Source: Deltaproteobacteria bacterium
Lineage (GTDB): Bacteria; Lernaellota; Lernaellaia; JACKCT01
Assembly (NCBI GenBank): GCA_020845895.1
Contig: JADLEX010000040.1
Coordinates: 1 to 48,575 of the forward strand
Length of the DNA: 48,575 bases
Direction of reading: 5' to 3'
Positions 1-48,575 of this stretch are shown here, piece after piece. The translations under genes were made by a program, and so were the position numbers. Every line of letters starts with the position of its first letter. Position 1 is the stretch's first letter. The notes below the pieces were generated by a model that worked only from the letters and a program-made list of their open reading frames with translations, was not told where the DNA came from and did not search any database.

Positions 1-139
1 GCCGAACTCCCGGTCGAAAATCGACCAGTCGATCGCCTTGCCGAGCGGAATCAGCTCGTGGCGCTGGTTTTCGGATCTGGTTGACGTGGCTGCGGTAGAG
101 GTCGAAATCCGAGAGCGGCGGGGTTTGTTTCGGCGTCAT
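1..139 (-). pseudogene. IS5-type transposase, N-terminal fragment with frameshift
   Basis: Reading from the ATG at 139, the first about 22 codons (MTPKQTPPLSDFDLYRSHVNQ) match the N-terminus of IS5/IS1182-like transposases. The family's next motif (NQRHELIPLGKAIDW, then FDREFG) is present but in another frame. The shift lies in the run of four A residues on the minus strand around positions 76-79, where three would keep the frame. It could be a degraded copy or a programmed frameshift site, which some IS5 subgroups use. The gene runs off the left edge, so the catalytic DDE domain cannot be seen. Family assignment rests on recalled similarity to the InsH N-terminal domain. Confidence 0.7.
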
Positions 140-325
140 CTTTCACCGGGTTTTGGAGGTTGATATGCCCGATTCCCGGAAAACAGAACTAGCACGAAAA
201 CGACTTTTTATCCAGCGATATCAATCAGTTAAGGCGATTTTCAGGGGCGACGCCGGACGCGGCGGCTCAATTCTACCAACTTTCAACTGTCTCGCCGCCA
301 GAGGGGGACAGTATACAGGCGTGTT
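140..325. other. Intergenic stretch holding the probable right end of the insertion sequence
   Basis: This 186-base stretch lies between the start of the transposase fragment and the stop of the membrane glycosyltransferase gene. It has no convincing gene. The terminal inverted repeat of the insertion sequence should be here, but only one end is inside the window, so the repeat cannot be identified by comparison. A short hairpin (CGCCG/CGGCG) around 250-266 is visible and is too weak to call a terminator. Confidence 0.4.
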
Positions 326-1891
326 TCAATCCTTTCTCAGCAGTAAAGCCCTCACTGTCACGGATTCGTCACGATGCCAAAACGGAGCTGGACCTATATC
401 CGCAAGGGATTCCCGCTCCGCAAGTAGGCTGGGGTCGATCAGACCGCCCGCCAAAGGTCGAAAAGAGGAAGAATATTCCGCGACAGCGACAGCGGCGCCG
501 ATTGCCTCGCGGAACTCATCTAGACTCGTTCCCCGGTTCAACGGCCCGTACACATCGTGCAACAGAACATAATCGCCGCTTTTTACCAACCTAGGATCGT
601 TGAGGGGCTGCAAGTCCGAACGCGCCCAATATGGGGTCAGATATGTGTCGTCCGTCCAGACGACGGCTTCGGGGTTGCTCCGTCGAATCTCCGCAATTGT
701 GCGACCGGAACCGATCGTCTCGTTCCATATCTCTTTTTCGGCCGCCACCCAATCCGCCGACACGTACGCGCTGCCAGCCCATAACGCGAGAATGATCGCA
801 AAACGAATCGCGCGCTTCCATGGAAGAACCTGAAAGCCCACGCTCGCCAAGGTGATGGTCAGGGGTATCGCGATCAGGATGTGACGGGCGCTCCAGTCTC
901 GATTGATGCATATCGCTGCCGCAATCAACCCCAACATGCTGACCGAATACAGCGAAATTGACCGGACCGCTCGAATTCGTGTCAGCACACCGATCCCTAC
1001 TACGGATAACAGGCTGATGGGCCACCATGACGCGACCGCCCACGCGGCCATCGTTGTTGGAGCCCAACGCACGCCTTGCCACGCCAACTTCGTCACGGAA
1101 GTCGCGGTATAATATTCCATTCTGTATTCCGGGCTCACGCAAGCCCATGCGATCGCGATTGCGAATCCCGCGAAATACGGGAGACAGGCGAGGAGTTCGA
1201 GAGGTCCTTTTTCTCGTTCGCCGATGCGAAGGGAGACGATGATTCCGGGCACGAGCAGGAATCCATCATATTTAATGCAGCACGCGATTCCCGCTGAGAG
1301 AATCAGAACTCGCAAGGCCACTAAGTCGCGCCTCATCAGAAAAACATACGTGGATGCGATGGAACCGAAGAAAAACACCTGAAACAAGGTCTCCGGACGA
1401 ACCCGAACATCCCAAGCCACGGAGAGCGGCGCGGTGGCCATCAGCCCCGCAGCCAACAACGAACTGTCGCGTCGTCCTGAAACGGTTTTTGACGCATAAG
1501 CGACCACGAATGTCAGCACCCCGGACGCGAAGGCGCTCAGATACCGACCCGCCATCAAGGGATCATCCAACAAAGGCTTTAAAGACGCGATGGCCAAGGG
1601 ATACCCCGGTGGCCAGTTTCCGGAGATTTCGCGGGTGATTCGAAACCACCAATTCGGAATTTCCGAGGCGAGCACACTCGAATCCCAGAACAGTACGGCC
1701 ATCCCCAAACCGTCTGCTTCGACACCGACCGGGAGAAATATCCTGAACAGAGTGACGCGCCACACCATGGAGCCTATCACGCATAATGCGAGTCCAGCCC
1801 GGTATATCATGGAGTCGCAATCCTCAATGACTGCGCAACCAATTTGGGCACGCTCGTGAATTCTCATCTGTTCGCGTTTTGGGTTCACCAT
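326..1891 (-). CDS. Multi-pass membrane glycosyltransferase, GT-C / family 39-like
   Basis: A 521-residue protein with about ten hydrophobic segments from residue 30 to 420 and a short C-terminal soluble part. The first loop has an acidic pair (VEAD) and is followed by the motif NWPPGYPLAI, an arrangement typical of GT39-like (ArnT/PMT-like) enzymes. These transfer a sugar from a polyprenyl-phosphate carrier on the outer side of the membrane. The ATG at 1891 overlaps the stop of the upstream gene as ATGGTGA, which supports this start and translational coupling; a later Met (residue 28) just before the first membrane segment is the alternative. The acceptor is unknown. GC is low for the window (28 of 60 bases in 1321-1380, counted by hand), which suggests acquisition. 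Confidence 0.75.
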   Translation of the reverse strand: MVNPKREQMRIHERAQIGCAVIEDCDSMIYRAGLALCVIGSMVWRVTLFRIFLPVGVEADGLGMAVLFWDSSVLASEIPNWWFRITREISGNWPPGYPLAIASLKPLLDDPLMAGRYLSAFASGVLTFVVAYASKTVSGRRDSSLLAAGLMATAPLSVAWDVRVRPETLFQVFFFGSIASTYVFLMRRDLVALRVLILSAGIACCIKYDGFLLVPGIIVSLRIGEREKGPLELLACLPYFAGFAIAIAWACVSPEYRMEYYTATSVTKLAWQGVRWAPTTMAAWAVASWWPISLLSVVGIGVLTRIRAVRSISLYSVSMLGLIAAAICINRDWSARHILIAIPLTITLASVGFQVLPWKRAIRFAIILALWAGSAYVSADWVAAEKEIWNETIGSGRTIAEIRRSNPEAVVWTDDTYLTPYWARSDLQPLNDPRLVKSGDYVLLHDVYGPLNRGTSLDEFREAIGAAVAVAEYSSSFRPLAGGLIDPSLLAERESLADIGPAPFWHRDESVTVRALLLRKD

Positions 1892-3786
1892 GCCGCCTCG
1901 TTGGTCACCAACACGTGATTCTTCGGGTGACGCAAGCCGATGAAAGGAATCGGGTCCGGTTTCGCTTCGACGGACTGGATTTCGGCTCCCTCAGCGCGAA
2001 GCCCCGGCGACCAATGAAAGGAAAGTACGACTAAGTCGTCAGCGGTTTCGTCGACTTCGATCTCCAGGCGGTCAATGCCAAACGCGGTGATGCGCCCAGC
2101 GCCTTTCAGGAAGTATGTCGCCGGATGTTTCACCCTCCAGCCTCGGAACGGTTGCGGCGCAGTGATTTCTTCTACAACGCTTACGCGATTCGCGAGTTGT
2201 TCGCCGGCGTCCGCAGACCAGGTGACGACGTATTCCACTGCGTACTTCCGCAGTTGTTCAGCAAGATCATCGTCGCTCCATTTATCCAATGGACGTCCTT
2301 GCCAAGTCGCCGACGCGAAATTGGAGAAGTTATATGTATTGAAGAACTCTGCATAGAACCCTCCGAGCATAGGACGACGGACCCTTGGCGCCAGGAGGTG
2401 AGGCAGTCTCGCGAATTCCAATTGCCAATCGGGTCGCAAGTCACGAAACGCGCTAAAGCCTTCGACATGGACGCGCGCATCGCCCGGCAAGCCATTGATC
2501 CAATTCGTCAGGGATTCGAGTTCTGGGGGTGAGCCGGTTGGTATCGGAGATTTCCGAAATGTCGATGACGGCGAACTCGGAACCAAGAGCAGGATTAATA
2601 CGGCGACCGCTACAAGCCGCCATGCTCGCTCTGAACGCGCTGCGGTCATCAGCAAGTCGGCACCGGGAATCAACGCCGCGAGTACCACGAAAGGGAGGTA
2701 GCGGCTGGGATCGAGGGGTCTCAGAAACGGTAGAAAATTTCCTGAATAACATCCAACTGCTAATATTAGGACGGCGAGCAGGTAGCCTTTTGGCGCCATC
2801 GCAATCCGTCGCCGAAGCCTCCAAGCGACAACACCGGAAACAATCGCCAAATGCTTCGCGACCAATGCGGTCACCCAGTTCGGTCGTTCGAAGCGGCCCC
2901 AGGCGGCGGACGCATCAGTCAAATCCCGAAATAATGGCCAGGGATCGTGGTTAACCCAGTGTGATCCAACTGAATCGAAAGCCGCATTCGGGATCGATCC
3001 GACTAGCGGAAACAACCAGAAGGCGTTGAACGCGAGCGTGACAACCACCGCACTTAGGATGATCGACAACCCTCGTCGTCCAAGTTGTTCCAAGTTCAGG
3101 GCTGCAACGACCAAGGCTGGAATCGCGAGCGTGACCACTGCGGTCTTGTGGATCAACAGGGCCGCCGGCGCGATTGCGACGATCCAGATTCCTCGCCGGT
3201 CTCCCCTAATCAAGGCGGTTAGCGCGGCGATCCCCGCCAAGGAAACGGGAAATACGAGAAATGCCATCGTCATTCCGGTAGCCCAGAACGCGAAGACCTC
3301 CGTGGCGCGGAACCAGACAACCCCGACGACGGCGCCCACGAGTGACGAACGCCGATCCGCGCCGAACCATCTCCATGCGAGGTAGAACATCGACGGAAGC
3401 ACCAGCGCGGACAGCACGGTCGCCAGCTTGACGACGTACCCCGGCGACAACGGCCTCAGGACGATCCCCAGCACCTGCAGCGCGACGTTGCTGTTCCACA
3501 GGAAGGTCTCGATGTAACCCGCGAGAAACCGGGGATCGTATCCCCAAAGGCGACCCGACGCGTCGAACGCGAGTCGCGCCGTTTCGATCTGCTGCTCGAG
3601 CACGCAGAAGTCGAAGGCGTGGAAATCCGGCGAACGCAGAAATTCGGCGAATGGCTGAAAAATGCGGAGTGCGGACGCGGTATGGACGATGGAGATGACA
3701 AACAGCGCGCACCAGGCGCCCGGTCGCGATTCGAGGGTGGACGTCCATCGACGCCGATTGAGCGAGTTCTGCGGTCCGCCGGTCAC
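1885..3786 (-). CDS. Large membrane protein, YfhO / PTPS-related GT-C-like
   Basis: A 633-residue protein with a long polytopic N-terminal part (about residues 25-400, some ten or more hydrophobic segments) and an extracytoplasmic C-terminal domain of about 230 residues. The layout, including the first large loop and the C-terminal beta-rich domain, resembles the YfhO and 6-pyruvoyl-tetrahydropterin-synthase-related membrane families, which are thought to be GT-C glycosyltransferases. The start is a GTG at 3786 with a GGGA element just upstream. It is the first gene of a two-gene operon with the GT39-like gene. Its 5' third is GC-rich (40 of 60 bases in 3541-3600) while its 3' part is lower (34 of 60 in 2521-2580). 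Substrate unknown. Confidence 0.65.
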   Translation of the reverse strand: MTGGPQNSLNRRRWTSTLESRPGAWCALFVISIVHTASALRIFQPFAEFLRSPDFHAFDFCVLEQQIETARLAFDASGRLWGYDPRFLAGYIETFLWNSNVALQVLGIVLRPLSPGYVVKLATVLSALVLPSMFYLAWRWFGADRRSSLVGAVVGVVWFRATEVFAFWATGMTMAFLVFPVSLAGIAALTALIRGDRRGIWIVAIAPAALLIHKTAVVTLAIPALVVAALNLEQLGRRGLSIILSAVVVTLAFNAFWLFPLVGSIPNAAFDSVGSHWVNHDPWPLFRDLTDASAAWGRFERPNWVTALVAKHLAIVSGVVAWRLRRRIAMAPKGYLLAVLILAVGCYSGNFLPFLRPLDPSRYLPFVVLAALIPGADLLMTAARSERAWRLVAVAVLILLLVPSSPSSTFRKSPIPTGSPPELESLTNWINGLPGDARVHVEGFSAFRDLRPDWQLEFARLPHLLAPRVRRPMLGGFYAEFFNTYNFSNFASATWQGRPLDKWSDDDLAEQLRKYAVEYVVTWSADAGEQLANRVSVVEEITAPQPFRGWRVKHPATYFLKGAGRITAFGIDRLEIEVDETADDLVVLSFHWSPGLRAEGAEIQSVEAKPDPIPFIGLRHPKNHVLVTNEAAW

Positions 3787-4013
3787 CTGAGTCCCATCTC
3801 CGTGATCCGGTCACGCTAACCAAGATCCCCGGTGACGACAACGCCCGACATTCAGGATGGCGACCACCCGGGACCTGTTGATTCGGCGCGACGACGACGC
3901 GCGTTGTTCTTTTGTGATGGGGACGTCTTTTGCCCGCATTCGCTTTACGTTAGCTTGTTTCGACGGCAAAAGAGTATCCTTGAGGACGCACCGGCACCAC
4001 GGGAGATGGACGT
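3787..4013. promoter_or_regulatory. Divergent intergenic region between the GT-C pair and the radical SAM operon
   Basis: Both flanking genes read outward, so promoters for both directions are expected in these 227 bases. The right half (about 3905-3985) is AT-richer than its surroundings. I could not find a pair of -35/-10 boxes with good spacing in either direction, so no single promoter is called. A GGGAG ribosome-binding site at 4001-4005 belongs to the plus-strand gene. Confidence 0.45.
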
Positions 4014-5480
4014 TTGCTGGACCCCCTGCCCACCGACGCCGCGCCGACCTTTTCCGCGCCCTCCGCGTCGAAACGGCCGAAACTCGCCGTCGTGCCGCGA
4101 ATCGACCATCGCAGAATCCTCCTCGTCTATCCGCCGACACCCGGCCTCACCGTCATGCCGCCGCTCGGCGTGGGCTATCTCGCCTCGGTCGCGATGCGCT
4201 CGGGCTTCGAGGTCGAGATCATCGACCTGAGCCGCCGCCACATGTCGTGGGGGCAGTTCGACGAGTACCTTCGCCGCGCTCGCCATGCCCTGATCGGGCT
4301 GTCCGTGTCGACGCCCAATCTGCACACCGCCGCATACACGGCCGCGCGCATTCGAGCGGCGCGGCCCGACGTGCCCTTCGTCGTGGGCGGCATCCACGTC
4401 ACTTGTTACCCGGAAAAGACCGTCCGCGATTTCGGCGCGGATTACGCGTTCGTTCACGAGTCCGAGGCGTCGTTTCCGCGCTTTCTCGAGGATCTCGCGC
4501 GCGGCGACGATCCCGTCGGCCGCGTTCCCGGCGTGTACGCGAATCGCGGCGGGCGATGGACGGGGCTTGCTCCCGAGCCGATCGGCGAAATCGATCCATT
4601 GCCGTGGCCCGCGTGGGAACAGCTCGCGCCGGACCGCTACCCGCCGATTCCGCACCAGCTCTTCGTCAAGGCGTTTCCGGTCGCGCCGATCATGACCACG
4701 CGCGGCTGCCCGATGAACTGTTCTTTTTGCGCCACCACGCGCGTGTTCGGCAAGAAGATCCGCCGGCGGCGCGCCGACGACGTGATCGCCGAAATCGACT
4801 TTTTGCGCCGCCGCTTCGGAATCCGCGAACTGCATTTCGAGGACGACAACCTGACGCTGCATCGTGGCGACGCCGTGCGCCTGTTCGAGGCGATCATCCG
4901 AGAACAGCCCGGGCTTTGGCTCAAGTGTCCCAATGGCCTGATGACCGTCACGCTCGATCGGGAATTGCTGAGCCTCATGAAGCGGGCGGGCATGTATCAG
5001 ATTTCGCTCGGCATCGAGACGACATCGCCCGACCTGATGCCCACCGAGCGAAAATACCTGCCGAATGAACGTGTTCGGTCGGTCGTGTCCATGGCCAAGA
5101 AGGCCGGACTCGAGGTGCAGGGACTCTTCATCGCGGGATTGCCGGGCGACACCGACGAGGAGTTTCGCCACACCGTCCGCGATGCCGTGTCGATGGGGCT
5201 CGATCTCGCGCACTTCGGGCTCCACGTTCCGCTCCCCGGCTCGCGCGACGGCGACGGCATCCGCGAGGACGACCTTTCCGCCCTCAATTTTTTCACCGTG
5301 CATCCCGTCAACCACCAGCGTTGGACGATCAACTGGAAATCGCTTCAGCGATGGGCGGTCCTGCGCTTCTATCTGCGGGCAAGACCGCTCTCGATCCTGA
5401 TGCGTCGCACGAAGTTTCGGCAGTTTCCGGGCGTGATGAAGGTCTTCGGGCGCTACGTGCTCGGCTGGGGGACGACGTGA
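4014..5480 (+). CDS. B12-binding-domain radical SAM protein (first of five)
   Basis: A 488-residue protein. Residues about 33-165 form a cobalamin-binding-like Rossmann region (ILLVYPPTPG near the start, VVGGIHVT at about 123-130). Residues about 225-430 are the radical SAM barrel with C232, C236 and C239 (CPMNCSFC), which would hold the 4Fe-4S cluster that cleaves S-adenosylmethionine. Family members of this layout do methylations or ring rearrangements at unreactive carbons; the substrate cannot be told. The start is a TTG at 4014, chosen because GGGAG lies 8 bases upstream and the nearby ATG at 4006 is out of frame. The C-terminus overlaps the next gene by GTGA. Confidence 0.85.
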   Translation: MLDPLPTDAAPTFSAPSASKRPKLAVVPRIDHRRILLVYPPTPGLTVMPPLGVGYLASVAMRSGFEVEIIDLSRRHMSWGQFDEYLRRARHALIGLSVSTPNLHTAAYTAARIRAARPDVPFVVGGIHVTCYPEKTVRDFGADYAFVHESEASFPRFLEDLARGDDPVGRVPGVYANRGGRWTGLAPEPIGEIDPLPWPAWEQLAPDRYPPIPHQLFVKAFPVAPIMTTRGCPMNCSFCATTRVFGKKIRRRRADDVIAEIDFLRRRFGIRELHFEDDNLTLHRGDAVRLFEAIIREQPGLWLKCPNGLMTVTLDRELLSLMKRAGMYQISLGIETTSPDLMPTERKYLPNERVRSVVSMAKKAGLEVQGLFIAGLPGDTDEEFRHTVRDAVSMGLDLAHFGLHVPLPGSRDGDGIREDDLSALNFFTVHPVNHQRWTINWKSLQRWAVLRFYLRARPLSILMRRTKFRQFPGVMKVFGRYVLGWGTT

Positions 5481-6805
5481 AGCCCGTCGCGCTCTTCCTC
5501 AATCCGCCCGGCGCGCGCGTCACCATGCGCGACGATATCTGCTCATCGTTCAGCAAGGTCGGCTACGCATGGCCGTCCATCGATTTCATCTGCCAGAGCG
5601 GCTATCTCGATCCGCACTTCGAACTGCGTCATCTGGACGCGTCCTCGCTGCGCTGGAGCGTCGAACGCACGCTGTCCGCCGTCGCCTCCATGCGTCCGTC
5701 GCTGATTTACGCGCTGGTGGGATCGGTGGCGCTCGGCGACGACCTCGCATTTGCGGAGCGGCTCACGCGCGTCACGGACGCCACACTCGTCATCGGTGGG
5801 GATTGGCCGCAGTTCCACGCGCGCGAAGCGCTCGAACGGCTTCCGAACGCGTTTGGCGCCGTCACCGACTTCACCGCGTCCGGGTTGTGCGACGCCGTTG
5901 TCCACGGATCGGCGGCGTCCGCCGGACTCGCCACGCGCACGCATGCCGCCGTTGAGCGAAAGCGCGGGCGGTTCGACTACCCCATGCCGCGGCACGACCT
6001 CTTCACGAACAACGCGTATCGAATGCCGTTTCTCACCCGGCCGTTCGCGTCGATTCTGACGGCCTACGGCTGCCCGTACGCGTGCACGTTTTGCAACTCG
6101 GGGTCCATCGGTTTCGCGCAGCGCGACGACGACGGGTTGTTCCGCGAACTGGACGAGCTTGAACGGCAGGGTTTTCGTTCGATCTACGTCAAGGATTTCT
6201 CGTTCAACGCGGATGCCCCACGCGCCAAACGACTGCTGGGCGAATGGCGTCGTCGCGGCTACCGGTTCACGTGGACGGGGTTTTTCCGCGGCGAGAAGAT
6301 CGACGTCGAGCTCGCGGCGCTCCTGCGCGAGACCGGGTGCCGCATGGCTCAAATCGGCATCGAAACCGCGAACGACGCGGTGCTGGGCGCGAACAAGCCC
6401 GCGGCGAATCTCGATGCGGTCAACGAAGGCGTCGCGCGGCTGCGCGACGCGGGTGTCGCGTACGGCGCGCACTTCGTCTTCGGACTCCCCGGCGACGATG
6501 AGATCGGTTTTCGCCGAACGCTCCGATGGGCCAAGGGCGCCGGTCTCGCCTACGCGTCGTTTAATGCGTTCACTCCCCGACCCGGCACGGCGCTGGCGAA
6601 GGGGGTCGATTTTTTTGCGGGCGTGCCGACCGATTCGCGGGTCGGCATTCATACACGCTCCGCCCATCGGGACTTCTACCGCGATCCACGATCGTGGTGG
6701 TCCGCCATTCGCTCCTCGGTTCGTTCCGGGAGTCTCGTATCCCTCGCCGCCATCGTCGTTCGGCGTTTTCGCCGGAAAGGGGCAGACGCATGGGTCGCAT
6801 CCTGA
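5477..6805 (+). CDS. B12-type radical SAM protein (second of five)
   Basis: A 442-residue protein starting at a GTG that overlaps the previous stop (GTGA), so translation is probably coupled. An N-terminal Rossmann-like region (VALFLNPPG at 4-12, VIGGDW at 105-110) is followed by a radical SAM domain with C199, C203 and C206 (CPYACTFC). The glycine-rich SAM contacts are kept: IGIETAND in the middle and FGLPGDDE later. The B12 region is more divergent than in the first gene and lacks a clear DxHxxG signature, as is common in this class. The C-terminal 50 residues are basic. The role within the cluster is unknown; a methyltransferase or C-C bond enzyme is possible. Confidence 0.82.
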   Translation: MKPVALFLNPPGARVTMRDDICSSFSKVGYAWPSIDFICQSGYLDPHFELRHLDASSLRWSVERTLSAVASMRPSLIYALVGSVALGDDLAFAERLTRVTDATLVIGGDWPQFHAREALERLPNAFGAVTDFTASGLCDAVVHGSAASAGLATRTHAAVERKRGRFDYPMPRHDLFTNNAYRMPFLTRPFASILTAYGCPYACTFCNSGSIGFAQRDDDGLFRELDELERQGFRSIYVKDFSFNADAPRAKRLLGEWRRRGYRFTWTGFFRGEKIDVELAALLRETGCRMAQIGIETANDAVLGANKPAANLDAVNEGVARLRDAGVAYGAHFVFGLPGDDEIGFRRTLRWAKGAGLAYASFNAFTPRPGTALAKGVDFFAGVPTDSRVGIHTRSAHRDFYRDPRSWWSAIRSSVRSGSLVSLAAIVVRRFRRKGADAWVAS

Positions 6806-7857
6806 AGCACCTCAAATATCCTGTCCGATACCCGGGCATCATCCCCCGGGCGGCCGAGAACTATTTCCGGATGATGGTGCTGGGCCAGAAGCGCCTGCGC
6901 GCTGTCGAGTTCGCGGTCAATTACGTCTGCCAGTGCCAGTGCGCTCACTGCTCGGTCGAGTTCCTCGGCCAGAAGCGACGGCCGCTGCTGGACACCGCGC
7001 AGATTTCACGCGTTCTCGACGAGTTGCACGGCATGGGAGTGATGAACATCAATTTCACGGGCGGCGAGGCGATCCTTCGCCCCGACCTGCGGGAACTCGT
7101 CCTCGCGGCCCGGCCGAAATCGACCGTCGTATCGGTGGCGACCGCCGCCACGATGGTCGACGCAAAGATCGCCGACGACCTGCGCGATTGGGGCGTGCGA
7201 ATCGTCACCATCTCGCTCGATTCGGCGGATGCGGAAACGCACGACCGTTCACGCCGGCATCCCGGCAGCTACGACAAGGTCATGAACGCGACGCGCCTCT
7301 TTCAGGAGCGCGACATCGACGTGTTCTGGTGCACGATCCTCACCGACGAGAACGCGATCAACGGCGACATGCTTCGCCTTGTGGACCAAGCCGAGGAATG
7401 GGGCGTGACGCTCACGATCAACTTCTCGTGCCCCGTTGGCGCGTGGCACGAGCAGCCGGTCGGCGTCGCGCCGGAACTCAAGGTCCTCCATCGCGAGCTG
7501 ATGGAACGCGAGCATGTCCGGTGGGAGGGACACTCCAACTACCACAAGGAAGGCTGCCCCGCGGGGATTGAGAAGCTCTACATCAGCCCCTACGGCGAGG
7601 TGATGCCCTGCCCGTTCATCCACGTGACCTTCGGCAATGTGCTTCAGCGCCCGGTGAATGACATCTGGAACGAGATGACGGGCACCGAACCTTTCCACGA
7701 GGTCCAGGAGGGCTGTCCCGTCGCCGAGAATCCGACGTTTTTCGTTCAATACCTTTCGCCGCTCAAGACGGCGGAGATTCACCCCGTGTCGATCGAGCAG
7801 ATCAGCACATCCCCGGCGCTTTGCGCCGATGGTGTGACGGAGACCGTGAGCGCATGA
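6790..7857 (+). CDS. Radical SAM protein with reduced SPASM-like C-terminus (third of five)
   Basis: A 355-residue protein. C47, C51 and C54 lie in the segment CQCQCAHC, and the TGGEA motif follows at about 90-94. The C-terminal part has EGCPAGIEKLY at about 254-264, a PYGxVxPC segment ending at C274, a GNV...DIW segment and a last EGC at about 307-309, like a SPASM domain with fewer cysteines than usual. The ATG at 6790 has AAAGGGG about 8 bases upstream and overlaps the previous gene by 16 bases. It is a clear paralogue of the next gene. SPASM enzymes act on peptides, sugars or quinone precursors; the substrate here is unknown. Confidence 0.82.
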   Translation: MGRILKHLKYPVRYPGIIPRAAENYFRMMVLGQKRLRAVEFAVNYVCQCQCAHCSVEFLGQKRRPLLDTAQISRVLDELHGMGVMNINFTGGEAILRPDLRELVLAARPKSTVVSVATAATMVDAKIADDLRDWGVRIVTISLDSADAETHDRSRRHPGSYDKVMNATRLFQERDIDVFWCTILTDENAINGDMLRLVDQAEEWGVTLTINFSCPVGAWHEQPVGVAPELKVLHRELMEREHVRWEGHSNYHKEGCPAGIEKLYISPYGEVMPCPFIHVTFGNVLQRPVNDIWNEMTGTEPFHEVQEGCPVAENPTFFVQYLSPLKTAEIHPVSIEQISTSPALCADGVTETVSA

Positions 7858-8927
7858 GCGGCATGGCCGAAACGGCGGGCGGACTGCACGACACGTGGCG
7901 GGCGAAGAACCTTCGCTACGCGTGGCGCTTTCGCAACCTGATCCCGAAGATGGCGCGTAACACGCTGCGAGCCCGTCGCGGCGAGCGCGTGCTGCGCGGC
8001 GTCGAATTCGCCGTGACCTATCACTGCAACTTCACGTGCAGCCATTGCCTTCGCGACAACCTGATCGGCGACCGCGAGGAACTCACCGCGGACCAGATTG
8101 TCGAAACCGCGCGCGCCATCGAGCGCCTCGGCGGCATCTTCATAAACTACACCGGCGGCGAGGCGCTGCTGCGGCCCGACCTGCCCGAGATCATCGAGCG
8201 CACCGCGTCGATTCGCGGGCTTTTCGTGAGCCTGGCCAGCAACGGATACATCCTGACCATGGACCGGCTGAGCGACCTGCGACGGCGCGGCCTGTCGATG
8301 ATGACCATGTCGCTCGACGGCCCGACCGCCGCGATCCATGACGGATTCCGCAAGAAGACGGGGTCGTACGATCGTGTGCTCGCCGCGGTCGATAACGCGA
8401 AATCGCTCGGTATCGACGTGTGGCTCAACGCCGTGGTGCGAAGCGACCTCGCGCGGGAAGGGCATCTCGACGATCTCGCGAAGCTCGTGAAGGAACTCGG
8501 CTGCATGCTCACGCTCAACCTGCCCTACGCCGTCGGCGGTTGGGAAGGAAAGGACGTGCACCTCACTCCGGATGCTTACGAAGCGTACAAAAGGATGCTC
8601 CGGCACTCGTGGGTGCGATGGGAAGGTTCGTCGAACTGGGTGAGCGAGGGCTGTCCCGCCGGGATCGAGAAGCTCTACCTCACGCCCTACGGCGACGTGC
8701 TGCCCTGCGGCGCGGTCCACCGAAACTACGGAAACGTCGTCGTTCATGGACTCGAGGCGATCTATCACCGCATGGGCAGCGAGGCCGGATTCGGCACCTG
8801 CCGCAAGGGATGCCTCGCCGCCGAGGAACCGCATCGACTGGACGACCTGAAGAACACCGCCACGGTGCCGAAGACCGCGCGCGTCGAGTTTGTCTCCGTG
8901 CGTCCGCGCGCGGGCGCGGAGGCGTGA
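7854..8927 (+). CDS. Radical SAM protein with SPASM-like C-terminus (fourth of five), paralogue of preceding gene
   Basis: A 357-residue protein starting at an ATG in the ATGA overlap with the preceding stop. C58, C62 and C65 (CNFTCSHC) bind the radical SAM cluster, and YTGGEA follows. The C-terminal part shares long identities with its neighbour: WEGxSN, then EGCPAGIEKLY, then PYGxVxPC. Unlike the neighbour it ends with a CxxxC pair (TCRKGC), so it can complete an auxiliary cluster. The two genes look like a tandem duplication that has since diverged, which suggests successive steps on related substrates or a heterodimer. The specific reaction is not known. Confidence 0.82.
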   Translation: MSGMAETAGGLHDTWRAKNLRYAWRFRNLIPKMARNTLRARRGERVLRGVEFAVTYHCNFTCSHCLRDNLIGDREELTADQIVETARAIERLGGIFINYTGGEALLRPDLPEIIERTASIRGLFVSLASNGYILTMDRLSDLRRRGLSMMTMSLDGPTAAIHDGFRKKTGSYDRVLAAVDNAKSLGIDVWLNAVVRSDLAREGHLDDLAKLVKELGCMLTLNLPYAVGGWEGKDVHLTPDAYEAYKRMLRHSWVRWEGSSNWVSEGCPAGIEKLYLTPYGDVLPCGAVHRNYGNVVVHGLEAIYHRMGSEAGFGTCRKGCLAAEEPHRLDDLKNTATVPKTARVEFVSVRPRAGAEA

Positions 8928-8932
8928 CGTCG

Positions 8933-10390
8933 ATGGAAGACCTCGTCGTTCTCGTTCAGCCCGAAACGAACATCCTCGATCGGGCGAAGACGCGGCCGAC
9001 GCCGCCGCTGCCCCTGCTCGCCGCCGCGTCGCGCGTGGCGCGGCGGACGAAGGTCGCGCTGGTGGACGTGCGCTATGACCGTCGAGGGTGGCGAAAGATT
9101 CTGGCGGGGCATCTCGCGCGAAAACCGATCTGCGTCGGCGTGACGTCGGTAACCGGAAATCAGATCCTGTCCACGCTCGAGGTCGTTCGCTACGTGCGAT
9201 CGGTCTCGGACGTTTCCGTGGTCTGGGGCGGGGTGCATGCGACGCTTTTCCCCGATCAGGTGCTCGGCGAGCCGTCCGTCGATTACGTCGTGCGCGGCGA
9301 GGGCGAGGACACCTTCGAAGAACTCGTCGCCGCGCTGTCTGCCGGGAAAGACGTGACGGGCATCCGCGGGCTCAGCCACCGGCGCGACGGGCAGATCGTT
9401 CACAACGAGGACCGCCCCTTCGTCAACCTCGACGACCTGCCCGAAGTGCCCTACGAGTTGATGGGCGAAGAGCCGTACTTCTACTCGCAAGGCAAGCCGA
9501 CGCTCTACGTCGAGACCTCGCGCGGGTGCTTTTCGCGGTGCACGTATTGCTACGTGTCCGGCTTCCACCTGCGACGCTGGCGACCGCAGTCGGCGTCCCG
9601 GGTGCTCGAACGATTCGACGGCCTGCGCAGGCGTTGGCCCGTCATTCGCCATCTGTCGCTCGTCGACGACAACTACTTCGGCGAAGTGAAGCGCATGCGC
9701 GTCATCAGCGAGGGCCTGATCGAGCGCGGATCGCCGTGGTCGTATCAGGTGCAGGGTGCGCATATCCAGGTCGTGTCGCACCTCAAGATCGACGACTTTC
9801 GCCTGCTCGCGCGAAGCGGCTGCGAGCGTCTCGACATGGGTCTCGAATCGGCCTCCACTTCCATGCACAAAATCATTCGCAAACGCATCGATCTCGACGC
9901 GGTTCGAAACATGAACCGCATGCTCGGCGAGGTCGGCATCGTGCCGTGGTACAACATCATGGTGGGGTTCCCGGGCGAGACGACCGCCGACCTCGATGCG
10001 ACACGCGACTACGTGATGCGGCTGCGGGACGAGAATCCCAAGGCGCTATTCTCGCCGTTCTACCGCGTGGTCCCCTACCCCGGCACGGAACTGTTCGCCA
10101 CCGCGCTCGAAGCGGGTTTCGAACCGCCGCGATCGCTGGAAGGCTGGAAGAATTTCCACTCCGACGGCGCCGACGTGCCGTGGCAGACGCGACGCGGAAA
10201 GAAGCGGATCAGCCAGCTGTTTTTCTTGACGATGTTCTTCGATCGCAAGAGCGAGATCTACAACACCAACGCGATCGTGCGGCTGCTCGCACGCATCTAT
10301 CGGCCCATCGCCGCCATGAGGCTTCGCCGCAACTGGATGCGCCTTATGCCCGAGTATTCGCTCTTCCGCCTCGTCTTCAACGCGTCCTGA
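8933..10390 (+). CDS. B12-binding-domain radical SAM protein (fifth of five)
   Basis: A 485-residue protein. The N-terminal 140 residues are a cobalamin-binding Rossmann domain (VWGGVHAT at about 97-104, VVRGEGEDTF at about 119-128), followed by the radical SAM domain with C199, C203 and C206 (CFSRCTYC). The remaining barrel motifs are good (DDNYFGE, MGLESAS, VGFPGET), and a basic C-terminal helix region follows. The ATG at 8933 is preferred because GGAGG lies 10 bases upstream; a GTG at 8924 inside a GTGA overlap is the alternative. This architecture matches cobalamin-dependent methyltransferases and the BchE/hopanoid type enzymes. It is the last gene of the plus-strand operon. Confidence 0.85.
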   Translation: MEDLVVLVQPETNILDRAKTRPTPPLPLLAAASRVARRTKVALVDVRYDRRGWRKILAGHLARKPICVGVTSVTGNQILSTLEVVRYVRSVSDVSVVWGGVHATLFPDQVLGEPSVDYVVRGEGEDTFEELVAALSAGKDVTGIRGLSHRRDGQIVHNEDRPFVNLDDLPEVPYELMGEEPYFYSQGKPTLYVETSRGCFSRCTYCYVSGFHLRRWRPQSASRVLERFDGLRRRWPVIRHLSLVDDNYFGEVKRMRVISEGLIERGSPWSYQVQGAHIQVVSHLKIDDFRLLARSGCERLDMGLESASTSMHKIIRKRIDLDAVRNMNRMLGEVGIVPWYNIMVGFPGETTADLDATRDYVMRLRDENPKALFSPFYRVVPYPGTELFATALEAGFEPPRSLEGWKNFHSDGADVPWQTRRGKKRISQLFFLTMFFDRKSEIYNTNAIVRLLARIYRPIAAMRLRRNWMRLMPEYSLFRLVFNAS

Positions 10391-10393
10391 ACC

Positions 10394-11425
10394 TCACAGC
10401 GCCTTCATCCAGTTCCAGACCGTCCCGGGGTGAAGGTTGAAGATCAGGTTCGATTCGAGCCAGCACGAACTCGCGCACGAGTTGCAACCCTCAAGCAACG
10501 GCAGCGATGCGAACGCCGCGGCGAATCCGCCGTCGAAGATCGAGATGCCGTCGTGCGTGGCGCGGTGCCAACCGCAACCGTAGAGCGTGCCGTCGGCCGT
10601 GAGTTCACACGACGCGCGCGCCGCGACGCAGCGATATCGCGATGAGGATTCCGCGCTCGTGACATGTGTGTAATCGCGCCACGCCGCGAGTTCCTCGAGA
10701 TACGCCATCGACGATCCCACCGGCGCTCCGCTCTTCTTCAGGTCGATGATTCGCCGGAGAGCGCGACGAAGGTCCGTCGGTTCGGGCATGAGATCGCCGA
10801 CGTCATCGGGAGACGGATGAAAGCGTACGCCCTCATCGGTCTGCGTGTGAAGGAGGACGCAGTTGGCCATCGAGCCGTTCCGCCGCGCGCGATCGACGAT
10901 CCAATCGATCTGATCCAGGTTCCGGCGACAGAGCACCGTGGTGGTCCAAAAGGCGATGCGCCGATCGCGAAATACGTCGACCGCCTCTCGCGATTCGCGC
11001 ATTGAACGCTCGCCCCGCAGCGCGGTCCGCACCTCGTCGGGACCATCGAACGACAGCATGACGCGGTCGCACGCGGCGAGCGCGTCGGCGTAGCGCGCGG
11101 CGGCATACCCGCTCATCGCGACGCTGATAAAGAATCCCATCCGTTTGAGCATCGACACGATCTCGGGAAAATCGTCGCGCAGAAGCGGTTCGCCACCCGT
11201 CAGGTTGATGCGCCGCCCGCCGACCAGCCAGGCTTCCCGGGCGACGTCGCGCAGGACATCGAGCGTCAGTCGATCCGGTCGCGCCCGGTCGTACGAGCAA
11301 TAGAGGCAATGATTCGGGCACCGGTATGTGAGCTGAAGATTCATCGTCAGCGGGGCGCGGTGCGTCTTTGACCATCGAAGGCGAAGCGTGTGTTCGAGAA
11401 AGTGGGCGTAGTCCGCGGCCTTCAC
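10394..11425 (-). CDS. Radical SAM/SPASM domain protein
   Basis: A 343-residue protein with C36, C40 and C43 (CPNHCLYC) and NLTGGEP shortly after. The C-terminal SPASM region is cysteine-rich: RCVAARASC, then GTLYGCGW, then GCNSCASSC, enough for at least one auxiliary 4Fe-4S cluster. The start is a GTG that overlaps the stop of the methyltransferase gene as GTGA. An in-frame extension upstream of it lacks radical SAM sequence and overlaps the methyltransferase, so it was rejected. It is the last gene of the minus-strand operon, and its stop lies 3 bp from the stop of the facing operon. Substrate unknown. Confidence 0.83.
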   Translation of the reverse strand: MKAADYAHFLEHTLRLRWSKTHRAPLTMNLQLTYRCPNHCLYCSYDRARPDRLTLDVLRDVAREAWLVGGRRINLTGGEPLLRDDFPEIVSMLKRMGFFISVAMSGYAAARYADALAACDRVMLSFDGPDEVRTALRGERSMRESREAVDVFRDRRIAFWTTTVLCRRNLDQIDWIVDRARRNGSMANCVLLHTQTDEGVRFHPSPDDVGDLMPEPTDLRRALRRIIDLKKSGAPVGSSMAYLEELAAWRDYTHVTSAESSSRYRCVAARASCELTADGTLYGCGWHRATHDGISIFDGGFAAAFASLPLLEGCNSCASSCWLESNLIFNLHPGTVWNWMKAL

Positions 11426-12114
11426 GATCCATTCTCCGAGTCGGGCGCATCGCCGGCGAAAAAAATGAATTCGTGGTCTCCGGTGTAACCGAACCGCTCG
11501 AAGATCCACTCCCATCCGTCCACGGAAAACAGGCTCTCGCACGTGAGTTGCCAGGCGAGCAGGTTTGCTTTTTCGCGCTCGTCGCGCCAGGACTCCACGA
11601 CAATGAATGCCGCGCCGCGCCCCACGCGTCGGATCTCCCGGAACGCCGTTTCCAGATCGCGGATACCGAGGTTGTGCAGAGTGTTGATCGACAGCACGAG
11701 ATCGAAGGACGAATCGGAATACGGCAGATTCGTCGCGGTCCCCTCGTCGAGAAATTCCCGCACATGCTCCGGCGCGTGCTCGATCGCGTATCGCGAAATG
11801 TCGAGTCCTCGTACGACGAGACCCGGCACCGCGGTCGCGAGTTCGTTCAGCAGAAACGCCTTTCCGCAGCCGATGTCGAGCACCGCTTGCCCGGCGTGAA
11901 GACCGTAATGGTTGGCGATCCGCCGCGCGACGCCCTGCCACCGCCCGTCATCGCGAAACCCGCCGTAGCCGAACCTGCGGGCGCCGTCCCAGTAGTCGGC
12001 GTCGAAACGCTTGGCGACACGCGCGCACTCGGCCTTGTCGTGCACGGCCACGCGCTCGCGATAGTCGCGCCGCGTCTGCGTGTGAAGCGCCGTGATGAAG
12101 TCGAGACGTGCCAT
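11422..12114 (-). CDS. Class I SAM-dependent methyltransferase
   Basis: A 230-residue protein with a Rossmann methyltransferase core from about residue 60. Motif I is VLDIGCGKAFLL at about 79-90, an acidic residue at the end of strand 2 lies in GLDISRYA, and motif IV is SFDLVLSINTLHNL. The first 60 residues are a helical cap with many aromatic residues (YWDGARRFGYGG). It belongs to the Methyltransf_11/25 group, which methylates small molecules, so O- or N-methylation of the cluster's product is plausible. It sits between two radical SAM genes, overlapping the downstream one by 4 bases and 12 bp after the upstream one. Confidence 0.82.
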   Translation of the reverse strand: MARLDFITALHTQTRRDYRERVAVHDKAECARVAKRFDADYWDGARRFGYGGFRDDGRWQGVARRIANHYGLHAGQAVLDIGCGKAFLLNELATAVPGLVVRGLDISRYAIEHAPEHVREFLDEGTATNLPYSDSSFDLVLSINTLHNLGIRDLETAFREIRRVGRGAAFIVVESWRDEREKANLLAWQLTCESLFSVDGWEWIFERFGYTGDHEFIFFAGDAPDSENGS

Positions 12115-12126
12115 GTTTGGGCGATC

Positions 12127-13200
12127 CTACACGAATTCCGTGTGCGCATGCCCCGCGCCGCGGAAATCGACGAGCGTGGCGATCTTCGCGTCCTGCGCGC
12201 AGTGGTGGCGACAATCGACGCCGGGATTGTGCGACAGGATGCGACGATGGGTGCCGGTATCGCGCCACAGATCGACGAACGAGCGGTCGCGCAAGCTCCC
12301 GATCAGCCCGGACGTCGTGTACGCCTTGTCCTGACAGGTGTACACGTTGAGATCGGCGCCGATGGCGACCAGCCAGTGGACCATGGGGCATGTCGACTGC
12401 GTCGTATGGAACGCCGGCCCCTGCCCATGGGTTCCGATGCGATCGACGATCGCAAACCCGTCCGGCCCGAGATCGCGTTTTGCCCGATCGACCTGCTCAC
12501 GAAGCACCCGGACGAATTCGTCCAGATACGCCGCGTTCGCTGCGTCGTCCCTGCTGACCACCGCCTCGGAGACCTTCACGTGCGCGACGCCGATGCGCTT
12601 CATCCGCGCGAGAAAGTCGTACAGCTCTCCGGCATTCTCCCGAGTCGCGACGAAGTTGATGCCGAGCTCGCACGAGGGACTCTTCGTCCGCGCGAACCGT
12701 TCGAGGTTCTCGCACACGTGGTCGAATACGCCAAGCCCGATGCGCCGGGTCTTTGCGTAGGTCGCGGGATCTCCCGCGTCCATGGAGACACGCACCCACG
12801 TTGCGCGGCGACCGAGAACATCGGCGATGTCGCCGCCGAGCGCGCTGCCGTTGGTGAGCAACGCGACGCTCACGCCGAGGCTCGCGAGCCGCTCCACCGC
12901 GTCGACGATGCGCGGATAGCAGAGCGGATCGCCGCCACCTGAGAACGTCACCGAGCGCACTCCGGCCTCGGCGAGTTCATCCAGCAGACATTCCATCCGC
13001 GGCCACGGAATCTCGTCGGGCTCGCGAAACAGCTCCGACATCGGGAGATCGGGGTTTCGATAACAGCAGTACGCGCAGTCGTGATTGCAGCGGTTCGTGG
13101 GTTTGAGACGCACGTGAATCGGCGGCGTGACGCGATCGGCCAGCCAGTCCCGCACCTTGTCCGGGAAGTGGAAAAACTTCAGGGCCGAATAGTGATTCAC
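12127..13200 (-). CDS. Radical SAM/SPASM domain protein
   Basis: A 357-residue protein with C38, C42 and C45 (CNHDCAYC) followed by FSGGGDP, a variant of the usual GGEP motif also seen in other SPASM enzymes. The C-terminal region has STCPM, then NVYTCQDKAY, then GSL and DLW, then VDCRHHC, a complete SPASM-type cysteine set. I chose the GTG at 13200 because GGAG lies 5 bases upstream. A GTG at 13224 would overlap the aminotransferase stop and add eight residues. It stands directly after the DegT aminotransferase gene. The reaction is unknown. Confidence 0.82.
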   Translation of the reverse strand: MNHYSALKFFHFPDKVRDWLADRVTPPIHVRLKPTNRCNHDCAYCCYRNPDLPMSELFREPDEIPWPRMECLLDELAEAGVRSVTFSGGGDPLCYPRIVDAVERLASLGVSVALLTNGSALGGDIADVLGRRATWVRVSMDAGDPATYAKTRRIGLGVFDHVCENLERFARTKSPSCELGINFVATRENAGELYDFLARMKRIGVAHVKVSEAVVSRDDAANAAYLDEFVRVLREQVDRAKRDLGPDGFAIVDRIGTHGQGPAFHTTQSTCPMVHWLVAIGADLNVYTCQDKAYTTSGLIGSLRDRSFVDLWRDTGTHRRILSHNPGVDCRHHCAQDAKIATLVDFRGAGHAHTEFV

Positions 13201-13213
13201 GCCGTCTCCGCCA

Positions 13214-14332
13214 TCAATCGCCACGCCGAGCGGCCGCCGCGTCGAACTCCCGAAGCGCACGAAACACGCGCTCCAGTTCCTCGTCCGTACGGTCGGGTCC
13301 GCTGGGGAGTATAAGCCCGGTTTCCGCGAAACGCCGCGCGTTCGGCAACGGATTCATCACTTTCAGATGGGATATCCGGTCGAGCGGAGGGTCTAGCGGC
13401 TTCGCCTGAATCCCCCGCCGACGCAGGTGCCGGATCAATTCGTCACGGCGCTCGCACTCGGCTTCGATCCACATGGGCAACTCGCCGCGCTCCAGCTTGG
13501 GTCGGCGAAGGCAAACCGACGTCAGCCCTTTCATTTCGATCCGGTAACGACGATGGAGCGCCAACAGGGCTTCTTTCCGCAATTCGATCCGGTCGACCTG
13601 CGCGAGCGCCATGGCCGCCTGGACATCCGTGAGCCGGAAGTTGAACCCGAACAACGGAAAACGCCCGGTCGACACCTTCGTCGCGCCGTGATTGCGAATC
13701 CGCCGCATCGCTTCAGCCAACACGGGGTCGCTCGTCGCGCAGAAACCGCCCTCGCCCGTCACGATCAGCTTCGTCATGCTCATCGAAAAGCACCCGATTT
13801 CGCCGGTCGTCCCGAGATATTGCCCGGCGGCCTGCGAGCCCATCGCCTGTGCGGCGTCTTCGACCAATGAGATTCCGTGGGTTTTCGCGATCCCGGCGAG
13901 TTCCGTCATTTTCGCGGAGCGCCCGTTGGGATGCACCGCGATGATCGCGCGCGTTCGATCGGTGATGGCGCGGTTCACCGCGCGCGGGGCGATGGTCGAG
14001 CGACCGCCCGATTCGACATCCACGACGATCGGCGACGCCCCGGCAAGGAGCACCGCATTGGCCGTCGCCACGAAGGTGTATCCCGGCACGATCACCTCGT
14101 CGCCACGCCCGACGCCGAGCGCGAGCAGGGCCGTCGTCAGAGCCGCCGCGCCGCTGCCGACCGCCACGACGTGGGGGACGCCGAGCCATGTCGCGAGCGC
14201 CGATTCAAGCCTTGCGACGATAGGCCCCGTGGATACATGACGCGAAAGGACGGCATCCCGCGCTGCGTCCGCGACCTCGCGTCCCAGATCGATCCACCAC
14301 CAGGGAATTGTGCGCCGAATGCCGACCGTCAT
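13214..14332 (-). CDS. DegT/DnrJ/EryC1/StrS family PLP-dependent aminotransferase
   Basis: A 372-residue protein, typical family length. It shows the substrate and PLP motifs in order: GSGAAAL at about 59-65, VPGYTFVATANAV at about 82-94, VEDAAQAMG at about 157-165 (D159 contacts the PLP ring nitrogen), and SMTKLIVTGEGG with the probable Schiff-base lysine K188. The family aminates keto-sugars bound to nucleotides, or other cyclic ketones. The ATG at 14332 overlaps the upstream glycosyltransferase stop as ATGA. It implies that an amino group is installed on a sugar or cyclitol in this pathway. A dehydratase role, known for a few family members, is less likely because the lysine is kept. Confidence 0.88.
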   Translation of the reverse strand: MTVGIRRTIPWWWIDLGREVADAARDAVLSRHVSTGPIVARLESALATWLGVPHVVAVGSGAAALTTALLALGVGRGDEVIVPGYTFVATANAVLLAGASPIVVDVESGGRSTIAPRAVNRAITDRTRAIIAVHPNGRSAKMTELAGIAKTHGISLVEDAAQAMGSQAAGQYLGTTGEIGCFSMSMTKLIVTGEGGFCATSDPVLAEAMRRIRNHGATKVSTGRFPLFGFNFRLTDVQAAMALAQVDRIELRKEALLALHRRYRIEMKGLTSVCLRRPKLERGELPMWIEAECERRDELIRHLRRRGIQAKPLDPPLDRISHLKVMNPLPNARRFAETGLILPSGPDRTDEELERVFRALREFDAAAARRGD

Positions 14333-15084
14333 GTCGCCAGCCGCGAAGCACCCCACACGCCGTCTCCGCGCAGCCGTCGATGGAGCCGTTCACGCACGTA
14401 CAGCCGCGCGATGTCGCGAATCACGCCGACAAGATTCGCCCAGCGAAACGCCTTGGTGCGTTTTCGCGGATCGAAGCGATCCAGGGCGCCGACTTCGACG
14501 AATGGCGTACCGCGATCAAGCAGACGCACGAGCATCGCGGCCTGAAACGCGTAACTCGACGAACCGTCGACGGCCTCGCGCGCGAGGTGCGTCGGCATGA
14601 GGACCGAGTGGTTGAAGTACCGAAGGCGGTATCCGAAGAGTGCGCTCATGATGAACGTGAACATCCGGGAGATCACGCGGCGAAACGCGGAGCGCTCCCG
14701 CGTATTGACGGTAAAGGGAATGACAATTCCAGACCCTTCAGCCGCGCCGAAAATGATGTCGAGCGACGACTCGGTCATGTCGTTGCAGCCGTTCGCGCGC
14801 ATCACGTAGTTCATCGACGCCAACTGAAGTCCCGTCCGAAACGCGCCGCCGAGACCGCTCGGCGAAGCGTGGTGGACCGCGCGCACACCGGGAAGCCGAT
14901 GCGCCAGTTCGTCGATCACGACGCCGGTGCGGTCGGAACTCCCGTCGTTCACGACGATGATCTCGACATCGTCGAACCATCGCGACGCCGCGTCGCGGGC
15001 GGTCTCCACCGCCGCCCCGACGTTCGATTCCTCGTTGAACGCGGGTACGATGATCGAAATCGACGTTCTCGCCGTGTTCATCAT
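14329..15084 (-). CDS. Family 2 glycosyltransferase, polyprenyl-phosphate sugar synthase-like
   Basis: A 251-residue protein starting at the first of two ATG codons in an ATGATGA overlap with the transketolase gene. The N-terminus has the GT-A signature IIVPAFNEESNV and VVNDGSSDRTG. The segments SGLGGAFRTGL and FGYRLRYFNHSVLMPT resemble DPM1/ArnC-like enzymes that put a sugar on undecaprenyl phosphate. The DxD metal site expected after the middle beta strand is not clear: the aligned segment reads MRANGCND. There are no strong membrane segments apart from one hydrophobic stretch near residue 150. It would make the lipid-linked donor used by the GT-C proteins encoded at 326-3786. Confidence 0.8.
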   Translation of the reverse strand: MMNTARTSISIIVPAFNEESNVGAAVETARDAASRWFDDVEIIVVNDGSSDRTGVVIDELAHRLPGVRAVHHASPSGLGGAFRTGLQLASMNYVMRANGCNDMTESSLDIIFGAAEGSGIVIPFTVNTRERSAFRRVISRMFTFIMSALFGYRLRYFNHSVLMPTHLAREAVDGSSSYAFQAAMLVRLLDRGTPFVEVGALDRFDPRKRTKAFRWANLVGVIRDIARLYVRERLHRRLRGDGVWGASRLAT

Positions 15085-16022
15085 GCTTTCACCGGCCGTG
15101 CGTCGGTCGCGATCCGGGCGATTCGTTCCGCGACGGACTCGGCGTCGAGGCCGTGCCTCGCACGCAGACATGGACCCGACCCGATCCCAAGGTTCGCCTC
15201 ATCCGGCATCGAGAAACGAACGACGCGGCACGATATGCCCGACTCGGCAACGATCTGACTGACAATGGCGTGAAGCCCTCCATACGGGCCGTGTTCCTCG
15301 ATCGTTGCGATGATGGCGTGCGTCGACGCGATTGCGGCGACGGCATCCCGGTCGATCGGCTTCGGCGTCGGCGCGCTGAAACACGAGACCGAAATCCCTC
15401 GCTCGGAGAGTCGCTCACACGCACCCAAGGCCGTCTTCACCATGTGTCCGGTCCCGATCAACGCGATCTTCTCTCCCTCGCGAATGCGAATCAGTCCGCC
15501 GATTCGAAGCGCCTCGGGAGTCCGTTCGTGCACGCTCGGCTCGCCCGACTTCGCGAGTCGAAGATACGCCGGTCCGTCATGCGTGGCGATGGCGTGCATC
15601 AGGGACTCGACCTCGAACGGGTCGCCGGGGGCGAGCACGGTCATTCCCGGCAAAGCGGACATCGCCCCCACGTCGTGCAGCGAGTAGTGCGTCGGACCTT
15701 CCGCGCCATAGGTCACACCCGCGCCGACGCCGACGATCAGAACGGGCAAATGGTGCAGACAGATATCGATGCGGATCTGCTCCAGACACCTGGCGGTGAC
15801 GAACGGTACGATGCCGTAAAGCACGGGGCGAAAGCCCTCCGACGCCATGCCCGCTGCGAAGCCGATCGCGGCCTGCTCCGAAACGCCGACGTTTAGGAAT
15901 TGGCCGGGTCGCTCCGCACGGAATTCGTCGAACACGCGAAAGCCGGTATCCGCGGATAGCAGGACCCAGCGCGGATCGGCCGCGGCCAGTCGCTCAAATG
16001 CGCGGACGAACGCGGTCCTCAC
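15081..16022 (-). CDS. Transketolase-like protein, C-terminal subunit
   Basis: A 313-residue protein equal to the pyrimidine-binding and C-terminal domains of transketolase or DXS-like enzymes. It shows the conserved SEQAAIGFAAGMA segment with the catalytic glutamate region, TYGAEGPTHYSLHD and PGDPFEVE. With the adjacent N-terminal subunit it forms a split, thiamine-diphosphate-dependent enzyme. The start is a GTG overlapping the previous stop (GTGA). Split transketolases placed inside sugar or antibiotic clusters usually move two-carbon units to make unusual sugars rather than serving central metabolism. That role here is inference from context. Confidence 0.87.
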   Translation of the reverse strand: MRTAFVRAFERLAAADPRWVLLSADTGFRVFDEFRAERPGQFLNVGVSEQAAIGFAAGMASEGFRPVLYGIVPFVTARCLEQIRIDICLHHLPVLIVGVGAGVTYGAEGPTHYSLHDVGAMSALPGMTVLAPGDPFEVESLMHAIATHDGPAYLRLAKSGEPSVHERTPEALRIGGLIRIREGEKIALIGTGHMVKTALGACERLSERGISVSCFSAPTPKPIDRDAVAAIASTHAIIATIEEHGPYGGLHAIVSQIVAESGISCRVVRFSMPDEANLGIGSGPCLRARHGLDAESVAERIARIATDARPVKA

Positions 16023-16807
16023 GACGATTTATCCTTATCCATTCGGAGCGCGTCCAACATGGCGGGGGTGATCGAAAAGTAATGTGATTCCAGCCGATCC
16101 TCGAGCTCGGGCACTCCACGACCTTTGATCGTGCGCGCGATAACCACCCTCGGCGAATCGTCGGCGTTCGCCTCGAACGCGGACGTGAGCGCGGCGTGGT
16201 CGTGGCCATCGCACTGTGTCACGGTCCATGCCGCCGCCTCGAACGCGCGATGGATGAAATCGCCCGGCAGCACGTTCGCGACGCGGTCGTACCCCTGCCA
16301 ACCGTTGGCGTCCACGACGGCGACCAGATTCGCCATGCGCATCCGTCCCGCCAGCGCCGCGGCCTCCCAGACCGTGCCTTCCCCACACTCCCCGTCACCG
16401 AGCACGACGAAGACGCGGCCCGATTCCCCCCGCCTCGTCATCGCCCACGCGATCCCCGCTCCCACGGCGAGACCGTGACCCAGCGATCCCGTCGTCCACT
16501 CGATGCCGGGCGCGGTGCCGACCGTCGGATGGCCGGGCAAGCCCGCGTCTTTCATGTAGTTTTCGAGCTGCCGGGCCGGAATCGTCCCGCGAAGAGCGAG
16601 CGCGGCATAAAGCGCCGACACGCCATGCCCTTTGCTCAGGATCAACCGATCGCCTCCGACGTTTCCGACACCGGTCATGACGGCGAATTGCAGAACGGCG
16701 ACGATATCCGCGATCGAGAGCGCCGATCCGACGTTGGGACCGATGCGGTGCATCTCGAGGATGCGATCCCGAATGAACTTCGCCGCATCGCGAGAATTCG
16801 ACGTCAC
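16019..16807 (-). CDS. Transketolase-like protein, N-terminal (TPP-binding) subunit
   Basis: A 262-residue protein with the thiamine diphosphate motif: GDG at 137-139 and the matching asparagine N168 in DANGWQ, about 30 residues later. LSKGHGV at 57-63 and TGSLGHGL at about 106-113 are also typical of transketolase N-terminal halves. It starts at a GTG overlapping the upstream stop (GTGA) and overlaps the C-terminal subunit gene in the same way, so the two chains should be made in equal amounts. It lacks the pyrimidine-binding domain, which the next gene supplies. Confidence 0.88.
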   Translation of the reverse strand: MTSNSRDAAKFIRDRILEMHRIGPNVGSALSIADIVAVLQFAVMTGVGNVGGDRLILSKGHGVSALYAALALRGTIPARQLENYMKDAGLPGHPTVGTAPGIEWTTGSLGHGLAVGAGIAWAMTRRGESGRVFVVLGDGECGEGTVWEAAALAGRMRMANLVAVVDANGWQGYDRVANVLPGDFIHRAFEAAAWTVTQCDGHDHAALTSAFEANADDSPRVVIARTIKGRGVPELEDRLESHYFSITPAMLDALRMDKDKSS

Positions 16808-18438
16808 AGGGGCTCTCCCGCCTCAACCGCGCCAGGTCGGTCCGGTTGCGCGGACTGACGCAGCACCTCGTCGACATCGACCGCGAACTGACCGGCGGAC
16901 GATGCGATCAGAATCTCGCCGTCGTTCAACGATCGGGTGACGGCCCGGACTCTCGTTCCGATTCGGATCCGGGCCAGGAATTCCAGTCGTTCCGACCGAT
17001 GGAACGCCAGGGTTCCGTCCAGAAAACTCGGAACGATGAGAAGATCACGCGCGGAATCGTGATAAGCGGAGCGCGGGTAGCGATCGGTTTCGACGGAGTC
17101 GATCGTCTCCAGCGAATCATACGACACCTTTTCCACGCGATGCCGCGAATAATAGCTGATATAGAAATAGGACCGATCCGTCTGCGTGATATAGGAAACC
17201 ACGTCGTCGATGTATCGTTCCCGCAGGACCCGACCATCCAGATCCGTCTTCGTCAACTTTCCTCGAAGCGGGCGCAGACTCGCCTTGTTCGAGCCCAAGA
17301 ATACGATGGAATTCCCATCCGGAGACCAGATGCAGTCGGTGTTTCGATTTCCGACTTCGATCGCCTTGGCGCTGCGTTGTTCCAGATCGAAATAGACGAC
17401 GCCGGACGCCTCGTCGAACTGAGCCAGGAATTTCGTCGGATTCCCGGCCGGAAAACCACGAATGTTCCCGCCGGCGAACGTGGGATTCATTCGCCGAAAC
17501 TCCGGCTCGAACGATGCCACGAACTCCGGTTGCGCATCCGCCGTTCGCATCAACCAAAGCTTGGGACCCGAAAAGAACCAGTAAGCGCGCCGGCCCGCAT
17601 CCCAAACGGCTTCGTCCGACGGTCGATACGTTTCCGACCGACAGGCGTCCGATCGGCCGGCCCGATAAGCACAAAAGTCCGCAATGTGGTGATAAAAGCG
17701 CCAACCATTGCCCGCGCCGTCGTCGATGAAAAAATTGATATCCTGTCGGTCGAAGGAAGCGAGTTGCCGTACGCCCGGCTGCGAAGCGATCTCGGCGGCC
17801 GCCTCGGGGTGGGACGCCGAATACGAATGAATGCTCAACGTCCCGATCACGCCCAGACCCGCGATGATCGAGAGGTGCGCCCACCTCGGCGCCGGTGACG
17901 AGCGCGCGTTTTCGAGAATCCGGTGAAGTCCCAATGCGGTGGCCAGCAGCAGGGCCACGACGGACATCAGCGACCAAGAGAACTCGTGAAAACATCCATG
18001 CGACACGAGGAATGCGGCGAGACAGATGGCGCCGTCGATCATCCACCCGGCGCCACTGCGAATCAGCCGTCCCGAAATCAGGAGCGAAACGGCGACGACG
18101 GGAAACACGATTTCGACCCCGGGAAAGAATCGCCGCAGCCACGAGGCGATCGCGATGACGGGCCCCCACGCCAGAACGATCATCACGACGAACGGAAGTA
18201 CGACTTTCCAACCGTCGCGCGTGGAGAAGCAACTCGCGGCGAAGAACACGCAGGCGACGGCCAGAGCGCCGCAAAGCACCCGGGCGTAAGGATACTTGAT
18301 CGCGACGAGTCCGAGGTAGCACGGCAAAACCGGGACGACCCAGAGCAGCAACGTGAGCGAGAGGCGGGTCAGCCTTCGCTTTCCGTCCCCCGTCAACACG
18401 CGTCCCCCGAGGCGAATCGGAACCGGTCGCCTCGACAA
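16804..18438 (-). CDS. Membrane protein with C-terminal beta-propeller-like domain
   Basis: About 544 residues. Residues 25-210 contain six or more hydrophobic segments; the remaining 330 residues are soluble and look like a TolB/WD40-type beta-propeller (blade motif DCIWSPDGNSIVFLG and several weaker repeats). The start is uncertain: a TTG at 18438 follows the upstream stop by 3 bases, while a GTG at 18399 has GGGGGA 3 bases before it and would remove 13 residues. The gene lies between two radical SAM genes and the transketolase genes and overlaps the latter by GTGA. I know no named family for this fusion. It may be a membrane scaffold or sensor for the pathway product. Confidence 0.65.
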   Translation of the reverse strand: MSRRPVPIRLGGRVLTGDGKRRLTRLSLTLLLWVVPVLPCYLGLVAIKYPYARVLCGALAVACVFFAASCFSTRDGWKVVLPFVVMIVLAWGPVIAIASWLRRFFPGVEIVFPVVAVSLLISGRLIRSGAGWMIDGAICLAAFLVSHGCFHEFSWSLMSVVALLLATALGLHRILENARSSPAPRWAHLSIIAGLGVIGTLSIHSYSASHPEAAAEIASQPGVRQLASFDRQDINFFIDDGAGNGWRFYHHIADFCAYRAGRSDACRSETYRPSDEAVWDAGRRAYWFFSGPKLWLMRTADAQPEFVASFEPEFRRMNPTFAGGNIRGFPAGNPTKFLAQFDEASGVVYFDLEQRSAKAIEVGNRNTDCIWSPDGNSIVFLGSNKASLRPLRGKLTKTDLDGRVLRERYIDDVVSYITQTDRSYFYISYYSRHRVEKVSYDSLETIDSVETDRYPRSAYHDSARDLLIVPSFLDGTLAFHRSERLEFLARIRIGTRVRAVTRSLNDGEILIASSAGQFAVDVDEVLRQSAQPDRPGAVEAGEPL

Positions 18439-18441
18439 ATC

Positions 18442-19560
18442 TCAGATGAAATCATCGTGCGCCAATGGATTCTGAAGTCGCCAGAGGTACCGGTTCGATG
18501 CGTGCATCCGGCAGACGTCGCGGCAGCGCGCGAGGTCCAGTCGATTCTCGACAAAATCCACAACGTTCTTTCGTCGATCGGACTCCCAGATCGCGGACAT
18601 CGACTGGCTGTTCAGGTCGCCGACGAAAAAGTCGTTGTCCCCCGCGAACACGTTGCACTCCCACACCCGTCCGTCCGCGCCGACGAAGTTCAGGAAGTGT
18701 GTTCCGTGGCACTGGGCGTAGGGTTTCTCGCGTCCGGTCTGACGAGCCGATTCGATGCGGGCGATGACGGAAAAGGATTCGGTCGCGAGCGGCGCGATCC
18801 GCGCCGCGAGTTCTTCGAACACTTCGAGGTCGGTCGCGATTCCTCGCATGGACTTCGGATGTTCGGAGTAAGGTTTGAGACTGAAATAATCCGCGCCCGA
18901 CTCGCGCGCGCGAAGGACGAAACGTTCAACGTCGTGCGGTCTCTGGTCGAGCAGGACGAGTTGGACTCCGATCGTCACGGCCAGTTCGAGCGACCGCTTT
19001 CGCGCGACGGCCGCCTCGAAGTTCGCCATGACCTTCGCGAAGTCCGACGGCCGCGTCCGGTGCATTCGGGCGTATTCGAGCGGATGTGAACCGTTGATCG
19101 AAAATCGGATCCACTTCAGGTCGTCGATCAATCCGATCCCCGCGTCGCGCAGGCGGCGGCCGTTCGTCGTCACCGACGCGCTCATGCGCTTCGACGCCCG
19201 CTCGATCAGTTCCGCCGCGTTCGGGTGCAGAACCGGCTCGCCGTGCCCGCTGAACATGATCGAACGGTTTCCCATCGATGCGAGTTCGTCGATCGTGCGG
19301 GATGCGAGGTCACGATCCATGAATCGGGCCGGTTTGTTGACGAGGTGTTCCACCCCGCAAAACCGACACGCGTGGTTGCAGGCCGTCGTCAGTTCGAATT
19401 CGGTGTAGATCGGCGCGGGCGTCCGACCCGTCCGGAGCCACTCGGCGACGCGCTCCGGGAACAGGCTCAGGCGCTGCGCGTCGAAAGCGGTGTCGAATGA
19501 CGGGCCCTGTTCCGGTCGAGCGTCCGCCGGGACCGGCGCGGTCGCGTCGCGCGACGACAT
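18442..19560 (-). CDS. Radical SAM/SPASM domain protein
   Basis: A 372-residue protein with C61, C65 and C68 (CNHACRFC), FSGHGEP in place of the usual TGGEP, and SVTTNG. The C-terminal part has QCHGTH, then GRVWECNVFAG, then a GDL...IW segment, then ARCRDVC, a SPASM-type layout. It starts at an ATG sharing one base with the upstream stop (TGATG). The first 45 residues are low in order and rich in Pro and Ala. The HGEP variant places a histidine where many family members have a glycine. The substrate is not known. Confidence 0.82.
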   Translation of the reverse strand: MSSRDATAPVPADARPEQGPSFDTAFDAQRLSLFPERVAEWLRTGRTPAPIYTEFELTTACNHACRFCGVEHLVNKPARFMDRDLASRTIDELASMGNRSIMFSGHGEPVLHPNAAELIERASKRMSASVTTNGRRLRDAGIGLIDDLKWIRFSINGSHPLEYARMHRTRPSDFAKVMANFEAAVARKRSLELAVTIGVQLVLLDQRPHDVERFVLRARESGADYFSLKPYSEHPKSMRGIATDLEVFEELAARIAPLATESFSVIARIESARQTGREKPYAQCHGTHFLNFVGADGRVWECNVFAGDNDFFVGDLNSQSMSAIWESDRRKNVVDFVENRLDLARCRDVCRMHASNRYLWRLQNPLAHDDFI

Positions 19561-20462
19561 CACTCGACCTCCCGGATTTCGACGGACGTATGGCCGAACT
19601 CCTGAAAGCGGTTCGTCTTGATCTTGACATCGCACGGGTGGCACGAACCGAAGGCGTCGCAAGGCGCGAACGCATCGGACAGTCGAAGATCCGCATCGAG
19701 AATGTGACCGCGCGGATTGCGCCGGGCGTACAGATCCGCGTGACAACGATACACGTCGCCGTTCGGATCAATCAACAGCTCGGACGGCCGGCAGCGCACG
19801 GAACGCCGTTCGCCGGTCATGGCGTCCGCATATCGATAGGTTCCGAGTGTCCGCCCGCGATGCGACCCGAGAAATTCCTTCGTGCGGATATCGATGGCCA
19901 TCTTCGCGCATGTCTCGTAAGCGCGCCGATTCGCGTCGGCATGCGCCGGATGGTCGATCACATAGACGCCGACCGGAAATCCGGCATCGATCAGCGTTCG
20001 CACCGACGAGAGCAAGTCGTCCAACCGGCTCTGCGTGGGGTGGTAAGACACCCGGATGGAGGCGTACGGGGCCCTGCGCCGGAGGCGATCGGCGGGCACG
20101 GTCTTCACGAATCGGCGCACATCGAAGGACAGATTCGTCAGGATGTCGATGTGCAGGTCGTCACGAAGACCGAGAATGATTTCCAGAAAATCGGGATGCA
20201 AGCTCGGCTCGCCGCCTTGAAGCGTGACCGGAAGATCGTCCGGCAGCCGCAGTCGGTTGAGTCCCTCGACCCACTGCGAGCCCGTCAGTCCGAATGTGCC
20301 TTTCCACAGCCTGACGCGGGATTTGCCGACCGTGTTGATGCAGTAGAAGCAGCTCTTGTTGCAATCGAGCGTCAGAAACACGCCGACGTAGTTGAACCGC
20401 GCGGGCAATACCTCGGGGGTCAATTCGCCAGGCGTATCGCGATGGGCGAGAGGCGACGCCAT
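19560..20462 (-). CDS. Radical SAM protein with SPASM-like C-terminus
   Basis: A 300-residue protein with C34, C38 and C41 (CNKSCFYC), then LQGGEPSLHP and a C-terminal cysteine group: VRCRPSE, GDVYRCHAD, APCDAFGSCHPC. The final cluster CxxxxxCxxC resembles the SPASM or twitch region. The ATG at 20462 is in a TGATG overlap with the cupin gene. The in-frame sequence upstream of it lies inside the cupin gene and is not part of this protein. It is the shortest of the nine radical SAM enzymes in the two operons. Reaction unknown. Confidence 0.82.
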   Translation of the reverse strand: MASPLAHRDTPGELTPEVLPARFNYVGVFLTLDCNKSCFYCINTVGKSRVRLWKGTFGLTGSQWVEGLNRLRLPDDLPVTLQGGEPSLHPDFLEIILGLRDDLHIDILTNLSFDVRRFVKTVPADRLRRRAPYASIRVSYHPTQSRLDDLLSSVRTLIDAGFPVGVYVIDHPAHADANRRAYETCAKMAIDIRTKEFLGSHRGRTLGTYRYADAMTGERRSVRCRPSELLIDPNGDVYRCHADLYARRNPRGHILDADLRLSDAFAPCDAFGSCHPCDVKIKTNRFQEFGHTSVEIREVE

Positions 20463-21271
20463 CAATCTCCCGACTCCGCGCCCGCGACGGACGCGCCGAG
20501 TCCAAATGCGTGCCGGGATGATTCCGACTCCCCGATGCCCAATTGGTTCAGCAGGCGCCGCGTGTAGGCGATCCCCCTTTCGCGGTCGGCCCGATCGGGC
20601 GCCCATTTTGCGTACTGGGTCGACATCCCTTCGACGAAGGGACCGTTGGCGATCTCATGCGTGATGAAATCATCCGACAACGGAATGATCGCGTGGTGAC
20701 GGGCGGACTCGAACCGGATGGCGTGCGTCGAGCCCGCATCCAACCGAATCGACCACGCGACGGCGCCCCGATCGTCGAATCCGATCGCGATGCCGCGTCC
20801 GGACACGGCGCGAACGCTCTCGACGCGATCCGAATGCCGATGCGGCGGATGATAAACATCGCGCGAAAAGACGATCACCATCTCCTGCAGGGGATCGCTC
20901 ACGTGATCGTGAAGGCACCATCGCACATCCAGACCGACGTGATCCCGCGCGATCTCCCGGAGCCGATCGATGACCGCGGAATCGATCCGGGCGGGATAGT
21001 TCGTGCATCGGAGCACGAGCGATCGCTCGTCGCGGCGTTCGATCCTGAAGTCGTTCGTTTCGGCTCCGCGCGCGCCGGAACCCGGCGTCGAGCCCGCGGC
21101 GGCAAGCGCATCGATGGCGGATGCGTGCCCGCGAAAGTCATCGGAATGATCGGTTGCCAAGACCAAAGCGGACCCCAGCGAGCGGCCTGTGCCCGTCGCA
21201 CCCGGATGCGCGGAGTCGAATCCGTCGATAGGAAATTCATTAACAGATTGGGGGTGGTCCTTCAACGCCAT
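20462..21271 (-). CDS. WbuC-like cupin fold protein, first gene of the minus-strand operon
   Basis: A 269-residue protein. From about residue 110 it matches the WbuC cupin family: DPLQEMVIVFSRD, then HPPHRHSDRVESV with the usual histidine metal ligands, then IRFESARHHAIIPLSDD, GPFVEG and YAKWAPD. WbuC proteins are found in O-antigen clusters and their chemistry is not established. The N-terminal 90 residues are an additional region without a clear match. A strong AAGGAGG lies 3 bases before the ATG, a short spacing. The gene opens the eleven-gene operon and links it to surface polysaccharide systems. Confidence 0.75.
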   Translation of the reverse strand: MALKDHPQSVNEFPIDGFDSAHPGATGTGRSLGSALVLATDHSDDFRGHASAIDALAAAGSTPGSGARGAETNDFRIERRDERSLVLRCTNYPARIDSAVIDRLREIARDHVGLDVRWCLHDHVSDPLQEMVIVFSRDVYHPPHRHSDRVESVRAVSGRGIAIGFDDRGAVAWSIRLDAGSTHAIRFESARHHAIIPLSDDFITHEIANGPFVEGMSTQYAKWAPDRADRERGIAYTRRLLNQLGIGESESSRHAFGLGASVAGAESGD

Positions 21272-21368
21272 CGGCCTCCTTCGTACCGTCGGTCACACAG
21301 GACCGCCGCGTCGGGAGTCTCTGCATACGCGATTTGACGCGCTCGCGGGAGCGCCCGAAGATACATCG
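21272..21368. promoter_or_regulatory. Divergent promoter region for the WbuC-led operon and the lipoprotein gene
   Basis: The 97 bases between the two outward-reading genes must carry the start signals of the eleven-gene operon unless it begins further upstream. A GCGCTC/GAGCGC inverted repeat (about 21338-21353) is visible. A TTGACG sequence at about 21333-21338 could be a -35 box for the plus-strand gene, but no good -10 box follows at the right distance. No convincing minus-strand promoter was seen. Confidence 0.4.
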
Positions 21369-22685
21369 ATGCGGTTTCGGATCATGGTGTTCGCGCTCGT
21401 CGCGATGGTCGGATGCGGACGATCGCCGGCTACGGACGACGCGCCGATCGACTTCGATCGCTCGTTCGCGCGGGCGTTGCGAACGAGTGTCCCCGCATAT
21501 CCGGGCGCGGACGTCGAGATCGCACTCGCGTTGGTCGGGAATGATGGATCGCCGATGAGCCTGGACGCACCCGTTCGCATCGGGTGCCGCGGAGCGAACC
21601 CGCGTGGTGACGGGCAGCCCGTGCGCAGGGGCCGATACCGTTTCTGGGTCGAGCCCCGGCTCGACGCACGTCGGGCGACCTGCGCCATATCGCTCGGGTC
21701 TCGGGTCTTTCCCAAAGCCGTGGGATTCGACATCGTCGCTCCCTGCGCGCGTGAAACGGAGGAGATCGATCGCACCCGGGCGGACGCGATCGCCCGGCGC
21801 TACGCCCCCGTCTTTTACCAGGACGTCGGCCGTTCGCCGCGCGCGGACTTTCTGGCGGCCATCGATTTCGACGACAACCTGGACGCGCGCGACAACCGCG
21901 AGAATCTCGACGCTTGGCCGCTCGTGGGGACGGTGTATTATTCGGTCGTCGAGACATCGACGCACGTCTTCGTCGTCTATGCCGTCTTCCATCCCGTCAA
22001 CTACGGATTCCTGCTCGACGGAACGTCGGAGTTCACGGAAAACAACATGACCGGCCTGCTCGTCGTGGCGGACCGTTCCGCACCCGACCGCCCGCCGATT
22101 TTCGTCGAGACTTACGTCGACGGGCAGTTTCTCCAGTATTCGGGTGACGCGCGAATCCTTCCGCGCTCCGAAAATATCGATGGCGTTGTCCCGTTCGAGG
22201 ACCGAACGCATCCTCGGGTGTTCCTCGAAGCCGGCCGGCACGGCTGCCTGATTTCCTCCGATATCGTGATCGGCGAATTCACGGGCGAGCCAGGCGGCAA
22301 CTTTCTCGGCGGTGACGGCGTGGTGTATCGGGCGGCGGACGAAGCCCGCGAACCGGAAAGCCCGAACGACCGCAACGCGTCGTATCGTCTCGTTTCGACG
22401 TTCGACACGCTTTGGAAAATGCGCGGGGCCGGGGAGCGAAGCCCGTTGTTCGTGGACACGTTTCGCATGGAGACCGGATGCGAATATCCCGAGCGGTTCG
22501 CGAGTTCCGGCGGCGTTCGACGCGGCGGGCGGCCGCCATGGGCGTGGGACGACACGGACGACGAGGACGTGCGGATCGGCGAATGGTTCCTGTGGCCCGC
22601 GTGGGTCACGCAGAGCCACGTTCAGATGCCGCAGCCCTTCGACTTGCAGTACGTCAGCAATCCGTGTCTCGGGGTCGGCGACTGA
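21369..22685 (+). CDS. Predicted lipoprotein of unknown function
   Basis: A 438-residue protein. The first 17 residues form a lipoprotein signal (MRFRIMVFALVAMVGC), with the lipobox MVGC, so the mature protein should be anchored to a membrane. The body has no membrane segment and is rich in Asp and aromatic residues, with segments such as RRYAPVFYQDVG and VFHPVNYG. These faintly recall Vps62-like proteins, but I cannot assign a family. The ATG at 21369 was chosen because the signal peptide starts exactly there; the frame is open further upstream without coding character. It is divergent from the radical SAM operon, and a link to that pathway is possible but unproven. Confidence 0.65.
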   Translation: MRFRIMVFALVAMVGCGRSPATDDAPIDFDRSFARALRTSVPAYPGADVEIALALVGNDGSPMSLDAPVRIGCRGANPRGDGQPVRRGRYRFWVEPRLDARRATCAISLGSRVFPKAVGFDIVAPCARETEEIDRTRADAIARRYAPVFYQDVGRSPRADFLAAIDFDDNLDARDNRENLDAWPLVGTVYYSVVETSTHVFVVYAVFHPVNYGFLLDGTSEFTENNMTGLLVVADRSAPDRPPIFVETYVDGQFLQYSGDARILPRSENIDGVVPFEDRTHPRVFLEAGRHGCLISSDIVIGEFTGEPGGNFLGGDGVVYRAADEAREPESPNDRNASYRLVSTFDTLWKMRGAGERSPLFVDTFRMETGCEYPERFASSGGVRRGGRPPWAWDDTDDEDVRIGEWFLWPAWVTQSHVQMPQPFDLQYVSNPCLGVGD

Positions 22686-22714
22686 TCGACCCGCGAGCCG
22701 GACAGCGCGAACGG

Positions 22715-23914
22715 TCACGAACGCGCGAGGAACCTTCGGAAAAGGTCCGGCCCGCTCGGAATCACGAGCCCCGTCGCAGCGGCGTCGAATTCATTGTAAC
22801 CGCGCCCCGTCGCGTCGCCGACGTCCGTCGATCCCGCGAGCACGTACGGCACCGGCGAATTGGTGTGCGTACGCAGGGCGAGCGGCGTGGGGTGATCGGG
22901 CAAGATCAAGAGTCGATACGACGGCTGCGTCCGCAGGTAATCGAGCATCGGCGCGACGACATTCGTGTCGAAGTCTTCGATCGCCTGTTTTTTCAATTCA
23001 GGCTTGCCGACGTGGCCGCACTCGTCCGGCGCTTCGACGTGGACGAAGACGAAGTCGCCGCCCGACTCCAGAAACTCGACCGCGGCCGCGACCTTTCCCG
23101 CGTAGTTCGTGTCGAGCCAACCCGTCGCGCCCTCGACGTGAAGGACCTTGAGCCCGAGATAAACCCCGATCCCGCGCACCAAATCGACCGCCGACACCAC
23201 CGCACCGTCGAGCCCGTATTGCTCGCGCATCGTGGGAATCGTCGGGGCCTTTCCCTGCCCCCAAAACCAGATCTGCGTGACCGGCGTCTTGAGCCGGGTG
23301 TTTTCGGGCAGATTCGCGAATACGTCGCGCGACCGTTCCATCAGCGAGTTGAGGAGATCGGCTCCGGTGCCGCGCGGCAGGTGACCGTCAATGCGCTCGC
23401 CCATGATGTCGTGCGGCGCGCGCGTCTTCAGCGAATCGTCGAATCCCCGTGCAACGCCGAGATGCCGATAACCGACTCCCGGGTAAAACTTGACCCCGTC
23501 GCCCGCGAACGCGTCGTTGAGCGCCTCAATCAGCGGGCGGGCGTCGTCCGACGAAATGTGCCCGGCGGAGTAGTCGTCCATCACGAGCGCGCCGCCCTCG
23601 GCTTGTCGCAGCGTGACGAGATTCGTGCGCAGGGCGGTTTCGTCGGGCGCAAGGCGCACGCCGATGCTGGCCGCCTCGAGCGGCGCGCGGCCCGAGTACA
23701 CCCGCTCCGGCGCGTAACCGATGGCGGAGAGATTGGCGACGTCGGAACCCGGCGACATGCCGGGCGGAATCGTATTCACGAGTCCAAGTTCGCCGCGCCT
23801 CGCCAGCGCATCCATCACCGGCGTATTCGCCGCCTGCATCACGGTCAGGCCGCCGAACGCCTCGTGCGGCTCGTCGGCCATGCCGTCGCCCAGCAAAACC
23901 ACGTACTTCGTCAT
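22715..23914 (-). CDS. apgM: Archaeal-type cofactor-independent phosphoglycerate mutase homologue, possible homoserine kinase
   Basis: A 399-residue protein of the alkaline-phosphatase-like metalloenzyme superfamily. It has the N-terminal metal motif GDGMAD at 9-14, the probable nucleophile serine S57 in SPGSDVANLS, and the C-terminal HVEAPDECGH and LPDHPTP metal ligands. The ATG at 23914 overlaps the thrC stop (ATGA). In many bacteria without thrB this family sits beside hom and thrC and has been proposed as the functional homoserine kinase. No GHMP-type thrB is seen in the operon here, which fits. A true phosphoglycerate mutase role cannot be excluded from sequence alone. Confidence 0.83.
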   Translation of the reverse strand: MTKYVVLLGDGMADEPHEAFGGLTVMQAANTPVMDALARRGELGLVNTIPPGMSPGSDVANLSAIGYAPERVYSGRAPLEAASIGVRLAPDETALRTNLVTLRQAEGGALVMDDYSAGHISSDDARPLIEALNDAFAGDGVKFYPGVGYRHLGVARGFDDSLKTRAPHDIMGERIDGHLPRGTGADLLNSLMERSRDVFANLPENTRLKTPVTQIWFWGQGKAPTIPTMREQYGLDGAVVSAVDLVRGIGVYLGLKVLHVEGATGWLDTNYAGKVAAAVEFLESGGDFVFVHVEAPDECGHVGKPELKKQAIEDFDTNVVAPMLDYLRTQPSYRLLILPDHPTPLALRTHTNSPVPYVLAGSTDVGDATGRGYNEFDAAATGLVIPSGPDLFRRFLARS

Positions 23915-24987
23915 GTCAGACCCAGCGCGCGAACGACCGATTCTTCGTCCGCGTCGATTTTGATCGGTGGTTCGCTCACGGCGATGGCGCGATCGGGATC
24001 CTTGAGTCCGTGCCCCGTCAGCGTGCACACGATGGTTTCCCCCCCGGAGAGGTCGAGTCGGTCGGCGTATTTGAGCAAACCCGCGACGGACGCCGCAGAC
24101 GCCGGTTCACAGAAGATGCCGTCCTCCGCCGCGAGGCGTCGATATGCGGCGAGAATCTCGTCGTCGGTCACCATGTCGATCGTACCGCCCGACTCGTCGC
24201 GCGCGGCGACGGCCTGTTTCCAACTCGCCGGGTTGCCGATGCGGATCGCCGTCGCGATCGTCTCGGGATTCGCGACCGGATGCCCAAGCACGATGGGCGC
24301 GGACCCGGCTGCCTGAAAGCCCATCATCTTCGGTCGCTCGCCGACCAGCCCGCGCTCGAACCACTGCGTGTAGCCGAGCCAATACGCGGTGATGTTGCCC
24401 GCGTTGCCCACCGGCAGAAAGTGGTAATCCGGCGCGCGCCCGCCGAGCGCCTCGATGATTTCGAAACTCGCCGTCTTCTGGCCCTGGATTCGATGCGGGT
24501 TGATCGAATTGACCAGCGTGACGGGATACTTCTCGCTGACCTCGACCACGAGACGCAATGCGTCGTCAAAGTTGCCCTGCACCTGCAGCACCGTCGCGCC
24601 GTGCATCATCGCCTGCGAGAGTTTACCGAGCGCGATCTTGCCGTCGGGGATGAGAACGTACGACCGCATGCCCGCGCGCGACGCGTAGGCTGCCGCCGAT
24701 GCCGACGTGTTGCCCGTGCTGGCACAGATCACGGCGCGCGCGCCGGATTCCTTCGCCTTGCTGATCGCCATCGTCATCCCGCGGTCCTTGAACGACCCGG
24801 TGGGATTGAGCCCCTCGAACTTACAGAGGACGCGCACGCCGCGCCCGACCGCCGCCGCGATCGACGGCGCGGGAATGAGCGGCGTATTGCCTTCGAACAG
24901 CGTGACGACATCTTCGTCGCGCGCGACATCGAGCCACTCGCGGTAGGCGCGGATGAGACCGGGCCACGCGTGATGCGACGGTTTCAC
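23911..24987 (-). CDS. thrC: Threonine synthase
   Basis: A 358-residue PLP enzyme that converts O-phosphohomoserine to threonine. The PLP lysine is K67 in NPTGSFKDRGM, the phosphate-binding loop is seen in PVGNAGNITAYW, and STGNTSASAAAYA is the substrate loop. It is the short class of threonine synthase without the extra N-terminal allosteric part of plant enzymes. The GTG at 24987 overlaps the hom stop (GTGA). Its substrate would have to come from the homoserine kinase activity proposed for the downstream gene. Confidence 0.93.
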   Translation of the reverse strand: MKPSHHAWPGLIRAYREWLDVARDEDVVTLFEGNTPLIPAPSIAAAVGRGVRVLCKFEGLNPTGSFKDRGMTMAISKAKESGARAVICASTGNTSASAAAYASRAGMRSYVLIPDGKIALGKLSQAMMHGATVLQVQGNFDDALRLVVEVSEKYPVTLVNSINPHRIQGQKTASFEIIEALGGRAPDYHFLPVGNAGNITAYWLGYTQWFERGLVGERPKMMGFQAAGSAPIVLGHPVANPETIATAIRIGNPASWKQAVAARDESGGTIDMVTDDEILAAYRRLAAEDGIFCEPASAASVAGLLKYADRLDLSGGETIVCTLTGHGLKDPDRAIAVSEPPIKIDADEESVVRALGLT

Positions 24988-26297
24988 GGAACCTCCCGAA
25001 GAACTTTCATAACGACCGTGGGGCGCGTCACGTGGGGCGACGCATCGATTTCCGCGATGGACTCGCGTATCGCTCCCGTCGTCGCCTCGTGCGTGAGAAT
25101 GATGACCGGCACCGCCTCGTGGCGATCGCGCCCGTGCTGCACCACCTGGGCAATGCTGATGCCGTGCTGCGCCAGGTGCGTCGCGATATTCGCGAGCACG
25201 CCCGGGCGGTCGAGCGCGGTGAAACGCAGATAATACTCGGCCGGAATCTCGTCCTGGGGCAGGATGTCGGCGCGCGCGCGGCTTTCTTCCGGCACGCCCG
25301 TCGGAAACTCGTCGCACGGGGCGGTACTCGTGGCAACGCGCGCGATTTCGATCATGTCCGCGACGACCGCATTTGCGGTCGGCATCTGTCCCGCCCCCGC
25401 GCCGGTCATGACGAGCGGGCCGACATGCTCGCCGTCGATCAGCACGGCGTTGACCGCGCCGTGCACCTGCCCGATCACCGAGGACGAGGGTACGAGCGTG
25501 GGATCGACCGAAAGCCCGATCCGGTCCGCTTCGTCCCGGCGCGCCACGGCGAGCAGCTTGATCGTCATCCCCATCTCGTCGGCGTAAGCGATGTCTTCCG
25601 TCGCGATCGCCTCGATCCCCTGCGCACGCACATCTGACGCGGACACCCGAACGCCCCACGCCAGCATCGCCAGGAGCGTGAGCTTATGCGCCGAATCCAT
25701 GCCGTTCACGTCGAGCGTAGGATCGACCTCGGCGAAACCCCGCCGCTGCGCCTCGGCAAGCGTCTCGGCGAGCGGCGCACGCCGTTGCGTCATCTCGGTG
25801 AGAATGAAATTGCACGTGCCGTTCACGATACCGACGACTCGCCGGATGTTTTCCGACGCGAAACCCGTCTTCAGAAGTTGAATGATCGGCACGCCGCCGC
25901 AAACGCTGGCTTCGAATCCGATCTTTCGTCCGGTCCGCGTGGCTGCGGCGAAGATTTCGTCTCCGCATTCCGACAGCAGAGCTTTGTTGGCGGTGACGAC
26001 GTTCTTGCCGGTCTCGAACGCGCGCAGGAGCACGCGACGCGGAATCTCCACGCCGCCCATAAGTTCAACGAGCAAATCCACATCCGAAGCCGCCGCGACC
26101 GCTTCGGGGTCGGTTGTGCCCCGCGATGCGTCCATGCCGAGCTCGGCCCACTTTTCCGGCGAACGCGACGCGAATCGCGTGATTTGAAAGGACGTTCCCG
26201 TTCGGCGTTCGAGTTCCGCCGTGTGGTTTCGCAGGATGTGCAGAACGCCGGAGCCGACCGTTCCGAGGCCAATCAATCCGACGCGGATGGTTCTCAT
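24984..26297 (-). CDS. hom: Homoserine dehydrogenase with C-terminal ACT domain
   Basis: A 437-residue enzyme reducing aspartate semialdehyde to homoserine. The NAD(P) motif GLIGLGTVGSGV is at about 8-19, followed by GGVEIPRR, TANKALL, and the catalytic region GIVNGTCNFILTEM and EVDPTLDVNGMDSAHKL. Residues about 350-430 form an ACT domain (RFTALDRPGVLANI), so feedback control by threonine is likely. GGAG lies 8 bases before the ATG. It is 30 bp after lipA and overlaps thrC by 4 bases. Confidence 0.94.
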   Translation of the reverse strand: MRTIRVGLIGLGTVGSGVLHILRNHTAELERRTGTSFQITRFASRSPEKWAELGMDASRGTTDPEAVAAASDVDLLVELMGGVEIPRRVLLRAFETGKNVVTANKALLSECGDEIFAAATRTGRKIGFEASVCGGVPIIQLLKTGFASENIRRVVGIVNGTCNFILTEMTQRRAPLAETLAEAQRRGFAEVDPTLDVNGMDSAHKLTLLAMLAWGVRVSASDVRAQGIEAIATEDIAYADEMGMTIKLLAVARRDEADRIGLSVDPTLVPSSSVIGQVHGAVNAVLIDGEHVGPLVMTGAGAGQMPTANAVVADMIEIARVATSTAPCDEFPTGVPEESRARADILPQDEIPAEYYLRFTALDRPGVLANIATHLAQHGISIAQVVQHGRDRHEAVPVIILTHEATTGAIRESIAEIDASPHVTRPTVVMKVLREVP

Positions 26298-26327
26298 GGG
26301 TACAGCTCCGAGGGTGGCCTGATGCGG

Positions 26328-27203
26328 TCAGGATACGGCTGAGAGGTCGACCTGTCGGTCGGCCAGGTAGCTGGAACGCACCAGCGGGCCCGACGCGACG
26401 AAGCGAAATCCGAGCGAGCGGGCGTGATCGCGGAACTCGTCGAATTCGGCGGGCGTGACGTAGCGGTGCACCGGTTGGTTGCTCTCGCGCGGGCGTAGAT
26501 ATTGACCGATGGTCAGCGCACGAACGCCGTTCGCGTAAAGGTCGGCAAGCGTCGCGTGCACTTCGTCGTTGGTTTCGCCGAGTCCGACCATGATGCCACT
26601 CTTCACGAGCGCGTCGGGGCGGCGAGCGGCCATCGAAGAGAGCACGGCGAGCGAACGGTCGTACTCGGCTTGTGGGCGAACCTTGCGCTGCAACCGCCGG
26701 ACGGTTTCGATGTTGTGATTGAAGATGTCGTACGGCGAACCCGCGACGATCTCGAGCAATTCGGGCCGCGCATGGAAATCCGGCGTGAGAATCTCGACGA
26801 TGATGGATGCGTCGCGCGACTTGAGTTCACGAACGCACGCCGCGAAATGCGCCGCCCCTTCGTCGGGCAAATCATCGCGCGCCACCGACGTGATGACCAC
26901 ATGCCGCAACCCGACCTCCACGATCATGTCGGCGAGACGGCGCGGCTCCTCGAGGTTCAGTTCGCCCGGGCGATCCCGCACGATGGCGCAAAACGAGCAA
27001 TTGCGCGTGCAGATGTCACCCATAATCATCACGGTCGCCGTCGGACGTTGAAAGCACTCGCCGATATTCGGGCACTTCGCCGATTCGCACACGGTATGCA
27101 GACCGGCTTGACGCAGCCGCACCTTCAGGTCGTGGGCCGCGCCCAGCGATCGGATATGCGGTTTCGCCCATTCGGGCAGGCGATGCGGGTGGTGTTTGAC
27201 CAT
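26328..27203 (-). CDS. lipA: Lipoyl synthase
   Basis: A 291-residue radical SAM enzyme that inserts two sulfur atoms into protein-bound octanoyl groups. Both cluster motifs are intact: the auxiliary set C39, C44 and C50 (CESAKCPNIGEC) and the radical SAM set C65, C69 and C72 (CTRNCSFC). The C-terminal RSSYLADRQ ends with the serine-containing segment typical of LipA. The ATG at 27203 lies one base after the recG stop. No lipB is adjacent. It is a housekeeping radical SAM enzyme, separate from the nine in the two unusual operons. Confidence 0.95.
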   Translation of the reverse strand: MVKHHPHRLPEWAKPHIRSLGAAHDLKVRLRQAGLHTVCESAKCPNIGECFQRPTATVMIMGDICTRNCSFCAIVRDRPGELNLEEPRRLADMIVEVGLRHVVITSVARDDLPDEGAAHFAACVRELKSRDASIIVEILTPDFHARPELLEIVAGSPYDIFNHNIETVRRLQRKVRPQAEYDRSLAVLSSMAARRPDALVKSGIMVGLGETNDEVHATLADLYANGVRALTIGQYLRPRESNQPVHRYVTPAEFDEFRDHARSLGFRFVASGPLVRSSYLADRQVDLSAVS

Positions 27204-27204
27204 G

Positions 27205-29268
27205 CTAGCCGATCGTTCCGAATTCGAGACGGTCTCCAAAACGGTGGCGGAGGATTCGCTCCACGGCGGGGTCGGCGCGAAGATCCGTCCGCTTGCCCCA
27301 CCACGTCCGCGCCGCGTTTCGGGCCTGTTCCAACGTGTCCACGTCGCGCGCCAGACTGGCGAAACGAAGTCTCGGCAAGCCGTGCTGGCGAGCACCCAAC
27401 ATATCGCCGGGCCCCCGGATTGCCAAGTCCTCATCGGCGATGCGAAAGCCATCGTCGCAGTCGACGAGCGTCTGGAGCCGACGTTTCGCGGTCTCGGTCA
27501 GCGGACCGCGACTGCACAGAACGCACAGGCCCGGGCGGTCGGACCGCCACACCCGGCCGCGGATCTGATGCAAGGAGGAGAGGCCGAAACGCTGCGCATC
27601 CTCGATCAGCACCGCGCCGGCCTCGGCCACGTCCACACCGACCTCGATCACGGTCGTCGCGACGAGCACCCGCGTTCGCCCCTCCGCGAAGTCCCGCAGC
27701 GCCCGCTCCTTGTCGACACCGGACATTTGCCCGTGGAGGAGGCCGATCGGAATACCGGCGAATCGCATCTCGGCCTCTTTTCGGAAGAATCCCACCGCGT
27801 TCGCGATGTCGGACGCCTCCGATTCTTCCACGGCGGGAAAGACAACAAATACGCGATCGCCGCGCGCCAGGGTCGGCGCAAGAAGCCCGAAGGCGCGATC
27901 ACGTTCGTCTTCGACCCACACCGTCTCGCCGCCTTGGCGCCCCGGCGGTCGCTCGCGGATCACGCCCAGATCGAGGTCGCCGAAAGCCGTGTGCGCGAGA
28001 GAGCGCGGGATCGGCGTGGCGGACATGACGAGCACGTGCGGCGTCAGCGCCTTGTCCGAAAGGCGCGCGCGCTGACCGACCCCGAAACGGTGCTGCTCGT
28101 CCACGACCACGAAGCCCAGGCGATCGAATTTCGCGCGCGCTCCCAGCAGGGCGTGCGTTCCAAACGCGAGGCCGATTTCGCCCCCGGCCAGTCGCCGGGC
28201 GCTTTCACGCACGACGTCCGAAGCTTCGCCGAGGAATAGACCCACGCCCACGCCGAGACGCTCGAAAATCGGCGACCACCGCTCGTATTGCTGCCTCGCC
28301 AGCACTTCGGTCGGCGCCATGAGCGCAGCCTGATATCCGCTCTCGATCACGCGCGCCGCCGCGAGAATCGCGACGATGGTCTTTCCACATCCCACGTCGC
28401 CCATGAGCAGGCGATGCATCGGTCGGTCGGCGGATAGATCCGCGTGGATGGTCGCGAGCGCCTCGGCCTGCGCCGGCGTCAGGGCGAACCCGACATCATG
28501 CAAAATCGCGTCGGCCAGCGACGATTTCATCGGAAGCCGCGCCGTTTTTCCGATTTCCGAATTTTTTCGGCGCAGCAGCAAACCGAGTTGCAGAAAAAAC
28601 AGCTCGTCGAAGATCAATCGGCGGTATGCAGTCGTGTTCCGACTTGCCAGCGCGAGCGGGTCCGTCTCGTCGGAAGGTCGGTGAATCGCGCGCAGTGCGT
28701 CGGCGAGGGTCGGCAGGTCAAGGCCGAGTTCGTCGCGCGGCAACGCGTCAATCAATCGATCCTCCACGAGGTCGATGGCCTGGAGAACCCACTCCGCCAG
28801 CCGTTTCGCGGAAACGCCCTCGATTTCGGGATACTTCGGAAGATACTTGGGATACGACGCGTCCGGATCGTCGAGAAACACGACGTCGGGATGGGAGAAC
28901 GCGAGCTCATCGCGATGCGTTCGCACGATCCCCGACAGCAACATCCGGCGGCCGTCGCGAAAGCTCGATCTCAGTCCCTTCGCCGTCGCGCCGAAAAAAT
29001 GCGCGCGAATCTCGCCGCTGTCATCCATGATGGTGACCTTGCCGAATGCGCCGCGTCCGCCCCAGCCGCGCGACGAAACAGCGCTCGTGGCCGTTCCGAT
29101 CACATGAGCGGGTTCGCCGTCGCGAAGCACCGCGATCGGTGTGATGCGGGTTCGATCGACATAGCCGTGGGGAACGATCGTGATGAGGTCTTCGACGCGC
29201 TCGTATCCGGCGGCGGCGAGTCGCTTCGCGACGGCGGGTCCCACGCCGTGAAGACGTGTCAGCTCCAT
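27205..29268 (-). CDS. recG: ATP-dependent DNA helicase RecG
   Basis: A 687-residue helicase that reverses stalled replication forks and processes recombination intermediates. The N-terminal wedge (an OB fold, about 50-150) is followed by the helicase core: Walker A GDVGCGKT at about 290, VVVDEQHRFGV for Walker B, MSATPIPR, and VATTVIEVGVDV with QIRGRVWRS in the second RecA-like domain. The final LRFASLARD region is typical of RecG. I prefer the ATG at 29268; a TTG at 29277 would add three residues. It lies in the pyr-to-thr gene series, one base before lipA. RecG in Deltaproteobacteria often has a longer N-terminal extension that is absent here. Confidence 0.95.
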   Translation of the reverse strand: MELTRLHGVGPAVAKRLAAAGYERVEDLITIVPHGYVDRTRITPIAVLRDGEPAHVIGTATSAVSSRGWGGRGAFGKVTIMDDSGEIRAHFFGATAKGLRSSFRDGRRMLLSGIVRTHRDELAFSHPDVVFLDDPDASYPKYLPKYPEIEGVSAKRLAEWVLQAIDLVEDRLIDALPRDELGLDLPTLADALRAIHRPSDETDPLALASRNTTAYRRLIFDELFFLQLGLLLRRKNSEIGKTARLPMKSSLADAILHDVGFALTPAQAEALATIHADLSADRPMHRLLMGDVGCGKTIVAILAAARVIESGYQAALMAPTEVLARQQYERWSPIFERLGVGVGLFLGEASDVVRESARRLAGGEIGLAFGTHALLGARAKFDRLGFVVVDEQHRFGVGQRARLSDKALTPHVLVMSATPIPRSLAHTAFGDLDLGVIRERPPGRQGGETVWVEDERDRAFGLLAPTLARGDRVFVVFPAVEESEASDIANAVGFFRKEAEMRFAGIPIGLLHGQMSGVDKERALRDFAEGRTRVLVATTVIEVGVDVAEAGAVLIEDAQRFGLSSLHQIRGRVWRSDRPGLCVLCSRGPLTETAKRRLQTLVDCDDGFRIADEDLAIRGPGDMLGARQHGLPRLRFASLARDVDTLEQARNAARTWWGKRTDLRADPAVERILRHRFGDRLEFGTIG

Positions 29269-29293
29269 GTCCGGCAAACCCGGTCGGGGGCGG

Positions 29294-30121
29294 TCAGTGC
29301 CTTCGGCCGCGACGACGCCGTCGCTGCGCGTCGTTCTTTTCGTCGCGCTGGAATTTCAGTTCGTCGCGCGGCTCGCCGCCCGGGGCCCCTGCATCACCTT
29401 GCGGCGCCGGTGCGTTTTGGGGTCGCTGTGCTTGCGGGGGCGGTCCCCCCTGCGGTCGTTGGGGCGGCGGAGGGCCTTGTGGACGATTCGAGGGTGGTCC
29501 GCCCTGCGTCCGTTGCGGCTGCGGTCCCGCTTGCGGCTTCTGGGGATGGGGACCGCCCTGCGGACGGTTCTGCTGCGGCGCGTTCGGGCCGCCACCGGGA
29601 CGATCGGAACGGGGTTTCTGACCGTGCTGCGGCTGGGGACGCCGATTTCGGTCGCCGTCGAAACGCCGTTGCTCGTCCTGAACCGGCGGCTTGGGTTGGT
29701 GGCGACGCGATTCGGCCTCGCGGCGTCGCTTTTCTTCCTCTTCCTGGCGACGCACCTCTCGCATCTCCGCCTCGACCAGATCGGCGGTGAGCGCCGGGGG
29801 CGGCGGCATTTCGATGCGATCCGCGGTGACCGCGTTGTCGGTCTCGATCAGGCTCTCGATGCGATTCAGAAGCTTTTCGGTATCGCCCAGGACCTGCTCC
29901 TGAGCCTCCTGGTCCGCGGAATCGAATCCGTCGAAGTCGTGAAGAATCTCGGTCAGCGCGACCTCGACGGGAATGCGCAGGTCGGCGCGGGCGATCTGGT
30001 CCTTGACCTTGTTGCGGATGATCGTCTGCACCCGCTCGATCGGACGGTTGTTGGTCCGATCCGCCCGCACCTGGGTGTAGAGATCGCGGAGTTCGGTAAT
30101 CAGATTCTGAAGGTTTTCCAT
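29294..30121 (-). CDS. Unrecognised protein with disordered Pro/Gln/Gly-rich tail ending in an arginine run
   Basis: A 275-residue protein. Residues 1-105 look folded and helical; residues about 115-145 are a charged coiled-coil-like helix. The last 130 residues are low-complexity, with repeated RPQGGP-type units, and end with RRRRRGRRH. Such tails bind nucleic acid or drive condensates in known proteins, but no family is recognised. GGGAG lies 9 bases before the ATG at 30121. The gene is 25 bp upstream of recG. A role in RNA or DNA binding is inference only. Confidence 0.7.
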   Translation of the reverse strand: MENLQNLITELRDLYTQVRADRTNNRPIERVQTIIRNKVKDQIARADLRIPVEVALTEILHDFDGFDSADQEAQEQVLGDTEKLLNRIESLIETDNAVTADRIEMPPPPALTADLVEAEMREVRRQEEEEKRRREAESRRHQPKPPVQDEQRRFDGDRNRRPQPQHGQKPRSDRPGGGPNAPQQNRPQGGPHPQKPQAGPQPQRTQGGPPSNRPQGPPPPQRPQGGPPPQAQRPQNAPAPQGDAGAPGGEPRDELKFQRDEKNDAQRRRRRGRRH

Positions 30122-30211
30122 CGTTTCGGGCTCCCGGGAATCGCGCCGCCGTTCCTCGCGCGAACAGACAGTGTGCGCGAAGGGCGCGATGCGATCAAGT
30201 CGAACTTCGGC

Positions 30212-30844
30212 TTACATGAGTTCCTTGTAGAACTGAAGGGGATCGATGCGCGGAAACTGATATTGCTTGATCTTGCACTGGGCGAGACGGATATACAGGT
30301 CGCGCGCGTGATCGGGATCACCCGCCGCGATGCCCTTCGCCACGTTTTGAATCAGCTTGTTCGCACGACGCGGGTGGAACCGAATCAGATCGCCGAATCG
30401 CAGCTCTCCCTCGAACGGCAATACCCGCGCGTCGAAGATCTCGCCCTTGATGAAGGACACCGGATTGTCCTCGCCGACGACCAGTTTCTCGTCGGTGAAC
30501 AGATCGCGGCATTCGACTCGATCGTCGTGCACGCGCTTGATGAGAAAGAGACCCCGCCGGGACTGGAGGAAGCCGGCGAAGACTTCGTGGTCGCGCTCGG
30601 CGGGATCGCGGGCGATCTCCTCGACGAAGACCGCCAGAGGAGTCCGGCCCACATCGTCGAGCGGACGCTCGAACAAAAACCAGTCGAGGTACCCTTTCAT
30701 CACTTCTTCGTAGTAGTCCTCGTTGTCGGGCTTGACGCCGATCTGGCCGAAATAGAATCGGCGGGCTTCGGTCATTTCGATGCGGTAGCGGTCGTGCGCG
30801 AACTGCGCGACACGGTCCAGATAGTCGGAGAGCGGCGCGGTCAT
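30212..30844 (-). CDS. Unrecognised conserved-looking protein of 210 residues
   Basis: The protein is soluble, with no signal peptide or membrane segment. Its first half is rich in aromatic and acidic residues (for example DWFLFERPLDD) and its second half has short beta-type segments (LIKRVHDDRVECRD, FGDLIRFHP). No catalytic motif is apparent and I cannot name a family. It starts at an ATG 10 bp after the pyrC stop and probably shares its transcript. A 90-base gap follows it, the largest within the series. That gap holds a weak TTGATC-17-CACACT pair that could be a secondary promoter. Confidence 0.7.
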   Translation of the reverse strand: MTAPLSDYLDRVAQFAHDRYRIEMTEARRFYFGQIGVKPDNEDYYEEVMKGYLDWFLFERPLDDVGRTPLAVFVEEIARDPAERDHEVFAGFLQSRRGLFLIKRVHDDRVECRDLFTDEKLVVGEDNPVSFIKGEIFDARVLPFEGELRFGDLIRFHPRRANKLIQNVAKGIAAGDPDHARDLYIRLAQCKIKQYQFPRIDPLQFYKELM

Positions 30845-30854
30845 CGCGGGCGGT

Positions 30855-32135
30855 TCAGTCCCGGGCGAAGACGGTTCGCCCGCCGACCAGGGTGCGTTTC
30901 ACGTCCGCCTTCATCGCGCGGCCGATGAACGGCGAATTCTTGGAGAGCGAGTAGATGCGGTCCGTCGTGAACGTATACGTCGCCTTCGGATCGAAAATCG
31001 TGATGTCGGCCAAGGCGCCTTTGGTCAGCGTGCCGTGGGGAAGATTGAACGCCTTGCACGGCGCGACGGTGAGCAGCTCGATCGCGCGCATCTCGCTGAT
31101 GACGCCGGCCTCGACGAGTTCCCACGTCAGGGAAAACGCGGTCTCAAGGCCGATGATCCCGTTCGCGGCCTTCTCGAACTCGCAATCCTTGACGAGCTTT
31201 TCGTGCGGCGCGTGATCGGTCGCGATGGCGTCGATCGTGCCGTCGGCGAGCGCCTCTCGCACGGCCTCGCGGTCGTCCACGCCCCGCAGCGGCGGCGCCA
31301 TCTTGAAATTCGTGTCGTATTCGCCCACGTCTTCGTCGATCAACATGAAGTGGTGCGGCGCGGCTTCGCAGGTGACCGGCACGCCGCGCGCTTTCGCCAT
31401 TCGGACGATCTCGATCGCGCCCTTTGTCGAGATGTGCTGAATGTGCAGGCGCGCCCCCGTCAGGGCCGAGAGCACCACGTCGCGGGCGACCATCGTGTCT
31501 TCGGCCGCCGCGGGCACGCCCCGCAACCCGAGCCGCATGGAATGAAATCCCGAATTCATCGGCGCGTCGCCGGCCAGATGCTCGTCGATCGCGTGTACCG
31601 AGACCGGCACGCCGAAGGAGTTGGCATAGACGAGCGCGTTGCGCATCACGGCGGCGTTCATCACGCACCGTCCGTCGTCCGTGAACCCGATCACGCCGTG
31701 CTCGTAAAGCTCGCCCATCTCCGTGAGCGACTCGCCCGCCAGACCCTTGGTGACGGCCGCCATCGGGTAAACACGGGCGAGATCCGCCTCCTTCGCCTTG
31801 GCAAGGATGAGCGCGGTCACCGAGGAGTGGTCGTTGACGGGATTCGTGTTGGCCATGCTGCAGACCGACGTGAATCCGCCGGACACCGCGGCCATGCAGC
31901 CCGTGGCGATGGTTTCCTTCTGCTCGTATCCCGGCTCGCGCAGGTGGACATGAAGATCGACGAAACCGGGCGTCGCGATGCAACCCTTCGCGTCGATGCG
32001 CTCCGCCACGTCGGCGACCTTTTCGCCCGGACGCACGAGATCGAGGATCCGTCCGTCCTCGATCAGGATGTCCCGCGGCTCGTCGAGCCCGGACGCCGGA
32101 TCAATGACCCTCGACTTCGCGATCAGCGTCCTCAT
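30855..32135 (-). CDS. pyrC: Dihydroorotase
   Basis: A 426-residue class I dihydroorotase of the amidohydrolase superfamily, which closes carbamoyl aspartate to dihydroorotate. The metal ligands are visible: H62 and H64 in [32 protein letters not shown] and ATDHAPHEK. The N-terminal and C-terminal beta parts (IDPASG at the start, GRTVFARD at the end) are complete. The ATG at 32135 lies inside the end of pyrB, giving a 35-base overlap, so the two are probably coupled. Confidence 0.95.
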
Positions 32136-33060
32136 CGCCCGCCTTCCTTCCGGCCAGCAGATACAGAATCGCCATGCGAACCGCGACGCCGTTGCTGACC
32201 TGATCCAGAATCTTGCTGCGCGTGCTGTCCGCCACGTCGCTCGAAATCTCGACGCCCCGGTTCATCGGGCCGGGGTGCATGATGATCGCGTCGGGTTTTG
32301 CCCGCTCGAGACGCGCCTCGTTGAGGCCGTAGAAACGTGCATACTCCCGATTGCTGGGGAACAGCGCGCCGGTCTGCCGTTCGAGCTGGATCCGCAGCAT
32401 CATGATGACGTCGGCATCGTGAATCGCCGCGTCCATGTCGTGGAAGACCTCGACGCCGAGCCGGTCGATTGCCGGCGGAATCATCGTCGCGGGGCCGCAG
32501 ATGCGTACGTTCGCGCCCATCTTTTTCAGGCCGAGGATGTTGCTGCGCGCGACGCGCGAGTGCGAGATGTCGCCGACGATGGAGATGGTCAGCCCCTCGA
32601 TGCGGCCCTTGGCCTCGCGAATCATCAGCATATCGAGAAGCGCCTGGCTCGGGTGCTCGTGCGCACCGTCGCCCGCGTTGACGACGCTGATGCCGACGCG
32701 CCGCGACAGCAGGTGCGGCGTACCCGCGTTGGGGTGACGCACGACGATCACCGCCGGGTGCATCGCCTCGATGTTGCGCACCGTGTCGAGCAGGGTCTCG
32801 CCCTTGCCCACGGAGCTCGAGCTCGGCGTGAAATTCACGGTGTCGGCCGAAAGTCGCTTCGCCGCGATCTCAAAGCTGGTGCGCGTGCGCGTCGATGGCT
32901 CATAAAACAGGTTCACGACGGTCTTGCCGCGCAGCGTCGGGACCTTTTTAATCTCGCGGCGGTTGATTTCCTTGAAGCTCTCCGCCGTGTCGAGAATCGT
33001 CTGAATCTCGTCCACCGACAGATCGGCCAGCCCCAGGACGTCCTTGCGTGTCCACATCAT
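32101..33060 (-). CDS. pyrB: Aspartate carbamoyltransferase catalytic subunit
   Basis: A 319-residue transcarbamylase that makes carbamoyl aspartate. The carbamoyl phosphate loop [12 protein letters not shown] at about 52-63 is complete, K86 is in SSVGKGET, and [11 protein letters not shown] is the HPxQ motif. PGPMNRGVE gives the second substrate loop. The start is the first of two ATG codons, overlapping the pyrR stop (ATGA). No regulatory subunit (pyrI) is present, as expected for the type linked to pyrC and pyrR. The C-terminal 15 residues are acidic and variable. Confidence 0.95.
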
Positions 33061-33614
33061 TGACCCCTGGCCCAACCCGGAACCACTTCGATCCGATCGC
33101 TCGTCGAGGGCATCGGGTCCAGCGTGACGCGCACCGCATCGTCGTGCACGGTATCGAGCCACAGACCGACGAAATCGGCCCGTATCGGCAGTTCCCGGTG
33201 CCCGCGATCCACCAGCACCGCCGCGCGCACCAGATCGGGTCGCCCGTACTCCATCAAGGCGTCGAGCGCCGCGCGGATCGTACGTCCCGTGAAGATGACC
33301 TTATCGATCAGGATCACGGTCTTTTTTTCGATGCCGAACTCGAGGCGCGTTTCACCGATCAGCGGTTGCGAGTTGATGGTCAGATCGTCGCGGTAGAGCG
33401 TGATGTCCAGAACGCCGAGCGGAATCTCGCGTTCGAGGATGGTCCGCAGGGCGAGATCCAACCGGCGTGCGAGGGGCAGACCGCTCTGGCCGACCGAAAC
33501 CAGAACCAGATCGTCGATCTCGGGTGCGCCTTCGGCAATTTGATGGGCAATACGTTTGATGGTGGTGTCGACGCGTCTCGCGTCCATGACCAAACGGGCG
33601 GCGGTTTCGGCCAT
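33057..33614 (-). CDS. pyrR: PyrR-like pyrimidine operon regulator with altered PRPP site
   Basis: A 185-residue protein that matches PyrR over its length: DITLYRDDL at about 70-78 and [15 protein letters not shown] near the C-terminus are hallmarks. Two substrate loops differ from the family. The PRPP loop [13 protein letters not shown] (100-112) has K105 where PyrR proteins carry a second Asp, and the segment normally like GIKTRG reads SVGQSG (40-45). Uracil phosphoribosyltransferase activity may therefore be weak or lost. GGGGA lies 5 bases before the ATG. It opens the pyrRBC operon. I found no sequence in its leader that clearly resembles the PyrR RNA-binding site. Confidence 0.88.
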
Positions 33615-33730
33615 CGTTTCCCCGTCTTGCGCGGCCCGAGCGTGCGCGCCCGCCCTTCGCGGCCTCGTCGGCCAAAACGATTCGTGGTGCGCGTGGAACT
33701 CGTCCGGAAAGCGCTGTAGAGCGCGCGCGG

Positions 33731-33759
33731 ACTATAGCAACGTGCCCCCCGGGGGTCAA
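33731..33759 (-). promoter_or_regulatory. Sigma-70-type promoter of the pyrRBC gene series
   Basis: Reading the minus strand, TTGACC (33759-33754) and TATAGT (33736-33731) are separated by exactly 17 bases. The nine-base A-tract (33782-33774) lies about 15 bases upstream of the -35 box, where an UP element would sit. Transcription would begin near 33724 and leave a leader of about 110 bases before pyrR. The spacer contains a CCCCGGGG-type palindrome that could also be an operator. The match is good by eye; start-site mapping was not possible. Confidence 0.75.
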
Positions 33760-33815
33760 TCCGCGACGGGTCGTTTTTTTTTCGAGAAGGTCTGTTTTCC
33801 ACCCGCGCAACGGCA

Positions 33816-33843
33816 AAGCGCCGCGGTCGAAACCGCGGCGCTT
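33816..33843 (-). terminator. Strong hairpin after the small lipoprotein gene
   Basis: AAGCGCCGCGGT (33816-33827) pairs perfectly with ACCGCGGCGCTT (33832-33843), with a CGAA loop, 12 base pairs. It lies 22 bases after the stop of the small lipoprotein gene. There is no long T-run on either side in either direction, so it may be a weak intrinsic terminator or an RNA-stabilising hairpin. Confidence 0.55.
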
Positions 33844-33865
33844 CGAGCGAAAACGCAGGAATATT

Positions 33866-34219
33866 CTAGAGTTTGGCGATCCCGAACTGGTAGCGCTTGG
33901 ACCCCAGATAGGTCACGACGATCTCCACCTTGTCGCCGCCGATTTTGTACGACAGGTGGTTCGTCTTGTTCTTCTTCAGCTTCTTGATCTTCTTCACGTC
34001 GGAATCCGACAGATTCAGATTCCCCCACTGCGTCTTGATGGCCTTCGAGAGATCTTCCTTGTCGACGTTGACCGTCTGTCCGAACTTGCCCAGTTTGAGG
34101 CTCTTGACGTCGTCCAGGGTCTTGAGGCTCTTGGTCGAACACGCACCGAGGCCCGCGACGACGAATACGAAAAGAACGACCCAACAGATCTGACGGGGAC
34201 CGAATCCATGAAGACGCAT
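33866..34219 (-). CDS. Small predicted lipoprotein
   Basis: A 117-residue protein with a lipoprotein signal (hydrophobic core LFVFVVAGLGAC, lipobox LGAC at about 24-27). The mature part is about 90 residues, rich in Lys and Asp (VKKIKKLKKNK in the middle), and ends in a beta-type segment. The ATG at 34219 has AGGAGG 4 bases before it; an upstream in-frame ATG at 34258 was rejected because the signal peptide starts here. It stands alone between the pyr promoter region and a divergent HDOD gene. No family recognised. Confidence 0.72.
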   Translation of the reverse strand: MRLHGFGPRQICWVVLFVFVVAGLGACSTKSLKTLDDVKSLKLGKFGQTVNVDKEDLSKAIKTQWGNLNLSDSDVKKIKKLKKNKTNHLSYKIGGDKVEIVVTYLGSKRYQFGIAKL

Positions 34220-34405
34220 GACACCTCCTGAATCGAACGGTTCTCTACCCGAAGACACGGCATTCCAGGCACGGCCACTGGCAATATCGAGCCCTTATGC
34301 TAACCTATCGGCGCGCGGATGAAAAGAAATGAGCGCGACCGCGCAATCCGATCGGGTCGCCGAGTTGGGATCGGCTTTCCCGAACATCGAGGAGATGCGT
34401 CCAGC

Positions 34406-35293
34406 ATGTCGACCGCGACGCCGAACGGCGCCGATCCAGTGAAGGAAGGGGTAAAGGCCGCGTTGCGTTCCGAGATCGCGCGCCGCCTTCGCGACAACGA
34501 CCTCGAGATCCCGATGCTGCCGCACATCGCCACCCAGGCGATGACGCTGGCGCAGAACCCCAACACGGCCATCCGCGACGTCGCGACGCTCGTCGAGCAG
34601 GATCAGGTCATTTCGGCCAAGCTCATCAACATCGCCAACAGCCCGGTTTACCGGGGCCTGAACGAGATCACCAACCTCAATCGCGCGATCCTGACCATCG
34701 GCCTGCGTTCCGTCTCCGACCTGATCTTTTCGCTCTCGGTCGAATCGAAGGTCTTTCGCTCCCGCCACTTTCAGGAGCGGATGACCCGCCTCTGGGAACA
34801 CTCCGTCGGTTGCGCGTTTCTCGCCCAGCAGATCGCCAAACGCGCGCGAAAAGACACGGAAAGCGCATTCCTGTTCGGCCTTCTGCACGATATCGGCAAG
34901 ACGCTCGTGATCGACACGGTCTCCCTGATGATCAAGCGCAAGCCGGAGGTCGCCAAGGCGATCACCGACGAATTGCTGGACGAATTGCTCGCGGAATATC
35001 ACGGACCCGTCGGCGGGCTCATGGGCCGGCAGTGGCGCTTTCCGGACCGATTGCTCGCGGCGATCGTGTTTCATCACGATCCCGATGCGGCGCAGTCCGC
35101 GCGTGAGTCCGCGCTACTCACCGCATCGGCCAATCTGCTGTGCCATCAGTTCGGAATCGGTGTGCCCATCGAGACGGTCGATCTGACCACCCACCCGTGG
35201 ATCGCGGCTCTGGGACTTTCCGCCGAGGATGTCGCTTCGATGGAAGCGGAACTACCCAGCGCCGCCGTATTGTTCATCAGTTCCTTCGTCTAG
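34406..35293 (+). CDS. HDOD domain protein
   Basis: A 295-residue protein covered by an HDOD domain from about residue 25 to 230. The segment IPMLPHIATQAM is the usual entry, and the core has LLHDIGKTLVID and FHHDPD, so several metal-type histidine and aspartate residues of the HD superfamily remain, including the HD pair. HDOD proteins work in signalling and stress or cell-cycle control without known catalysis. The ATG at 34406 was chosen because GAGGAG lies 11 bases before it and the domain starts shortly after. It is followed 14 bp later by a lipoprotein gene. Confidence 0.8.
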   Translation: MSTATPNGADPVKEGVKAALRSEIARRLRDNDLEIPMLPHIATQAMTLAQNPNTAIRDVATLVEQDQVISAKLINIANSPVYRGLNEITNLNRAILTIGLRSVSDLIFSLSVESKVFRSRHFQERMTRLWEHSVGCAFLAQQIAKRARKDTESAFLFGLLHDIGKTLVIDTVSLMIKRKPEVAKAITDELLDELLAEYHGPVGGLMGRQWRFPDRLLAAIVFHHDPDAAQSARESALLTASANLLCHQFGIGVPIETVDLTTHPWIAALGLSAEDVASMEAELPSAAVLFISSFV

Positions 35294-35307
35294 TGGAGTC
35301 GCTTCCC

Positions 35308-35799
35308 ATGCAAAAGCAGGCTGGCGCGTGTATGCGCGTTTCGATTCGGATCTCCTTCATCATCTTTTTCGTGGCGATGGCGGCGGCGTTCACAGCCTGC
35401 TCGGAAAAGTCGGCTCCTTCGGAAGCGGAACCGGCTGTCGCCACTCCGTCGCCGGCCAAGGCAGATGAGTTTGTCGACCCCGACGAGGCCGTGAGCAAGT
35501 GCATGGACGCCTTCGAGCATCTGTTCGGACCGCAGGGCTGCGTACCGGGGTTGGTGCCAACCGAGCGGGCGCAGGTCGCCTGCGAGGGCTACGCCGCTTG
35601 GGCCGAGCGGGGCGAAACCTGCGGGTCCGGCGCGCTCGGCGGGTTCTATGCGTGCCTGAATGCGATCGGGTGCGACAAGCTCGAAAAGGACGAAGACACC
35701 GAGCTTGCGGAGTATCCGCTCGAATACGACAAGTGCACCGAGCAGTTTGCCCGCGACATGAACGAATGCATCGACGAGCGCGGGGAAAAGACCAAGTAG
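35308..35799 (+). CDS. Cysteine-rich predicted lipoprotein
   Basis: A 163-residue protein. A hydrophobic segment ends in FTAC (about residues 36-39), an acceptable but imperfect lipobox. A linker rich in Ala, Pro and Ser follows. The mature domain of about 110 residues has eight cysteines, spaced like a disulfide-bonded domain, with several CxxxxxC-type intervals. The ATG at 35308 has GGAG 10 bases upstream; an ATG at 35332 is the alternative and would give a shorter signal peptide. It is 14 bp after the HDOD gene and probably co-transcribed. No family recognised. Confidence 0.68.
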   Translation: MQKQAGACMRVSIRISFIIFFVAMAAAFTACSEKSAPSEAEPAVATPSPAKADEFVDPDEAVSKCMDAFEHLFGPQGCVPGLVPTERAQVACEGYAAWAERGETCGSGALGGFYACLNAIGCDKLEKDEDTELAEYPLEYDKCTEQFARDMNECIDERGEKTK

Positions 35800-35808
35800 C
35801 TTACGGAA

Positions 35809-36777
35809 TCAGGGCGAAAACGGACCGTCGATCTCCGGTCTCAGTTCGTCCTCCACGCGGCGCAGCATCTCTGTGGCCTGGGCCGTGTACTCCTCTTCGC
35901 CCTCGCGGTCCCTCGCGTGCTCGAGATACGCGTTCCACGCCTCCCTCGCCTCGGGAAGCCGGTCGAGATTGAAGTTCGCCGCGCCGAGATTGAACCACGC
36001 GCGAAGGTGATCGGCATCGAGCCGGACGGCTTCACGGTAGCGCTCCGCCGCCAGCGAATTTCTGCCGAGCCGAGCCTCGGCCACGCCGAGCAGAAACTGC
36101 AATTCGGCATCGCCGGGAAAACGACGCACAAGTTCTTTGAGACGACCGACGGCATCTTCGAACTCGCCGCGTTCGATTTCGCTTCGAGCCGACTCCAGTT
36201 CCCCTCCCAGATATTCGCCGTGCGCGTCGCGGATGCGCGTGACCTCGGCCAGCGCCGCCCGAACGGGTTCCCATAGCGGGTGCGTTTCCGGATTTTCCGG
36301 GTTCGACTCGCGGATCAACGACTCGGTCTTGCGAAACCAATAGAGAGCGTCCACCGGGCGGGCCAGTTTTTCGTCGTAGATCTGGGCGATTCGATACGCC
36401 GTCACCGGACTGCCGACCCCCTTGGGGTGCGTCAGTTGGGCTTTCAAATGAAAGACGAGCTCGGCCCAGTCTTTCTCCCGCTCGGCCAGTTTCGCGCCGT
36501 CGCGAAGACTCTCCCATTCACCATCGCCGGGATCGGGCTCGCGTCCACGACCGAAGAACCCGTCGATCGCTTTCCCCTGGAGCCGCAGCACCAACGCGAC
36601 GCAGGCGAACGCGACGAACGTGACCGTCGCACCGACCGCGAAGCTCGCGAGCCAGCTCCATTCCGTTCGAAGACGGATCAGACACGAAGACAGGACGATA
36701 CCGAATCCGGCCGCCGCGCCCATGAAAATCCGAACGGTCGACTCGAACTCGTCGGTATCGGCGCGCTTTTTCGCCAT
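35809..36777 (-). CDS. Membrane-anchored TPR protein
   Basis: A 322-residue protein with two hydrophobic segments (about 20-35 and 42-66) near the N-terminus and a helical repeat region from about residue 95. Three to four TPR units are visible, including AELQFLLGVAEARLGRNSLAAERYREAVRLDADHLRAWFNLGAANFNLDRLPEAREAWNAYL in two consecutive units. Such proteins hold multi-protein complexes at the membrane. The stop is 9 bp from the stop of the facing lipoprotein gene. Partner unknown. Confidence 0.75.
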   Translation of the reverse strand: MAKKRADTDEFESTVRIFMGAAAGFGIVLSSCLIRLRTEWSWLASFAVGATVTFVAFACVALVLRLQGKAIDGFFGRGREPDPGDGEWESLRDGAKLAEREKDWAELVFHLKAQLTHPKGVGSPVTAYRIAQIYDEKLARPVDALYWFRKTESLIRESNPENPETHPLWEPVRAALAEVTRIRDAHGEYLGGELESARSEIERGEFEDAVGRLKELVRRFPGDAELQFLLGVAEARLGRNSLAAERYREAVRLDADHLRAWFNLGAANFNLDRLPEAREAWNAYLEHARDREGEEEYTAQATEMLRRVEDELRPEIDGPFSP

Positions 36778-37131
36778 GTCGGATTCTAGGCGCGGGGGCT
36801 TTGGGAGATCAATCGCGGAATGGTGAGACGGGGCGGAAAAGAATCACCGGGCGGGAGTGGCCATAGAAGAGAGAGACGAAAGAAGACCCGTTCGCGGCAA
36901 CGGTTCTGTGCTTGTCCTCCCGCCCGGCGAAAGTGGAATGGATATCGAGCTTTGCCCCTCGTTCGAGAAAACTTCTCGGTCGAATCTTCGGTCTGATCTG
37001 TCGGTTCTTGGCGCTTTCGCGCATGAGCCCTTTCTTCTTACCACACCCGACCCGTCAAGAAAAGGCTTTTTCCACCTGGCTGCCGTATTCCTGACGAATT
37101 CCCCGCGATCACGGTTTGATTTCCCTTTGCG
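36778..37131. other. Gene-free stretch with a long-range inverted repeat
   Basis: These 354 bases have no convincing gene. A 71-codon frame (36809-37024, minus) starts with an ATG but has mixed third-base use, so I do not call it. CCGGGCGGGAG (36847-36857) and CTCCCGCCCGG (36917-36927) form an 11-base perfect inverted repeat with 59 bases between, which could fold into a hairpin in RNA. A T-rich strip with TCTTCTTACCACACC lies around 37030-37050. Confidence 0.4.
36847..36927. repeat. Inverted repeat, 11-base arms
   Basis: The arms CCGGGCGGGAG and CTCCCGCCCGG are exact reverse complements. The spacing (59 bases) is too long for a classical terminator, but it would allow a stem with an internal structured loop. 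No T-run follows either arm. Could be an RNA structure or an unrecognised mobile-element end. Confidence 0.45.
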
Positions 37132-38427
37132 TCAAGGCCGGAGAAGGCCCGAATACGAAACCGCCTCCAACGTCACGGGGTTCTTCAGCATTTTGTCGGT
37201 AATCACCCAGATCGCCGTGCGATCGCCGTGTTCCGTGGCGTTGGTCTTCTCGATCTTCGCGGGCATCGTCGCTTTGACCGTCAGGATACGCCGCGAGCGC
37301 TCGCCTTCGGCCGATCGATCGGCGTACACCGACGCCGGCAGGTTCATCCGAAACACGTCGATCGCGCCGTCGCGGCCCATGAAGACGAGGTTGTTCGGCA
37401 TCTTCTTGAAGTTCACGGGTTTTTTCGTGGCGAATTCGAAGCGCACTCGGCCTTCCGGCGTGCGGACCGACTCCATCGTCATGTCGGCCGCGGCGTTCGG
37501 GAAACACGCCAGCAGGATCGGCAAGTAGGTTTGGAGGGCTTCGCCGGATTCCAGCGTCGAGTCGATGCGCACACGGACATCCGCCTCGTGCCGGGAAACC
37601 TGCGTGAACTCAACGCTGAGCTGCGCGAGCGTCGGCAGGACGCGCAGCACCTCCGCGACTTCCCCGGGATCGGGAGCGGGGCCCAACGTCACGTCCTTCG
37701 GCGCGAGACTTTCGGGGCTCTCGCCGCATTCGACGCGGCTCTTCACACGCGCCGTCAAGCCGTTGTGGATGACATCGAGCAGCGTCGTTTCGTAAATGGC
37801 GAAACCATCGACGTCCGTGAGGCTCGCGTTGTGCGTGGTGGTGATGCCCGGCACCGTCAGACGCAGCCGAAAACGACCGGAGAGCAGGCGCTCGATGAGC
37901 AGCCTTCGCGTGTCCTCACCGAGTTCTCCCAGGGCGGAGTCATCGAGACGCACCACTTTTTCGGGATCGCGCTTCGCGCCGACGAACTCGGTGAAGAATT
38001 CGCCGCACAGTCCGGTCGGAGCCTTCATGTTGAGGGTGGACGACGAAACGACATACGGGAGCGCCTGCACCGCTTCCGACGCCCAGAAGCGGTTGAGGGC
38101 GTCGAGCCGGTCGAAGACCAGTCGATAACGCAGCACCATCTTGCCCGCTTCCTCGTAAACGCTTTCGTCGAGGGGATCGAGGCCGTCGATGCCGGTGGCG
38201 GCCGCACGCAATTGCGCCAGCGCCGACGCGATCTCGTCTTCGAGCCCGCTACCGGCGAATTCCGTCGCGATGCGCGCGTCGCGTTTGTCGATGCGCACCC
38301 ACGAGGTCACGATCCCGGACCCGTCCGAGAGCAAACGGATCTCCGTTTCGAGATCGAAGCAACCGACGGCTGCGACGGCGAGCGCCGCCACGCACACAAT
38401 CCGCGCGATTCGAAATGCTGTGGTCAT
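37132..38427 (-). CDS. Large predicted lipoprotein of unknown function
   Basis: A 431-residue protein with the signal ALAVAAVGC (lipobox AVGC near residue 20-23) and no other membrane segment. The mature part starts FDLETEIRLLSDGSGIVTSWVRID, a beta-strand pattern often seen in periplasmic proteins of unknown function that open with a 'cxdlexxixlxxDGSG' strand. Many Asp and Arg residues and alternate strands suggest two beta-rich domains. No family recognised with confidence. The ATG at 38427 is the first Met before the signal. It is transcribed away from the sigma-54 promoter region. Confidence 0.7.
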   Translation of the reverse strand: MTTAFRIARIVCVAALAVAAVGCFDLETEIRLLSDGSGIVTSWVRIDKRDARIATEFAGSGLEDEIASALAQLRAAATGIDGLDPLDESVYEEAGKMVLRYRLVFDRLDALNRFWASEAVQALPYVVSSSTLNMKAPTGLCGEFFTEFVGAKRDPEKVVRLDDSALGELGEDTRRLLIERLLSGRFRLRLTVPGITTTHNASLTDVDGFAIYETTLLDVIHNGLTARVKSRVECGESPESLAPKDVTLGPAPDPGEVAEVLRVLPTLAQLSVEFTQVSRHEADVRVRIDSTLESGEALQTYLPILLACFPNAAADMTMESVRTPEGRVRFEFATKKPVNFKKMPNNLVFMGRDGAIDVFRMNLPASVYADRSAEGERSRRILTVKATMPAKIEKTNATEHGDRTAIWVITDKMLKNPVTLEAVSYSGLLRP

Positions 38428-38561
38428 GCGGCGATGATAGGGGACGGTCGACGCACGATCAACGCGAACACGCCTTTACGGTTTTAAGTCGATGATTACG
38501 AATCGTAGGCGGCAACGCGGCGAGCGGATCGAAATCCCACGAAAAACCGGTTATTTTTAGT

Positions 38562-38576
38562 TGGCACGTCGTTTGC
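38562..38576 (+). promoter_or_regulatory. Sigma-54 promoter
   Basis: TGGCACG-N4-TTGC matches the sigma-54 consensus without mismatch. The GG at 38563-38564 and the GC at 38575-38576 have the required ten bases between them. A start point near 38588 is expected. Such promoters need an enhancer-binding ATPase; none is encoded in this window. A small palindrome at 38497-38507 lies about 55 bases upstream and may be part of the activator site, though it is closer than usual. Confidence 0.8.
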
Positions 38577-38587
38577 GAGCTTACGAC

Positions 38588-38771
38588 ATCGACGACGGCC
38601 GTGGTTCCCAAGGACCGCGACCCCCGAAGTCATGACACCCTGTTCCCGATCTCGGACCTCCGCGGGACAAGGGCGCCACGGTCGCCGTCAGGAATTCCGG
38701 AACGCCACACCCCGTTGCGCACGGAATTTCCGACAACGGGGACGCCTGTCAAACGGCGTCCCTTTCGTTTT
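38588..38771 (+). ncRNA. Probable sigma-54-dependent small RNA (about 184 nt)
   Basis: The region between a perfect sigma-54 promoter and an intrinsic terminator on the same strand has no good reading frame. Its 3' part folds into a long hairpin: CCCCGTTG (38710-38717) pairs with CAACGGGG (38734-38741), with an inner CGGAA/TTCCG pair (38722-38732). The 3' arm of this hairpin overlaps the 5' arm of the terminator stem by three bases, so the two hairpins may compete. A 62-codon frame from 38601 is present but ends outside the terminator and has no ribosome-binding site. Target and role unknown. Confidence 0.65.
38739..38771 (+). terminator. Intrinsic terminator of the putative small RNA
   Basis: GGGACGCC (38739-38746) pairs with GGCGTCCC (38755-38762) around an 8-base loop, followed by TTTCGTTTT (38763-38771). 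The T-rich tail is only on the plus-strand side, so it terminates plus-strand transcription from the sigma-54 promoter, not the facing acyl-CoA dehydrogenase gene. Confidence 0.75.
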
Positions 38772-38781
38772 CGCCCCACGA

Positions 38782-39984
38782 CTATCTGATCTTCATCCCA
38801 TATGCTCGCAGAATTCTCCGTGCCACCATGTCGATATGAACTTCGTCCGCGCCGTCGTAAATGCGCGCCGCGCGCTCGTGTGAAAACCAGAACGCGAGCG
38901 GGGTCTCATCCGTCATCCCGAGCCCGCCGAGGCCCTGTATCGCCCGGTCGAGCACACGCTGGAGCGTCCGCGCCACGGTGAACTTGATGAGGGAAATCTC
39001 CTCGCGCGCGCCGTACGTGCCCTCACGCTCGATCTTCCATGCCGCGTGCAGCACCATCAAGCGCGCCGAGTTGATCTCGGCTCGACTCTCGGCGATCCAC
39101 TGTTGCACCATCTGCCGCGTACCGAGAGGCTTGCCGGGCGCGAGTTCGCGCGTCGCGGCGTGGCGACACAAAATGTCGAGCGCGCGTTCGCAGATGCCGA
39201 TCCATCGCATGCAGTGGTGGATGCGCCCCGGGCCGAGCCGCTGCTGCGCGATCACGAATCCCATGCCTTCCGAGCCAAGAATGTTCGCCAGCGGAACACG
39301 CGCGCCCTGATAGCTGATCTCGGCGTGGCTCGCCCAGTCGCTGCCCCGCTCACCCATGATCGAGAGGTTGCCGACCAGTTCGAACCCGGGCGTGTCGGTC
39401 GGCACGAGGATCATGCTCGCGCGGCCATACGTCTCGGCGTCGGGGTTCGTCACCGCCATGCACACTGCAAACGCCGCCCCGTCGGCCGCCGTGGCGAACC
39501 ACTTGTGCCCGCGGATCACCCAGTCTTCGCCGTCCTTGATCGCGGTCGTTCCCATCCAGACCGGATTGGATCCCGCGAACTCGGGTTCCGTCATCGTGAA
39601 GCAGCTTCGGATCTCGCCGCGAATGAGCGGGAAGAGAAAACGCTCCTTCTGCTCGGGTGTACCGTGCTCGATCAGGATCTCCATGGTCCCGACGTCCGGC
39701 GCCTGGCAGTTGAAAATGTAGTGCCCCAGCGGGCTGCGGCCCAGCTCCTCGCTCATGTGCGCGAACTCGACGAGCGACAGTCCGCCGCCGCCCAGCTCCG
39801 CGGGGATGAATGCGGCCCACAGACCCGTTTGCTTCGCCTTTTCCCGCGCGGCGGCCAGCGAGGGCAGCGACTCGCGGAACCCGTGAAAGCGAACCGCGCC
39901 TTCGAGGGGATACACCTCGTTCGTCATGAACTCGCGCAGCATCTCTCGCATCGCGGCGACTTTTGGCGCTTCCGAAAAATCCAT
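38782..39984 (-). CDS. Acyl-CoA dehydrogenase
   Basis: A 400-residue FAD enzyme that introduces a double bond into acyl-CoA. The FAD-binding segment CFTMTEPEFAGSNP and the later WVIRGHKWF are typical, and the C-terminal domain has QGLGGLGMTDETPLAFWF and RAARIYDGADEVH, the sequence around the usual catalytic base. The length and the C-terminal layout are like ACAD10/11-type enzymes. GGGAG lies 7 bases before the ATG at 39984. Next to it, on the same strand, is the phosphotransferase that is fused to such dehydrogenases in animals. Confidence 0.92.
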   Translation of the reverse strand: MDFSEAPKVAAMREMLREFMTNEVYPLEGAVRFHGFRESLPSLAAAREKAKQTGLWAAFIPAELGGGGLSLVEFAHMSEELGRSPLGHYIFNCQAPDVGTMEILIEHGTPEQKERFLFPLIRGEIRSCFTMTEPEFAGSNPVWMGTTAIKDGEDWVIRGHKWFATAADGAAFAVCMAVTNPDAETYGRASMILVPTDTPGFELVGNLSIMGERGSDWASHAEISYQGARVPLANILGSEGMGFVIAQQRLGPGRIHHCMRWIGICERALDILCRHAATRELAPGKPLGTRQMVQQWIAESRAEINSARLMVLHAAWKIEREGTYGAREEISLIKFTVARTLQRVLDRAIQGLGGLGMTDETPLAFWFSHERAARIYDGADEVHIDMVARRILRAYGMKIR

Positions 39985-40001
39985 GGTTACACTCCCGGCA
40001 A

Positions 40002-40694
40002 TTATCGATAGGTCACGAATTCGCGACCGCGCGTCTCCAGATGCGCGTGCTCGTTGAGCGAGACGACCGCCGGGCCGCTTCGCCCGGTCACGATCTTGGT
40101 GACGCCCGCGTTGACGAAACGCCACTGCAACGAAAAAACGCGACCGGAGTCCACGCCCAACAAATGGGCGGCCAGCACCGCGATCGGGCCGCCCGAGGTG
40201 AAAACGAGCGCCGTGCCGGACTTGGAAATTGCACCGGCCAGTTCTTCGAATCCGGCGAGTACGCGTGCGCGAAATCGCGGCCAGGGCTCGGTGTAGTCGC
40301 TGTCGTGTTCGCCGTCCGCCCACCGCGCGGTCGCCCGGGAGAAGAACTCCTGAAAATGGCGCAGCGGATCGGCGACCGCCGCCAGGTCCTTCGCGATCTC
40401 GCGCTCGTCGGCGTAACGCGGCTCGTAGCGCGCGATCACCTCTTTGTGATCGTACTCGTCGAACGCGGGTGACTCGATCGGTTCCGGGGTCGCGCCGAAC
40501 GCCGCCAGGCTCCCGTCCATCGTCTCGCGGTGGCGGCGCATGGTTCCCACCACAACCTTTTCAATCTCGCCGACGCGCGGCGCCAGCGCCGCACCGAGCA
40601 GCTTGGCCTGCGTGTGGCCGAGATCGGAGAGCCGGTCGTAATCGCCATCGCCGAACGACGCCTGCCCGTGCCGAATCAGGTAGATCACGCTCAT
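40002..40694 (-). CDS. Histidine phosphatase family protein
   Basis: A 230-residue protein with the RHG catalytic motif at the N-terminus (YLIRHGQASFG, residues about 5-15), a second arginine in GTMRRHRETM, and a conserved histidine region toward the C-terminus (FTSGGPIAVLAAHLLG); it belongs to the PhoE/cobC-like branch. The second catalytic histidine is not clear in that segment, which reads SGGP where SHGG is more usual. It overlaps the phosphotransferase stop as ATGA and lies 17 bp before the acyl-CoA dehydrogenase gene. Confidence 0.82.
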   Translation of the reverse strand: MSVIYLIRHGQASFGDGDYDRLSDLGHTQAKLLGAALAPRVGEIEKVVVGTMRRHRETMDGSLAAFGATPEPIESPAFDEYDHKEVIARYEPRYADEREIAKDLAAVADPLRHFQEFFSRATARWADGEHDSDYTEPWPRFRARVLAGFEELAGAISKSGTALVFTSGGPIAVLAAHLLGVDSGRVFSLQWRFVNAGVTKIVTGRSGPAVVSLNEHAHLETRGREFVTYR

Positions 40695-41797
40695 GCGACG
40701 CCGCTCTTTCGAATGGCCGTCCGGCAACGCCAGTGCAGGTAATGCGCGACGAGCCAGAACCGCCGAAATGCGGGATTGCGCGTCTGCCGATGATGGAAGC
40801 GGTAGTAGATCTGCTGAATGATGACGGCGAGCCGGAACGCCCCGCAGACTTCGTAAAACGCCCAATTGTCCGGACGGATGCCCATTCGCGTGCAATAGCG
40901 CTCAACGACTTCGCGGCGCGTCATCATGCCGGGCAGGTGCGTCGGTTGGCGACGCAACGCGCGACCGATCGGGTCGTCGTCGGCCTGCACCCAATAGGCC
41001 ATGCTGTTGCCGAGATCCATCAGGCCGTCACCGATCGTCGCCATCTCCCAGTCGAGCACGCCGATCACCCGCGTGGGGTCAGTCCGGTCGAGCACCACGT
41101 TGTCGAAACGAAAGTCGTTGTGGATCACGCGGTGCGGGCCGTCGTCTGGCCCGTTTTTCGCGAGCCATGACATCACCGACTCGAATTTCGGGACGTTCCA
41201 CGTCCGCGCGCGGCGATAGCGATCGCTCCAGCCTTCGACCTGACGGCGCACGTATCCCGGGCCGCGATCCATTGCGTCGAGTCCCACGTCCGCCGGATCG
41301 ATCGAATGCAGCTCGACCAGGGTGTCCACGACGCGTTCGCACAGCGCGCGCGTCCGCGCCGGGTCGAGATCGAATCCCAGGCTCGCGCGCGGAATGAGCC
41401 CGTCGATGCGGCGCATCACGTAGAACTCGCTGCCGATCACCGAGGCGTCGTCGCAGTGCGCGATCATCTCGGGCACATAGGGGAAAACGGGGCGCAGCGC
41501 GTTCTGCACGCGGTACTCGCGCGACATGTCGTGCGCCGACTTCGCCTTGGTGCCGGCGGGCGGGCGACGCAGTACGAGATCGTCGCGGTCGTATTCCAGC
41601 CGGTAGGTCCAGTTCGACGCTCCGCCGGAAAACTGCGTGACGCGGGGCATACCCGAAAGCGACGGCACGCGCGCCTTGAGCCACGCGTCGAGCGCGGCGA
41701 CGTCGAACTCCTCGCCCGCGCGCACCGTGCCGACGCGGTCCGAAGGCGGCGCACCCGCCGAACTCACCGACCCCGATTTGTCGGATTTCCCCGTCAC
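40691..41797 (-). CDS. Aminoglycoside phosphotransferase-fold kinase, ACAD10/11 N-terminal-like
   Basis: A 368-residue protein kinase-like fold enzyme. The catalytic loop VIHNDFRFDNVVLD and metal loop GVLDWEMATIGD are clear, and the N-lobe has FSGGASNWTYRLEY. This is the family that phosphorylates 4-hydroxyacyl-CoA in bacteria and is fused to the acyl-CoA dehydrogenase in mammalian ACAD10/11. With the dehydrogenase and a histidine phosphatase as neighbours, it fits a catabolic route for hydroxylated fatty acids. I chose a GTG at 41797 with GGGG 8 bases upstream. The frame stays open for another 740 codons upstream, opposite the S8 gene, which I treat as an artefact. Confidence 0.85.
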   Translation of the reverse strand: MTGKSDKSGSVSSAGAPPSDRVGTVRAGEEFDVAALDAWLKARVPSLSGMPRVTQFSGGASNWTYRLEYDRDDLVLRRPPAGTKAKSAHDMSREYRVQNALRPVFPYVPEMIAHCDDASVIGSEFYVMRRIDGLIPRASLGFDLDPARTRALCERVVDTLVELHSIDPADVGLDAMDRGPGYVRRQVEGWSDRYRRARTWNVPKFESVMSWLAKNGPDDGPHRVIHNDFRFDNVVLDRTDPTRVIGVLDWEMATIGDGLMDLGNSMAYWVQADDDPIGRALRRQPTHLPGMMTRREVVERYCTRMGIRPDNWAFYEVCGAFRLAVIIQQIYYRFHHRQTRNPAFRRFWLVAHYLHWRCRTAIRKSGVA

Positions 41798-41956
41798 GAA
41801 AGTCGCCCCTCTTCCGTCTGCGACGCTACGGATTTCACGCCCGCTTGTCCAATCCGAAGCCCGACATTGTTCGCCGCTCGAATTTTCGGTAGGGTCAGTT
41901 ATCTTAGCTTCGTCCTCGTGACCGCTTTTCGAAGTTCGTCGTTTGGGAGGCCCGAC
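41798..41956. promoter_or_regulatory. Divergent intergenic region before the S8 peptidase-like gene
   Basis: These 159 bases separate the phosphotransferase operon from the S8 gene, so promoters for both are expected. AT-richer sequence around 41890-41915 includes TATCTT, which could be a -10 box for the plus strand, but no matching -35 box is clear. GGGAGG at 41945-41950, 6 bases before the ATG at 41957, is a strong ribosome-binding site. Confidence 0.45.
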
Positions 41957-44900
41957 ATGCGCCCGCGCCGTATCGTCCTTCTCTCCGCCGCGTTCCTCGT
42001 CCTCGCCGCCGGCCCCGCGACCGCTCTCTCCATCACGGCGCAGAGCCATCGCATCGGCCGATACCAGAATTTCACTTACGAGCCGATGCGCATCGTCTTT
42101 GACGCAAGCCTCGATACCGGAACGGTGAACGCCTTGACGGTTTTCGTCGAATACGCCGAGGACGACTCGGTCACGGTACCGCTCTCCTTCTCTTTCGATA
42201 CCACGAATGTTTCGAACGACACGCTCGTGATCGATCCGGCGACCGCGAACGGTCGGTGGCCGTTCGCGCGGCGGCTGCGTCTTCAGATGACGAGCGCGGT
42301 GGAGAGCACGGGCGATTCGCCGTTCGACGGCAGCTATCCTTTTGACGATGTGTTCGCCGCGAACATCCCCAATGACATGGATATTCTGCAGGCATGGGAT
42401 CCCGGCGATCCCTTCAACTTCGTCGACGCATTCGCCAACGCGAACGTGCTTGTGGGTTACAACCCGGTGGACCCCGAGAACACCGATCCGGCCCGCACGG
42501 AGAAGATTCCCGGCATGTCTGCGACCGAGGCGTGGAAGGTGACGGGCGGGCAGCCGCAGATCATCATCGCCGTGGTGGACGACGGAATCGAGAAGTACCA
42601 CTACGACGAACTCGAGGAAAACTACTTCATCCACCGCGGAGAACTGCCCGAGCCGACCGTGTCGGGCACGCCGTGTTTCCCGGACGCCTATGACTGCAAC
42701 GGCGACGGCAAGTTCAACGTGCGTGACTACGACGACGACCCCGCGTTCGCCGGGCTCGGCCATGCGGTGACGATTCCGGATCTCTTCGCCACGTTCGAGG
42801 ACAGCGTGGACAACGACGGCAACGGTTTCGTGGACGACATCAGCGGGTGGGACTTTTTCCGCGACGCCAACGAAGCGCTGGGCGTGGTCGATTTCCCGGA
42901 GGGCGGCCACGGCGAGGACCGCGCGCGCGACGCGGTCGGCATCGGCGACAACGGCGAGGACGACAAACCCGGATTCTGCCCCTACTGCACGATGTTGCCC
43001 GTGCGCATCTCCGACTCGGTCATGACCGAGGCGAACATGCTGGCGGCGGGGGTCGTTTACGCGCATGAGATGGGTGCGCAGGTCGCCGTGTTCGCCAGCG
43101 AATCGCTCAATCAATCCGGCGAGATCAACCGACTCTTCACCGAGATTTCCGAGGCGGGCACGACCCTGATCGGCGTCGCCAGCGACGAGGACAGCTACCA
43201 CCACGCCTACCCCGGCGCGTTCGACGACATTCTCAACGTCAAGGCGATCCTGCCGATTCCGCCGATTGAATTTCTCGATTTCCTGCCGATGCAGATCTTC
43301 GGCTTCACCGAGTCGTACTGCACGATGTGGGGCGAGCACGTCCACGTCGCGGGCAGCTCGGGCGCGTGCTCGTCCGAAGCCGCGGGCAACGTGGCGGGGC
43401 TCGTCGGGCTCATCTACTCGAGAGCGCTCGAACTTGGACTGTCCGTTTCGGCCAATGAGGTGAAACAGATCGTGACGATGAGCGCCGACGACATCGCGCG
43501 CTTCTGCCTCACGTGGACCGGCGGCGGTTGCCAGCCGGGATGGGACGCGCACTTCGGATACGGGCGACCCAACGCGCGCGCCGCGCTCGACATGCTGGGC
43601 GATGCGGAGCTCGGCGTGCCGCAGCATATTCCGGCAGAGGTGAAATTCCGCGCCCCCGCGTGGTACACCGTGGCCGACCCCGAGGAGACACCGACGATCG
43701 ACGTGGACGCGTACATGTTCGCGCGCGACCGCGAATTCGACTGGCAGTTGCAGGTCGCCGTGGGCAAGGAGCCGCTGGACGGCGCGTTCGAAACCGTGGC
43801 CTCGGGTTCGGGGCAGGATGCGATTGACGGCCCGATCGCGTCGGTCGACATCTCCGCGCTGCTCGATCCCGCCACATACGAGAGCTCGCCGGAAACCTCG
43901 TTCGACTTCACGGTCACGCTGCGCCTGCGCGCGAGCTACAACCAACCCGGTATCGGCGTGGTTCGCGGCGAGGACCGGCGCACGCTGGCGATCCACCGCG
44001 ACCAGGACGACGCGCACGGGCTACTGCCCGGGTTCCCGATGGACCTCGACGCGTCGGGGCGTTCGTCGGTGACATTCTATGACCTCGACGGCGACACGGA
44101 CGGGCGACTGGAAATGATCGTCGCGGCGAGCGGATCGCAGAGCGTCATGGTGTTCAAGCAAAACCTCGCGACCGATGCGTGGGAGATGATGGACGGCTTT
44201 CCCATCGACATCATGGAGTACAATGGACTCGATTTCCCGAGCGACGTGACGCTCAGCACGCCCGCCGTGGCGGACCTGTTCGGCGACGGCGAGCCCGCGA
44301 TCGTGATCGCAACTTACGCGGGCGCGGTGCTGGCAATCCATCGCAACGGCAAGGCGCACCTCGACGAGGGCGGCGATCCCGCGCCGCTGCTGCCGGGCTT
44401 CCCGGTCTGGGCGAACGAGCCCGACAACGCGACGACCGATGATTTCGGTCACGGACGCGTCTTCAATACGTCTCCGGTGCTCGCCGATCTGGACAACGAT
44501 GGCATGCTCGAAATCGTCGCGGGCAGCTACGACGGTCGCGTGTACGCGTGGAAGCCCGTCGATGCCGACGAAGACGGCCGCGCCGATCCGATGCCCGGTT
44601 TCCCCGTGTTGCTCAAGTCCGATCCCGGCGCGGTGCGCCCGGCGGCGGAGTGCGTGCGCGAGGATTCGGTTTTCGATCCGCAGATCATCACCACGCCCGC
44701 CGTCGGCATCTTCGATCCGGACTCCGCGAACGAGGACATCGCCGAGTATCCGTCGATCCTCGTCGGCACATCGGAGGTCTGCGAAGACGGCCTGATCGGT
44801 CTGAAGGGAACACGCTTCTACGCGGTCTTTCATGATGGGTACGAAAACGCGTCGGGCTCGCCCTTCCTGCCCGGCTTCCCCGTACCGATTCTCGGTCCGG

Positions 44901-46033
44901 TCAGCGATCTGCTGCCGCTACCGCCGGTCACCATCGGCATCACCTCGAGCCCGGCCGTGGCGCGCCACGACGGAAAGACGTGGATCGGCGTCGGCTCGGC
45001 GATCTGGTTCCCGCAAATGCTCGAATGGGACAACGGCGACATCGAGGTGCATACGCTCTCGGCGTCGGGCTTCAACGCCCTCGCGCACGGCGCGTTCGGG
45101 CGCATGGACGGCGACGACGTGCCCGAGTACGTCCTACCGCTCTCCAGCGTCTTCGACATCATCGACGGGTGGATTTCGCTGTTGCGCCCCGTGCTCGCGG
45201 CGTGGTCGCTCTCCGACATCGGTGGTCAGGTCTTCGAGAGCGAACAGCGCGACAGCAACTGGTACGTGAACCCCGTCATCGCGGACATCTCCGGCGACGG
45301 GCGCGCCGAGGCGATTTCCGGCACCGGCGGCTTCACCGTGGACGCGGTGGATTTCGACGGCGCGCAGCCGCCCACATGGCCGAAGTTCACGAACCAGTGG
45401 TCGGCCTCGTCGCCGTCGATCGGCGACACGGATCTCGACGGAAAACTGGAGGTGTACCAGTACACGCTCGAAGGGTGGCTGTGGGGTTGGAAGTCGGCCG
45501 GAGACGCGTGCGCCGAAACGGGCATCGCGTCGGATTGGTGGTCATTCCATCACGACGAACGCAACACCGGTTTCTGGAATGTCGACACGCTGCCGCCAAG
45601 CGTCGCCACCAACATCGAGGTCGAGGAAACCGATAGCGGATATCGTCTCTCGTTCACCGCACCCGGCGACGACTGGATGTGCGGCACAGCCGCCGAGTAC
45701 GACATACGTGTGGCGACGAGCCAGGAGGACCTTGAGGGCGTCGAGGCGTTCACGCAGGCGACTGCCGTGCCGGGAATCCCATCACCCGCTCCGGGCGGAA
45801 CGACGGTCCAGATCGAATTCGATTCGGACGAGCCCGAGTTTTGGTTCGCGATTCGCAGCGTCGATGAACTTGGTCATCATTCGCTGATCAGCGTTCCTCA
45901 AACCGTGAACACGAACCCGACCGATGACGACACGGGCGACGACGACTCCACCGGCGACGATGACGCGGGCGACGACGATACCGCGCCCAACGGCGGCGAT
46001 GACGATGACGACGATGATGGCTGCGGTTGCTGA
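41957..46033 (+). CDS. Large secreted subtilisin-like (S8) protein with FG-GAP repeats, FN3 domain and Asp-rich tail
   Basis: A 1358-residue protein with a signal peptide (about 1-23, cleavage after ATA). The S8 domain spans about 190-600, with triad residues D208 (VVDDG), H318 (GGHGED, where HGT is usual) and S473 (CSSEAAGNVAG). The segment that normally reads AAGN, holding the oxyanion asparagine, reads VASD (407-410). Residues 620-1130 contain at least five calcium-type FG-GAP/VCBS-like repeats (for example DLDNDGMLEIVAGSYDGRVYAWK). A fibronectin-III-like domain follows, then an Asp-rich tail ending GCGC. Secreted; the tail may bind calcium or attach it to the surface. Protease activity is uncertain. 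Confidence 0.85.
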   Translation: MRPRRIVLLSAAFLVLAAGPATALSITAQSHRIGRYQNFTYEPMRIVFDASLDTGTVNALTVFVEYAEDDSVTVPLSFSFDTTNVSNDTLVIDPATANGRWPFARRLRLQMTSAVESTGDSPFDGSYPFDDVFAANIPNDMDILQAWDPGDPFNFVDAFANANVLVGYNPVDPENTDPARTEKIPGMSATEAWKVTGGQPQIIIAVVDDGIEKYHYDELEENYFIHRGELPEPTVSGTPCFPDAYDCNGDGKFNVRDYDDDPAFAGLGHAVTIPDLFATFEDSVDNDGNGFVDDISGWDFFRDANEALGVVDFPEGGHGEDRARDAVGIGDNGEDDKPGFCPYCTMLPVRISDSVMTEANMLAAGVVYAHEMGAQVAVFASESLNQSGEINRLFTEISEAGTTLIGVASDEDSYHHAYPGAFDDILNVKAILPIPPIEFLDFLPMQIFGFTESYCTMWGEHVHVAGSSGACSSEAAGNVAGLVGLIYSRALELGLSVSANEVKQIVTMSADDIARFCLTWTGGGCQPGWDAHFGYGRPNARAALDMLGDAELGVPQHIPAEVKFRAPAWYTVADPEETPTIDVDAYMFARDREFDWQLQVAVGKEPLDGAFETVASGSGQDAIDGPIASVDISALLDPATYESSPETSFDFTVTLRLRASYNQPGIGVVRGEDRRTLAIHRDQDDAHGLLPGFPMDLDASGRSSVTFYDLDGDTDGRLEMIVAASGSQSVMVFKQNLATDAWEMMDGFPIDIMEYNGLDFPSDVTLSTPAVADLFGDGEPAIVIATYAGAVLAIHRNGKAHLDEGGDPAPLLPGFPVWANEPDNATTDDFGHGRVFNTSPVLADLDNDGMLEIVAGSYDGRVYAWKPVDADEDGRADPMPGFPVLLKSDPGAVRPAAECVREDSVFDPQIITTPAVGIFDPDSANEDIAEYPSILVGTSEVCEDGLIGLKGTRFYAVFHDGYENASGSPFLPGFPVPILGPVSDLLPLPPVTIGITSSPAVARHDGKTWIGVGSAIWFPQMLEWDNGDIEVHTLSASGFNALAHGAFGRMDGDDVPEYVLPLSSVFDIIDGWISLLRPVLAAWSLSDIGGQVFESEQRDSNWYVNPVIADISGDGRAEAISGTGGFTVDAVDFDGAQPPTWPKFTNQWSASSPSIGDTDLDGKLEVYQYTLEGWLWGWKSAGDACAETGIASDWWSFHHDERNTGFWNVDTLPPSVATNIEVEETDSGYRLSFTAPGDDWMCGTAAEYDIRVATSQEDLEGVEAFTQATAVPGIPSPAPGGTTVQIEFDSDEPEFWFAIRSVDELGHHSLISVPQTVNTNPTDDDTGDDDSTGDDDAGDDDTAPNGGDDDDDDDGCGC

Positions 46034-48059
46034 CGGGGTTGGCTTCGGACGGTGCGCGCGTCGAAGGTCCCGACGCGTGCTCCTGATCGCGCTGGCATTG
46101 GTCTCGCTTGCGCTCGGGGGCTGTGCGTCGGATGACGATGATGATTCCGACGCCGAAACTCCGTCCGACGACGATACGGCGGACGATGATTCGTCGTCGG
46201 ACGACGACGTGGACGACGACGATACCGCGCCGCCCTACCCCGAAACGTGTGCGGACGGCCCGGAACTCACCTTCGATCTGACCGCGTCGCCGAACGTCGC
46301 GCCCTACCCCAGCGACTTCTATGTCGCCGCCGATCCCGCGTCGCCGAGCGGCGTGCGCCTGCGACTCGATGCGACGACGCCGCTGCCCGTCGGCAAGATC
46401 GCGCGCGCGAATCTGTTGGGATTTCTCGTGCGTGCGTATGAACAAGCGACCGGATACTCGCCGCTCGCCGATGCGTACCTTCCCGTCGGCGAGGAGCCCG
46501 ACGCCACGACGCTGCCCGACGAAATCGACCCATCGACCGACGACGCCGTCTTCTTGATGGTGGACGATTCGACGAGCGAGTACGACGGCGAACTCGCCCC
46601 GATCCGCGTCGAGTGGCGCGCGCCGGATCTGCGCATCACGCCGTGGCGGCCGCTGCGCGAACGCACTCGTTACGCGCTCGTCGCGACCCGTGCGCTCACG
46701 ACCGGCGGCGAGTGTTACCGCGCCTCCGCGAGCATGCGCGCCGCGTGGTCGGTCCTGAACGGCAAGAGCGAGGACGGCGCGGGCGAGCAGTTCGCCGACA
46801 CGCTCGGTCGGCTCGCCGAACACGGCATCCCGCCGGAGGACGTGCTTTCGTTCTCCTCATTCACGACGATGCACGCCACACGCGATCTGGAAGCCGCCGC
46901 ACGCGTGCTGGCCGAATACGCCGAAGATCATCCGCCCGCTTTTTCCGATTGGGAGATCGTCGAAGACGACGCTCCGGAGATCTGGGCGACCGCGCACGCG
47001 ACGGTGGACGTGCCGATCTTTCAGGGCGCCGACGGCGCGTGGACCTACGACGCGAACGGCGTTCCCGCGATCGATCACCTCGAGCCCGTTCGTGTGTTTT
47101 TCGTACTTCCCGCGCCGGGCGCGCACCCGGACGGCGCTCTGTGGCCAATGCTGTTTTTCGAGCACGGCATCTTCAACGACAAACACGAGATGCGCGCGCC
47201 CTTCACCACGCAGGCCGCGCAAACCGGTTTCGCGATCGCGGCGTCGGACGGCGTGTGTCACGGCGACCGGCTGCCGCCCGGCATGGGCGAAGTCGGCCAG
47301 TTCCTGTGCTTCTTCAACCTGCTGCGTCCCGATGTCATCCGCGACAATTTCCGTGAGACGGTGACGGATACCCTGTGGATTGCGCGGGCATTGCGTACGC
47401 TGGGCGACACCGATCTCGACGAAGACGAGACGCCGGATTTCGACACGACGCACATCACCAATATGGGTATGTCGTTCGGTTCCATCGTCGCGGGGTCCGT
47501 GTTGGCGCTAGATCCCGAACTCGACGCAAACGTACTCGCCGCGTCGGGGGCCAAGTTCGCGTCGATCATCTTGGAGGGCGAGGCCGCGCCGTATTTCGAG
47601 GCGATTCGCGCGATCGAAGGACTTGTCGCCCCGGGCGAACCGGTGACCGACTTTCTCCATCTCGTCATGCACGTGATGCAGACGATTCTCGATCCCGCGG
47701 ATGGGGCGAACTTCGCACGGCGCGCGATGGACGATCCTCTGGACGTGATGGGCGGGATCGTGCCGACCGTTCTCCAGCAGGGCAGCGCGTACGATGAGAC
47801 GATCGGCGGGCCGCCCGGCGGCTGGCTGTGCCGCTCCGGCGGATGGCCGCAGCTTGAACCCTTCGTGTGGGATGTCGGCGCGACGCACGCATCCGCCCCG
47901 TACGAGGGCTCGGCGTTCTACCAGTTCGACACCGAGGAGCACACGCTCATCTTTGACGACGACGCGCTCGGCGCTGCGGCCCGCGATCAGATCCTGCATT
48001 TTCTGCGGACGAATCTCGACACCGGCACGGGCGAGATCATCGATCCCCTCGCGCCGTGA
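46017..48059 (+). CDS. Predicted lipase-like lipoprotein with Asp-rich tether
   Basis: A 680-residue protein with lipobox LGGC (Cys at about 36), preceded by a basic segment (RRRSRR) and a hydrophobic core. Directly after the Cys comes a linker of about 35 residues dominated by Asp, then a globular part from about 55. Late in the protein are FEHGIFND, an oxyanion-type HG, and GMSFGS (about 480), an alpha/beta-hydrolase nucleophile elbow, as in bacterial virulence-factor lipases. The start is uncertain: an ATG at 46017 overlaps the S8 gene by 17 bases, while a GTG at 46077 has AAGG upstream but leaves no basic n-region. Probably surface-attached; substrate unknown. Confidence 0.72.
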   Translation: MAAVADGVGFGRCARRRSRRVLLIALALVSLALGGCASDDDDDSDAETPSDDDTADDDSSSDDDVDDDDTAPPYPETCADGPELTFDLTASPNVAPYPSDFYVAADPASPSGVRLRLDATTPLPVGKIARANLLGFLVRAYEQATGYSPLADAYLPVGEEPDATTLPDEIDPSTDDAVFLMVDDSTSEYDGELAPIRVEWRAPDLRITPWRPLRERTRYALVATRALTTGGECYRASASMRAAWSVLNGKSEDGAGEQFADTLGRLAEHGIPPEDVLSFSSFTTMHATRDLEAAARVLAEYAEDHPPAFSDWEIVEDDAPEIWATAHATVDVPIFQGADGAWTYDANGVPAIDHLEPVRVFFVLPAPGAHPDGALWPMLFFEHGIFNDKHEMRAPFTTQAAQTGFAIAASDGVCHGDRLPPGMGEVGQFLCFFNLLRPDVIRDNFRETVTDTLWIARALRTLGDTDLDEDETPDFDTTHITNMGMSFGSIVAGSVLALDPELDANVLAASGAKFASIILEGEAAPYFEAIRAIEGLVAPGEPVTDFLHLVMHVMQTILDPADGANFARRAMDDPLDVMGGIVPTVLQQGSAYDETIGGPPGGWLCRSGGWPQLEPFVWDVGATHASAPYEGSAFYQFDTEEHTLIFDDDALGAAARDQILHFLRTNLDTGTGEIIDPLAP

Positions 48060-48068
48060 CGCGGCCGA

Positions 48069-48575
48069 TCAGGGGATGATGGCCGACGAGCGCTTGATCG
48101 CCTCGATCAGCGGTGACCACCAGATGCCGAGCACGAGCGTGGGGATCGCGAGCGAAACGAGCATCGCGCCGTGCGCAAAGGTGAGCGGGCGCGGCGGCTC
48201 GACCCCGGGCAGCGACTCGAAATACATCGCCTTGAGCACGCGGGCGTAGGCGTAAAGCGAAACCGCCGTGTTCAGCACGCCGATGATGGCGAGCGCGTAG
48301 AAAAACGGCGTGCCCGCGTGCAGGACCGAGGCGAACAGGTAGAATTTGCCGATGAATCCGCCGAAGGGCGGCACACCCGTCAGTGAAAACAGGAAGATGG
48401 CGAGCATCACGGCGAGGAGCGGGCTGCGTGCGCCGAGTCCCTTGTACGCGCCGATGGTCTCGTATCCCGTCACATGCCGGACCGCGAGCACCGCGCCGAA
48501 CGCGCCGAGGTTCATCGCGAGATAGATCGCGAGATAGAGCATCACCGCGCGGATCGACTCGGGCGACGCGACCGC
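48069..48575 (-). CDS. nuoN: NADH-quinone oxidoreductase subunit N, C-terminal part (runs off the right edge)
   Basis: The 168 visible residues contain five or six membrane segments and the conserved SLTGVPPFGGFIGKFYLF segment of the antiporter-like subunits, with AVMLYLAIYLAMNLGAF before it. The end is at residue-level position consistent with NuoN. The frame continues past base 48575, so the N-terminal two thirds are outside the window. As in most nuo operons, N is the last gene; its stop is 9 bp from the stop of the facing lipoprotein gene. Confidence 0.92.
   Translation of the reverse strand, partial: AVASPESIRAVMLYLAIYLAMNLGAFGAVLAVRHVTGYETIGAYKGLGARSPLLAVMLAIFLFSLTGVPPFGGFIGKFYLFASVLHAGTPFFYALAIIGVLNTAVSLYAYARVLKAMYFESLPGVEPPRPLTFAHGAMLVSLAIPTLVLGIWWSPLIEAIKRSSAIIP

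Follow-up and report, generated by a model that had tools for sequence, protein, structure and literature searches.

A probable radical SAM-rich sugar cassette in a Deltaproteobacteria genome with two predicted radical dehydrogenases in the slots of Zn alcohol and SDR dehydrogenases

The aminoshikimate (AHBA) supply genes of rifamycin encode an oxidoreductase, a DegT-type aminotransferase, a phosphatase, a kinase and a split transketolase. In the neomycin pathway the NAD-dependent dehydrogenase NeoA carries out the step performed by BtrN in the butirosin pathway; an exchange between radical and nicotinamide enzymes at a fixed pathway position would thus have a precedent. Another radical SAM (rSAM) enzyme, DesII, acts on a TDP-amino sugar. 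BtrN is a twitch radical dehydrogenase carrying a four-cysteine auxiliary cluster (PMC9012708). In Campylobacter, heptoses start from sedoheptulose 7-phosphate and Cj1427 is the GDP-heptose C4-dehydrogenase; neither a transketolase nor a radical enzyme is mentioned for this pathway (PMC10680097).

We analyzed a contig of 48,575 nucleotides from a Deltaproteobacteria bacterium (contig JADLEX010000040.1), hereafter termed the window. Gene calling identified 16 coding genes within positions 4014–21271, five on the plus strand and eleven on the minus strand, forming a plus operon (4014–10390) and a minus operon (10394–21271) that converge with 3 bp between their ends. The gene junctions in both operons are mostly overlaps of 1–28 bp and the gaps inside the operons do not exceed 42 bp. 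Two tight convergent operons comprising nine rSAM genes, as described in the original prediction, were borne out by gene calling and Pfam. The CxxxCxxC motif claimed for all nine is indeed present in each of them, and eight pass the Pfam Radical_SAM cut-off, the remaining one, rSAM15, scoring 28.2 bits against a cut-off of 29.5 (30.1 bits when its in-frame neighbours are included). B12-type regions had been announced in three genes and were found by Pfam B12-binding in two only (genes 1 and 5). Of the proteins labelled SPASM-like, SPASM3 and rSAM14 alone pass the Pfam SPASM cut-off; the cysteines of rSAM8 and rSAM14 follow a twitch pattern. None of the nine rSAM proteins reached an NCBIfam equivalog cut-off among the matches listed (best 25 families per protein). 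The grouping of nine rSAM genes exceeds chance. The whole genome (4.98 Mb) contains about 100 Radical_SAM matches, and two of its other contigs (C17 and C120) carry rSAM groups comparable to those of the window; since stretches rich in rSAM genes occur often in this genome, the rSAM count alone is less remarkable here than elsewhere.

The reading that we favour, with somewhat better than even confidence, is that the minus operon is an rSAM-rich form of a widespread sugar cassette in which rSAM8 and rSAM14 are predicted to be radical dehydrogenases, the former replacing a Zn alcohol dehydrogenase and the latter a dehydrogenase of the SDR family. On the minus strand the operon comprises rSAM6 (10394..11425, Radical_SAM 78.6 bits), the class I methyltransferase MT7, which served as cassette marker (11422..12114, Methyltransf_11 62 bits), the twitch-type rSAM8 (12127..13224), a DegT/PseC-like PLP aminotransferase (13214..14356, PF01041 285.6 bits), a GT2 glycosyltransferase (14329..15084, PF00535 70.2 bits), the C-terminal and N-terminal halves of a transketolase, TktC (15081..16022, Transket_pyr and Transketolase_C) and TktN (16019..16807, Transketolase_N 107.5 bits), gene 13 (16804..18399), the twitch-type rSAM14 (18442..19560), rSAM15 (19560..20423) and a WbuC-family cupin (20462..21271, TIGR04366 90.5 bits, cut-off 42). 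The accessory methyltransferase, aminotransferase, glycosyltransferase, split transketolase and cupin of the original prediction thus all found their family matches. Gene 13 had been called a membrane propeller protein: its sequence reads as that of a membrane protein that may include a beta-propeller, but gene 13 matched no family and had no relative in the compared loci. The GT2 is possibly a polyprenyl-phosphate sugar synthase, such synthases being among its weak NCBIfam matches. Two further minus-strand genes, presumably linked to the operon, encode a GT-C type membrane glycosyltransferase (PMT_2, 326..1891, PF13231 35.0 bits, cut-off 26.1), a possible transfer partner for a lipid-linked sugar, and a GT-C-like membrane protein (PTPS_related, 1885..3786, PF10131 31.1 bits, cut-off 26.4). 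PMT_2 proteins were also found in a related Omnitrophota cluster.

MT7 relatives were detected in 21 other genomes among 386 searched, and a scan of 84,980 species genomes yielded at least 438 confirmed relatives, the best 80 of which were taken as loci. The named loci span about 18 phyla, and MT7 identity across phyla is 44–60%. In distant genomes the cassette takes the form (rSAM14)-TktN-TktC-MT7-rSAM8, mostly amid sugar and glycan genes, and the unusual sugar or glycan anticipated from the sequence fits the minus operon. Plasmid pDCAR1 of Solidesulfovibrio carbinolicus DSM 3852, for instance, has TktN-TktC-MT7-rSAM8 within a glycan cluster. Recurrent companions of TktN, TktC and MT7 in the loci are an HldE-like kinase/nucleotidyltransferase, a GmhA-like isomerase, epimerases, an APH-type kinase and a HAD-like protein; to these are added dehydrogenases of the NAD type in some loci and rSAM8 and rSAM14 in others. 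The gene contents nearest to that of the window were found in an Omnitrophota genome and in the Myxococcota locus L104, which groups with the window in the MT7+TktN+TktC tree. The Omnitrophota genome displays rSAM15-rSAM14-TktN-TktC-...-GT2-...-DegT-WbuC-rSAM8-MT7-rSAM6, nearly the order of the window, where WbuC is placed elsewhere; the Omnitrophota locus also carries a PEP mutase, an AMP ligase and an ACP, which suggests other chemistry too. In the Omnitrophota locus L052, a relative of rSAM6 (38% identity) adjoins MT7, WbuC also adjoins the cassette, and relatives of the aminotransferase (38%) and of GT2 (39%, also in L131) are present. Relatives of rSAM15 (46–48% identical) occur in L031, L033 and L131, and rSAM15 immediately precedes rSAM14 in all four loci that have it.

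The related cassettes with GmhA-like and HldE-like genes recall the capsular heptose modification of Campylobacter jejuni, as does SDR9, the SDR of these cassettes, whose highest-scoring PDB entry is 6vo6 (130.6 bits, the next reaching 83.3), which we take to be the heptose C4-dehydrogenase Cj1427. HldE and GmhA are present in many related cassettes, not all, and they are absent from the window, as are the kinase and HAD genes. When the window's own genome was searched with proteins of locus L008, the kinase had no match and HldE partial matches only, so that the cassette of the window may be fed by a different source of sugar. The likeness to the AHBA supply genes lies in the five gene types listed above; unlike in that system, the families differ and no AHBA-specific gene is found among the window's called genes. 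The original prediction also knew of no described pathway with this gene set, and none was found in a limited literature of mostly non-subscription journals, which likewise contained nothing relevant on a Coxiella virenose link.

The main finding is the pattern of slot occupancy in a survey of 73 loci having TktN, TktC and MT7. These are best MT7 matches in which contig ends leave some slots empty, and among them rSAM8 was found in 24 and the Zn alcohol dehydrogenase ADH7 in 37, never both (Fisher 1e-10), while rSAM14 was found in 16 and SDR9 in 36, again never both (Fisher 4e-6). Where both slots were filled, 22 loci combined SDR9 with ADH7, six SDR9 with rSAM8 and 16 rSAM14 with rSAM8; rSAM14 was always accompanied by rSAM8 and never occurred with ADH7 in the 73 loci. 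An rSAM14-like and an SDR9-like gene do occur together in locus L043, outside this set. Two sister loci, L008 and L037 (SH-aLRT 99), share the string HldE-GmhA-GSU2086-X-HAD-kinase-TktN-TktC-MT7-rSAM8-MT, in which position X is taken by rSAM14 in one sister and by SDR9 in its counterpart. Because a tree of MT7 only was poorly resolved, the MT7+TktN+TktC tree was used for AU tests, in which, on a quick tree and with groups named after the loci had been seen, a single origin was rejected both for the rSAM8 state (p-AU 1e-4) and for the rSAM14 state (p-AU 9e-45). Tentatively, and with less than even confidence, we propose that this sugar pathway comes in an NAD form, a mixed form and an all-radical form, and that rSAM enzymes took over the two dehydrogenations more than once, rSAM14 only after rSAM8.

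Since the two rSAM enzymes hold the slots of NAD-dependent dehydrogenases, their reactions can be guessed, SDR9 and ADH7 being presumed to have the cofactors and activities of their families. A two-electron alcohol oxidation, as in BtrN-type dehydrogenases, is suggested indirectly by the mutual exclusion in the slots. The cysteines of rSAM8 (C46/50/53 and C279/297/338/342) are invariant in 27 aligned rows and those of rSAM14 (C60/64/67 and C283/301/345/349) in 16. In both proteins the auxiliary cysteines are arranged as C-x17-C followed by C-x3-C, without the full SPASM set, as in twitch-type enzymes, and the two profiles align along their length. The Pfam SPASM cut-off is passed by rSAM14 despite this four-cysteine pattern. 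Like BtrN, both proteins combine CxxxCxxC with four auxiliary cysteines, and the rSAM14 profile matches the twitch region of BtrN (4m7t, E 5.6e-10, C-terminal part), which ranks 25 among the Foldseek matches of the rSAM14 model; BtrN is not among the listed matches of rSAM8, whether by sequence profile or by Foldseek. Unlike BtrN, they have a full rSAM barrel, with about 370 residues as compared to about 250, and sit in widespread glycan loci and not in an antibiotic cluster. The AlphaFold models (mean pLDDT 89.7 for rSAM8 and 85.6 for rSAM14) resemble DesII among other SPASM/twitch enzymes: DesII is the top Foldseek match of rSAM8 and, by sequence, the one that the rSAM14 profile matches best (8hzv, E 4.6e-15), with the differences of an identity of about 20% and a longer protein.

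In the pathway that we envisage, the transketolase would move a two-carbon unit, by which the carbon skeleton would be built or cut, and rSAM14 and rSAM8, in place of the SDR and the Zn alcohol dehydrogenase respectively, would then turn hydroxyl groups into keto groups on a sugar or sugar nucleotide. The DegT enzyme would aminate one of these keto groups, MT7 would add a methyl group, and GT2 would load the sugar on polyprenyl phosphate for transfer outside the cell by the GT-C membrane enzymes. The substrate is perhaps a heptose-type sugar nucleotide or sugar phosphate. Gene content, its conservation, mutual exclusion, independent origins under the model, cysteine patterns and similarity of fold are observed; we infer that the exchange keeps the same reaction, as we do the substrates, the step order, the product and the export on polyprenyl phosphate; the replacement of NAD enzymes by rSAM enzymes may not be step for step.

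The rSAM forms of the cassette might instead yield a different product via epimerisation, deamination or decarboxylation, the NAD enzymes being absent through pathway branching. We consider this unlikely, yet it is the most serious of the alternatives. The best fold and sequence matches include an ammonia lyase (DesII), a decarboxylase (BlsE) and an epimerase (EpeE), and a title cited in PMC10991966 presents HygY as an rSAM epimerase of the twitch type that has a latent dehydrogenase activity. Furthermore, the APH-type kinase and HAD genes are missing more often in rSAM14 loci than in others, so that the rSAM form may correspond to a different branch and not to a one-for-one swap, and the exclusion pattern may partly reflect pathway branching. 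Against this stand the six loci that retain SDR9 and exchange only ADH7 for rSAM8, and the sisters L008 and L037, whose gene strings diverge at the SDR slot and are otherwise preserved. In addition, the sole extra conserved cysteine of rSAM8, C185, was rejected as an epimerase-type hydrogen donor, since the two relatives most similar to rSAM8, in L052 and L104, lack it.

The original prediction treated all 16 genes as one system, in which case the plus operon would equip the sugar of the minus operon with C-methyl groups and further radical modifications. This operon encodes, on the plus strand, B12-rSAM1 (4014..5480, B12-binding 71.7 and Radical_SAM 81.8 bits), rSAM2, which has no Pfam B12-binding match (5477..6805, Radical_SAM 50.1 bits), SPASM3 (6790..7857, Pfam SPASM 32.4 bits), the SPASM-like SPASM4 (7854..8927, Radical_SAM 92.9 bits, SPASM under the cut-off) and B12-rSAM5 (8933..10390, B12-binding 54.8 bits). 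The two operons lie side by side and converge, enzymes resembling B12-rSAM1 are found close to the cassette in L008, L033, L039, L098 and L108, and in L033 there is, in addition, a gene with a weak likeness to SPASM3. However, relatives of the plus operon are conserved across the host's class in genomes without an MT7 match. In the six class relatives compared (G001–G006), SPASM4 relatives and the SPASM3-SPASM4 pair were found in all six (the pair is fragmented in G002), as were relatives of B12-rSAM5 (best ones 38–57% identical), and rSAM2 relatives (39–49% identity) in five; MT7 had no match in these genomes at E 1e-25, and they carry other split-transketolase-like genes of lower similarity. 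The relatives of B12-rSAM5 and rSAM2 in the class genomes sometimes share one locus. Moreover, the cassette loci contain no close relative of rSAM2, SPASM4 or B12-rSAM5, and this genome is rich in rSAM clusters. The class conservation without MT7 led us to discard the 16-gene system, and a single pathway appears improbable. More probably each operon is a system of its own, the plus operon being a class-conserved rSAM set apart from the minus-operon cassette, with the B12-rSAM1-like enzymes near distant cassettes as one possible remaining link. A RiPP-type peptide modification with several SPASM maturases is very improbable and was rejected: SPASM rSAM enzymes are often peptide maturases and the fold matches include SuiB and SkfB, but none of the nine proteins reaches an NCBIfam equivalog cut-off among the families listed (the best 25 for several of them), the transketolase, DegT, GT2 and WbuC genes indicate a sugar, and the narrow gaps leave no room for a precursor gene between the called genes inside the operons.

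If rSAM enzymes did take over the two steps more than once, these cassettes would constitute a natural series in which nicotinamide chemistry gives way to radical chemistry at set points of a pathway. The cassettes would also reveal a previously unrecognised bacterial surface sugar. No substrate has been assigned to most SPASM/twitch radical enzymes, and the replacement of one enzyme by another in the same slot suggests a reaction type for two large families of them.

Outside the window, contig C17 of the same genome (GCA_020845895.1) was found to carry a multi-module radical SAM gene (positions 9479-16564, + strand, of L133, a stretch of this contig), a single gene of 2361 aa without internal stops that comprises five radical SAM modules, one of SPASM type and four of B12 type, with CxxxCxxC motifs at residues 24, 586, 1096, 1608 and 2114. 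Stop-free frames of 2363-2606 aa matching this gene were observed in five of the six relatives from the host's class (G001, G003, G004, G005 and G006). Contig C158 of this genome carries another radical SAM frame built of several modules (L135:541-6771, + strand). It spans 2077 codons and contains four CxxxCxxC motifs, and frames of 1948-2106 aa similar to it in sequence were detected in G001, G003, G004 and G006. C17 additionally carries a two-part frame of 1033 aa (L133:2038-5139, + strand), the second part of which is a radical SAM domain and the first part of which, by eye, reads like a carbamoyltransferase.

Among the sugar-biosynthesis cassettes, the Omnitrophota version (L052) encloses genes for a PEP mutase, an AMP-binding ligase and, likely, an acyl carrier protein (L052:2292-4915, + strand). 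A GSU2086-family protein is present in 5 of the 73 cassettes, as at L008:3164-4180 (+ strand; NF052581, 389.7 bits against a cut-off of 250). In Geobacter, insertions in GSU2085-GSU2087 impair growth on electrodes (PMC5585712).

Follow-up and report, generated by a model that had tools for sequence, protein, structure and literature searches.

The locus and its flanking genes

The window, by which we mean the whole analysed stretch of 48,575 nucleotides, is contig C40 of a 4.98 Mb genome in 171 contigs. Within it, an intergenic gap separates two minus-strand genes, one for a putative lipoprotein and one for an acyl-CoA dehydrogenase (Table 1). For the lipoprotein, LppM is a sub-threshold hint only. 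The gap holds an exact sigma-54 box, a short palindrome upstream of it, and a predicted small RNA composed of a rod, a hairpin, and a terminator-like hairpin.

Table 1. Coordinates of the features discussed (positions in the window unless a genome and contig are given).
Feature	Position	Strand	Basis or remark
Divergent neighbour: 431-aa putative lipoprotein	37132..38427	-	Kept in five of the six other class genomes
Intergenic gap, 354 nt	38428..38781	.	Flanked by two minus-strand genes; list of open reading frames and Pfam
Palindrome TACGAATCGTA	38497..38507	+	Putative binding site for an activator (enhancer-binding protein); centre ~86 nt before the predicted start
Sigma-54 box TGGCACG-TCGT-TTGC (-24/-12)	38562..38576	+	Exact match; genome-wide box statistics
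Predicted small RNA, ~184 nt	38588..38771	+	Fold; predicted start and end
5' rod, 99 nt (arms 38591-38619 / 38661-38689, plus an internal hairpin)	38591..38689	+	Fold
Exposed C-rich loop ACCC	38620..38623	+	Unpaired probability above 0.6
Exposed C-rich loop ACCTC	38656..38660	+	Unpaired probability above 0.6
3' hairpin GGAATTCCG/CGGAATTTCC	38691..38731	+	Fold
Exposed C-rich loop ACCCC	38709..38713	+	Unpaired probability above 0.6
Alternative 8-bp helix CCCCGTTG/CAACGGGG	38710-38717/38734-38741	+	Overlaps hairpin loop and terminator arm; disfavoured
Terminator-like hairpin (38738-38763) and interrupted T-run, tail TTTCGTTTTCG	38738..38771	+	Pattern
Convergent neighbour: acyl-CoA dehydrogenase	38782..39984	-	Pfam
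RNA-B, window genome (L073, L088)	G000:C56:51796-51927		
RNA-B, second family genome (L055)	G001:C186:23988-24114		
RNA-B, third family genome (L030)	G002:C25:20057-20186		

We compared the window genome (G000) with the two others of its family (G001 and G002) and with four more that make up its class (G003-G006). Immediately before the lipoprotein gene, G001 and G002 have a gene for a membrane protein on the same strand. In G001 and G004, an APH-family gene comes after the acyl-CoA dehydrogenase gene, whereas in the window the APH-family gene lies on the other side of the dehydrogenase. Because neither flanking gene retains its neighbour in these relatives, the junction at the gap is, within what could be seen among the genomes compared, particular to the window's lineage.

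An exact sigma-54 box

The box matches TGGCACG-N4-TTGC without mismatch, as the earlier note had reported; it is the only exact match in the window, and it has the GG and GC of a -24/-12 promoter at the right spacing. Looser matches in the window are uninformative, because allowing up to two mismatches gave 13 where 18 were expected. Across the whole window genome, there were eight exact boxes, as compared to one match for a reversed control pattern. This enrichment is clear in the window genome but not in every relative, because in G001 the reversed control exceeded the pattern (10 versus 7 exact matches). Summed over the seven class genomes, there were 36 exact boxes and 22 reversed-control matches. 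A relaxed pattern was far less enriched (12 versus 5 for the reversed control in the window genome, and 14 versus 13 in G001).

We inspected 33 of the 36 exact-box loci (the three left out are in G004 and G005). Each of the other seven exact boxes in the window genome lies 45-127 nt upstream of a 135-476-aa reading frame with a Shine-Dalgarno-like site, and the box in the gap is the sole one without such a frame downstream. As a control, 869 of 3000 random positions in the window (29%) satisfied the same rule, and 253 of 3000 satisfied a stricter one (start within 130 nt and a frame of at least 130 aa). Given these frames and this control, most of the exact boxes in the window genome are likely to be real promoters; judging by the reversed control, about one of the eight could be due to chance.

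Among the proteins behind the other exact boxes of the window genome (all but L033), Pfam identified LpxC, FliL, and one resolvase, and three had no match. LpxC is the enzyme of the committed step in making lipid A; its gene comes right after an exact sigma-54 box in both the window genome (L028) and G004 (L037), and a related box was seen by eye before lpxC in G002 (L083). At the lpxC locus of the window genome, a palindrome, TGCAACACTGGTGTTGCA, precedes the box by about 145 nt. The fliL gene is behind an exact box at L043 (G000:C75).

All seven class genomes have rpoN (in the window genome, E = 1.2e-61 for the RpoN match). In G006, the match is split into two pieces; in G002, a single TGA interrupts the match to the DNA-binding domain (G002:C23:48152-48631), which may reflect an error in sequencing or assembly. 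The window proteins that were scanned included no sigma-54 activator. The palindrome upstream of the box in the gap has a single exact copy in the window; allowing one mismatch gave three matches (0.51 expected), one of which is its own reverse. Among 109 loci, this palindrome appears only in the five that cover 38497-38507. The promoter stretch had no match in viral contigs.

A predicted, strongly folded RNA downstream of the box

The RNA is predicted to start 12 nt past the -12 element and to end with the terminator. The first helix of the rod begins 3 nt past this start, and the rod, the 3' hairpin, and the terminator-like hairpin are packed end to end from there. The fold energy of the predicted RNA is -87.2 kcal/mol, with a z score of -5.03 (200 shuffles) or -4.53 (300 shuffles). 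None of 538 sliding windows of 185 nt along the plus strand had a z this low (lowest -4.27, from only 16 shuffles each). When we ranked 45 segments of 184 nt, each downstream of a TGGCAYR-N4-TTGC box in the three family genomes, the predicted RNA came first, with z = -4.61 (mean -0.46, standard deviation 1.38). The rod folds better on the plus strand than on the minus strand (z = -4.05 versus -1.70). Over the whole 184 nt, the difference is small, as the minus strand folds well too (z = -3.97 versus -4.53 on the plus strand).

The earlier note had described a sigma-54 promoter followed by a structured, terminated, non-coding RNA. The box statistics, the fold, and the geometry argue for this description, but the terminator taken alone does not: the hairpin with its T tail is there, but the T-run is interrupted, and 2,501 bases held two terminator-like sites versus a mean of 2.0 in shuffled sequence, so the bare pattern is not above chance. 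All seven class genomes encode hfq, and we take the broken T-run to be a poor Hfq tail.

The box might instead drive a short mRNA, either a leader or a gene for a peptide of 40-80 aa, and the plus strand of the gap does have open frames of 62 aa (from 38601) and 83 aa (from 38632). However, neither frame has a Pfam match (E up to 0.1), and the 350 nt around the box hold no start of a frame that has both a Shine-Dalgarno-like site and a length of at least 70 aa (71% of random positions likewise lack one). Furthermore, the 83-aa frame crosses the terminator into the antisense of the next gene, and the start regions of the frames are buried in the rod. We consider such a short mRNA very improbable; the gap has no convincing gene, in keeping with the earlier statement that no protein gene lies between the box and the terminator.

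It had also been suggested that the RNA switches between two shapes. The 3' hairpin is present, and an alternative 8-bp helix does overlap the 5' arm of the terminator. But the 3' part of the RNA folds at -35.3 kcal/mol, as compared to -26.6 kcal/mol with the alternative (a penalty of about 9 kcal/mol), and the pair probability of the alternative helix is 0.0. Among 27 computed nascent 3' ends, the alternative helix was lowest in energy at only two (38746 and 38758). A stable two-shape switch at equilibrium is not supported.

Conservation and matches to known families

By BLAST, the locus has one copy in its own genome, and a repeated or mobile element was therefore rejected; a 241-base stretch was absent from 59 other genomes. 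We also searched the seven class genomes with a covariance model (R1) built from the single sequence: beyond the window RNA and its own complement, the best E was 0.115. Reading the sequence that flanks the orthologous neighbouring genes in the relatives revealed no homologue either. The conservation that the earlier note had proposed to look for was thus found neither in the 59 genomes by BLAST nor in the six other class members by the model. This is a weak refutation, because the nearest relatives belong to other genera. On the other hand, a homologue should have been findable if its sequence had been kept, since a conserved RNA (RNA-B, described below) was found.

These results bear on a rather unlikely alternative: that a rearrangement joined unrelated genes and left behind a sigma-54 promoter whose own gene was lost, with GC-rich sequence that folds fortuitously. 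The gap lies just where the relatives' gene order differs, on the lipoprotein side in G001 and G002 and on the dehydrogenase side in G001 and G004, and there is no homologue elsewhere in the 59 genomes or, by the covariance model, in the class. A chance fold is harder to reconcile with the lowest z among both the 45 post-box segments and the 538 sliding windows, or with a rod, a hairpin, and a terminator that run contiguously from the predicted start. The best reading is a lineage-specific sigma-54 small RNA: the gap probably yields a strongly folded RNA that the sigma-54 system switches on. We put the probability of a genuine sigma-54-dependent small RNA at the predicted coordinates, on the plus strand, at roughly two in three.

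Among 4,227 Rfam families, none matched the predicted RNA at the gathering score, and at E up to 10 there were three chance-level matches. In particular, 6S RNA (RF00013) had no match over the gathering score in the window; the genome's normal 6S RNA is at C73:9749-9930 (70.8 bits). This is relevant to another potential role, in which the rod or hairpin would bind a regulatory protein instead of pairing with mRNAs, much as 6S RNA binds RNA polymerase or CsrB-type RNAs bind CsrA. The long rod-like fold would suit such a role. Given that the genome has an ordinary 6S RNA elsewhere and that the Rfam matches are at chance level only, we think that sequestration of a protein is unlikely.

If the main reading is correct, then the RNA would represent a family new to Rfam, from a class with few genomes, and would show that sigma-54 in this class drives RNA regulators as well as protein genes.

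A second predicted RNA behind sigma-54-like boxes

RNA-B was first seen behind boxes in G001 and G002, as matching hairpins with 31 pairs, 5 of them changed on both sides. A model built from these two copies then identified the copy in the window genome (E = 2.3e-21), which lies 182 nt after the box TGGCATACCGTTTGC. With three sequences, there are 33 predicted pairs: 6 have changes on both sides and 8 are broken in one sequence, with 5 of the 8 breaks falling in the first hairpin of the window genome's copy. RNA-B has an invariant CCTGCATGAGCAACGG stretch and an ACCCACA loop that is invariant in all three sequences; CCTCC is present in two of the three. Of 193 genomes, only the three of the window's family yielded RNA-B. 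The copies in G001 and G002 had no Rfam match at the gathering score, and the copy in the window genome had none above chance.

Like the window RNA, RNA-B in the same genome has an upstream sigma-54-like box, exposed C-rich segments, and a strong 3' hairpin. It differs in sequence and fold, and it is found in all three family genomes rather than in one of them. Homology between the two RNAs was rejected because, when aligned, they match only over the promoter and short pieces. The occurrence of RNA-B across the family implies that structured RNAs behind sigma-54 boxes do arise in the window's lineage. In the ranking of post-box segments by fold, the RNA-B of G002 was second (z = -3.67) and that of G001 was fifth (z = -2.15), but the window genome's copy reached just -1.24, which shows that conservation of an RNA does not guarantee a good score here. 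Judged by fold alone, none of five orphan boxes (L039, L019, L027, L018, and L042) is followed by anything like the window RNA. RNA-B is conserved and covarying, and it is a better target for follow-up than the window RNA because comparison can already test it.

Known sigma-54 small RNAs and a proposed mode of action

Small RNAs that depend on sigma-54 are already a known kind, with GlmY among them, and the window RNA would itself be of this familiar kind. The report on Pxr from Myxococcus xanthus describes a 108-nt intergenic small RNA with a predicted sigma-54 promoter, beside the gene for a sigma-54 response regulator, nla19 (PMC5568312). By that description, Pxr resembles the window RNA in being intergenic, in its predicted promoter, in its fold with multiple stem-loops, and in coming from a delta-group bacterium; it differs in that the window RNA is longer (~184 nt) and has no sigma-54 activator beside it among the window proteins scanned. 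In Vibrio fischeri, the sigma-54 small RNA Qrr1 requires an enhancer-binding protein at upstream sites (PMC10162802). The LuxO site given there, TTGCAWWWTGCAA, was not seen by eye upstream of the box in the gap, and unlike Qrr1, the window RNA matches no small RNA family in Rfam.

The window RNA has four exposed runs of at least 4 nt: ACCC, ACCTC, ACCCC, and the terminator loop. Three of the four contain ACCY, a motif that was chosen post hoc, after we had inspected the runs. Among 1,000 shuffled sequences, 10 had three ACCY runs, and none had three that also made up at least three quarters of the exposed runs. A works-like parallel is LhrC from Listeria, in which three redundant CU-rich sites, in loops or single strands, bind the G-rich ribosome-binding region (PMC4132741). 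The LhrC motif is UCCC rather than ACC(C/U)C, and its promoter and host are unrelated (PMC4132741).

We propose that sigma-54 RNA polymerase would make the RNA only when an enhancer-binding protein, perhaps one that sits at the palindrome, is active. The non-coding RNA may then act in trans: the three ACC(C/U)C loops that it exposes would pair with GGAGG, the G-rich ribosome-binding site, in several mRNAs and so reduce their translation. Because of the exposed ACCY runs, the C-rich loops of RNA-B, and the LhrC precedent, masking of ribosome-binding sites is the likeliest mode of action, but with a motif picked post hoc we hold it only tentatively. A link to the envelope or to motility, from the presence of lpxC and fliL behind other sigma-54 boxes, is a guess, and for the nitrogen or envelope functions raised in the earlier note these two genes are only indirect evidence. 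Broader still, and improbable, is a riboregulatory layer in which at least two unrelated small RNAs made from sigma-54 boxes (the window RNA and RNA-B) would use their C-rich loops to tune the translation of envelope and motility genes by covering their Shine-Dalgarno sites, with sigma-54 itself driving lpxC and fliL.

Other features of the window

Positions 4014-10390 and 12127-21271 hold a cluster that is rich in radical SAM proteins, several of them with B12-binding or SPASM domains, along with genes for a sugar aminotransferase, a glycosyltransferase, and a split transketolase. A very long plus-strand frame at 41306-46033 ends in an Asp/Gly-rich tail (DDDDDDDGCGC); by eye, its product looks like a subtilase-like protein that is secreted and has a sorting-like tag at its C terminus.
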